Below are positions 1 to 64,000 of a stretch of DNA of 64,000 bases, piece by piece. Source of the stretch: Sclerodactyla briareus (lineage: Eukaryota; Echinodermata; Holothuroidea; Dendrochirotida; Sclerodactylidae); NCBI GenBank assembly GCA_026419785.1, contig JAODTK010003810.1:62001-126000 (forward strand). Direction: 5' to 3'. Below the pieces are notes generated by a model. It had not been told where the DNA came from, searched no databases, and was given only the letters and a program-made list of their open reading frames with translations. Position numbers and translations under genes: made by a program. Positions within the stretch are counted from its first letter, which is position 1, and each line of letters opens with the position of its first letter.

Positions 1-2200
1 CCATTTCCTAGTTTTCGATTATATTTTTTTTTCCGGTTTATTATTAATCACTTGGGTATACATAGTGAGATCTAAGGAATGTGGACTTGGCATTCCCGAG
101 CGATGTTAATTATCCAAGATGGCGTTTAAAATGGCGGCCACAACGCACTGATTCGCGGAAAATCTCACAGTAAACTACATGTTTTGTCATAATGGGTTTC
201 AATCCACTGCATTGAATGAAACTGGTTCCGAATAATTTGGTGTACCGTGTACAGTAAAAGCAATATTCTTCTCCTAATTGGTAAAATTTGGGCTGAAAGT
301 GGGTGAAATGACATGTATATTACGACAAATATTTTCTCAAACAAATCTGTATGAGTCTGAACTGATTGATACTCATGACATAACACTATCCATCCCCTCT
401 TGCCAGCTTGTACAAGTTCGTACCATTCTACCTGACCGTTGCCTCCCCTGTTACTCAGACCTATACTTTCCCCAACAAATCAGGTATTGAATGCTTATCA
501 TATGCACCGTCATTGTCTGGTTATATTCTCAGTTTTTAAAGCGACTCCTCCCCCACCTCCCCCTCCACTAACAGCCACTGACACCTAACAGCCTGGACTT
601 TTTTTTCCGTGGAAAGCCTGAATGGTTGATGGCAGGGGGAACCAGCTACACTCTCGCACCATCTGTGCCTTCTCCACGATTTCAGGCGATTCCTAACTAC
701 ATGTATCCTGATCATAAAGCTAGATAAGGTGTTTTCTAGAGACTACCCAAAGATCACAAATGAATGGCCACACGCGTTAGTCAGAGCGTGAACACCAGTA
801 CGTGAAATTTAGAGCGCTGCAGGCTTTGCAGATGTGAATCTCTGGTGCTTCCTGTAACGAGGAAATTATTGAATTTGAATGAATGTTCAGGGTTGAAACA
901 CTACAGTTATCAGCTCAAAGATTCACCATTAGGTGATCTGCTGCTGCGCATAGTGCCCTCAGCAGTCCGGGTTATACTCCCAAAGGCCACTGTGGATCGC
1001 ATTATTGGTCATTCTTGCACTGTCTGAGCGGGTGCGGAAGTTCGTCGTGGGTATTCTTTGCTGTCTACATGATTCCTACAAAGCGTTCGGCTGAGTGTGT
1101 TGGGATGCTCTCCGGTCAAAGAGTCATAGAACTGTTGGGCTTCCTTCGTGTCTTATGCCTCTGATATCCCTTTGTATTCTTTTGACTAATCACTTTTTGT
1201 GTTAGACAAATAGTCCAGTCAATTGTGTTTTCAATCTGGAAACGAACGACCTACCCATCTCAATATTGAACATATATTCCTCTCCATTCTTCTCACGTCC
1301 CCATATATAGGGTTTAGCATTTTGTAAAAGGTACCGCTGGTTTTTAAATACAAAGGTTCTCACCAATGAGGTTTTGTACCATTTATTTCGACTTGCCGAA
1401 ACCAGAACGTTCTCCTGTGAAGGCAGCGAGATGTCAGTCACTGTCTTCAGATATATGTATCCTCGTCAAAGAGAGGAATCACCATTCCAACGTTTTTGCC
1501 ATCTACAACACAGAGTCAGTTGGTCTGTAATCTATTGTCCTCACAATGCGAAGAACTCTCTCGCACCTGAAGCTGTGGTGTGGCGATCTCGCAACTGATA
1601 CTAAAAGATTTCGTGTAGTTCAATAGTAGTTCTAACATCAGCTGTGAGATCTCGTTAGGGCAGGTACTTTTATTGAGTAGATTTGCATTAAGAAAAATGG
1701 AAGAACAACAACAAAAAACATTTTTTGGAGAGCTCATTTGGGTTGGGCGATGATATTCTTTTGTATTCCGCAACCGAGAGTGTTGTCACTTTCTAGAAGT
1801 GTGTTGGTTTTTTCTTTTGACTTATTACCTCTTGTGTTTGGGGTAGGAGCTACCTGTGTGGACTAGATTATGGAGGGAGTTACGAGTTCAAATTTGGTTT
1901 TTGATGCTGGACTATATCAGAGTTTCTATAACTATTGAGTTTTGGTGTTCTAAGCAACAACTACTGGCCTCTGGTTTCCTCAGTGGGTCTATTATTAGTT
2001 TTATATAGAAGTAACGTTGTTGGAGACCATAAACTATTGTCGTCGTCACGTTGAGCACAAATAAGCAGTCTTCACACTTGGTAAACAAACCTCTGAAAAA
2101 TGTGTTATCATGTAGAAATTGGCATCAAATTTCTGATTTCAGTGAATAGGCCGTCTTAAAGAGTGAGCTGAACATACAATGTCGTTTATTCTTGGGCCAG
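1..2200. other. 5' flank or intron, no gene recognised
   Basis: No exon of the array is confidently seen. By unit logic the CTLD-alpha exons of unit 0 should precede the FN3-II at 2201, but they are missing, decayed or outside the window. A weak resemblance to a B1 exon lies around 590-670 (VES, W..GEPA) and was not accepted. Confidence 0.4.
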
Positions 2201-2479
2201 GGTTCTCTAGAACCGACGCGAACCGTCCAGGAGTGTATGCGGTTCCATATCCTGGTCCATGACCAACGTTACTTGGACAGTGTCAGATGTGAATTGTGAC
2301 GTGTACGGCTACAGAGTGTACTACACTTCGAGGAATAGCGGAACGTATTTTTCGCGGAGATCGAAGGCGGGATGTCGGCGGAATAACCCTGGAACACTTG
2401 GAAGAAGGTGTCGTCTATGATATAAGTGTTGCTGCTTTACAAACCGATAGAGAACTGCCACAAGTTGGACCAATTTCAG
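2201..2479 (+). CDS. FN3-II exon, unit 0
   Basis: Fibronectin type III module. Acceptor ag at 2199-2200, donor gt at 2480-2481, 279 bases, phase 1 at both ends. The conserved start GFSR, the central VSDVNCDVYGYRVYYTSR and the end AALQTDRELPQVGPIS are all readable, but in different frames: one break lies between about 2225 and 2265 and another near 2340. The length equals the intact FN3-II exon at 11655, so the indels cancel. It carries the single cysteine typical of these FN3 modules. Confidence 0.7.
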
Positions 2480-5400
2480 GTAAAATCGAATTTGAAATTA
2501 TGTACTACCGTTTATGCGTAGGACGGTGTAAAGTGACTTCAAAACCAAACACTTTTCTATTTAGTTCCAGGCAATTGGTGGTTTTCAACCAAAAGAGGGA
2601 ATTTTGGAGGGCAATTCCCAATAACATATTGTATATACGATGAACAATGGATACATTGGCTACTGATGTTTTAATTATCATCTAATTCATCATTTATATA
2701 ATACCGACCAATGGATTGGCCGATTTCGGCTTCAGCGCCGAGATCCTAAAATAGTCGATTTCACCCCTTACCCCCCCCCCCTCCTTCTCCCCGTTGCTAT
2801 GGTAATCTTCACTCCAGACAGACTACCGTTGTCCCTGTGTATCTGCGATGTGATGCTAGTGATTGTCTGTTCATGTTGGTTTCAGTTGCCCTTACGGTTA
2901 TGAGGAGAGTCCTTCGGGGAGCTGCTACTACTTCTCACTGGAGAGGCACATAGGAATGGGCAAGGTCCTCGTGTTTAAGTGACCCAGGTAGCGACCTACT
3001 GATCATCATGACCGGTTGAACTTGACTACCTACTAGAGCGGCTTGGTGACGATGCTACTGCAAGATGGATCGGTGATTAACCTTTACACTATCTTAATAC
3101 TACTCTTTCGATATTAGTTCAACTTCTGAATGATGACGCCATGACATGGCCATACGACTCGAGACGACCAGGTTGAACCCAGGAGGTCAATATTTTTCAC
3201 TTAAACACACCAAGCAAATATGTGAGACTTGGACAAAATATATCGTATTAATGTTAAGATACATCATTTCACAGAATGAGCTGCTTACAGGCAGTTCTCA
3301 CTTAATACTCACTTCGCACTTGATAAGATATCCATATGGCTAGAGAATTATTATCGCGCGTCTATGGACACGGTAAATCTCTAAATAGTTTACAGCCAGG
3401 ATAGCCTTGGAGGATTCTTTGTTTCTACCATTACCTTGCTATGATTGCAGGATATTTCGACAGAGCATCAGAAGGTCAGTGGACATGGGGCGGACTGTCA
3501 ACAATCCACATCATGGCAGATGAGTCTGTGTGGTCTCAGGGTCAAACGATGGATACGACGAAGACTGTGGGGTTCTGGAACCAAACGGGCTTCTGTCAGA
3601 TTATGTCTGTGATCGATACTTCAATTATATCTGTGAATATCCCAGAAAGGTGTGTCTTTGTTCATCAGCCTGTGTGTGTGGGAGGAGGATGGGTACGTGT
3701 AATTATATCCCCGCAACACTGTAAGCAGTAAGTGTTCGGGATATTATGGTTTTGGCCGTGTGCCCGCCGTCTCGCCGCCGCCGCCGCCGGCTCCGCCGCC
3801 GCCGCCGCCGAACTTTAGGCGTTAGCGCCCTCATTCTTTAAAACTTTATCCGATTGACCCAAAACTTGGTACGCCATTGTCCGGATGAGTAAAATCGCGG
3901 ATAAGTTCGAAAATGGGCTATATCGTATATTTGTTGCCTCTATTTTGCAGGTTTTCGCAAATTTTCAAGTTCGTGCGATTTACACGAAACGTGGTGGTTG
4001 TGGGTAGTTGTTGGAGCCGAAAAACATGGCGACAATTCAAGGTCATCCGAGGTCCGTTTGCATTCTTTGCCATAAGCCTAATTTTAGTATAATGTATGTG
4101 ATATTTCAAACTTCATTGGATTTTCATGAACTTGGTGAATAGGGCCAACTATAAGTGCAGATGAATTTTCCCAATGTGGCCGAGGTCACTGGAGGTCATC
4201 TTGCATGACTAATTTGCATAATATTGGCCATTTCGCAATTGGAAATTTATAAACTTTGTTGGATTCTCAGAAACTGGTGAGTAGGACCTTCTAATAGTCC
4301 CGATAAATTTATTCTATTGCGTTGAAATCACTGAAGTTCATTATGTGTGTTTATTACATATTCGTTAGTCCTAATTATAGTAATTAATGCAATTATTTTT
4401 AGTGAAACTTTTAGGGATTTTGACGAAACTTTGTGAATAGGACCTACTACCAGTCCTGATAAAGTTATTCAATAGCATCAAGATCACTGAGGGTAAAATT
4501 TTGGGACTAATTTGCATATTATTGTCCTGATCAGTAAAATTGATGAGTTTAATACTTTTTCGCAATAACATGGACATGTTCATTGGAATGCAATATGCTT
4601 CTAGGAGTGGATGCATCACATGGAGGTGGTAACAATTTTCATAAAAACCGCCATGTCATTGAAGGTCATTAAAGGTCCACTTAGGGGTCAAAAACTGATT
4701 TTAGTACTTTTTCGGCAATAGCACTGGGTGTGTTCATCAGAATGCAAAATGCTCCTAGGAGTGGATGTATCACATGGAGAATAACAATTCTCATAAGAAC
4801 TGTCATATCATTAAAGGTCATTCGGGGTCACTTAGGGTCAAAAACTGTTTTTTGGCTATAATCGGAGAATTGAATATCTGCGAAGGCTGGATGGTTCACC
4901 ATTGTGATGTAATTGTTGACCTGCATGTGTGTGACCTCTGACCTGAATTTGACCTCTGTCGGGTGGCCATGTGGTTAAAGGTCGGATCTTGAATAAATGT
5001 GCTTATTTAAGGGTTTACGGGCAATAAAATAGAAACTAGTTATTTTTGGATATGTGATGGAGCTTTTGTTGCTTTATGGAGGGAACAACTCCCGCTTCGA
5101 TCGGACACTTACTTTGGTAGTTTACAAGGGGCCAAAGTTCAATTTTAATACCTTTTTCGCATAACATTGGACATGTTCATTGGAATGCAATATGCTTCTA
5201 GGAGTGGATGCATCACATGGAGTGTAACAATTTTCATAAAAACCGCCATGTCATTGAAGGTCATTAAGGTCACTTAGGGTCAAAAACTGATTTTAGTACT
5301 TTTTCGGCAATAGCACTGGGTGTGTTCATCAGAATGCAAAATGCTCCTAGGAGTGGATGTATCACATGGAGAATAACAATTCTCATAAGAACTGTCATAT

Positions 5401-8400
5401 CATTAAAGGTCATTCGGGGTCACTTAGGGTCAAAAACTGTTTTTTGGCTATAATCGGAGAATTGAATATCTGCGAAGGCTGGATGGTTCACTATTGTGAT
5501 ATAATTATTGACCTGGCATGTGTGTGACCTCTGACCTGAATTTGACCTCTGTCGGGTGGCCATGTGGTTAAAGGTCGGATCTTGAATAAATGTGCCTCTT
5601 TAAGGCCGCCTTGTCGGGGGCTGTAGGGGGGCCTCATAAAATTAACAAGTGCATTATGGAATGACCCATTCACCTGTAGCACTTGTCGCCTTCACAAGTC
5701 ATAATGTCGCTTTCCCGAATATTGTCGCGGTTCCATGTTCACCAAGATTTCTTGAATAAAGAGTCGGGGATATATACTCTGGCTGTTTAACCCCTCCCGA
5801 CATTTCTATTTACGCTTCGGGAACTACTCGAATCACCACCCAATTAATGGGACAGTGCATTACTATCAATTGGAGATATCAACAGGGGTACACTTGCTCT
5901 TAGACTATGCGAACTAGCATAGGGGGGACGCCACCAAGCCTGTTTAGGAGGTTATCACAGAAAAATGGAAGGTCAGTTAGTCAGTTAAATATCATGAAAA
6001 GAGCAATTGTCAATGGAAAATGATTCGTTTTCAATAAACTGAGTCACATCAGAGACAGATGCCTCACTTTAGACAGTGTGTTCAATGGTCAGGTGTGTGT
6101 GTGCGTGTGTGTGTTGTGTTGTACGTGTGCTTGCGTGCATGTTTGCGTGAATGTATGTAGGTATGTGCGTGTATGTTATAATGTGTATGTATATGGGTGT
6201 GTTGTATCGTACAAAACTGACGACGTTTCCCCACACTGGTACGGTAATCATACATAGACTTATGAATCACCATTGAAGAGGAGGAGAAACAAGCGAATAT
6301 TGCAGTTAACGATGTCATGCTGCTATATTTCGAGGGTCCACCAAGACCCCATCTCAGGCAAATGCGAAGTACATACAAATACAGGTTTAACAAGAGTATA
6401 GCAAACAATGCCAGCTATTCCAGTTAACATTGTTGCCTAAAGCAACCATGGAGATAAACACAGCCTGTATAGAAGGTATAAATACTAAATAGAGGGACTG
6501 GAAATCAGAGAAGCTCAGAGGGTGGCTAAAACAATATTTTAAAAAATCAGGTCCGGCCTTAATTCTTTTATATGTAAACTCTCTCTAATCTCCGCCGTAC
6601 ACACTGCCGGACTCGTTGCCATAACAACACACAATTATCTCCAAAGTTGGCATGCTATGCTAGTGTCATTGCAATGCTGATAAATAACCGTCTGGGTTTA
6701 CGATTCCATTTTATAGTTAATCGCCTAGGGTCACCATTGAACATCAAAGTACGTCTTATAAACGATAATCATTAACGAAAAACTATGAGAAGTACACAAT
6801 CTACGCGCGCGTTCGTGATCCATACCGGTGTTGGAACTAATCTTAATACTTTCACTTCTAGAAAAGAAAATTGCCCCCCTTTCTCAGTTTCAAAGGGGAA
6901 ATTAATTGAACTGTGAAATGAATGGATTTTGTGAAAAGAATCATTCAAATAATCAACGGAGATCAACACAAAAATGTCATCAACATATCTTTGGTAAAAT
7001 TTAAGCTTAGGGCAGATTGACCAACTTATGCTCAAGGTGACACATAAAAAATTTCGCTTAGACAAACACTCGAAGTAATGTACTTGAGTCCCCCATAACA
7101 TTAAATGATCCCCTAGTGTTTTGAGGGTCATGGTCATCTGAGTCATCAAAGTCATCTAAGGTCGAAACTTGTTTACGCCCGGGAGGTCTAAAATGCATAG
7201 GCTTAACCAGGATGAATCTATCTCCGAATTCCTAGGTATCGTATGCCTGTCGAGAAATCACAAGTAATTTTCGATTCTGGTTGAGAGGATCAGTTGGATT
7301 ACATTGCCGAGGCGGATCGGATTCAATGAGACTTAAAGATTGTGATTTTTTCATTCCATTAATTATTTTCTCTCTACTGTAAAGAGGTGTACCAGAGACG
7401 ACACTAACGCACGCGGCGTTTCAGTTGTGAAAAGAAATAGGTGCCTTATCTGTAAGCTGGGAAGTTTCCGATGTAAACTGTGACGTCTATGGCTACACCA
7501 TCCGAGTGACAGATAACACGACACAGGATGTCAAAATTTACTACGCACATGGCGGTTAATACCAACCAACTCTTGTAGCAGACGGACTACAACTAGAAAC
7601 AAACGACAGGTGACGGGTGGCAGGGTTGCCAGATGACAGGCAAACTCCCAGACGTGGTTGTCAAGTGTACTAAGGTTAGTAACATTTATATAACCTCCAA
7701 TAGGCCGTTTTAGCAGGGAGCACAAGAAACGCTGCGCGGAGGATGCTTACATCGATCAATCTTCAGTATGTTTCGCGATAGAGGAACCGTAAATTGTCTT
7801 CGAGCGCGTTTGTCGTAGTTTTCATGACTTCGGCACATGCAATGTTGTCGGATATGAACATTCGTATTCACGGAGACTCGATATACGCACACTACCAATG
7901 TCGGATGAATCCCAAGCATTCCTGCGAACATTCTGCAATGAATACGATATGCATATTTCGCGAATGAGGCACGTTGTGAGACATTCCTCCGATAATCGCC
8001 CATATGTTGAGCAACAAGCCTGTTCGTTGTTGTGAGTGCGCATGCTCACCACTGAACAGTTCGGGGGAATAGACGAGATTCTCCCCATAGCAATATTGTT
8101 ACGGCCTATTTTTAACGGTCAACACGTTTAAAACGCAAACAATTCACCCCATGTTTCCGGAGTTATATGATAAATATGGGGGGGGGGGATCTGTAAAGTT
8201 TCGTGCTGGAAGAATGTGTGAATTTCGGCAGGGTACCTTCGAAAAATTGTTCTGCACACTATAGGTTCATTGTCGAACTGCCATAATGTTCCCTCATGAC
8301 CTTGACACAATATCATTTACATCTCATTGCACTGTAACCGCGAACAGGCTTATCATCTGTGTTCCTTCAGCGTAGTCGTCGATAGGACAATCGGACAAAT

Positions 8401-11400
8401 TTTGCTGTTCGCGCAGAACGTGCGCAAAAACCTTCCACGAGGTGTCGAAATATGTTCCGAGCTTCACGAAGATTTTGCTAATATAACGAACGTCCCGAGA
8501 ACGTCGCGCGCATATGAAGACAAGTAAGACAAGTAATCGCGAGCAAATCGCGAGCAAATCCCGACCCAGAATACGGAAAACGCTCACAAGAAAGTTCGAC
8601 TGGTTGCGGCTCCAACGAATAATTACTGACACTTCCGATTTCTGGCGCATGTTGTCGGGAGTTCAGTCGGAAAAACGAACTCAATTTTCCGACATTCGGA
8701 TTCCCCGGACAACGTTCGCATACCCGGTGGAAACGCCTCTCTATTATATTCTCTTTTCTATGGAATACTTGCCGAGCAGAGAATCGACGAAACCTATTCA
8801 AGGCAGCAGTCGGCCGACCTTGATACTGCACCTATTGCAGCTGCGAAGGTCCCCTCACTCAGATACACGAATAAGGCAAATGCGTCTTTGGCGGTGCCTT
8901 AATCTGTTAATGTGGGGGGGGGGGGGGGGGTAATCACACGGCAACTTGCAAATTGCCTACCCCTCGTTTGTCCCTGCGCCAATCCCTTGTGCTGAGCGTC
9001 CAGCGAGAAGGCAACAGGTACCATTTTTAACGTCTTTGGTATGACCCGGCCGGGTGGGAGGCCGGTGCTCTACCACTGTGTCAACCCCTCGATGCGATCT
9101 CGTTGAGCAATTGTTGTCATTTGTGACCAACAATATTTCAGATGTGCAGATGTTTCCAGTGTTCAGCTCCATTGAACACAATCGATGTAAGGCAATGTCC
9201 GCTATAGTACGACTATAAGTGTTCAAATTCTCGCTCATACCGTATTCCGCCCACATAATGTAACGAAACCTTTGTTACAAGACAATTTCGGATTCACGAG
9301 TATACTGAATATTTTCATGGAGAAAATGCTCGGTCTCAGAGAGGTAGATGTCATGTATACCACTCTCAGTACTAAATGCTGGTTGACTTTCGTATCGAGA
9401 TATACATAACCCTGAAAAAAAATGTGTTGCTGCAAAAATACTGAAAAACTCTCATGATGTTGATAGAGCGGAGAACTTTGGCAGGACAAGGCTTGTGACT
9501 TTGCCAGACTTTTGTCACAAGCCGTCTTGCTCATGTCTTGTATTTCACCTGATCTAAATACTATCATCTCTTCTCAAAGGCTGTCCAAGCGGGTATGAAA
9601 CATCACCGAGTGGCGACTGTTACCTTTTCGTCCAAGAAGAGAGGGCATTCGACGTGGCCAGAAGAATTGTTTATCAAACCCAGTCGGAGACCTCGTAATT
9701 ATTGATTCTCAGCAAGAGCTGGACTATCTTCTGGACACAACATCTGCTTTACTTTCCAATCACAGCTGGTGGATCGGTAAGTTAGCCTGAATTTATGAGA
9801 GCAAAATACGCATTGTCACACTACAAAGTGTTACCTTTGAAATCATTGACCAGATTTCTTCCCCTCTGACGATACCAATAGCCGAACTCGTGACGAATGT
9901 CGAATGACGTCAGTTGGTAGGGACAGATATACAGAGGTAACTATTACTGACGTTTGTTGTTCATCATATTTCGTGACTTATTGGGGCTTGTGGTTCTTCT
10001 TCTAACTTACTAGCGTTGTAAATCAAACCTCCAACCCTTGGTTAAGTAGTAATTTCCTGCAATTCATTTGCCCACTGCATGGCGTGTTGGGCATTGCGAG
10101 ATGAACTCCAGCAAAATATTTCCATCGAACCTGAAATTTTTAAAGCGCTTTGAGCATGTCTTGGGAAAGCGCTATATGATGACGAGGATTCATGGATATT
10201 TGCAACCTGTTTTCGTTGTTTTGTTGCGCACTAGAGATGCCATGATTCTTAACTGGATTGCTTGGGGGCGTCGTTGCTTCGTTGCTGACAGTTGCTATGG
10301 TTAAAATGGTATGGTCACAATTAGATCCTCATATCAACGAATACATAAAATCTGCCATGGCATTGGTCTATGCTCTGCTACAGTAACCTACTGTGTACGC
10401 CGCACCATTGAGCTGCTCGCAAACTTGCAAACATCACAAACTCACAATTTACTGGCCAGCCTTTTTTTTTTGTGACTTATAGATTTATGAAAAAGAAAAT
10501 TAAAATACGCCAAACACTTCGCAGCTTTTTTTTTGTCTTTTTGTCTAGAAGCGATTATTCCTTCCCAACAAACTCCCAAACTTAGATCGGTTTCGACAAT
10601 ACTATCGCGACATTGCGCTGACATATACACACATTTTAGGCTACACTACAGCGATGCAGATGTTGGATTGTTGGTGTCAGTCCCCGATTTTATTCCATTC
10701 AGTCTTGAATGCAGCTGGGTAAAAAATCAGCTGATTTTCATTCTGAAACTGTCAGTTGTTTTACCGTACATTGCCTGGTTGTAGGAAAATCAAAGTCTTC
10801 TTTAAGCTATATCATGCTGATTTATCCTGATGGTTTCAAACTTCTGGGTGTCCATTGTGACGTTATTTACAGAACTCTAGATAATTTTAAGGTGAGTATT
10901 ATAAGCTTGAAAGGCGTTTCCAGTGTTTTTCTAACTTTTTCGATTCATTCAGCATGACACCGTCTATTTACCTCTAATGTGAGTATTTGCGGAATTATAG
11001 ACATAGACCTTGACTACAACCTTGCCAGCCACTCAGAATGACCTAATGTCTCAGTTCTACCGAGCATGATAGGATCTGGTTTTACTATGTTCCTTCATGA
11101 GATGCCATCAGCTGACTACTCGCAACTTCTTCGACAGGTTTCTTTGACATCGCAGTGGAAGGACGATGGACGTGGGCAGACTGTGCAGCTGCCAATGATT
11201 GGCACAACAGTTTGTGGGCGGACGGTGAACCGGGTAATGGATTGGAAGATTGTGGATCTCTCAACAACAACGATGGCAATATCTCGGATAACGTTTGTGA
11301 CAACTTTATGCCTTCATTTGTGAACTATCAAATAAAGGTAATTATTCATATCAACACATTTCCGCTATTTATTGATTATGGCGAGAGTGACATCTCTGAA

Positions 11401-14400
11401 CAGATTAAAATACTGTAGCCAAACTTTTGAAATGGACAACGAGCGACTGGAACTGAATGTTAAGCATTGTCCTATGAACATGATACCCATTGCATGAACC
11501 AAATTTAGACAATCGATGTTAGTATACATTACATGCTGAAATATATTACGTCTCTCCAAAGTGCCTAAATCAACCAATCATAAACATATCAACCATAACA
11601 ATATGAGAGGGTGCATTCTGCCTGTTCGAGCCTGATAACAATTTTTTTCTGCAGAATTCTCCAGAGATGAGGCTAACGTTCAAAATGTAGCAGCTGGTCT
11701 AATATCACAAACAACAATGATCGTCACTTGGGAGGTATCGAGAGTAAACTTTGATGTCATTGGCTACAACATCTATTATACACCGAGGACTACTGGGATT
11801 CGTCAGGTGGAAACTGTATACGGGGGAGATGCGGACAGGATAACTTTAACAGGTCTGGAAGCATGGGTTATTTACGACGTAGGTGTTGGCCGCTCTACAT
11901 ACAGTAGGGAATTATCACGCTTTCTAATTCCAGGTAAGCGATCGGGAGCTAGTTAACATTAAACCCCATGATACCGAGTCGATGGGTCCAACCATAGTCA
12001 TTTTCTAGACAAAGAAGTATACCAATTTGGGTTTTTTGTGCGAAGTTCGTTGTGTGTGTGTGTGTTTGTGTATGTGTGTGAGTGTGGCGCATCGGAAAGC
12101 GATGTAGGGTATGGCAATTCAATAACTCGACAGCTGCAAACTTGCAAACTCAATAGCCACGTGATCAATGTTTCTCATACCTAAAGTGTGTACGTGTATG
12201 ATTTTTCTTCTGTGGAAGTGACGTTTCATTTGGGGTCACCATGTGCCAAGAAAAGTTTTAGGGTAGGGGCACAATAGAAAGTTTCGATCGGCTGTATGCA
12301 CATGTGACCATCTGACTTTTAACTTGTTGCATTTCCGGACGAGGGATTGTTTTGTGCGGACTCCACTACGTTCCGAGCAATCAAATTGAAATAACTTAAA
12401 GTGGATGGAATTGTCCGAGTGGTTGGCACAGTCGTGATGAAGTGTCGGCTTCCACCAGGGAGTCAGGGTTCGATACCTGGTCGGGTCATACCAAAGAATA
12501 AAAATGGTAGGTACATGTTTCCTCTCACTGGGCGCCATGCACACATTAAGGTACCAGGCATCGCCTAATCCGCGTAACTGGTGAAGGATTCACAGCAGAC
12601 AAAACGTGCAGCTTGCCCGGCCTTGAATAGGTTCGATTCTCTGCTCGGCAAGTATATCCCCAAAAAATGTAATGTTGGCCCTTAGCCATGGGTTCGGGTT
12701 GATACATGCAATGTCGGCGAAAAAACGCATGGGGTCCCTTGTATACCCTTGTCAAAACGTGAATGGTGTTCAATAACAGTCGTTTCAATATGTTCAGTGT
12801 CTCCGAGAATAGGGTGTGAGTTGGTATTACTCCATTCGGTTGTTATTATTTACATTGTAGTGTGTCCCTACCTCTATGACAAAAGTCCTAAAGACAACTG
12901 CTACTTCTTCTCTCGTGGAACTAATACCTATGAAGGGGCAAGGAAATCCTGTTTGTCAGATCCTGATGGTGATCTCGTGATAATAAGCGACCAAGAGGAA
13001 TACAATTATCTGCTGAAAGACAGTCAATGATGCCATTCCTAGGTGGATTGGTGAGTATATGAGTTTGAATATTTCCAATGCTCTTCAATTGAGCAGGTCA
13101 ATGCTGCCATATAGCTTGCTATTAGTTGACTTGCAAGTACATCACGATGTCCAAGGTAGCTTCTTCCAGCTCATCAAAGAGCCAATTCATGGTGGAACTC
13201 CAAGGTTATAGTGATGATATGGTGCCAGATGCTACCGAAATGTACCCGCAGACATTTGAAGTTGATTTTGAAGGACAAGTGCGGGCTTAGATGCAACGGT
13301 ATATCGTGAGAATGGGAACTGTATCTATATTTCCAAACCCCATTTCAATTTCTATGTTGTCTTTATTCACCAAAGTAACCATCGACACCTACCAACCCAC
13401 TACAGCAATCCTCTCCCTTAGACTTAATGCTTTTCGAAGTAAAATAAATGTGTTGAATTCAATTTTCAATGGAAAACAAAGATTGTTAGCAGGGGTATTG
13501 TGCGAGTTTATGAATCATCATATTGCATGATGGATTGCTCTGCGCAATCCACATTTTCCTTTTCACATACGTTTTTTTCTCATATATATCCTTTAATATT
13601 TCCCCCCGGTGTTCTTATCTCCAATCACTCGAGCAAATCTGACTAATGTCTGCAACTGAGAGCGTTAGAGTGTCCATTGCCAAGCGACTGTTTTGGTTAT
13701 AATATCGATAACCATAGGACATATGGCCCAGACTGAGTTGCAAAGCAGTTAATGTCAGCTAAGCTCCAGTAACGTAATATTCATTCGCAGATTGAGTTGT
13801 AAACATGTCATTTTACTATACACTGAAACGCTAGGAATAGCACCCGTATTCTTGCATTTTGTGCGGAAAGAACCAGCGTATGAATAAAGAGATGCTTCTA
13901 AACTTTTTCAAGTAGTAATAGTAAGACTCAGAGATAGGGCAGCAAAAAAAATGTATATTTGGATGATATGTACGTCTTACCTTTGTTAGGCTACTTTGAT
14001 AGAGCTACAGAAGGGAGCTGGACATGGGCTGACTGTGAAAACTCTGGCCCGTGGCAAGAGTCACTGTGGGCAGTCGGAGAGCCAACTGGTTATGAAGAGG
14101 ATTGCGGTGCTTTGGATCCGAGCGATCATATTTCGGATTACGTGTGTGATCAAAACTTCAGATACATCTGCGAATATCACCGAAAGGTAAGTAAAATGAT
14201 CATTATTTTCAAACACGTTACAAATTGAATCGGGTGAGAAGTGGTCACATGGCGTCGATTGAAACGAGCTTTCAGGGACAAAGTAATACGTTTGACGCGA
14301 GTAAGACGCGAGCAGTTTCACGAATGAACAACAAATTTGACACTCAGGGTTGGTTGACTAAATGTTGGTTCTGGAAATCATTGAAGTATCGCTGAAGTGA

Positions 14401-17400
14401 CTACAGACCTTTTGTTCACACCTAAGGTAAGTACATGACTTACTACATCTGCTTATAGTATGTCTCATCGTTCTCAAAAGGTGTTACACTGAATAATTAG
14501 CGTTGTGGAATAATCAAATGATTTGAATTTCGTTGACACCTGTATGAGGCGGTTTCACTCGGGATCGCATATCAAATGACTCAATTTACTAAAATTTTCT
14601 GTACAAATTCTATCTATTCTTTCAATGGATACTCATCATTACATTTAAGTATCGTAATATTGGCGAACCCTCCGCTCGCATTGGAAGAATGAATCACGAG
14701 TTATTCCTGTGTTCGTGTACCCTGTCACGCACAGCCGCAAATAATAAAGGATTTTTCTTATCCTCTAAGGGTTTTCAAGAGATGATGCAAAAACGCCCAT
14801 GATGTCACGGTGCTGCCCCGAAGTCAGAGCTCTCTACTTGTGAACTGGCAAGTCTCCGATGTAAACTGTGACGTTTTCGGCTACACCATCAGAGTTACAA
14901 ACCTTGAATCAGATTCAGTCAAAGTTTACTACGCTCATGGGGGCGAATCGAACAGCATAGTCGCAGATGGTTTACCGATGGCATCACGTTCCAAGTAACA
15001 GTGGCTGGGCTACAATCAAGACAGTTACCTCAGGTTGGATTTGTGAATGCAACAACTGGTAAGATTAAAAAACAATTACCACATTTCTGGTCGTATATGC
15101 GTTACAAACCGTAGTAGTTGAAGATATTCAGTGAGAATGATGATCGCAATTAGTATTATTAGGTGTCATAGTACTCCGGTAGCGCCAAATACAAAATAAA
15201 CCACTATCACCGCTGATTAAATTTCGAACTGTTTCAGATTTAACGAAAAGATCCTGGGTCGTTATAACAAAGTGTTTTACTCCTAACTAACCTAATACGT
15301 GGTGTTGTATTTTCGACTCTAGGATAGTTTCCAGTCGGTTTATAGTCATAGTTTCATTCTTTCCATGATATATGCCAGTGATGTAGTGCAGACCGGATAG
15401 GCCGGAACCGAGACCAGCCTCGCATATTGAGTCTATACACTGAAGAATGGTGGTCTCGGTCTCGAAATCGAGACCGAGACCGGCAACTCGAGAATAATTC
15501 GAGACCGAGACCGATTTCGACTACATCCCTGATATATGCATCTCATTCTGTGGATGTGCGATTGGCAACTCAAGGTCTTAATTATTTCCAGGATGCCCCA
15601 AGTAGATACCAAGCATCTCCCAGCGGTGGATGTTACCTTTTCGTCGAGAATGGAACAACATTTGACTGGGCCAGGAGTAGCTGCCTCTCAGATCCAGACA
15701 GTGACCTAGTAATCATCGAGTCTCCAGAAGAACTGGATTACCTTATCACTATGACATCCGAGTTGAAAAAATGATCAAAGCTGGTGGATAGGTAAGCTGA
15801 TTCGGCAGGAATTTAAACATGTGGCGAATGACAACGTGGATTTTTTTTAAAAAAGACAAAATTGGCGAAAAATGTAATTTCAGTAATCAGTAAATTGCTC
15901 ATTTAATTTCATTTGTGTGTTTACTTGTGTTCATTCACTCCTATAATTCATAGGATGAATTACAACACTGTAAAAATGGTAATCAATGACCGCGAATATC
16001 GCTGCAATATACTAGCATGAGAGGACTGCATAATTGGTCTTCAGTGACTATCATCTGTGCATCAAATAATAACACAACACAAATTCACTGAACCCTGTTG
16101 AACATATCTTGTTAAGTCCATTCATTTATCCTTGTTGTATTATTTGATGTTCAGTCAACTAACTTCGTCTACTTCGCCAGGTTTGTTCGACATCGCGGTG
16201 GAAGGTAACGGGACGTGTGGCTGACTGTACAGATGAAACTGCTTGGCAAAACGGTTTGTGGGCGGACGGTGAACCGGGTAACGGAGTGGAAGATTGTGCA
16301 TCACTCAGTAACGCTGATGGAAACTTTCGGATAACGTTTGCAATATTTCTCTGCCGTTCATCTGTGAACAAACTGATAAAGGTAAAAGTTTTTTGTGTTT
16401 GACACTTTGCTATACTCTACTCCTACACCAGCCAGGTATATTGGGTTTATGCATGATTTTAGAGCTGTATTTATTTAAGTGATTGATTCTACTCACGATA
16501 TTCCAGTTCAAGGTCAGTAATAAACTCAGTTGCTCCATCACAAGTGAATTATTATTTGTAGCTCGATCGATTCGTTATCATAAATGTCGATAACTTTGTA
16601 AAATCTTGCAATACAATCCCGGAAGTATTTCAATTCAACAAACATCGAACTGACATGCGGTCGCGCTTACGCAGGATTTCATCGCCAATAATGTTCGTAA
16701 TAATATGAATAGCCTAGAACAGCGGCCCCTGTAAAGTACTTCGTGTATAAGTACCAATAACGAATGTTGCGTTCTTTCGATCTCGTGTATACCGTACATA
16801 CGATTTAAACTGGGAGATGCATGCGTTCTTCGACACCAACGCTTGTCCAACACAGCGAGCCCTTTAGCGGCCATATTGAAACTCACCTTATCATTACAAT
16901 GCATGGGATAGTGGTTACGCGAAAAGCCCTCGCTTTTCGACGTTCGGCGCTCCACTAGTTTGACTGAAGTTGCGCCAACGATGATCATTTTCATTCATTG
17001 TATGAATTCACCTCATCTTCAGCTACAAAGTTATTTACCTAAATTACCTATTCATGGAACATTTCGGAAGACTCTCATTCTGAATTGGGTGCAGCGAATT
17101 GTCGCCATTTTGAATCAATGGCGACTGTAGAGTACTCAAACTAACTTGAACTGAAAGAACACTCAAGATAAAGAAGACAACTTACTTAGCAACTGCTTAA
17201 CCTCAATTGAATGGAATGCATAAATAATAAGAATGACTTATGACTTATGAGTTATATGCAATCCTCAATATAAACAAAATAAATGACCATAACTCTACTA
17301 TGCTACATCCAAATAGGCTAACATCACTGCCCAGTTCCCTGAATTGACTCAAAATATTATTCCTCTCAGTCAGTCGGTCTCAGTTTCATAGATCATCAAA

Positions 17401-20400
17401 ACACTATGTAACGGGATGTTTATGCCAATGACCATAATCATGGGAAATATTAAGTCATTACTGGAACTTGATTTGCAGAATTCTCCAGAGATGACGCTAA
17501 CGTTCAAATGTAGTTGCAGTTCCAATATCGGGAACAGAAATGAACGTCACATGGGATGTATCCATAGTCAACTGCGATGTTTTGGGTACAACATCTACAT
17601 ACGTCTAAAACCTCCGGAATTCGTCAAGTAGAAACTGTATATGGTGGCGATGTGGATGGTATGATGTTAACAGGTCTGGAAGCGTACGTTTCCTACGACA
17701 TAGGTGTCGCTGCTCTACAGACAGACCGTGAACTACCAGAGGTCTCTATTTTCAGGTAAGAGGCAGATTGATTGGTGAAAACAAGACTCACGTCTATCCC
17801 CAATAGGGTCCCAATATGGTTCACTCAGCGGCGTCATTCTCATTTCCTTTTTCCAGTTGTAAGGCAATAGGCTGTTTTTCCGCTCCATGGCACAACAACT
17901 TCCAGGCTTCAGAGCTGATGCTCTATCCATTTTCTGAATCGAGCGATGCCTCAATGAGCCCAAGGAGAACAAACAACAAAAACAGTGGCCTATATAAATA
18001 TATTTCTCTGTAGGTTTATTGTTGAACAAAGGCAGCAACATACACAGCACTAACGTTTGTTACAGAACCCTGTGTGTTACTTGACATGAGGCAAGCGTGT
18101 TCAGTCATGACTATACGCCGAACTGAAATAGAGATATACATGGGCGGCGATTCTGTGGGGGCGAGGGGGACATTCATTCCCAATTCCATTCCCAATATTC
18201 AAGAAACTGTCTATTGACTTCGATTCTTTACACAGTACTGTATCCTTGTACTTCCCAATATTTTGAAGAAGAAAAAAACAGTAGTCGTTGCACATATATT
18301 CCAATACGCAAACAATTCATATTTTTCGTTTTTATTCGTAGTTTGTCCATACTTATATGACACGAGCCCTACAGGTAGTTGTTACTATTTCTCTCGTGGA
18401 ACTACTACTTATGAATGGGCGCGGTACTCCTGTTTGTCTGATCCTGGTGGGACCTCGTAATAATCAACAACCAAGAAGAATACGATTACCTACTGGAGAT
18501 GACGGGCACAGACGATACTCCACGATGGATTGGTGAGAATATGCTGACGCTTAATCATGGTTCCATCCAACGAACCACTAACAATAATTCCAGAATTACT
18601 TACTTTCAGATTTCGTAATATTCTGTAGTTATGCCGCGGCGCGAAGAAAGTTACAGAATAGCAAACTGCTGGAAGTTTTAAACATGTAGACACTATATAG
18701 TTACCGAACGCCAATGATTTGAAGAGAGTCGTTGCAGTAAAATTGGTGCTCGACCATGCAGAATAATCCCTGAAACAAATAGAGCCTAAACTTCAATGTC
18801 CTCAATACCCGTATTAATAATACCAATAATACTAATAATACCAATAATACTAGTAATACTAATACTACTACTACCACTAATTATAATAATAAGAATAATA
18901 ATATATAAGCTAATTTATATACGCTGTATAACGCTTACCATCAAATAAATCACTAAGCGCTTCACATGAGATCAAACGAGCGATGTAAGCATGCAATGAC
19001 AAGCTGTAGAGATATATGTAAAAGGCAAAAACAATGGAAGAGTAACGATAAAACAAATATGAGTAATAATACCAAGCAGCATAGAAAGTTATATACATAT
19101 ATAAAGGCACATGCAATACGAAGGCTATAATATACAAAGAATAAACCACCCTAAACGACTGAAAGACAGCAAACAGTTAAAAAATAAAGGTAAATTAAAA
19201 CACCTATAGTGCACTATACGGAGAGGCTAGAAATGCTAGACATTAAGAAGGCGGCTTTTGAAAAAAAAGGCGGATTTGGAAAATTGCCACTGTGGGAGCA
19301 GACCAAATGTCCAAGAAAGCTTATTCCAAACGTCTGGTGCTGCTGACGAAAAAGCCTGTCGACCGTAAAACGATGTTCGCGTATCTCTGGGGGACTCAGT
19401 AGGCTAGCGCAGGCGAGGCTGAACGAAGTAGGAGTGTTTCATGACGGGTTGAAAGTTCGGATGTATATGATGGTGACTGATCATTTAGTGCTTTGTACGT
19501 TAGTAGTGCCACTTTGAAAATGATATTCTGCCTACTCGGTAGCCAGTGTTGGGGGGGGGGGGGTCGACAGAGAAATGGAGAGATGTGCTGACAGCGTAGC
19601 GTTTCATTCTTGTTACAAGTCTAGCTGCAGCATTCTGAAATGATTGAGGCCTACCAAGGTCGTAAGCTTTGGCTAAAGTCGAACGAAAGGTACAAAGGCG
19701 CTCTGCCGATGTTTTCCCCAGAAAGTGTTCTATTTCCCCGTGCTAGAATAGGCGCATACTGAACAACCGCTTTTCAAGACACGCATATTGACAACACCGA
19801 CGGTTAGTGAGAATAGTTAGATAACTTTCCTTGAAAAAGAGAAAACAAACAATTTGAGATGATATGTTGGTATTGTTTCTGTAAGGTTACTTTGATAGAG
19901 CTACCGAAGGAACCTGGACTGGGCTGATTGCCGAAACTCCAACAATGGCAAGAGAATGCTTTGGCCGCCGGAGAAACAAAACGGGGGGGTACGATGAGGA
20001 CTGTGGTGCTTTGGATCTGAGCGGCCATCTCTCAGATTACGTGTGTGACCAGTATTTCAGATACATCTGTGAAATATCACCGAAAGGTATGTTGAATGAC
20101 GATTGATCAGTTGATAGTAACTTTATTTTCCAGATGTGGTAGTCAACAATCAGATCACGATACTCGGGAACGTATGCTTTTCGAAAATGCTGTATAGCTT
20201 CAAAGAATGCATTTTGTTCCAGCAAGCTAAGCTTGGTCAAAATACTATTCCCGTGTGATTATCCAATAAGTCGTCGAATGAATCATATGAGCCGATATGA
20301 AAAAGGTCTATGAGTAAACAAAGTAGTTGGTTACGTTCTGTTTCCGAATCAAGCTCCACTCAAACATGAGAGGAGCGTTTATCATAAATTATAGAGTATA

Positions 20401-23400
20401 TATATATAAATTGCCACACTTTTTCTTTTGGAGGTTTCTCAAGAGACGACGCAAACGCCTATGACGTCACTGTGTTGCCCAGAACTCAGACCTCTCTAAC
20501 CGTAAACTGGAAAGTCTCAGAGGTGAACTGCGATGTCTATGGTTACACCATTAGGGTGACAGACCTTGACACCAATTCTGTCAAGGTTTACTACGCCCAT
20601 GGGGGCGAAACAAGCAGTGTAGTCGCAGATGGCCTAACGATGGCGACCACGTACGAAGTAACAGTTGCTGGGTTACAAATTGATCGACAGCTCCCTCAGG
20701 TTGGATTCGTAAATGTGACAACCGGTAAGAATACATATATACATTTGGAATACTCTGTAGTCAAATTTGCGCTAGAATCCCCTCAATGTTCCTGTTCGAA
20801 TAAATTTCTATCAAGAGTCATATGAGGCAATGTTGTATGCATAATGTTTTTTATCATCATTTTCATGACTCGTTTGAAGTGAGCGGCAAACATGCCGAGT
20901 GTAATATATAACGTTTATACCAAGATTAACATATATATGTGTAGTACCGGTACTTCCAATCCTTGTGGGTATCAAACCTAATTAATTTTATAGTTATGGC
21001 CTATTACATTTCACCATTAGCTCGAAATGCTGATCAAGAGCCATTTTTGGGGAAATGAGTGGAAATATTCAAATAATGTTGTCATTGGTTCAACAACCTT
21101 CTGTTTGGCTATTTTTGAGAACGATATACTGTCATATCAAGATCATTCCTATTATTCCCAGGATGTCCCAGTGGATACGATGAATCCCCCGTAGGAGGTT
21201 GTTACAGATTTGTCGCAGATGGCAGAATATTCGACTCGGCAAGAAGAAGCTGCCTATCGGGCCCAGACAGTGACCTGGTGATCATCGACAATCCAGGAGA
21301 GCTAGATTACCTGCTCGATGCAACAACAGCATTGAAGACGAATCAGAATTGGTGGATAGGTGAGTGATCCTTAAATCTATCAATGAATGACCTTCTCACG
21401 ACCATGGATTCCTTGTGATGCATTAGTTTGGACGGTACAGTGTGATTTGCAGTATGTCATAGACTGGTTTCACTAGAATCCCTCTAGTTTTATTTCTTGT
21501 GATGGACTATGTAGATAGTTTATAGGTTCAACGTAACCCATGAACACATGCATGACTTATATTGATTGGGTCGTCTTTTCTTATCGCATTCGTGCAAGCG
21601 GGGGATACCCTGCCTTTTTCTGGTGAAGCTGAATGAGGGGTCGGGCGGGGTAGTTGAAAACGAGTGTTGTGAAAGAACGATATCTTCGATATAACCCTAA
21701 CCATGCATCTTTTGTTCACCGATAGCCGATCGACGCGACCTGACTCATTGGTTGTGGTTTTTATCATAACAGGACGCACACAATTTTATATGTATATATT
21801 TAGAGCGCAACTGCAGTTGATTTATACAGGGGCTAATTTAATAGCTGGAAAATAACTGAATGCATCGTCCAAACGGGAAGTTCATAGGACTTTCCGGTAC
21901 GGAGTTATAGTCATTTGAAGTTTGTGTATTGTGAAACATGTGTATTGCGCAAGATTGAAATGCATCCCATCATGCAATTAATTATGTCATAATTGCACAA
22001 CCCTGCAAACATTCTTGTTTTCTATTGAAATTCAAACATTAATTACACTACGAAAATCATTATGCTATGGGAGAGGATAGCTGTAGCGGGTTGGTAGGTG
22101 TTGATGGTTACTTTAGTGAGAGGAAGACACAAACTTGCGAAATGTTGACTATTCAACAAAATGAAACAATCAAATACATAACATAATTCCTGAGTTGTCC
22201 ATGTGTGACGTCAGGCATTATTGCGCAATTGGGATTCTCCCCAATTTCTCTGCCTAATGGCCCAAATACTGGCCCAATAACTCCACAAAGGAACATCGTA
22301 TTGAAATGGGTGTTGGGACCTATAGATACAGTATTCAATTTTCCACAATATTTTCTCTGTTGTATCGGAGCCTGCAGTGTCCTTCAACACAGAGAAGAAT
22401 TTATCCTACGAGGAAAGATCTAAGGCGTCTCGGGTCTTAATACCATGGAGCTGAGGCGAATTCGGGGTGACTTGATCCAGGTTTTCAAAAATTGTCCATG
22501 GACTCGATGGCCTTTCCTTCCACTACTTCTTTGAATTTTCCAATGTTACTGCAAATAGAGGCCACTGTCTCAAGCTTCGTGGCAAGCGCTGCAGATTGGA
22601 CATCGTAAATATTTTTTCTCGCAGAGAGTGATCAAATGAGTGGCATTGTCTTTCTCTGAAATGTTGTTTTCTCTAAGCGTGTGAATGCGTTCAAGAACAG
22701 TCTTGCATTATTTTCAAGAATCACGGGCGAATTATTTAGAGTTTTGGTTCATTTTCTTTCCTTGGGATGTTGTGGTTCCGGGGTCGTTTATGAGGATTAT
22801 GTCCTTCTGACCCTTATTCACTAAACTAAACTAAACTAAACAGTTGCTGAGAATGTACAAGAATGAAACCACCAAGTTTCGTTCGTTCCGATTTCCGTTT
22901 ACTGTGGTAGGGAAACTGCTACACATAGAAACACTTAAATTGCGTTGATATGCGGTAACTCTTCTTTCCTTTCTTAGGTTTCTTTGATATCTCTGTTGAG
23001 AATATTTGGACTTGGGTTGACTGTCAACAAGGAACAGAGTGGCACGATGGATTATGGAAGAATGGGGAGCCGAGCAATGGTAACGAGGATTGTGGATCAT
23101 TCAACAATGAGAACGGCACTCTGTCCGCTAACGTTTGCGATGTGTTCCTGCCATATATTTGTGAAATAACACCGAAAGGTAGGCACTTCCACTAATACAG
23201 AAATGTGTTATCAAGGCTATAATCTAAGCGAAAATAAGGCACACTTTTTTTATGTTGCGATTTATCGGTGTATTTCGAGATGAAATATACCATAGAACTC
23301 GCTATCAACAGTGGAATTATCTATCATCGGGGCAGTCTTCCTAAAAGACGCGCCGAATGCAATGTTCAGTGATGGTTGATAAATAGCAGCATTTTCCTTT

Positions 23401-26400
23401 CGATAGATTTTTCCAGAGATGAGGCGAACGTAAAATCTGTTACAGCAAAACTGCGATTTCAGAAACGGAAGTCAATGTGACTTGGGACGTTTCCCAGTAC
23501 AACTGCGATGTGATCGGGTATAACGTGTACTACACACCAAATAACCAGGGGAATTACCCGTGTGCAGACAGTCTATGGTGGCGATGTAGATGGCGTGGGG
23601 TTGGAAGACCTGGAAATTTATGTCATCTATGATATTGGTGTTTCCGCTCTACAGTTCGACAGGGAATTACCACAAATGGTCATCTCAGGTAGGCATGTTA
23701 CTGTCATGGTCTAAATCACAAGGCGGAATGGTAGAGTGGTATATCAGTGACACTTTACAACTAAAATATCTCTGGTTTGAATTCCAGCAGTCACCGGACG
23801 ATTTTCCCTAGGTGGCTGCACTTGCAGTTGCGATGGGCCGGGTTTTGGTCTTCACTTCATGGTTCCGCTGTGATGCAGTGGTTTTCCTGGGGTTGCTAGG
23901 GTTTGTTTCGGGATATTCGCAATATGTCTCGTCTGTCTACTGTGAGCAGTCACGTTGAACTTGAACTTCCGCTCCTCCAGGTTCCGAGAAAGTAGTCGGG
24001 TCCTGGAATTCACTGATAGTCATTTCTGATGGGACGTAAAATGGCGGACTCGGTAGCAGGTTGAATCGGCTACACCCCTGTCTCGTTATCATCTGAGCAC
24101 TGGTCAAGATGAGAAGACGAGTTATTGCCAGTGCTCATGCATCCCCGATCAATACGGCCAGGGTTCCTAGATGAACCTTAGTTGGCTTTATGACCGTAAA
24201 AAATTCAAATCAATAATCCGACACCTAGCAACATATCGTAAAATGTCGTCTTACTTAAGATCCATTGTACAAGAAAGTATTTAGCAGAGGAATAGATTAA
24301 TGCACACAGGATACGAATAAATACATCTTGACATCACCAACTGTATTGCGTGACCACATCACTAATCGCTAGGGTATTATAATTGTGTCCATCCTGTTAA
24401 TGCAGTATGTCCGTATCCATACGTCACGAGACCGTCTGGTGACTGTTATTACTTCTCGCGTGGATCTACCGTCTTACGAGCGGGCCAGGTCAGCTTGCCT
24501 CTCTGGGCCTAACAGTGATCTACTTATAATCAGCGACCAAGAAGAATTCGATTACGTGACAGAGATGACCTCCGATGATGACCTCCCTAGATGGATTGGT
24601 AAGCGTCATGACTTGTGTCTATTTCTTTAGTACATTGCAGAGAGGTTGAATATATATTCAAATACTTGTCAAGTCCACCTCGTATGAGGATGTTGTCAAG
24701 CTCAGGACACATTCAATTGAGATTAGCACAGCTCCAAACCTAAACCAACTCATACATCAAGTCGGATGACATACTGCATACCTGACAGCTATTTCAATTT
24801 ATTATTTTACGAATGTTCAACAGATATTACGAATGATGGTCCCCAAATTACGATTTTCGCTATTGGGCATGTCGTGTTCCCTTTTGTTATTCTTTGGTGT
24901 CGTAGGAAGTTATTGAGTGGGGGGTCTCCCCCTTCCAGGGGTTCCTTGATGTAAGCTTGTTCAATATAACACTCCCACTCCGTTTCGGAAATTTAGACGG
25001 GGTCGGAAGGGAGAGTTGTGCCTACAACTACCAGTGAAACAAGTACGTAATGAACAGTGAAGAATTGTTAACGTCAATAACTTCTAGTAAGATTGGTACG
25101 ACCCTGAACAGTTACACCTGCTAACCTCGATGACCAGCGATAACTAGTGAGATCGATGCAATCATGTACTGTTGTACCTTTCAATGGGTTTATGAGAGTC
25201 GGCTGATCAAGATACATACTTGCAATATAATAAATTAGGGTACTCACCTTGCAAACTAAGTCTGACCTAGGAAATCATCCAGGCCCGATCCCGTGGTAGA
25301 GTTGCCGTCCTGACAAAATCGTGCCGGCAACTATTTCATGAGCCAGATTCGCCTGTTATATACGTGAGTAGCTTTGCCTGTTAATTAGGTGACTAATAAA
25401 CAATGCGAGGTCAATGATTGATACCCAGACGTTTGCGAACACACTGATTGGATAAATTCATGTAGTTTCATTCGGTTTTGGTATCTACAGGCTATTTCGA
25501 CAGAGCAACTGAAGGACAATGGACATGGGCAGACTGTCAGAGTTCCAATGCATGGCAACAGTCTCTCTGGGGTAATGGAGAGCCGACTGGTATGATGAGG
25601 ATTGTGGTGCCCTAGATCTGAATGACCATCTTTCAGATTACGTATGCGACCAATACTTCAGATATATCTGTGAAATATCACCAAAGGTAAGAACTGGAGT
25701 AGAAGCTTCACCTATACCAACATTCTTTTTTCAAAGGGAGCAGAGTAAGCCTAAGACATGGGAAATGAAACCTACTAATAACAATCATATGAGGAGACCA
25801 CGAGGAGATGATTATTGGTGAAGAAGATGCAACTGCATTTATCACACAACAGTTGAATTAGGTGAGCCGTTATGGCGTCATACCACATGACGCTGTCCTC
25901 CACGCTAGAGGAACGCCTGCAACGGCGGATTCAATTGTGTTCGATTGTTCGACCCATGTCATGACAATTGAAAAATCAAGACACAAAACTGTGTCGCGAT
26001 TCCTAGCCATCGCTGACAGGCTAGTGGCTACTAAGGCCAAACCAGAAAAAAATACCCCCTATTAGATATTGTCGGTTTTAATTCTCAAAATTCCTTTCTA
26101 TAAAGTCGCCCACTCGGAATCTCAAATATTATCCTTCCCTTCATTATCTGCCCTTCTGTGGTATCACATACCCCTATCTGAGAGACTATATTACTTGGGG
26201 CTCTGGGCACAATTATCCTGACACAAGCATCCGAATTTGCTGAGTGGCAGCAACACGACATCCCTCTAAAATGTTACGTTGCCAAGATATATAAGGATTG
26301 TCCTTTTGTGACCTTAAATGACCTTGAACTGGCACCAAAACAATAGGGGTTCATCCTCTCTATATGTCCAACCCACATACTTAATTCGAACCTCATACAT

Positions 26401-26476
26401 GCTTGCGTTCTTTAGAATAGATATCGTGCTGACGAGGGGTTCCACACACACACAACACACACACACACACACACAC

Positions 26477-26518
<42 letters not shown>

Positions 26519-29500
26519 ACACACACACAAACACAAGCATACGCACGGTGCGTGACTGCATAGATTCCTTTTGCCTTCGGCAAGGAATTAAAAAACGTTC
26601 AAAAGTTGTCCTATAATTATTAACGTCTCCACTGTTATGTCCCTCCAGGATTCTCCAGGGAAGAGGATAACGCACACGGCGTAACAGCTCTACCACGGAC
26701 GCAATCGTCTATCACTGTCCGCTGGGAAGTCTCTGAATTCAACTGTGATGTTTTCGGTTATACCATCCGTGTAACAGACGTGACGACACAATCAATAAAT
26801 GTGTATTACGCTCATGGTGGGGATACGACTACACTGGTAGCTGATGGTCTTCAAATGGCGACAACATACCGAGTAACTGTTGCTGGCTTACAAATCGATG
26901 GACAGTTGCCTCAAGTGGGGTTCGTTAATGCAACCACAGGTTAGTATTTCATCAGTTGTATAGGCGTGCGGGCCCGTATTCAAAGTTGTACACCTGGCTT
27001 CACAATACACAAATTATGGTGGCTAAAACGTCCACTCGCTTCGCGAGCAGCGCTGACTTATTATTACTGAAAAACGTTTGTTATGTTAGGCATACATATT
27101 TTGTTTTCCAAATTAAAAGACTGGTCTTATGTAGCATATTTAATATAGCCTGCATGGGTGATTTTCCCAAATGCTTGGGGGGTAGCCGAATAATTTGTTT
27201 AGGTCATACCGGTTATCACTGCCCCCATGCATGATAACCACTAGTTGTGTCATAGTACCAGGCAAGACAGGAATGGAATTTGTCGTGCCAATCAGGCGAT
27301 TACAAAAATGGCGCGACAACCAAATTGAGTAAAGAGAATGTTTTTTTTTATACGTCCACAGCTTGCCCAAGTGGCTATACTACATCCCTACGGGTGGCTG
27401 TTATCTCTTCCGGGAAGCTGTCAGGACGTTTGACTCAGCCAGGCGGAGCTGTCTGTCCCAGCCAGGAAGCGATCTGGTGATCATCGACACAGAGGAGGAA
27501 CTCAACTATCTATGGAACTATGCATCTGCGCTATTGCCTGAAGCCGACTGGTGGATAGGTACGTTGACTCCGAACAGAGGATGTTGGTGGGTTCGTAACA
27601 TGAAGGGACAGTGATGAGAGAATGAGCATCAAGCACGGATGCTGCCAGTGCTGATCTCGTTATCGTGAGCATGATTTCCCACATTTGCTCAACTGTTGGT
27701 TAGCTATTGGAAATCCTCCATTATCCATAAATAAATGCGTGAATGTGTAGAATAAAGTGTTTAATATTTACACCTAAGTTACGATAGAAGTAACTGCGTG
27801 TATTTATGGCGCGCTCCTCCTTGAGGAGGTTACCAAGCGCTAAACAAATACACGGACAAAAACAACATCACCGCCTGAGAAACAAACAGGAAAATACGCT
27901 TGGAGTGTCATGTAGACACGGGAGAAGGTGTGTAAGCCTGCTGTTGTATAGGCACGTGGGATCATTAAACTGTGGTAAATTAGGGTATGTTAGGGGCGAT
28001 GTTTCAGCCATTTACCGTTATTGATAGGAACGAACTAATTCACACAATTACACAAATCCAGAATCAGCTAATTCAATTTGCCGTCCCTGGCCACCTGCGT
28101 CGCGATTGGCGGCTCCGCAACCTGTTCTCGACCTTTCGTGGCTGAACACTGTAGTTGTTTATTGTGCGTGTTGTTTATTCTAATATGTGTTTTGTTTTGT
28201 AACTTCTACAGGTTCTTTGACGTTGCCTCGAGGGTAGCTGGAAGTGGGGGGCCGATTGCCAAGCACCAAACGATTGGCAAAACAGCCTTTGGGCGATTGG
28301 AGAGCCAGGCAACGGGAATGAGGACTGTGGATCTTTTTCTTTTAAAACAGGCGCCATGTCAGACAATGTGTGCGATATCTTTCTGCCATACATATGTGAG
28401 ATAACCGAAAAAGGTAACTGAAGGTGGTCACTGCCATATATTCTACATATAGTGTGATTGCAAAGTAGAGTTACCCAACAATTCCAAAAGCAAATCTCAC
28501 AGGTACCCTTCCACTGGAGCTGCTAATGAGCGTTCACTCCGATATAGTTGTTCAAACAGTATTGTTTATTTAAGTTAATATAGTGAATATAACGTCGTCA
28601 GTTCTAGCCGCCTCTCACGCCTCCGTCCCATCCCATTGTTTCAACCGAGAGAACCGATCATGTAACATTGTGAAGAATTTGTATATTAGTGATAGTATTA
28701 TCAAATGTTGCCTTACATCAATTTACATAGGAAGGCTATCAAAAATGATAAAAAAGAATATTGATCTCGCTCGAACGTCTTTCCTTACGCGACAATGGCA
28801 TTGAGATGCATCAATATGCCGACGATACACAACTGATTTGTATTGTAGTTTCAAATATTCTGAGAGAGAGACGCTGCCTTCGTGTCTGTTCAGAGCGCCC
28901 TCCATGACAGAGAGTGGATGCTCCTCACAAACTAAAACTAAATTGATGACAAAACCATCGTCTTGTTGACGAACTCGAAGCACATGAAAACCCACGGTGA
29001 TGGTATGCCTGTACAGTTTGGTGATACCATTCCTTATGCCACATCTGCGAGGAATTTCGGAGTCGTTTTTGATAGTACGCTTTCGATGGAGGAGTTTATG
29101 AAGCATAAGTGGAAATCCGCTCGTTACCACCTGCGCATCATCGGCAGAATCCGTCCCTATCTTAGTTCCAAGGCAATTGAGCAACTGGTACATGCATTCA
29201 TCGACTAACATCGACTATTGCCACTCCCTTTTGTGCAGACTGTCGCGTACTGATTAATGAAATTGCAGCGCACCAAGAATTTCGCCGCTAGACTAATCAC
29301 TGGCAAGTCTAAACGTTCAAGCATAAGCTCTCTGTTGCAGCACCTGCATTGGCTCCATGTTGAACATAGAGGTATTTTCTCCTTGTTTTTCGTGCTCTCA
29401 CACCGGTTCCCCATCGTATATTAGGGGGTTCATATCAACCCTCCAGACGCCTACGTAGCTCTGACAAAAATCTCCTCGTCATTCCATCCACCCGTACAAA

Positions 29501-30188
29501 TTCCTACGGTGTTCGGTCTTTCAGTATATTTGCTTCTCTTCACTGGAATGCTCTTCCCGTCCCTCTCTTCAAGTCAAGGCTGAAAGCAAACCTCTTCAAA
29601 CAGGCTTCTCGTGATCTGTAGTTTTTTTCTTTCTTCTGTGTCAAGCGCTTTAGATCGTTGCTCTTTGTATTTAGCGCTATATAAATGCACCATTTTACTA
29701 TTTTATTAATATTATTATTATTTTGCTCCCTGGTGTCGAATAAACTGTAAACTTACGAAGAATGTAGTTCTCTGGTAGCTTCCTAACTAGTGCGATGTCA
29801 GTTAAAGACTACTGTGAACGTTGAGTATCTGCTACTTTTACATCAACAGGATTTTCCAGGGACGAAGCTAATGTACGGAACGTGGCTGGTGTCCCTGTAT
29901 CGGAGACATAGATCACGTTTTCTTGGGAGGTATCTCCATTAGCTGTGACGTATTAGGGTATAACGGTACTAACGCCTAGGACCAGCGGTATAAGATACGT
30001 GAGCACGGTGTATGGTGCGGACGTCACGGTAACGACCCTGACAGATTTAGAAGCATATGTAATCTACGATATTAGTGTTGCTGCTCTACAACTTGACAGG
30101 GAAATGCCAGAGATCGGCCCCATAACAGGTAGGAAAACGTTTACATATGCATGTTCACGTGTGTAGAGGAAATCAAATGCACTTATAA

Positions 30189-30229
<41 letters not shown>

Positions 30230-33200
30230 TATTATTATTATTATTATTATTATAATTATTATTAATAACATAATAATAGAAACCTGAAACTGACAATAGT
30301 AGAAACAGCGGTTGTGAGGGTGTTTAAACTCATTTCCTCTTCCTTCTACTCGCAACAGTGCGACCCGACACGCGTTCTTTATGCTATACAGTTTGCGCAT
30401 GTAAAATGGGTAAGGTAACGTGGGCCTCGATATTTCGTTATACTCTAACACCATCCAATATGTGTCGAGTACAACCTCTTGAAGTTCGGTTCAGTTCCCG
30501 AGTTATTTTATGCATATGTTTGCACTATTCACTGGTCACGTGTTTCCGACTGTTGGACTTTTGATTGTTCATTCAAAGCTTATATGGAGCACACGGCAGG
30601 GAATCTTCGTACAGTGTTTAGGCAGATAAGATCTAGTGCTTGTGATTTCCGGGCGAACTGAGCTATTGCGACATTCTTGTGGCATGGTCGCGTACTTTTA
30701 GTTGAGTGTGGCTTAACGATGGTGTAAGACTACCTGCTTCAAGTACTGTAGATTACAGGATCAAATATTCACAGATCCTCAGAGCTCGAATAAAATCACT
30801 CCCTTCACATGCACAGGTAGCTAATGCTAAAACTTTCACTAACGTATGACAGATGGGGACCTACTAAATAACGATCAATGGTTAAGGAATCATCCACGCT
30901 TGTTTTCCTAAACTATGAGAGAGACTGCTGTCTATCCAACTACGATTACCTACAATTGAAGAATATTGAGATACCGTTTCCAGGAAGATGAACATTTTTC
31001 TTCTGTGCGACGTCCCGAAAAAGGTAAACGGCTCATAATATCAAATTTCAGAGCAGGAAATATAGGCTCTGCGGATCCGCTGCGAATACTTACGACAGGG
31101 TGAAAGGAACATAGTCATGCTTCTCTGGCGATACCTAAGTATTTGTTTTTTCAAGATCTAGTCATTCGTGCTAGACTCCCAGCTAATGGAGGGCCATAGG
31201 TACTATGCTTCGGGGACTCAAACCCCGATCTCCCGAGTGGTGACGGATATTCTTACTAGCTATGCTAATGACTTATACATCTCTCCATTGAAGGCAACAA
31301 CATGTCGTCGATAATTTACTATGAGTCTGACAGCTAACCTGTATGATGTTATATGTACCATGTATAATTTATTCTGTAAAATGTTTATATTTTTCGTTGG
31401 TGTGTAGTTTGTCCTTATTTGTACAACACGAGCCCTTCGGTAGACGGTGTCTACTACTTCTCTCGCGGAACTACTACCTACGAAGGGGCTAGGTATTCTT
31501 GTTTATACGGCCCCACGATGACATCGTGATAATCAATGACCAGGAGGAACTGGACTACCTGGTGGAAATGACCTCCAACGATGACGTCCCTAGATGGATA
31601 GGTGAGTAAACTGAAATATGTGCGTCAGTTGCGTCAGCACACAACTTAATCCTCATGCAAAGAGAGTGCCACATAGAACTGAGTATATGTGGTTAACTAT
31701 GAAAGATGGCTTAAGGGAAACTCATTCTGACTGAGCCTACATCCTATACAAATAGCATAATAGGCTTCTTTTGATCTTGGTCACCAATAACGGTTCTCTT
31801 CAAAGAGAACATCTCAGCAATTAGTAATCCGATGAAATATACTCACCTGTTTTGGGTACCAACATTTTCATCCAACTGTACCTCCCCTCGAGTATGCGAC
31901 ATGAATATTGTAACGGCGTAGATACATAACATCGTTGTTGTGTAATCTATCGTACGTCTGAGTCTGTGCATCGATAACTAGGGTACTTTGATTCAGTGAC
32001 AGTCATTTGGAGTGGTAATGCACATACACATAGGTTATGGTTAGTGAACGTAATAACGAACCGTCCTCAACATTCCCGGACTAGGCCCTAGTCGACAGTC
32101 GGACGGCACTGTTGTCGTTCGCTGGCGATAGTAGCGACAACTGAGGAAGCCCTAACACGTGTTCGTCTTTCATGCAGGTTACTTCGATCGGGCAACTGAA
32201 GGTCAGTGGACATGGGCCGACTGTCAGAGCTCAGATTCCTGGCAGGAGTCTCTGTGGGCGGCAGGACAACCAAATGGATATGATGAGGATTGTGGTGCAT
32301 TGGATTTAGATGATCAAATATCAGACTACGTGTGTGACCAGTACTTCCGATATGTCTGCGAAATATCACCGAAAGGTACGACCCTAAAAAATTGATAAAT
32401 TTATTTGGATGCATTTATCTTTTCATACTTCTCATACAGTCCGGGAGATTATCCTATTCCTGTAATATAATTGTCTCCTGTTTAGAACAATTTAATTACT
32501 CATGAGACGCCATATCGTATTTCCCCACAATGCAACGTTCACCCATATTGGAATATATAGGACACATGCAAGCATTTTTCTTGGAAATTTCGGTCCATCC
32601 GAGTCTTCCATTTTTATTGCATATTCATTCAGGACCCTGTCCCAATTCCAAATGCTTGATTTGAATTAGTAGTTGTCAAAGTATGTTTCGAGATATTTGA
32701 ATAAGAATAGACTACTCCCAGTGGTAGCTTTCTAGGATTAGATTTGTCACAGTCGTTCCGAACAGCAGTTCGTTGTTGTGAATAGTTAGATAACTACCAG
32801 AACTTGCAATAACGTCAACACAGGGAACACATGCTGTGGAAACACACGTACTGTAATCATCGACCTATTGTTAAATTATTTAAACAGCGTAGGGTGCCAC
32901 TAACTGTGAACGACTGTTTTGTATATAATAGTCTGCGGACAATATTCATTGATGTCGGTATGAACATAACAATTCTACCGAACAGGAGAATCTCAGAATT
33001 CTCCCAAACAGGAGAATTCCCCGGACTGTTCAAAGTACATCGCTTCTTCAATTAGCAACAACGAAGTTATTTCGTATATACGCAGTCCCTTTTTTTGTCT
33101 GCTGCGAAACAGGACCTCTTTGGGAGCATCACATGGATGTAGTTCTCGCAATATGCTCTATTATTCACTGGTATGATAAAGCCCAGGGAGATGTTATTGT

Positions 33201-36200
33201 TTTTGTCATGATTCAGAATTTTCCAGAGATGATGCCAATGCCTATGATGTGACGGCTTTGCCCAGAACTCCCGACGTCTTAACTGTGCAATGGAAGGTCT
33301 CTGATGTGAACTGGACGTCTACGGTTATCATACGAGTTACCGAGGTTGATTCCAATTACGTCAACGTTTACTATGCTCACGGCGGAGATACGACCACTGT
33401 AGTCGCAGATGGTCTTGTGACTGCAACTGCCTACCAAGTGACTGTGGCTGGATTACAAATCAATAGACAACTTCCTCAAGTTGGCTTCGTCAATATATCA
33501 ACAGGTTGGTCGTTTTTTCATGATTTGACATACGAGGGGTATAACTTCGTCACGAACTCGAATGATTCATAATATTTCCTCAAAAAGTCTAGCCTTGCGA
33601 GTTAATCATTGTATTAGTTTACAGTCTAAAACTTATCATTAGAGGTATTTTTATTGACCATATTCGAAAGTCCTATTCTGCACAACCTGAAGACATATAA
33701 AACATGAAAGGTAATCGAATAGTAGTGTTAACAATATATATGTTCAGTGTCTCGTTATGAACACAATTGCTTGTGTTTCTATCCTCCAACAGGATGCCCG
33801 GGCGGTTACGAAGCATCACCGAATGGAGGTTGTTACTATCTAAATACAAACGCACGGACTTCGACGTGGCGAGAAGTACCTGTTTATCGGACCCAGACGG
33901 TGATCTTGTAATCATTGACTCGTAGGCGGAACTTCTTGTACCTCATGACTATGGCTGACAGTGGGGACTGGTGGATTGGTAGGTGATATATTCTGGAATA
34001 AGGGGAATATGGTACAATTGGATTCACGCTTTCAGATTCACGCTTCCATATTGATGCCTATTCATTCAATTAACAAACTGCTGAAGCATAAAATACGATA
34101 GTTCCTCAAATATGTAGGGATTATATGTTAGCCTATAGGGTTCTGGTCCTGGGTCTCTGGTATTCCCGTCAGTCGGGCTCCTATTTTTTTTTTTGTACAG
34201 ACGATAAGGACAATCCAGGTTCAATCAGGGCTAAATCACTAAGCGTCTCTCGCACACTAACATGGATTGGAAACAAACACTTGCCCTTTAGGCAGTTGTT
34301 GCTTCGTGGCTTGCCTCGCGCCCTCACTACTTCCGCCGGCCACGCTGTCGGTTAATCCGATTAAGAATCGAGGCGGTTAGGTGGCAGGACGGGTAGAGTG
34401 TCCGCCGCAATGCCCGGGTATCTGGTTCAAACCCTAGTGTCGTCACAGACACCACTCTCACCCCGATCCTTTCTCGTGTGGGAAAGTGGCTGCACGAGTG
34501 AAGCTACACTCGCGTCTGTCGGATGGGACGTTAAATGGCGATCCCATAGATAATATACTTCGTCATTATATACGCTCAGTTATAGTGGGTGATCTGTCGA
34601 GAATAGTATTCTGGATTTTCGAGTTCGTGTCAACATAACTTCGTGTTGGTTTACCTTTTCCTTACAGGTTTCTTTGATGTTATCCGTAGAAGGTAGCTGG
34701 ACATGGGCCGACTGCCAGGCGGCTAGCGATTGGGAAAATTCCCGTGGGGGCTATGCGAGCCAGCAAATGGAGTTGAAGATTGTGGATCATTCTCTGTCGA
34801 GTAACGGGACAATTGCCGATAGAGTCTGTGATGTCTTTCTGCCATTCATTTGCGAAATAACCCACTAAGGTCGGTTTACCGTGCATTTACGTATGTAGAA
34901 TTGGCTAACTAGATCTTTCTTCAAAACTCCCATCTACATCCTATCATGTTGAGTTGTGTTAAAATTGTAAAGTTTTCATTTTTGTTCACGATTGGAACGA
35001 AATAATTTATCGGGAACACCCGGCTCTTGTGAGTAACCAAGTATGAACTGTCATGTTCGACCCTTATCATTGCGATTATCACCTATCCCCTTATACGAAC
35101 CTATTCATACGTCCCCCCGTACAGATAACGATAATTTTACTGTTTCCGTATTCACATACGTTAAAAACTATCACCACTTTCCTTTTTCATGTGGAAACCA
35201 TACTAAATGTTGTTTGAATACAATTTCACGGCAACTTCATCCAGCAACCTGACTAAATAAATAATATGCCATTGTAAATATCATGCTATATTTGCATTGT
35301 CATGAAAATACACTATAACCCGCATGTGCTGCTATGCACATCTGGACTGTCATCGTTTTGACAAGTTGACACTGGTAGATGACATATACATACCCATAAT
35401 ATTACTCATAAATAATCTTCGTGTTTCACCAGATTTCTCCAGAGACGTGCGAATTTCACAATGTGGTAGCAGTTTTTCAGTATCGGGATCAACAATAAAG
35501 TTCACCTGTGATGTTTGCTCCAGTTGAGCTGTGATGTTTTTCGGATCTAATGTCTACTATAGTACCATGACCGATGGGATAACGCACACCTGACTGTATA
35601 TGGTGGGAACGTCCGATGCACCTCACTGGAGGAATTCAGGATGGCGCTATATATGAAATCAGCGTTGCCGCTTTGCACTGACCAGAACTGCCTCGAGTTG
35701 GACCCGTACGGTAAAACCATTTCTAACGAGAATACTATAATAAATCTAATGAACAATAATATAATCGAGAGTCAGCAGTTACACGTCTAGCACATCGGTC
35801 TAGCACATCATTTTAGGACGAACTAGACCCCGTGGTTGAAAACGCCATATGAATACGACATCAACCACCGCCTGTACATGGATGATCTGAAATTGTCCGC
35901 CAAGAATGAAATGACCTCAAGCACTGATGGAGACCAGTGAGGATATTCAGCGATAACATCTCCATGCAGTCGGACTTGACAAATGTACCAGGCAGACCAT
36001 CCACCGGGGAAAAATCAGGCTGACCGACGGCCTTGACTTCACAACGAGGGGTACAAATACCCGGCATACTGCAGAACAATGGAGAACAAACAGATGAGGT
36101 AAAACAAGGCATCGGCACCGTACAGGAGGAAGTTACGTCAGATCCTTAAAATCCCAATCTCAATGGAAGAACAGGAAAAAATTTACATGCCATGAACACA

Positions 36201-39200
36201 TGCGCCTGCCTGTCATCACCTATACGGCGTGCATAATAGATGGACCAGCAAGAGCTGCTGAGCTGGACCGCAAGACGATGAAAACGATGAACGTTACTGT
36301 GGACTACCCCACGACCTGACGTGCACCGGCTGTATCCTCCCCGAAGGAACGGAGGGTTGCCGTACTCCAGGAATAACTCCAGCAAACGGACAGAGACCCA
36401 CTGATAGAGGCTCTGTGCCGAATGAGTTGCTCACGGGTAATAAACGAAGGAAGGAGACGAGGCCGATTGGCAGAAAGAGTGTATGGACAACAGGCAGCAG
36501 AACGCTAACACGGACAATACAGACGGCAGGTCCCAGATATACGTCATATACAGAACGCCTATCGAGAATGCAATCAAGCTCCTAGTACAGGCTCCAGTTA
36601 GAGACAGAGGCCTGCTAACTTCCCAAGATCAGGCCCTGAACACCAAGTATCACCAGCGAAAGTCACCCGCATCCGAGTGCCACTAAATTTCGCATGTGCC
36701 ACCAGACGACGAAACTGTGCTCATATAACAACGGCCTTCTGGAAGATCGCCGGAAGTCTGTATATAACAAGGCATAACAACGTAGCCGCCGCACTACATC
36801 ACGGGATATGTCAGCACAACGGATCCAGACTGAAAGTGACAACCGTGGCTCCACAATCCTACAACCAACGGAGGGAAACGAGAAGGCCAAGATCCCTCTT
36901 GGCCTTCGAGGTGCGAACAAACAGAGTAATCAGCGCACGGAAACCAACCTGTTAGTAGTGGACAAGCCACGAACGACACCGCCATAATCGACGTCGCAAT
37001 ACCGAACGACACCCCCATATTTTAGAAGAAAGAGAAAAAAGTGGAGAAAGACCAGACCTGCGGCTGGAGATTCAGAGGTAGTGGGACACCAATGCCAGAG
37101 GTTTATACCGTGGTGATCGGGGGCACTGGGAGCATATCCACAATTCGATGGCCCCCTATAGAGATCCTGGACCCACTAAGTACGCCCCCTAACAAGACAG
37201 CACTACTTGGCATTGCCCAATATACTCAGACGGGTGCTCGACCTCCTAGAGTCCTGTTAGGACCCCGACGTCTGAGGGACAGACATTACAGTACAACCGT
37301 GAGGACGTTGTGGAAGAACAACACACCAACCAATAATGATAATATTAATAATAATAAATAAGAACCACAACAACAATAATAATAAAATAATAATAATAAT
37401 AACAATATCGAGAGTCATGCATTACACGTCTACACATCGATCTATTCAACATCTTCGGGCCGAATCAAGACACTCGTGGTTGAAAATGCTATGAATACTA
37501 TAGCAACCATGTGATCACCTTTCTCCATATCAAAAGCGTATTGGAGCAGTTTCAATTCTTTCACAACTGGGTGCTAACAAAAGATACTGTAATGGCGGTC
37601 ATGGCTTGAATGGTTAGAATCTGTTTTGAATTAAATGTATCATCAATAATGTTGAATGTTATGAAGCACCCCCTCCCCCCATGTCAAGAAGAAACTTCTA
37701 ACCTGCTTCTTCGTAAGCATTTCTTCATTACGATCTCTCTCCATCAGTTTTAAACTCGGTTTACCATTGGTATATTTCTTATTCACACGAGTCATCGAGG
37801 GTCTGTTTTCGTGTCCTATCTATAACGCTCTACAGAAGACGACGACTCGCACACGAGATCAAGGTAGCAACAAGTGAATGGCTGCGATCATAACCTCATT
37901 CAACACGAGTCCCGAATATGAAAACAGGCATTCGGCATTATTATGCCGAACATCATTCCAGGGCCGAATCGAAAATCACTTGACCCCAGTATGAACATTT
38001 CCCTATATCTATCATATACTATCTCTCATTGCTCATCTCTCAACTCATTCTTTCCTATGGCTATGAGATGAGTCCTGCTGAGAATCTACCGCTTCGTTTT
38101 CGATGGAAGTACCTATCAGCGGGCCGAGTCTATCTGCCTCCAGTACCCCGAGAGCGACCTCGTTATCATCAACGACCAAGAGGAACTGGAGTACCTACTT
38201 GAGAGGACATCGAAGGGAGCGCCAGTGGTGGATGGTAATTATGTTCAACAGGGATAATACCAGGCTGAGCAGTTAGTGGCAGAGCTGAAGTCGTTTTTCT
38301 CTCGACTAACAAAATTGGCCCGAATTTTATTTGTATTCCTCAAACGCTATAACAAAAAATATTTGCACTTCTATTTCGGGTCATCCGTTGAAAAAAAATT
38401 AAAAAAGTTTGGGGGAGGCCGCTCCCAGCAAGCAATTCTGGCAATAATAATATTCTTATATTTATGGTGCAGTTCTGCATTTGGACCTTCTGCATGCAAG
38501 AAACTATATGCAGCTGAGAACGTTAGTGAATCCTATCACATTCATTGCCCCGAGTAGTAAGTGCTTGCTTATTCAGTAAGTGATTGTGAATTAGTTCAGT
38601 GGACCGCTAATCAACCCCAGCTGCCTGTTGGTTCGAGGACATTAGATTATGCACGAAGTATCTATCCATACTATCTACCTAAACTGAGACCTGTCAGTTG
38701 TCCTTTTCGGGGTGGTCGTTTGTCCCACTTTGTGAAATTGAAGGAAACCATTCTGCTGTAGCAGTGCAACTAAAGATTGTTTCATATTGGAAATACTATT
38801 GATATACGATACTACAGTTATGTTACTTCAACCCTCCTGGGCAACAGATAGCAACATATTTTCCACTCTTACTTCACGTTATTTCGACAGAGCTACCGAA
38901 GGCGTATGGACTTGGCAGACTGCAGAACCCGATACTTGGCAGGAACAGCAAATGGGTAGTGTGAAAAAAAAAAAAAACCCGACAGGCAGGCGAAGATTGT
39001 GGAGCTCTGGAGGCTGACGGGTCCTTTTCGGATTACGTTTGTGATCAGTATTTCCGATACATTTTTTAATATCGCCGAAGGGTGAGTGTGTATACCGATA
39101 TAACGTTTTTGAGAAGAAAAAATGGTGCAACCAATCCCCCCCCCCCCGTGAAGTCTATGTAGACGAATCAAGTAGGGTTTTACGCTCACATTATGCAATG

Positions 39201-42200
39201 GTATTTTTCAGTTTACTGGCTTGTTTCATTGGCTCTTCGAATTAAGCTGAGCATCGCGCACAAAGGTAATTATGTTAGTACTACGAATACATTGCGCAAT
39301 ATTCGATGAGAATCGATAATGTACTGGTTATGTATTGTAAGTGATAATATTCTCATAGACACTTCGCTTCCTTTATAACTCCATCTCACACACAGTTTAT
39401 TCGGCCGTGACGGTAATTATGAGAGTATAACTGAATCACACCCCTGTGATAAATGCTCTATTAGTGGTCACCCTTATGTCGCCGTGTTCAAATTACGCAA
39501 TCGTTACCTGGAATCACTATATTTATGAATGCGGAATGAATATATTATTAGAAAGATTATATAATCAGGATGACCACAATAACATAGATAACGTTTTCAT
39601 AAGGATTCTCGAGAGATGACGCCACGCTATGGAGTCACAGCTTCTCCTAGGTCAACAACCTCTGTTACCGTTAGTTGGGAGGTCTCTGATGTAGGTTGTG
39701 ACGTATATGGCTATACTATCCGTGTTACTGATATCCCCACGCAATCCCTCGAGGTATACTACGCGCACGGTGGGGCAACCAGTACCCTGGGTGCCGTCGG
39801 ACTACAACCAGATACCATATATCAAGTGACAGTTGCTGGTCTACAGATCGACAGGCAACTCCCAGAAGTCGGCTTCGTCAATGTCACAACAGGTAGATAG
39901 CACAGGGACCCTCATTTTCGCATTTAAAATGCAACATATTGACGCCATAATTTGAATTTGACAATACCGACAATTTTCTCGATTCTAACGTTTAGCTTCT
40001 GATTTCCATGTAGTAACTGTGCGATACTTTAAATCGTCATTTTCGACTGTATCTTTCGAGTGACATTCGAGCAATATCTAAATAGTCTAAGGAGCAAGAG
40101 AATCGATCGCTTAACATTAGACACAAGCATAATGAAAGTTAGGTAGGAAAAGTGTAATAGCAGATTAGAACTTACCACCAAGTAGAACAGATATGTGAAC
40201 ATAAAAAGACGAAATATCAGAACAATGCAGACGAGCAACACATTGAAGAAAGTGTTTGGTCCATTAATCTCAGTTGTCCAGTGGGCTCCCAAGAATTCCT
40301 GGCAGCTGTTACCGCTTCTTAGAGGACGCACGAGTGTTCGACTCCGGCAGAAGAGCATGTATGGTCCTTACCCTGACAGTGATCTCGCTATTATCGACAC
40401 ACCAGACGAACTAGAGTTCCTTGTGGGAGAAACGTCGATGAGATCGCCAGACCAAATGTGGTGGATAGGTACATATCGATGAAGATACTATGGGGGTCGC
40501 GTGGTGAATAAGTCCAAACCCGTGTGTTACATCATCGAGTTGTTTTTATGCACTGAAATATTCCGGAATGTTCAATAACATTCCGATATGCCAAGCAAGT
40601 CCAGCGGTCCACGTGTCACTAGTATGCATACAACTCGCGCTCAAGAGGATTTATTTGGCGTTTTCTCAGTGTTGGGTATCATCCTTATCCTGAAATGTCT
40701 CGTTCCATAGGTTTCTTTGACATTTCCGTGGAGGGCAGCTGGACGTGGGCTGATTGTCAGGCGGCCAATGACTGGCACCAACCTTATGGGCAAGAGCGAA
40801 CCGGTAACGGTAACGAGGATTGCGGGGCTCTCAATAACAGCGACGGTACCCTGTCGGATAATATCTGCGACATCTTCTTACCAGTCATTTGTGAGATAAC
40901 TCAAAAAGTAGAAGAGAAAAAGAAAAGAAACTCTACTTCATTTTTATCCTTTTGGTCTTAATAAAAGTTGAAAAGTCCATTTGACATTCATTTTGGGTAG
41001 ACTAATTAATGACTGAGCAATACGAATTGATTGGCCTAGCTAGTGCTAGGCCATTCAATCGCGAGATTGGGTAATGAATAGCCCCTGTAGAATATGTGCG
41101 TGATGGTACCCTCCTGAAGAGAATACCCTCTTCATGATGTGTAGGTGCATTTTCACTGAAATGAAAACCTCTGCGTAATGACATTCATTGAATAAATACG
41201 GAAACGGAATATATCATTGCTAGGTTTTTCCAGAGATGAAGCCAATGTCGCAAATGTGGTTGCTACCCCGACATCGAACAGAGAAGCCATGTCACATGGG
41301 AAGTGTCTGAAGTCAGCTGTGATGTGTTCGGTTACAACGTCTACTACACCCTCAGAGCCAATGGTGTGCGATCTGTTAAAACCGTGTTCGGCGGAGATAC
41401 CAATAATACGACTATAGCAGGTCGCACCGTCGGTGCGATCTATGATGTGACTGTTGCCGCTCTACAAACAGACCGCGGATACTACCCAAAGTTGCGACAT
41501 GTGTCATGTAAGGGATATATCAGTTCACGTATCATGGAATATGAACTGATGTTTTTTTGTTGAGGAATTCGGGACGAAGCTGTGTGCATGGTCAACCGCT
41601 CTTAGGTATTTGTTCTGTATGCTGATGGAAGCGCCAGATAGTTGATTCTCTATTCAGATGCTTAATAACAAAACAAAGTGACTGAGACGAATGTGACTGA
41701 GAGAAGTAAGATTGCAATTGTCGCGCAAGTAGCCCATCTGCGCTCTAACTCGCCTTGCCAGAATTATGGTTCAGTGACGTTAATATGTCCACGCGGGTTC
41801 CTAACCGTTCAAAGCGATTCTGTAGTGCTAATATTTTCATATATCAGCGGCGTGGCAGCGTTCCCTATGTATTTCTAGAAGCAAATACACATCAATGATT
41901 ATGACATAGTATTCAATGTCTGAACACAGCTATTCATTGCATGATTACAGTGCAACAAAAGTTCTAACATTCGATAATAAAATGGTAAAAGATAATGGTA
42001 TATGTCACTCGGGAATTTTATTCCGGTTCTTCATAGTCTGTCCATATAGTTACGTGGAGAGTCCATCAGGCGGTTGCTACTTCTTCTCTACGGACGCGAC
42101 AACCTATCAGTATGCGAGGTCCTTCCTGTCTGACGGCCCGGACGGTGACCTGTGACCCATTGACGACCAGGAGGAACTCGATTTCCTGTTGGACAGAGTA

Positions 42201-45200
42201 TCCGGAGAGGATGACTATAGCTGGGTCGGTGAGTAATATTTACTAATGGCTGGAAGTTTCTGAGACAACGGAGCACCGTGGTGGTTGCTAACGCTTGCTC
42301 TAATCATAGGATTTCAGAAACCAGATGTGTTATGAAAAGAACCTACGCAACAAAATTCATTAGACAGAATATCCTTTCCTATATAGTAGCACCATGACCT
42401 ATGAGAAGGTGGTTTTAGCCAAAGAAGGTCAAAGAAAGCTCTACGACATTCGTATTTCGCCTTCTTGGTTACATAAATACTACTTCACATCGCTTCTCGC
42501 GAAACTTTTATCTATCGTGGATCTTTTCCTTAGATGGGCCGTAACGGGCCGTTACATTAACCCTCCGATCACGGGGACTGTTCTGAGCTGGTTTAAATTC
42601 TTTTCTTTAACCAACGCCTTGGGGTGTTCCACAAAAAGCCGATTCTCGGTCCTGCTCTTTTTCGTAATGCCCCTTTCTTCGGATCGCAGTTCATATTGGA
42701 AGTGAAATAGGTCTATACGCCCAGCTATATTTCAACTCCATTTCAAAACATTCCATAATGTTGGCGTATCTCGAGGAAGACACCCCGTCCAAGTTTGGGA
42801 ATTGAATTAGATTTTAGGTACCCAATCAAACTGAATAATGATTAGACAAAAGTGATAAGAACATTGATGACCAATTACTTAGTTGATGTTAATGACACTA
42901 GGTGATAAAACGGTGAATCCTCAATACAAGACGCCAACATCGGCATTCATATTGATAAGCATACATGGATCAAACAAGTGAATTCAGATTTGTGGGACGA
43001 TTATCCACTTCCGCCAGCGCAGGGGTCGAGTTGAGAAATAAGTCTACCGTGATAAAACTGCAACTAGATGGGTTTTATAAGTGTAGTTCTCTTGCGCACG
43101 GCGTGAATCCTTCATTCGAAGAGCTAAATTAATACCTTTTTCACTCCGATAGAGTAACGATAACCACTGGCTGCTCATTGACGCCCGCGTGTTAAGTATA
43201 TGTGTATTGAATGAGAGTGGGGTTACGATGAGACATGGAGCTACAGGTTAGACAGAGCCGATTTTTTTATTAAAAAAGATTGGACGATAATTTCCTGTCA
43301 TATGGCACTATAGGTTAGTGTATATAGAGCCATCATGTTTTACATTATATCTATAGCATTACTACTCTCAAAACTCTCAATATATGTTTTTTCTCTTGTG
43401 ACATTCATTGTCGATTATTGAAATCCCTTCCAGGTATACGAGAAGGTATGTTGATTGATTATGTTCCTCTAGGGACCATAAGAGCAAAACAACACACCAC
43501 CTTCTCTGAGTATGAAGACGGCCAAAATACAATCGGACAGTCGTCCGAGAGCTCGGATAATAACATGATCCATGATCACACCTCACAGGTTCTGTTCTCG
43601 AAATGAATTGTTCCAACGCTAAAAGTCGAAAATATTAGTCTCCTGCAATTCGTTTCTTTGTTATAAACAATTGGCGCCATTTCTCCGTTTTTAGGTGTTA
43701 TTTTGATAGAGCCTTGAAGAAGGGACATGGACATGGACAGACTGCCATGAACTACTGATCCCTGGCAGAGTTGCTCTTGGGCCGCTGGAGACCAACTAGG
43801 GTTATATGAAGACTGTGGTGTTCTGGACCGTAATGGCAGCTGTCCTGACTTCGTTTGTGATCAGTATTACAACTACATCGGTGCGAAATATCACCTAAGG
43901 GTAACCCCCGCTTTCCGATTACGTTCGGTGAAGGATGCATTATTGGTAATCCCCAAATAGCAGGAAGGAAACGTTTCCGAAATTTGTAATCAGTGCCTCA
44001 TATAGATATGTTTTATATGTTATCGGATGCAATGAACATCTCGGTTCTCTTTCATTCAGCCTCATGTCCAAAACATTATGTTTATGAATAACAGTCGTTT
44101 CCAAATTTAGATCATTGAAAGAAACATTGTCGTGCTAGATAAATAGCCAGTGGTCATCCCAGAACATCTTAGCAAAGCAGCATAACATCAGTTAGAGCAA
44201 TTGTGCATGCTTGTGTTAAGAGACACTAAAAAAGATGTTCCAACAAGACACCTAAGATAAGTTCTAAGTATACTACCCTCGAAAAGATTATCTGCTTCCA
44301 CTGGTTCGAGATGATTACCAAAGTAAAACATTCTTATTTTGACAACAGCAATTTAGCTGTAACATTTAGATAAATCCCTAAGGTTTACCCCACCATGAAG
44401 ATTTGGCCTTGTTGTACATACGCCATATTTCTGCCTTCTGCAGGATTCTCACGAGATGACGCCAATGCGGACGGTTGGCGTCTCATTTCCACCAGTGAGT
44501 GAAATGTCACAGGACCACCTCGGCGGTGAATTGTGATGTGTTGGATACACCATCAGGCTGACTAATTAATCAGTGGAGAGAGAGGGTATCACTACCGCAT
44601 GGTGATAAACACAGATCAATCACCATCGGGGACTCCAGCCAGGGTCCACACATCTGGTCACGGTTTCGGACTTCAGATCGAGAGGAGCTACCTGAAACGG
44701 TTTCGTCAATTCACACAACAGGTATGACATGTAACATATCGCCAATACGAACGTTCCCAACTTCAACATGAAAAAATGCAACATGCATCGACTCCTTGTT
44801 TCATCTCATTGACAGACCAGTTACTGGTGACATTTTGGTTCCGGATATCCGCGAAGCAGAAGCACAGGGCAGCAACCTATATATCTACCGTAGCGAACGT
44901 ACGGTAATTATATTGAATTTGGATACTGTATTCAACGGTCCATGCTAGCTATTACTCTTGTTTCCGCCTGAAATGTTCCCGTTCAGCCATGGATCCTTTT
45001 TTCCCTGTAAGATTGGTTTGCCAAGATGGTTTCTTGTATTAATCATACAACACTCGTGAAGAATCAAAATCCCGGATGAATGACGCCGTAGAAGTTACAC
45101 AGTGGATGCCAGTCCGGAGGATGTGACATTTCATGCCTTTCTTCGAATCCGCATATTGCCCAGGACGAGGAGACAGCATCCATTGGAGGCTGTTACTATT

Positions 45201-48200
45201 TTGCTCCTCGGAGGCTAGTAACCACCTGGACTTCTGGAGATGGATTGTCCGAACAGAGCAGGAGGCGATGTCGTCATGATCGACAATCAGAGGAATTGGC
45301 TATCTTTGTCGACTGCCGCAACAACTCGGTTAGGGGTGAATTCTGTCTGGATCGGTGAGACCTGTCTTTCATATAACAAATATTTACTCAGATATACCAA
45401 TAATATTGACAGAACATTTCCCGTCCCACCCTGTCCACAGAATGATCCACCGGCTTTTTGGCTTTGAAAACATTTTGGAGGTTAATTGTAATTTCGTGTA
45501 GGTCTCCTTGGTGATAACTAAGTTAAACTTGTGATCATGGCAACTAATATATCGACGTTCTAGTGTTCTCCTATTATAACTTCTTGTGGCGTATCCCCTG
45601 TGCTGGGGAGGTTATCCGTCAAGATATTGCAATAAGTACTCGGGGGGTTCCCGTTTTCGAGACTACCTATGCCTTGCTAGATTGGCGCATGGTAGATTTT
45701 TGGTTGACTGACGCAAGGTTTGAGCATATTATATAGATTTCCACGCGTGCTAATTGAGGCACTGTTTTACGGTATCTACCCGGATTCGCTTTGGACGGGT
45801 TTGTGAGGGTCCGAATATAAACTAGGGTCGGTTCACTACCGCTTTTGTTAACAGTAATTTTCGTATACAACTGGAATGATTCACGTTCGATATTTCCCCG
45901 GTGCTTAGGATATTTCGATTTCAGCGTGGAAGTCTATTGGCGTTGGGCGACATGCGAGACCTCCACACCGTGGCAGGAAAGTCCTATGGGCCCCGAACGA
46001 GCCGGCAATGGAAGAAGAAGACTCAGTATATGAACTCATCAACTGGTCAAAGAATACAAGTATTTTGATCGAAAAAGATTCCAGTCGTGTGGGAGTACCA
46101 TCCTAAAGGCTTTGGTATGGACGACGCCAATGTGAACAAGTATCGCCGCACTGTCGGTTAGGCACTATAATCTCGTTAAATGGGCGGTTCACGGGTCGGA
46201 TGTGACGTCATTGTTTTCGGATCCTATACTACTAGCCGGAGTCAGAGCCACAAAGAAGGTTCAGTTTTCCCAGAATTACATGTAACCTTCCAATTGCTTG
46301 GAATTCACGTCGATATCAAAGTCATTGATTGTCCTTCGTCCTATAGCGAATTGATTTCACTTACACTGGTATTCTGTGTCGCATGTATGTTCAATATCCA
46401 CCTCGTTCATACTGAGGATAATGCCACGGATGCATTGTGCTATTCTGCTGCATGAAGGGTCGCAGCTGGAAATACAATAAGTGAATTAGTAATACACTTT
46501 TGTATTAGGGTCTTGAAGATTTCTAGTCGGCAAGTAGTAAGAGATACAAAAGTTACAGGGGATTTTAAATGAAACTAGAAAATGTGGGAGGGTAAAAACC
46601 CGCAGACTGTATATATCCCCGCTCTCTATTCAAGAAATGTGGTGACATGAAACTGGACAATATTCGTAGAAGAAGACATTATAGGACTTGTGAAAGCGAC
46701 AAGGGGGTACAGGGTAAATGGGGTCCTCCAGCATTGAAACGGAAGGGCAAACATAGACATGATATTTTAGGCCCACAATCGTTTTTCATCATTGCTCAAT
46801 CAATTTTACTCAAGAAGGACTTTCTTGTGTGATTCTCATTCTACTGATCAAACAGTACTATTTGTTTTGCATTGAAAATAGTATATACAACATCCAAAGG
46901 TCTCATAAATTGGATAATATAGGGTACTGTAAGGGGACACAAAAGTATTAAAATAAAATCAACCCCAACCACAAGCGTTTTTTAATTTGTTTTATGAATT
47001 GATCGATATTTTGTCAATTTCTGACAGATATGAACAAAGTCTTATAATGGTAGTTTCAGATGTTTTTTTTTTTAGGGCCATAAGAAGCCATACATAGGCC
47101 TATAATGCACTTGTTACGTGTATGAGGCAACCCCTACAGCCCGACAAGTGCGTCCTTAAATAAGCAAAATTTATCAAGATTCGGACCTTTAACCACATGA
47201 CCAAGACAGAGGTAAAATTCAGGTCAGAGGTCAAACACTGCAGGTCACAATTAATTCACAATGGTGAACCATCCAGCCTTTGCAGATATTCAGTTCTTCC
47301 GACTAGAAAAACATTTTTTGACCCTACGTGAATCGAATGACCTTCATTATGATATGACAGTTTATTGCGAATTGTTACTCTCCATGGTGATACATCCACT
47401 CTAGAAGCATATTGCATTCTGATGAGCATACCCAGTGCTATGCCGAAAAAAAAGTAAAAATAAGTTTTTTGACCCTAAGTGACATTTATTTATTTGTTAT
47501 TTTTATCTGTTGCAGTATGACCTGGCGGGATTTTGATGAAATTGTTACATCCATGTGATGCATGCCCCGCCCTAGAAGCATATTGCATTCCAATGAACAT
47601 GTTCAATGTTATTGCGACAAAGGTATAAAACTGAACTTTGACCCTTGTAACTACCAAAGTATATGTCCGATCGAAGCGGAGTTGTGTCCCTCCATAAAGC
47701 ACACAAACCCATCAATATCCAAAAATCACAACCAAGTTCTATTTTTTTGCCCGTAACGCCTTAAATAAGAACACATTTTATTCAAGATAGCCCGTAACCA
47801 AATGACCCCGACAGAGGTCAAATTTCAGGTCAGAGGTTAAACACAGGCGGTCAACACTTATATCACAATGTGTGAACCATCCAGCCTTCGCAATATTCAT
47901 ATTCTCCGATTAGATCAACAAAAAACAGTTTTGACCCCTAATGTGACCCCGAATGACCTTTAATGATATGGACAGTTGTTTATGAGAATTGTTACTCTCC
48001 AGTGATACATCCACGCCTCGGAGCATTTTGCATTTGATGAACACCCAGTGCTATTGCCGGGGAAAGTACTAAATCAGTTGTTTACCTCTAAGTGACCTTT
48101 AATGACCTTCAAGGCATGCGGTTTTATGAAATTGTTCCACTCTATGTGATGCATCCACTCTAGAAAAGCAATTGCATTCCAATTAATATGTTCAATGTTA

Positions 48201-49596: not shown

Positions 49597-50161
49597 GTAC
49601 GGGTAATACACAGTCACCTAAGCCGAATTGCATTATGAAATTGCTGGTCTGAAAGTTAATGACACATGACTTAGGAGAAGATTTTATCAGATTTCCTTTT
49701 TCCACCAGAAACTTAAATCGTTTCTTCTCAGTTATAATATGAGTTAGTTCTTTCAGGAGGATATCCCTGTAATTTGTCAATGGGAAACTATTTTCTCCAT
49801 GCTGATGACGTCTAAACGCAGTAAGATCGCATTAATTTAAAAGACGAGTTCGTTAACTTATTTCGTTATAACCATCGGCATAATGGACTTCGTACGGTGT
49901 CGTTCGACTGGATACATAGAGTATTTGGATGACAAAAGTCAATTGAGCATACAATAGCTTGTATCGGCATCGTTCAACCTAAAGTACCTCACTGAATTTT
50001 TAACCTCTAAATTAGAAGTAGTAGGACGGACGCCTCACACCTGTTGCCAATCGTAAATTATTCCTAGACTGTTTAAAGGAACTGTATCACTGATTATATC
50101 ATTCCATGATCATATACATCATATCATGTTTTCAACTACCTACCGCCTTCGGACATTCCAG
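49597..50161. other. Intron-like sequence
   Basis: Nothing recognised. Confidence 0.4.
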
Positions 50162-50321
50162 GATGTGACCCACGGGAATTGACGGGTATTCAGGTGTCAT
50201 CCAGTGCCGGATACCCCGAACCATATCCCGCATACCAGGCTGCACATGGTCCTCACATGCAGTAAGAAAGCGGCGGCTAAACGTCCATTCTCCTTTCGAA
50301 CGTTTGATTGCTAGAAGACGG
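50162..50321 (+). pseudogene. CTLD first-half exon remnant, unit 7
   Basis: After acceptor ttccag the sequence starts G-CDPREL, as CTLD A exons start G-CPSGY, and near its end reads SFRTFDC-ARR (compare RTFDSARRSC), followed by gggtaag. The central part is not alignable by eye and the DLVII strand is missing. Confidence 0.35.
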
Positions 50322-51257
50322 GTAAGTTGATGCTTGAGACTGGTGTGCAGATGACACCAAATACCCTCAGGAGGAAAATTATGTTAGTGCGTGTTCAGGT
50401 TCTTAACACGACAAATGAAACACATTCCTTCGATCGCAAGCGCATTGTTTCGAGGAAATGAAAAATATAGAGGCTATAAGTGTATTTCGATTAACTTTAC
50501 CATGGCCAATATCTTTCTGACATGATTTGTTGAAACAAGTTTTAAACTCTTCAACAGCCACCATTCTCGCCATGTATAATTTAACGGACGAACTCCTATT
50601 ATATATTATCTGATCGTTCCAGCGCTGACTACCTTTATGTTGGTGCGGGAACCGTCACTGGCGAAAAATGTTCTAGCGGAACTGACAGGGAATCAACTCC
50701 GGATGTGATATCGTGGCCTCGTCACATCAAGTCTGGGGTCAGGTTCACTAGTAACGGCAGATAATCAGGCTCTGGTTCACAGTGCAACCTTATGCCTCCG
50801 CGGAGGCAACAAGTAAGGGGGTCGCCACTCCCTAAATGTTCATCAGGATTGAGGTGTCCACTCTGTACTATCGGAAAATAGTGCAAGAATATTGTCACTT
50901 CAGGAGAAACGCTTCACAAGTCATCCGTTCTTTTCAAATACTGAACATTTTAACTCATTTTGCCAAACCACTAGTTGATGGCAATTTCCTCAACTTCAGT
51001 TCCTAACTCAGTATTTTTAAATACTTAGTAGTTTCTACAGTCGAGGAATACCTTTCATAAGGAAGTCAAAAGACTCGGCCTACTAGTAGTGACGTTGGAA
51101 TAATACAGGACTACGTAGATATGTGCCTCGAACCGACCAACGAATATAACTTTTTTATATATAATCTTATACGTAAGTCATCTCAAACACTATAAACATT
51201 TGTTTTAATTAAATGGACAACCTTCATATTGCTTTCTTTTTTTGACAGCAACTCATT
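50322..51257. other. Unassigned sequence
   Basis: A possible FN3-like scrap (SGCDI, V.G.V) near 50695-50760 is too weak to call. Nothing else recognised. Confidence 0.35.
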
Positions 51258-51540
51258 CCCTAAGTCTAGAAAGGACACAGTGTTACATTAGAATTTTCGA
51301 CAAAGCTCTGTCATGGGGTAAGTAAAAAAACAGCTATCCAGCAGCCTTGTTCGTCTGTTTCACGTTAACAGTATTGGTTGTTATTGACAAATATTTTGAT
51401 ATCTTGAGGAAAAAAAAATCAGGAGTCGTTTTAACGCTGGAAACTATCTGTCATAGTGGTGGTGATATTATGGTGATTTGCCTCAACTCGCCCAAGAGGA
51501 CAGCATTCCGGGTGATGGGTTGCGTTTCGCCCGCGATCAA
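51258..51540 (+). pseudogene. Possible CTLD first-half remnant with insertion
   Basis: After a pyrimidine-rich acceptor (tttgacag) come CYIRIFDKALSWG and, about 120 bases on, LETICHSGGDIMVICLNSP, which together echo CYLF..FDWARSSCL and CLS.GGDLVIIDSPEE of A exons. Stops intervene. Offered as a distant relic only. Confidence 0.3.
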
Positions 51541-51623
51541 TTTGAACCTATGTTAACTAGGGGTTTTGGGGATCGTGCATATAGACTGTGCCCGTTACCA
51601 CTAACCTCTCACTCTATTACAAG

Positions 51624-51860
51624 GTGTAGACAAAGACGATAAAAAGGTTCGAAAAAATGCAAAACTTAATGGTCTGATGAAAGACGGCGGGGAACTTGTC
51701 AGAAGGTTGGTCTATAATAGGTCCTGTTATGCAAACCAAACTAACGAACTGTGCCCCACGTTCATGGTGCATAATATTTCCGGCAGCACCATCGAAAGGG
51801 CATGGGGTTGAGACACGCGTCGTATGTATATCTATCAATGAGGATGAGAATAAAAGACAA
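51624..51860 (+). other. Exon-like open segment of unknown type
   Basis: Acceptor ttacaag, an open phase 1 frame of 64 codons starting G-VDKDDKKVRKNAKLNG and containing YNRSCYANQTNELCP and HNISGSTIERAWG, then a TGA. In another frame the segment continues to NEDENKRQ and a strong donor (caa-gtgagt) at 51861. It does not resemble the CTLD or FN3 exons. It could be a downstream exon with one indel, or chance. Confidence 0.25.
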
Positions 51861-52894
51861 GTGAGTATGGATCCTAACTAGAGCACCAATGTGCTGGGAT
51901 GGAGCCTCAAGCCAAAACAACTGCAATCATTCTTGCGCGACCAAAACCATTTTGGAAAAAATGACACTAAGTGACCACGACTTCGAATGCTTGAACACCC
52001 ATCAAGTGAACACCATTGAAGAGTGCAAATGGCCAAGATGATGAACAATCACCACTGCCATGATCATCCTAGTTAGTCTACCTGAGGCCTTGACTACCTT
52101 AAAAATACGTTGCATTGTAGCTGTGGTTTTGCCATCAGAGTTGATGGGATTTATTGTAAGTTTGCTGCAGACAGAAAGCAGAAGACAGACAGTCAGACAG
52201 ATAGATAGCGGGGATTAAGATCTTCATGCGTAATTAGCCTTCTATCTGGAACCCACCATTCTCTAAGAGCCTTATTGGGGACGATGCGTGAGGGTGAGTC
52301 ATCCGCGTGAATGCAGTAAAGAAATATAGAGATAGATAGACATTCACAACAGAAAAACAGACCGACAGATAGTGACATTACATGACGTCACGACGGACGG
52401 AAACCTGTCCCAGCGCAATTGATATGTCAAAATAGTCCGACATACCGTGGACGGTTTTCCGTTGTTTTGGACACAATTGCAAAGGCACTGGCCATTCTTT
52501 GCAGCTGTGTGTACGATAGTAACGTTCTTTGGAGCGGTTTGGCTAAGAGTGGGACTCCATTTTCTTAGTATAATTTTTGTCGCTAATAATTATCGAGTAT
52601 GATAATTGTTTCGTTCTTCCTCAAGTTCAATGGGATAACAGTGAAGCTGGCCGACAGCGGCCTTTTTTTTTTTTGGTTTAGCGCAAGGCTCTCAACGAAT
52701 ACTGCGCTGACAATCCAGGGATATGTTACGATCCTCGCCATGGTAGCGAACAAGAGAGAGATACTAGTCGTGGAATATCAGTAAGTCATATAGATACTTT
52801 ACTCAAATCTGCAACTCAGCCCTGTAGGCACTGGTATAACTGGACAGCGATAGGAGAAAGAATCTCACTCACGGCCACTCCGTGACGTTCATAG
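51861..52894. other. Noncoding, minor simple repeats
   Basis: GACA/GATA-type simple sequence at about 52168-52208 and 52320-52375. No gene seen. Confidence 0.45.
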
Positions 52895-53060
52895 TCAGGC
52901 GCGTATCCAGGGGGGGGGCTTTGGGGGCGCGCGCCCCCGGGTAAGAGAAGGAGGAGAAAAAGAAAGAAAAAAAGAGGGAGAGAGAGAGAAAAGAGAGGAA
53001 TGGAAAGAAGGGAGAAGAGAAAGAGGAAGAGGAATGAGAGAGAGAGGGAAGGGGGTTAAA
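52895..53060. repeat. G-rich repeat end and purine tract
   Basis: GGCGCGTATCCAGGGGGGG, GGGGGCGCGCGCCCCC and then about 115 bases of almost pure A/G. The first phrase resembles the end of a dispersed repeat common in marine invertebrate genomes; no partner terminus was found. Confidence 0.5.
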
Positions 53061-54537
53061 AAATAGGGGAGAAACCAAAGAACCCAAAAAAAGTGACGTA
53101 TAGGCTATTGTGAGTCATATAAGCAAAAAAACCGTGTCGAAGGATGTTCCCCCATTTTAGCACTAGCCCACCCCCCCCCCCCTCGCTGGTCCAATCAAAA
53201 TATTGGACCGAGGCCAGAACCCCCCCCCCCCCCCCCCCCCATCGCCCTCGCCACTACCGGCTCTATCAGGGGAAAAGTCATGGGGCTAATGAATTCGGTG
53301 GATCCGCCACATGCCCGCTATGAGTCATTGAGTTGAACTAAATTTCGACATAAATCTATGCTGACATCCTTTGTTGAAAGATGGCCATAATCTGCTCTCA
53401 TGAAAGCACGCGCAGCCTGAAGAATCACCTAAAATAGTACAACTTTACACCCGTTCAACGCGAAACCCATTTATCAGGAGCCGGTTCTTACTATAAACCC
53501 CTGCCCTAATCAAATCCTTGATACGATCCGCCATCAGCCGAGGATGATCCTCCGCTTTTAGATGGCCACGTCATAACTACCCCTCCCTCTGCCAATATAA
53601 TAAGACAGTACAGTCAGGTGGTCGGGTGGCATGTTTACCAGAATATCTATTGAGGCCCACAAAAAGTGGTGTTTCTTCGTAAAATTCAATGGAATTTAGG
53701 CAACTTTTTGAGATTCGCCTTAAATTATTAGGATATATGAATCTCACATTCAATGTCGAGCGCCCTACGAAAACTAAGGACTTTGAAAAAATGAGGGAAC
53801 ATGGGAAGTGCTTTTCTTAACATCTAGAAGCCCGAACCGAAATCTCTGTGTACACTACTAACAACTGATGCTGTCTCTCCGCTCAGATATGAACTCATAT
53901 ACCCTAGCCCAGGTGGCGTCGTCAAGGGGATGGGGGGGGGGGTCCCTCGAAACCATGGCCCCTCCCGTGTGTTGGTCCCCCTCAATGAGATTGGTGATTT
54001 CAAAATGAATCTTACTGTAGTCAGTATCGACGATCGTTGTATATAGACATAGCTAGTTGTTTTTTTCTATGACAAGATTGCCAGGAATGTGCCAAATTTG
54101 GTCAATATGCATCGGGTGCGCGTGAGGGCTACTAGTGGGGGAATCGTTTCCGTTGCTCTCCCGGTCGCCCGCATCTCTGCCAAGCTCTATGGGAAATTTC
54201 TGCCTCATTGGCCTCCTAGCTGTAGACATATTGTGAGGTGGGAAAATACAATACACAACAACATTCTCTTGACCTTGAAAATACAATCAACCTCTTTTTG
54301 GATACTGAACTATTGCCTCTTTGTCCGTTTCTTCTCTCTCAACCACGCGCCAATTGAACTGTAGTAGCCTAGGCTATCAGAATGCTTGGATTTCAACGAG
54401 GGTTCTCCAGGTAACTGCTACCTCGGAAGTGCCTGATCTCTAGTGGCATCATGACTGTTATATCATGGTTGGGGCTGAATGTAGAGCCAAAGCTGGGTCC
54501 CTAATGTCCTAATTTCTGCTGGGCTAATGATTTTTCT
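53061..54537. other. Noncoding with C and G runs
   Basis: C runs near 53168-53181 and 53221-53240 and a G run near 53931-53942. No gene seen. Confidence 0.45.
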
Positions 54538-54955
54538 CAGATGTGCTTTGGAAATTTGAGAAAAATTCGCGCTTCGCGCGCACTGGTGGGTAGTTAGTAT
54601 GGCGCCCGCAAAAATTGTTGAACATTATGGACTGAAAAAGTTCTGGGCAACAATAGGCCCGAGGTCGACAAAATGTAAAAATTCTCACGAGGGACAAGGT
54701 TTGTGATCATAAATTGCCCATGTGTGGAGCTTAAGTCCGTACAGCCTAAAACGCCTTGGAAAGGCCATTTCCAGCCATCTGTGGGCTTGCACAATCGGCG
54801 AATTTCCATGTTCGCTCCACGCACCCATTGCGGCCGCTCCGCTAAGATAGGATTCGTATTCCCCGGAAATGTCTGTGCCCTACTGTGCCACCCCCAAGAC
54901 GAAAATTCTGGCGACGCCCCTGCTGCCCCCCCCCCCTTCCGCAGGCTACCATGAA
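54538..54955. repeat. Probable dispersed repeat
   Basis: Contains AAAAATTCGCGCTTCGCGCG and, at the far end, GACGAAAATTCTGGCGACGC followed by a C-rich run. Both phrases are typical of high-copy repeats. Class unknown. Confidence 0.4.
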
Positions 54956-55449
54956 TTTTTGTTTTTGTTTAATACGCCATGGTGGAGTAGATTACCAAAC
55001 GTATTATTTCTGCAATATTAGTGATCTATTTCTCGAACTGTCTGAAACGTTCGCTGCCGAGCAATGATGGTTACGTTTAGATCACCGGCAAATAATGTCC
55101 CACATTTCACAACGGGTTCGTACATTAATATCCATTAATTCAAATATTGTCACTTCGCATTGCCGACCAGATATTAATTGCGTACGTGAATGGCTTACGT
55201 GAATTTTTAAACTTGCAGTAGGTTCTTGGTATGTAGTGGAATCACGGCTAAAATTCTTTCATGAAATATAAGAGGTAGATAGTAGATGCTGTGTTGCTAT
55301 ATTATCTGCGATTTCTGCAGTAGTGACAAATCCTCAACATTCCTTTCTTACTGAAAGTGCACATCCAGATTTTGAAATTAGCCGGCAAGTGCCATTTCGG
55401 AGATCTGGGAGGTTTAAACGAGTCAAAGTTTTCAACATGATAATAAAAA
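54956..55449. other. Noncoding
   Basis: Nothing recognised. Confidence 0.4.
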
Positions 55450-55850
55450 ATATATAATGAGGACTTGATACTTGAGAGCCTAATGCAAAACGCCTCTAGG
55501 CGTTTTTTACAGACTGAAAAGACCATAAAAGAGAGAATTGATTTCAATATCCTTCTACTTATATTTATGAATGGAATCCACGGCATGGCTCCTAGTTTCA
55601 TCTCAAAGCTTGTTCAGCTGCCAGATCTCTATGGTCATCTTCAAGCAACAGCTTTAAAGTCATGGTTCGCTCACCAACCACAGTTCTACGGTGACCGTCT
55701 TCTCCTCTGCGACGCTCTCACTCGTGGAATACCTTGACTCGTCCGTCTGGGTCCGACTGTAGCTACTTTCAATTCTCGTCCTAAAACCTGCTCTTCACTC
55801 AGCCACGTTATGCCCGACTTTATAGAGCAGTGGGTGGAGTGATGAGTGAA
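55450..55850 (+). mobile_element. LINE reverse transcriptase C-terminal fragment
   Basis: KERIDFNILLLIFMNG, IHGMAPSFISKLVQ, FYGDRLLLCDAL, then RPKTCSSLSHVM-like sequence. The order (K.RIDFKILLL.F..I.G.APSYI, then YGDR.F) is the conserved end of CR1/L2-type LINE RTs. Frameshifted, with no 3' tail seen. Confidence 0.55.
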
Positions 55851-56905
55851 ATGCTCATGACGAGGAACACAGAGAATAGGTCGAGCAGCAATGTTGACTC
55901 GCCGAAGTGTTAATAGGATATTCGCAGAACAAATAAAAAGGAATTACAAGCATCCAGCCTGCATGTGACAAAAAAGCATGGATTAGACATGGTTAGGTTA
56001 GAATTAGGTAGGGGTTTGTATTATGATTGAGGTTACTGGCGATGCTCCCTATACCACATTCTATTGCATGCAGAGCAGCTGCAAATAGTTTGCACAAGAC
56101 TAGACATTCTAAAGAAGAGTCAATAATCATTCCTAAATGGGCGAGCTTGGGATACAGGTTCAACAACAGAATCACACGCCCCCCCCCCCTCCCTTTTCGA
56201 AACGGATTGACGCCTGAAAGTTGATCAGCTACCTGCGAAGAAGATAGAAACATACGTCAGAGCAAAATTGGATAACCACCGTATTCAAAACTTGCTGCAC
56301 AAGGAACGCCACCGCAAGCTGCCAAGCGGAACCCTCATATACCACTGCTGGGGGGGGGGGGGTGTCGTTGCGAAAGCTGTCACTTGCCATCCTGGAATGG
56401 AAATAATGCTGATGTTTAGGCGAGGGTCGTGTTTACTTTCATGCATTGGTAGCGCAGTTCCCAGCTAGCTGCAGCCGCACAGCCGCCGCAGTTTGCATCA
56501 TTCCTGTCCGACTGAATTAGAAATAAGATCGTGTGAGCGTGAGGCAGCATCATGCTACAATGCCCACTCTCGAACCCATTCGAGGGGAGACTGTGTATGC
56601 AAGTTTCAGAAAATGGGGGGAAAACGCCAAAGAAGTATTGTAGGCCAACGCGAAACTTTTTCGGTGGACGCGGTGGGTGGACGCGCGTGGCCTGGGCGAA
56701 GTCAGCGGACCCCCCAAACCACAATCTCTCAGAAGGAGGGATATAATACGCTGGTAACGGTTACAGTTAATGAGATGATAAGTTATGTTGTCAAAGGTCA
56801 AAGTGGTACACTGGGGTCGAAGTTGCACGAACAGTGGCAGAAAGATGAACAGATTTTTCGAAACTAAAGTAATTTACTCCCATGACGTAAACGATGGCGC
56901 AGTGC
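55851..56905. other. Noncoding with C and G runs
   Basis: C run near 56179-56188, G run near 56351-56362. Overlapping open frames at 56416-56867 on both strands have no family features and are not called. Confidence 0.45.
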
Positions 56906-56910
56906 GCGAG

Positions 56911-56972
56911 GGGAGGGGGGGGGGGGGGGGGGGGGGGGGAGAGTCGTCAAGGGGGGGGGGGTGGGGGGGGCG
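56911..56972. repeat. Long G-rich homopolymer tract
   Basis: Nearly 60 bases with several G runs longer than 8. Strong candidate for misassembly or length error. Confidence 0.9.
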
Positions 56973-57288
56973 GGGAGTTCGTCACTGTTTAGGATCGCCT
57001 CTGTAATATAGACTCAGCTGGTAAGGCGCCATTTTATTATTGGTCGTTTATGCTACTGGTTGAATAGAATCCACGTAATCGAGATAGTGGGCGCAATGGT
57101 CGTCTCGTGGGAAAACATACAAGGATCAAGAGGCTAGGTGAATGTTGTCACTCTGCCGTGGGTGTATAGTGGTGTCGCATATGTGACCGGAGGGATCGAC
57201 GTTTTGGGCTGTGTCTCAATTGGAATCCGCGCTGCGAGCGCGATTGTGTGACTTGTCAGGGGCGGCAGATGTTGGATGGAAATTGCAT
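56973..57288. other. Noncoding
   Basis: Nothing recognised. Confidence 0.4.
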
Positions 57289-57549
57289 GGGTTGTTGATG
57301 GAGCGGGGAAGGTTGTTGATTGGAGCGGGGAAGGTTGTTGATGAGCGGGGAAGTTGTTGATGGAGCGTGGGAGGTTGTGATGGAGCGGGAGGGTTGTTGA
57401 TGGAGAGGGGGGGAAGTTGTTATGGCGCGGGGGAGGATTGTGATGGAGCGGGGGAGGGTTGTTGATGGAGCGGGGGAGGGTTGTGATGGAGCGGGGGTTA
57501 GGGTTGGGGGTAAGGGTGGGGGGAGGGTGTTGAGGAGCGGGGGAGGTGT
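57289..57549. repeat. Minisatellite, unit about 20-21 bp
   Basis: About a dozen copies of GGTTGTTGATGGAGCGGGGG with small length changes, ending in a GGGTTAGGGTTGGGGGTAAG variant stretch. Confidence 0.88.
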
Positions 57550-57738
57550 ATGTATGTATGCCCGTATGTACGCGTTGTACGTAAGTTCACTGTCAAAGCG
57601 GTGTTGTTGTTCAATTAGTGAACGGTTGGCGGTGCCTGTGGGTCCCATGTGCGGTCCTGTTCACGCGGAGCTCGAAACTTGACACAGCCAGTAGCTTCCA
57701 AGGCATCGTTTATATAAAACTGGAACGTCACATTCGCG
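57550..57738. other. Spacer between minisatellite and TGTA tract
   Basis: Nothing recognised. Confidence 0.4.
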
Positions 57739-57852
57739 CGTATGTATGTATGTAATGGATGTATGTATGATGTATGTGTATGTATGTATTGTAGGGTATG
57801 TTGTATGTATGTTATGTATGTATGTATGTATGTATGTATGATTTTGTATGTA
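57739..57852. repeat. TGTA tetranucleotide microsatellite
   Basis: Imperfect GTAT/TGTA tract of about 110 bases. Confidence 0.92.
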
Positions 57853-58639
57853 CGTACACTGTAAAAAAATTTGTAAACATTCAACGCCAGTGTGGTAGTT
57901 CCAGATAAAGCTTATACATGCTTAGAAGGGTATATTTCAACTAGATCAACAAATACATCACAAACCACACACACCCAGGTAAGATTTTGCCGCAAGTTAT
58001 TCCTCGTATCAGATTGTGCTGGACGACGGTCAGCCAGGATTACGTATAAAAGGAAACATAGCGCACCAAAACAAGGTTTCAATGACCCAAATACAAGGTG
58101 GTGGCGAAACTTCCAAGAGGTTTACCGCTGGTTAAGAGTGCCAAGGACTTCCTACTGCTAGATGAAACATCGCGCCTAAAGGAGATGACCATATCGAAAT
58201 TTTGGCAGTGAACGGCGCTATCGGTATATTCACTTACTGTTTTGCTGTTAATCTTGTTTGGGATGAACGTTTACCCTCAATGTGTACTGACGGAATGGAT
58301 ATCTGACATTGCCGCGATTTTGTTTTAACGTACGCCAATTCGTGGTTTTTATTCCCACGCGGTTTTACGTGTGGTCGGTATACGCTGTGGCATGTCACCG
58401 TATTTGTCAGTTTTATGACAGGCATCTCCCGTACAAGATGTCCAACATGTGGGTATCATTGCTACTGTTCAATCAAATGGATGGGGCTGTTATGTTGTCT
58501 CGCAGTGTGAATGAAATTCAGGAGAGAGGAGACCTTAGTGATCACTACGGCGTGTGATGTCACACTTTGTCGTAGCAGGATATCTTTCGAACAGTAAGTT
58601 CAATCGCGATGAAATTCGGGTAGCATAGGGTTGCCTTGT
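57853..58639. other. Noncoding
   Basis: No gene seen; short open frames lack family features. Confidence 0.4.
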
Positions 58640-59115
58640 AGCTGAGCGGATTAAATTGGGAATGATACTCGTTAATTAGGTAGGGCTAATTAGCCTATGT
58701 TTTTCATTGTTCAGCGCGTTAGCGCAAGGATTGGCACGCCACATAGGGACCTACGGGGAGTAGTTGGCCAATATCGTAACAGGATAGCGAGTAGATGAAA
58801 CTGACTTAGATTTCCAGCCAAACTTATGCTAATTAAGTACCTTAATTGCATAATTATGCAAAATTTCAAAGCTCGCTCGATTTTCACCGAAACTTGGTGG
58901 GCATGGATTTTAGTCAGTCCCGATATAAATTTATGACCAGCGTCAAGGTCATCGGAGGTCATTAGGGTGTCGATTTGCATAATTTATGCATATTTTGGAA
59001 TGGGTCAGAATTCATGAAACTTGAGGGATGCGATTACACATTGTCTGAGATATTGTGAGGGTATTAGATTTGGGGTCAGTAGAGGTACATATGAGTCTAA
59101 TTGCGTAATTTATGC
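58640..59115. repeat. Dispersed repeat with AAGGTCAT and TTTGCATAATT phrases
   Basis: Built from CACCGAAACTTGGTGGGCAT, AAGGTCATCGGAGGTCATTA and repeated GCATAATTTATGCA. The vocabulary resembles the 2 kb repeat at 3711 and 47085 (GGTCATT, TTTGCATA, CGAAACTT) without direct alignment, so it may be a distant relative. Confidence 0.45.
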
Positions 59116-59734
59116 CTAATTTTAAAATTGGTCATTATTTTCACAGAGGTTCCCCCCCCCCCCTCAGTCGAAGAGAAAAATTAAAAGACCAGTTGTACTA
59201 CTCCATTTCGAACCGTGTGACCTCCACCTGGGTCCATGTATTTAAAAAAGAAGGAATAGACTGTTAACATCGATTTTTCAATATTTGACGACACCATAAA
59301 GTGTATCTGATATGGTGTTTGAGATGATGTTACCTGGAAATCGGATGCAGCAATCAGAAGACAGCCACCTAAAATCCAGATGAAAGTCCAACCAGGCATT
59401 GGATGAACGAAAACTATGGATCAGCTGGTACGGATAAACGTTAATCCCACATTAGGATATGCAGGGATACTTTCAACGAGAATCCAGTTAACCCGCCAAC
59501 CAAGTATGATTATTTTTTTCGAAAGAGAGAACGACAGAGAACGAATATCCCAGAGCTGATGATGATACACTACTCCCTCAGAATAGTTTAAATAAATATG
59601 GTTGCAGCAAATATTGGAGTAAACATTACTGATTGTTTTACAGTGTATGGTAAAAAAAAAAAAATGTATTTTTGTATGTAGTAGGTTTGTGATGCCTGGC
59701 TTGTTATCTAGAGAACGAACAATCCATTAGGCTC
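59116..59734. other. Noncoding
   Basis: C run near 59153-59162 and A run near 59650-59663. No gene seen. Confidence 0.4.
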
Positions 59735-60190
59735 AACTTGGGGACATGTTATCTGAGGTGTGTCAACAGAGGTCAAAGCCTGAGAAGAATGTGGGCACGA
59801 TGACCGTGCGATGCATAGAGAGTAATATTGGCAGGAAAGGATTGTATGTGGAGTACACGACTTTTGTTTTCTTTCCCTATTTGTTTCGGGTGGATCCAAG
59901 GTCATAAGTAGGTCACATGCCAGGAAAGGTTGCCATATATAGTCTATGATCCCGATCGGTTTGGAGTTCAGGTTTCAACTCCTCACAGAGGTCAAAGTAT
60001 AACACCATGTGAGCATGATAACTGTCCAACGATATGATGTAGAAAGGATTGCCAAGTGATGAGATGGTCAGGTCCATGGTCACCGACGATCAACCCAAGT
60101 CGAAATCGGAAAGTTAAGTGGATGTGATAACTGGCAACGAAATTAATGTAGAGAGCCAATATATGACACGAAGGGGGGCTTGCCATGGAG
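59735..60190. repeat. Degenerate repeat segments
   Basis: The phrases ACAGAGGTCAAAG, TGAGCATGATAACTG / GGGCACGATGACCG and GTAGAAAGGATTGCC / GCAGGAAAGGATTG recur two or three times with irregular spacing, suggesting an old tandem repeat. Confidence 0.4.
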
Positions 60191-61809
60191 TAGATTTTGC
60201 CTCGTCGGTTTGGGGTAGATAAGTAACCTTACATTGAATGGATCGAAATCATGCTAGGTTGGGGTTTCCATTTGGGTAATGAATCCTGTTATTTTTCGTC
60301 GTGCCAAAAGTCATATTGAGATGAATGGAGTGGAGTTGGAAATGTCGGACTGCTTGCTGGGACCAAGAATAAATTAGGTATAGCTTTCTCCGTATGGGAA
60401 ATAGGGAAACCTTATAAACATATTCAAAACAATGTATGAAAAACTGCGGTTAACAAGTTTGCATTCCTGGTCCAATAAAAAAAAAAGTTAGACATAAATA
60501 GCTTCTTATGTAAAGAACGAAACCGGTCATCTGAGGGCATCAAGGCATCCAAGAATCACTTAAGCCAGGCTTGACTCTCTGTTGTTGTAAAAGATTAATT
60601 GAATGAAGAATTAATCATTGGTGATTAATAGTTATGGACTAATATTCATTCCAACACCACTCAAGTGGTGAATGTGGTTTCAAGTCTTTTTCGTACGTTT
60701 CTCTTACGCAGGGGCCGCACTAGCGGGTTCCAGGGAGCATGATTAACTAAATTGTTATGGAATTTGGACTAAATATTTCGTAACTCGAGTGGATTTTTTT
60801 CGGCAAGTACGAACCGGGGAGCAACCCCCCTGACATGGGGGCGACACTGTGTGCTGGGACAACAGCATCTCTACTAGTAACCCCTCTCCCCCTCTCCATG
60901 TTCCCACAAATTCAAGACTTGAGAAGGGGAGAGAATTAGTCAGAAATAGTGTTGTTGCTCAAAGAGGTGAGGTTCACGGGTCAGGATGAGCCCACCAATC
61001 CCACCCCCCAATATCCGAGAACGCTTTGCCATCTCTGTCAGCAATTCACTCTATTTTTAGAACCCACATGCAAGGCTAACTCGGATGGGTCATTGTGTCT
61101 CCAAAAATAACCAGTCATGCATACGCACAACACCTACGTACCGCCTGTCCGAATGAATAGATCGTTTTGCGTCTCGGAAAAGTGGAATTAGGTGTTGATC
61201 GTTCCGTTTGACGCTCGTGACCAGTAGTAACCCCCACTGTGAGACAGCACCTGTTTGAACCTCTCAATCAACGATCAGAAGCTGTGGTTAAACCGTGGTT
61301 AAACCCAGATATTATCTGCTTGATGAGCTGGGCGGTGAACGAGCATCCGATCAGGCCTAGGCCTAATTCACGCCAGAGATTCCGGCGATTTCGCATATAC
61401 TGACCTTGAATTTTCTATGTCTATATTACTCAGTTGCACCGTAGACTCACTGATTCGTGTTGAGTCTTGATCGTACACACCTCTACACCGGGATAAATAT
61501 TACTATACAGTTGTATAGCCCATGGTCATGGAATTAACGGACGGGCCTAACGTAATCCCGCTTTCTGGTGAGGCTCAGAAACAGCATCCCACTGTGAGGT
61601 AATTAACGCCGGTAATGCCGAACCCCGGTAACAGCAGGTTGTCAATTACATCCTGAATATAGAAAATCCAACCCTGCCAGAAAATCGGTATGTCGAAATT
61701 ACACGTTAAAGAGATGGAATAGGTCCGGTGTCATCCGCGTTTCTCTTGGGATCATATTTCACACTATTTACCACGGGCTCATATACATATATTCAAAAAT
61801 ACAATGCAA
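60191..61809. other. Noncoding
   Basis: No gene or classifiable repeat seen. Confidence 0.4.
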
Positions 61810-61911
61810 TTATTATCATTATTATTATTATTATCGCTGTTCTTCCACATCCGTCCTCCTTGGTTGGTAATGTCTGTGTTGGTGTTTGTAATATTATTAT
61901 TATTATTATTC

Positions 61912-61971
<60 letters not shown>

Positions 61972-61990
61972 TATATTATTATTATTATCT
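61810..61990. repeat. ATT microsatellite, two blocks
   Basis: A short block at 61810-61835 and a long block at about 61890-61990. The long isoleucine and leucine open frames across it are artefacts. Confidence 0.93.
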
Positions 61991-62191
61991 CTAATGTACG
62001 GTAGTCAGTTTGCCATTTCACCTATATCACTGTTGCTGTTGCCATAGCACGTTGCTATGGTCACCATAGTGGGTGGGTAGACTATCCTAAGGGGTTACCC
62101 ATTGGTGCCGGGTGATCCAGCCATTAGGTGCACTCGCGAAAGTGTCCGTTTGTGTGTGTGTGTGTATGCTAGTGTGTGTGAGCGTTTGATG
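61991..62191. other. Noncoding with TG tract
   Basis: TG microsatellite at about 62150-62181. No gene seen. Confidence 0.45.
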
Positions 62192-62620
62192 GTTTTTCGA
62201 ATAATATCTCCAACTTGGAGTGGCTGAACTGAGTAAAATTTTGCACACGCCTGAATAGTCACAAAACCCATATTTCCTCCCAGAATTGAGCAGAAACTTC
62301 TGAGATCGTGGAATTTAGGGGGAACGAACATATTTCGGGCAATTTTTCATTTTTACAAATTATTCACTATTTTTCAAGATATTCCTGATTCCAATAGCTG
62401 AATGATTTCGAATTTTTTTAGCATTTACAAAGTCACAAATTCAACTCATTTTATCCCATGCAATCAGCCGAAGAATACCGAATATGGGGATTTTAGGGCG
62501 GAAACTTGATTTTGGGCCAACTTTTGGGCATTTTGAAAATCTGTTCTTTCAGTATATTCAGAGATCGGGAGGACTGAATGGTTTCCAAATTATATGACAA
62601 GGTACAAAGTATCAGAACGA
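62192..62620. repeat. Degenerate tandem, about 185-bp period
   Basis: Three diverged copies of a pattern like GGCTGAA(C/T)GATTTCGAATTT ... ACAAAGTCACAAA start near 62220, 62395 and 62570. Weak but ordered. Confidence 0.35.
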
Positions 62621-64000
62621 AGGCTTTCCCAGCATTTATGCTGAAAATTACTCGACATTTCTATGTATATGGATATTTTTGGAAGGTGGGGGGGGGGACT
62701 CCTATTTCTTGACATATTTTGATAAATTTGGTCTATTTGCAACTCTCTGAATAGTATCACATTTTCCGATGAGATCCTGCAACCCCCGGGGATTGCCATC
62801 TTGTTACTATTATTATTATTATTTAAGTTTTCTTTTTTCTTCCAACTACTAATAATACAAAAAAGATGTCATCGAAAAAAACTGTGTCTAGCTCAGAATG
62901 CCTGCCGGGTGCCCACCCCCCTTTCCTATGGATTCAGGCGTTTCACGAATCATACAGACCCATATAACCCCAGACGGCACGATGAAGAAGCCAAATAGGC
63001 CCTATGGATAATTGGAAATGTTTTGAAAAGTGTCTGATGCAATAAATGGCCACATGTTGGAAGTCTTCATGAATAACCCGTACGAATGTACGGCAGCGCT
63101 AATACCGACCGAATGCATCCATCTTCTAGCTTATATACAACCCTCCCAATGGGCCAATCATAAATCTTCGAGGGAGCTAGAAAGACTGCGGGCGCACGGT
63201 ACTGAAAGATGCTACCATGCACACGGAGTACCCGAAAATAAATTGTCATGGGAGAGGTTGGTTCCGCTAGGCAACATGTAATGTTTGAGCCTGAAATCGC
63301 CATAAAATGGCTACAAACTTAGCAAGAAGTTACTTTTTCATTACCCAAACTCCTGTACATACGCTACATAGCTACCATCTAACGTGGGTAACATTCACAC
63401 CTATATAACCCTCTGAGGAGAGTAAACTCATCCAATCCGATCTAACATTTTACCTTTCCGCTTTTTCATGTAAAAAGAACGATAATCAAGGGGCGCGATC
63501 AGAGCTAATTGAACCGAGTGAGGTTAAATGTCGAGACATAAACCTGGCCTTGTCATAGTAACACAGGGCAGAGTTATGACTATTAGGTTGTAACGACCTC
63601 TTTAAACTATACCATATTCCCTGGGAACCCATAGAGTACAGTAGAAACAGATGTTCACCGTTTGTTGGCTCGTTCCTATTCTGGCAAGGCGACTATGGGA
63701 TCGTCTAATGAGCGGGTCTATACTAGAACAGGTATAGCCTAGGCCTAACACTCATAACATGTGATTGTTACGCTAACATTAATAACGATTGGAATATTAA
63801 TGGGACAGGGGCGGTTCAACAAATCATTACTGCATGGTTTAGTTCAGCCTGGCGCTCTAGTTTATCAATCTTTATTCGTTGGATATACCGTTTGGACTAT
63901 TGTGGCCATATCACATGATAAATAAATATACTCAGTTCATACGTGGACACTTCAGACTGAGGGCAATGTTGAGGAATTTCCCACAGGTATTTATATTTTT
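62621..64000. other. Noncoding
   Basis: G run near 62688-62697 and a short ATT tract at 62802-62823. No gene seen to the window end. Confidence 0.4.

Follow-up and report, generated by a model that had tools for sequence, protein, structure and literature searches.

We analysed a 64,000-nucleotide stretch of DNA from the holothuroid Sclerodactyla briareus (the window) and found a tandem array in which FN3 and CTLD domains alternate. We think that the array belongs to a single large animal gene (with a probability of roughly 70%), which would encode a secreted or membrane-bound FN3-CTLD chain and would have grown as blocks of phase-1 exons were duplicated in tandem. The domains, their order, the exon phases, the split into subtypes, and an exon crossing the junction between two units can be read directly from the DNA; we infer that a single transcript crosses the array.

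As the initial annotation had proposed, we scanned the window with profiles for six exon classes. These were frameshift-tolerant and were run on both strands with a threshold of 55. The scan found 43 exons in order on the + strand and none on the - strand. The exons scored 58.5-418.7, while the maxima for the six profiles on four random 64-kb strands (order-2 Markov) were 32.0-42.0. The order of exons is FN3a, CTLDa (2 exons), FN3b, CTLDb (2 exons), and there are seven such units (U0 to U6), followed by a terminal FN3 (in U7). In total, the window contains 15 FN3 domains (the last is partial) and 14 CTLDs, with 3,192 aligned residues. Going by the best-scoring class, the expected order holds at 42 of the 43 positions. 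The sole exception is 45908-46110, in the slot of CTLDb exon 2, which scored 122 as CTLDa exon 2 and 106.5 as CTLDb exon 2. The class is weakly assigned in two other exons: 38047-38212 (116.3 vs. 110.5) and 45157-45356 (69.0 vs. 57.2). The initial annotation described a strict alternation of two FN3 and two CTLD subtypes, with over a dozen CTLDs and one FN3 between neighbors, and this array is confirmed as real.

All eight exons that had been assigned to the FN3-II subtype correspond to our FN3a exons, whose starts (Table 1; the last is at 46111) are each 2 bases away. Successive starts are 9454, 5824, 5928, 6443, 5583, 5791, and 4885 bp apart. The last of these values is below the spacing of about 5.6 to 6.4 kb that was described for all but the first interval. 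The first interval was thought to be enlarged by insertions, and a repeat element in an intron (at about 3710-5805) explains at least part of it. Introns of different units cannot be aligned (there is one 22-bp match only, with E = 0.005), so a dot-plot would give exon dots instead of continuous lines.

Table 1. Exons of the array and repeat elements in the window.
Feature	Position	Strand	Details
U0 FN3a exon	2203..2481	+	profile score 201; AG acceptor and GT donor in phase 1
U0 CTLDa, exons 2887-3074 and 3450-3649	2887..3649	+	scores 175, 250
Repeat element, U0 CTLDa-FN3b intron	3710..5805	+	identity of its two longest segments to 47102-49295 (other strand), 82-83%
U0 FN3b exon	7391..7658	+	score 240
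U0 CTLDb, exons 9579-9778 and 11137-11339	9579..11339	+	scores 224, 317; exon 2 nearest that of U1, 79.0%
Unit 1: FN3a 11657, CTLDa 12860 and 13989, FN3b 14772, CTLDb 15591 and 16180	11657..16383	+	scores 206-346
Unit 2: FN3a 17481, CTLDa 18341 and 19885, FN3b 20436, CTLDb 21161 and 22977	17481..23180	+	scores 259-419
Unit 3: FN3a 23409, CTLDa 24405 and 25490, FN3b 26651, CTLDb 27361 and 28213	23409..28415	+	scores 247-415
Unit 4: FN3a 29852, CTLDa 31407 and 32177, FN3b 33219, CTLDb 33792 and 34667	29852..34862	+	scores 160-347
Unit 5: FN3a 35435 (9 frameshifts), CTLDa 38047 and 38880, FN3b 39606, CTLDb 40272 and 40710	35435..40907	+	scores 116-391
Unit 6: FN3a 41226, CTLDa 42036 and 43699, FN3b 44446, CTLDb 45157 and 45908	41226..46110	+	scores 69-310
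Fused exon: U6 CTLD exon 2 and first half of U7 FN3a	45908..46242	+	adjacent in-frame matches, 122 and 58.5
Possible second half of U7 FN3a	49455..49596	+	profile columns 45-91, score 36.7, within null range (match 49440-49598)
Inverted copy of repeat element, downstream end of array	46580..49295	-	similarity to 3710..5805

The three FN3 exons that we submitted to Pfam all matched fn3 above the cut-off (34.7, 31.4, and 28.8 bits vs. 25), with E values from 1.4e-6 to 2.1e-8 (the latter for U2 FN3b, 20436-20726). The CTLDb of U2, spliced from its two intact exons, matched Lectin_C with E = 7.2e-15 (56.1 bits vs. a cut-off of 22.6). Among six CTLD exons submitted singly, three were above the Lectin_C cut-off, two matched below it, and one did not match. 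When we compared four pieces with NCBIfam, the sole notable match was of the CTLD to a polycystin model (33.8 bits against a cut-off of 1861.4, E = 3.2e-9); we read it as the shared CTLD.

The CTLDs have seven conserved cysteines and the FN3s have one. We take six of the CTLD columns to be C0, C0', C1, C2, C3, and C4 of long-form CTLDs. In both CTLD types, each of these columns is a cysteine in 6 or 7 of the 7 units. U6 CTLDb lacks C2, C3, and C4 (three of its seven conserved cysteines), and U5 CTLDa lacks C0 and C4, with C0' unread. The classical motifs for calcium-dependent sugar binding by CTLDs are EPN or QPD, plus WND. WND is present in none of the 14 CTLDs, with its aspartate retained in 12 of them. 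EPN was read in 0/14 (the third residue is unread in U5 CTLDb), and so was QPD, which is still possible in U0 CTLDa (it reads Q-unread-D). The classical combination of EPN or QPD together with WND was not found in the array, and sugar binding by these CTLDs is at most a possibility, as is the immune role raised in the initial annotation.

In phylogenetic trees, the a and b types separate with support of 100/99 for FN3 and 80/100 for CTLD. (We excluded the U7 FN3a from the FN3 tree and from the closest-pair bootstraps.) This separation supports the proposal that an FN3-CTLD pair duplicated and diverged before the block multiplied. It had also been proposed that the resulting pair of pairs was amplified as a block. 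Multiplication did follow the a/b split, but amplification as a block is a simplification, as the nearest copies of other units vary from exon to exon. Also, the youngest block duplication is, going by DNA identity and not by the protein trees, out of register with the cassette, with its breakpoint in the intron inside CTLDb. Exon 2 of U0 CTLDb is closest to exon 2 of U1 CTLDb (79.0% identity). The protein trees give poor backing to a pairing of U1 with U2 (65/47 for FN3b, and their FN3a domains are not sisters), and in the joined CTLDb tree, U2 groups with U5 (88/80). In U6, FN3b and CTLDb are strongly divergent, and CTLDb is a long branch (2.15). We suggest that the a and b types arose when an FN3-CTLD pair was duplicated and its copies diverged, that the a-b double pair then multiplied as tandem blocks of phase-1 exons, and that at least one later event cut at a phase-1 intron inside a CTLD.

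The array exons have symmetrical phase-1 borders, like exon-shuffling modules. The acceptor AG is in exact phase 1 for 35 of the 43 exons (including the fused U7 FN3a, whose AG does not serve in splicing), and so is the donor GT for 30 of the 43. For the off-phase remainder, an AG lies within three bases in 5/8 acceptors and a GT in 12/13 donors. This test is lenient, and random sequence would often pass it; there is no AG within three bases at acceptors 38047, 38880, and 45157.

That the units are joined in one gene, as the long protein first suggested would require, is probable. The gaps between units are 317, 1097, 228, 1436, 572, 318, and 0 bp (median 318), as compared to a median of 593 bp for the 35 introns within units; the difference is not significant (two-sided P = 0.12; one-sided P = 0.94 for longer gaps). 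At the six unit borders that have an intron, FN3a has an exact phase-1 AG acceptor in all six cases, and CTLDb has an exact GT donor in five. The remaining junction lies inside one exon: between 46110 and 46111, the CTLD reads in frame into the FN3 of the next unit, with no intron (there are frameshifts elsewhere in both parts). Since the gaps between units are no longer than the introns within them, and given the in-frame junction exon, the units likely belong to one large gene. No start, end, signal peptide, or membrane segment was identified for this gene.

Could the array instead consist of separate FN3-CTLD genes in a tandem cluster, each covering a single unit or a few units? We consider this very unlikely. 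There is a precedent, as a lancelet gene model that joined Lectin_C to fn2 was split into two genes by ESTs (PMC4967905), and gene models of loci of this kind easily go wrong when they lack support from transcripts or polished sequence (PMC4967905). But gaps as short as 228, 317, and 318 bp, the absence of any gap at U6/U7, and the in-phase acceptors (6/6) and donors (5/6) at the unit borders all argue for joined units. Also, a comparison of open reading frames (at least 25 amino acids, E of 1e-6) showed little beyond three exon classes (including in other frames): the other pairs were the repeat element and one oppositely oriented pair, although short exons could escape this comparison. It is far less probable still that misassembly stitched related genes together. 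If the indels described below are errors, then the assembly is rough, but homologous exons are 39-79% identical across units, which is too different for them to be confused as copies, and every unit has introns of its own.

The more serious concern is that the reading frame is often broken. Across 9570 exon nt, we counted 97 indels that break the frame, along with 5 in-frame stops, none of which the initial annotation mentions; the number of indels varies with the alignment penalties (11657-11914 is fully open, yet its best alignment places two compensating shifts). Just 6 of the 43 exons are free of both frameshifts and stops, including the last three exons of unit 2 (FN3b and both exons of CTLDb), and 37 have one or the other. 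If the indels are real, the array would be decaying, and the gene would by now be a pseudogene, either throughout or at least at its ends. Consistent with this, frameshifts are denser in units 0, 5, and 6 (1.27, 1.65, and 1.55 per 100 nt) than in units 2-3 (0.44-0.51). Also, the link to homopolymers is unclear: 44 of the 97 indels (45%) are near a run of at least 3, compared to a background of 36%, so this hallmark of sequencing error is weak here. (This excess is too weak to use as evidence that the indels arose at homopolymers.) However, between units, the median pS is 0.79 and the median pN is 0.26, and pN exceeds pS in 0 of 133 exon pairs. This includes pairs without any frameshift, such as FN3b from U2 and U3 (pS 0.82, pN 0.16) or CTLDa exon 2 from U1 and U4 (pS 0.86, pN 0.14). 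At the level of sequence, these values demonstrate old duplications under purifying selection. As a rule, each indel is accompanied by several substitutions under neutral decay, but nonsense changes are few (5) relative to the 97 indels, and the splice borders are largely retained. A loss that was recent enough to leave such a pS/pN signal should not already carry about 100 indels. We therefore consider decay to be unlikely, and because of the high pS relative to pN, we infer that the indels are mostly errors of an unpolished assembly.

Beyond the fused exon, the candidate second half of U7 FN3a is bounded by an AG and a phase-1 GT, and the intron before it would be about 3.2 kb. When we searched for a target-site duplication of the repeat element at 46.6-49.3 kb, there was no shared word above 8 bp between 46201-46700 and 49151-49480, so we do not claim that the element inserted cleanly into the exon; it is equally probable that this FN3 has an intron. 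Rescanning the flanks for further array exons with a threshold of 34 gave, besides 49440-49598, two matches, both at chance level. Pfam matches to the 142 flank ORFs of at least 52 amino acids were to seven families, with one member each and E from 0.016 to 0.037. There were no tRNAs (ARAGORN, bacterial code) and no Rfam families at the gathering score in the window. In a collection of viral contigs, FN3b (26 pattern matches) and CTLD exon 2 (30) had no confirmed relatives. Neither did FN3b (23 pattern matches) in bacterial and archaeal contigs, where a relative of an animal gene is hardly expected.

The mannose receptor family (group VI: macrophage mannose receptor, DEC-205, Endo180, and PLA2R) likewise has many CTLDs per chain, and its members are the best matches of the array CTLD among solved structures (Endo180, 9.2e-14; DEC-205, 1.2e-12; macrophage mannose receptor, 6.5e-12). 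To our knowledge, the CTLDs in this family are consecutive, with no FN3 between them, whereas in the array, all neighboring CTLDs are separated by one FN3. Group VI proteins also carry ricin-type and FN2 domains at the N-terminus and have a transmembrane segment; none of the 142 flank ORFs had an FN2 or ricin-type Pfam match. Extracellular proteins with FN3 repeats of the fibronectin type share the FN3 domains, and FN3b has its best match in the PDB with fibronectin (7.8e-8), but we know of no interleaved CTLDs in fibronectin. In the literature that we searched, which left out preprints and most subscription journals, we found no description of a long FN3-CTLD alternation. The nearest is the predicted vertebrate protein CFN3 from Fugu, which combines both domains as the array does; it is listed in a table as "Protein with CTLD and FN3 domains" (PMC514892), and beyond that we claim neither kinship nor difference. 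Fugu DEC205-FUSE is also predicted to have many CTLDs (5 plus 10 in about 2000 residues, with 7 in the second group in a later assembly); it lacks cDNA support, and its authors argued for it from the small introns and the well-conserved CTLDs (PMC514892). Unlike the array, it has LCCL and FA58C in the middle, and the passages describing it do not mention FN3 spacers (PMC514892).

We also considered a quite unlikely elaboration, in which each FN3-CTLD pair would be a disulfide-locked module and the chain a stiff ladder of alternating binding heads. The FN3 cysteine (in NCDV) would pair with the seventh, otherwise unpaired cysteine (in WADC) of a neighboring CTLD. Phase-1 exons would allow domains to be skipped or reshuffled without loss of frame, so the number and order of heads might change, either through splicing in the body or, from one generation to the next, through recombination at introns, including those within a CTLD. 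U1 FN3a lacks the conserved cysteine, yet the U1 CTLD retains WADC.

If the array is part of one large gene, then the FN3 domains may act as spacers, with the CTLDs displayed along an extended chain, and we suggest that the chain is used for avidity binding of repeated ligands, in adhesion or in the recognition of microbes. The product is probably a many-handed recognition or adhesion molecule, and if it is a single protein, this lectin-like chain would be strikingly multivalent. The growth of a repeat protein is also recorded at this locus: by subtype first, by block next, and then by duplication out of register with the domains.

We built six profiles, one per exon class and each from two or three window peptides, and scanned both strands with them by dynamic programming that tolerates frameshifts, at a score threshold of 55. 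Across the whole window, this gave 43 non-overlapping exons on the forward strand and none on the reverse strand. In four random 64-kb strands from an order-2 Markov model trained on the window, the best scores of the six profiles were 32.0–42.0. The exons run in the order FN3a, CTLDa exon 1, CTLDa exon 2, FN3b, CTLDb exon 1, CTLDb exon 2 (a and b being two subtypes of each domain) seven times (units U0–U6), and the array closes with an eighth FN3a (U7). The initial annotation had proposed a strict alternation of these six classes; the best-scoring class agrees with it at 42 of the 43 exons, and all eight of the proposed FN3a positions are within 2 bases of our profile-scan starts. The exception is CTLDb exon 2 of U6, which scores 122 as type a and 106.5 as type b. 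Two other exons are typed weakly by their profile scores.

All three FN3 exons that we submitted were above the Pfam cut-off for fn3 (1.4e-6 to 2.1e-8), and fibronectin is the nearest solved structure to FN3b. Two intact exons, spliced together into a single CTLD, matched Lectin_C at 7.2e-15, and the nearest solved structures to this CTLD are from the mannose receptor family. Among six single CTLD exons, three were above the Lectin_C cut-off, two were below it, and one had no match. The intron within every CTLD lies in the WIG motif; some fish CTLD genes have an intron downstream of WIGL (PMC514892).

An acceptor AG is in exact phase at 35 of the 43 exons (counting the fused FN3a of U7, whose AG is not a splice site), as is a donor GT at 30. 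Most of the other borders have the dinucleotide within 3 bases (5 of 8 acceptors and 12 of 13 donors), a pattern expected from one-base losses or gains and from alignments that stop short, but a test this loose is often passed by chance. All of the exact borders are in phase 1, so each domain, and each half of a CTLD, is a symmetrical module.

Are the units joined? Six unit borders contain an intron; all six have an exact FN3a acceptor and five have an exact CTLDb donor. The seven inter-unit gaps (317, 1097, 228, 1436, 572, 318, and 0 bp) are not longer than the 35 introns within units (medians 318 and 593 bp; one-sided P for longer = 0.94), and a gap of 228 bp leaves little room for one gene to end and for the next to have its promoter and first exon. 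At 46110/46111, the genome itself joins two units within one exon: the CTLD reading ...EYHPKG passes in frame, without an intron, into FGMDDANV..., in agreement with the spliced junction in other units (...PKG/FSRDEANV). The FN3 part of this exon scores 58.5, versus null maxima of 32.0–38.2 for the FN3a profile.

This eighth FN3 breaks off at profile column 45. Because the score of its candidate second half is within the null range, only position and borders argue for it: there is an AG acceptor just inside the match and a phase-1 GT after it at 49597. An inverted pair of repeat elements (2.1–2.7 kb) flanks most of the array; the two longest segments common to both copies are 82.9% and 81.9% identical.

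Features in and around the exon array
Feature	Coordinates	Strand	Remarks
Repeat element	3710-5805	+	In the CTLDa-FN3b intron of U0; enlarges the first unit
Repeat element, inverted copy	46580-49295	-	Between the two U7 FN3a halves
Internal duplication of first element copy (~590 bp)	4685-4923, 5277-5515		99% identical
Candidate second half of U7 FN3a	49440-49580		Weak match, columns 45-91; exon from 49455; score 36.7, within null range
Most frameshifted FN3 exons	44446-44723, 35435-35708	+	8 and 9 events
Minisatellite	57289-57546		22/43-bp unit
Poly-G stretch	56910-56984		Near the minisatellite
GTAT array	57740-57856		Near the minisatellite
Long CA and TAT microsatellites	26443-26535, 30189-30264, 61892-61988		In introns and flank

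The exons (9570 nt) contain 97 frame-breaking events (65 net deletions and 32 net insertions), a count that varies with the alignment penalties chosen, and 5 stops; just 6 of the 43 have neither. Frame breaks per 100 nt are 1.27, 0.74, 0.51, 0.44, 0.89, 1.65, and 1.55 in units 0 to 6. Between units, the six classes differ by 0.23–0.37 at first, 0.22–0.33 at second, and 0.53–0.63 at third codon positions. Across 133 exon pairs, the median synonymous-type difference (pS) is 0.79 (0.40–1.02) and the median nonsynonymous-type difference (pN) is 0.26 (0.08–0.54), and pN never exceeds pS. The highest pN values (0.40–0.54) are from pairs with U7, with CTLDb of U6, and, once, with FN3b of U6. Introns compared across units have only one 22-bp match in common. 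The duplications are old and the exons have been maintained by selection, which makes old pseudogenes unlikely, so most of the frame-breaking indels read as assembly errors. The weak association of indels with homopolymers counts against assembly errors, and real decay in some units is possible. The two most frameshifted FN3 exons keep exact phase at both borders (44446) or at the acceptor (35435), which makes decay hard to separate from sequencing error there.

Trees of 14 FN3 rows (without U7) and 14 CTLD rows separate a from b (support 100/99 and 80/100), with CTLDb of U6 as a long branch. An FN3-CTLD pair thus duplicated before the block did, as initially proposed. The accompanying proposal, amplification as a block, holds in part. 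Five exon classes tie U1 to U2 in the youngest block event (FN3a 77.2%, CTLDa exon 1 75.7%, CTLDa exon 2 74.5%, FN3b 79.3%, and CTLDb exon 1 71.6% identity), while CTLDb exon 2 ties U0 to U1 (79.0%, versus 65.7% for U1-U2), with no reversal in 1000 column bootstraps. U1-U2 exceeds U0-U1 in all bootstraps for FN3a, CTLDa exon 1, and FN3b, in 92% for CTLDa exon 2 (whose closest pair overall is U3-U4), and in 90% for CTLDb exon 1. Protein trees give little support for pairing U1 with U2. We infer that the youngest duplication copied a stretch beginning at one CTLDb exon 2 and finishing at the CTLDb exon 1 that follows, and that the breakpoint falls in the CTLDb-internal intron and not between cassettes. 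The remaining units have no single pattern of relationship.

We found no description of a long FN3-CTLD alternation in the literature searched, a collection with no preprints and only a minority of subscription journals. PMC514892 lists Fugu CFN3 as combining CTLD with FN3 domains in one protein. In the accessible parts of PMC10140915, PMC11797021, PMC12373286, and PMC8242945, diverse CTLD architectures are described, and this alternation is not among them; a figure legend in PMC8242945 mentions CTL as well as FN3 in naming the domains of the drawing. The accessible part of PMC11788884 lists other domain pairs. As a cautionary case, a lancelet Lectin_C-fn2 gene model turned out to be two genes (PMC4967905).

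Neither WND nor EPN is read in any of the 14 CTLDs, the D of WND is retained in 12, QPD may be present in CTLDa of U0, and in six of the seven b-type CTLDs, EP precedes G, S, or A. With these readings, the CTLDs may or may not bind sugar. The FN3s share one conserved cysteine (13/15; one of the others has F and one is unread). The CTLDs have seven conserved cysteine columns, and the seventh, in WADC, is found in 14/14; in contrast, both of the CTLDs of Endo180 that we aligned have another residue there. FN3a of U1 lacks its cysteine while its CTLD retains WADC, which argues against a strict bonding rule. Because both numbers of conserved cysteines are odd, the sequences suggest a bond between neighbouring domains.
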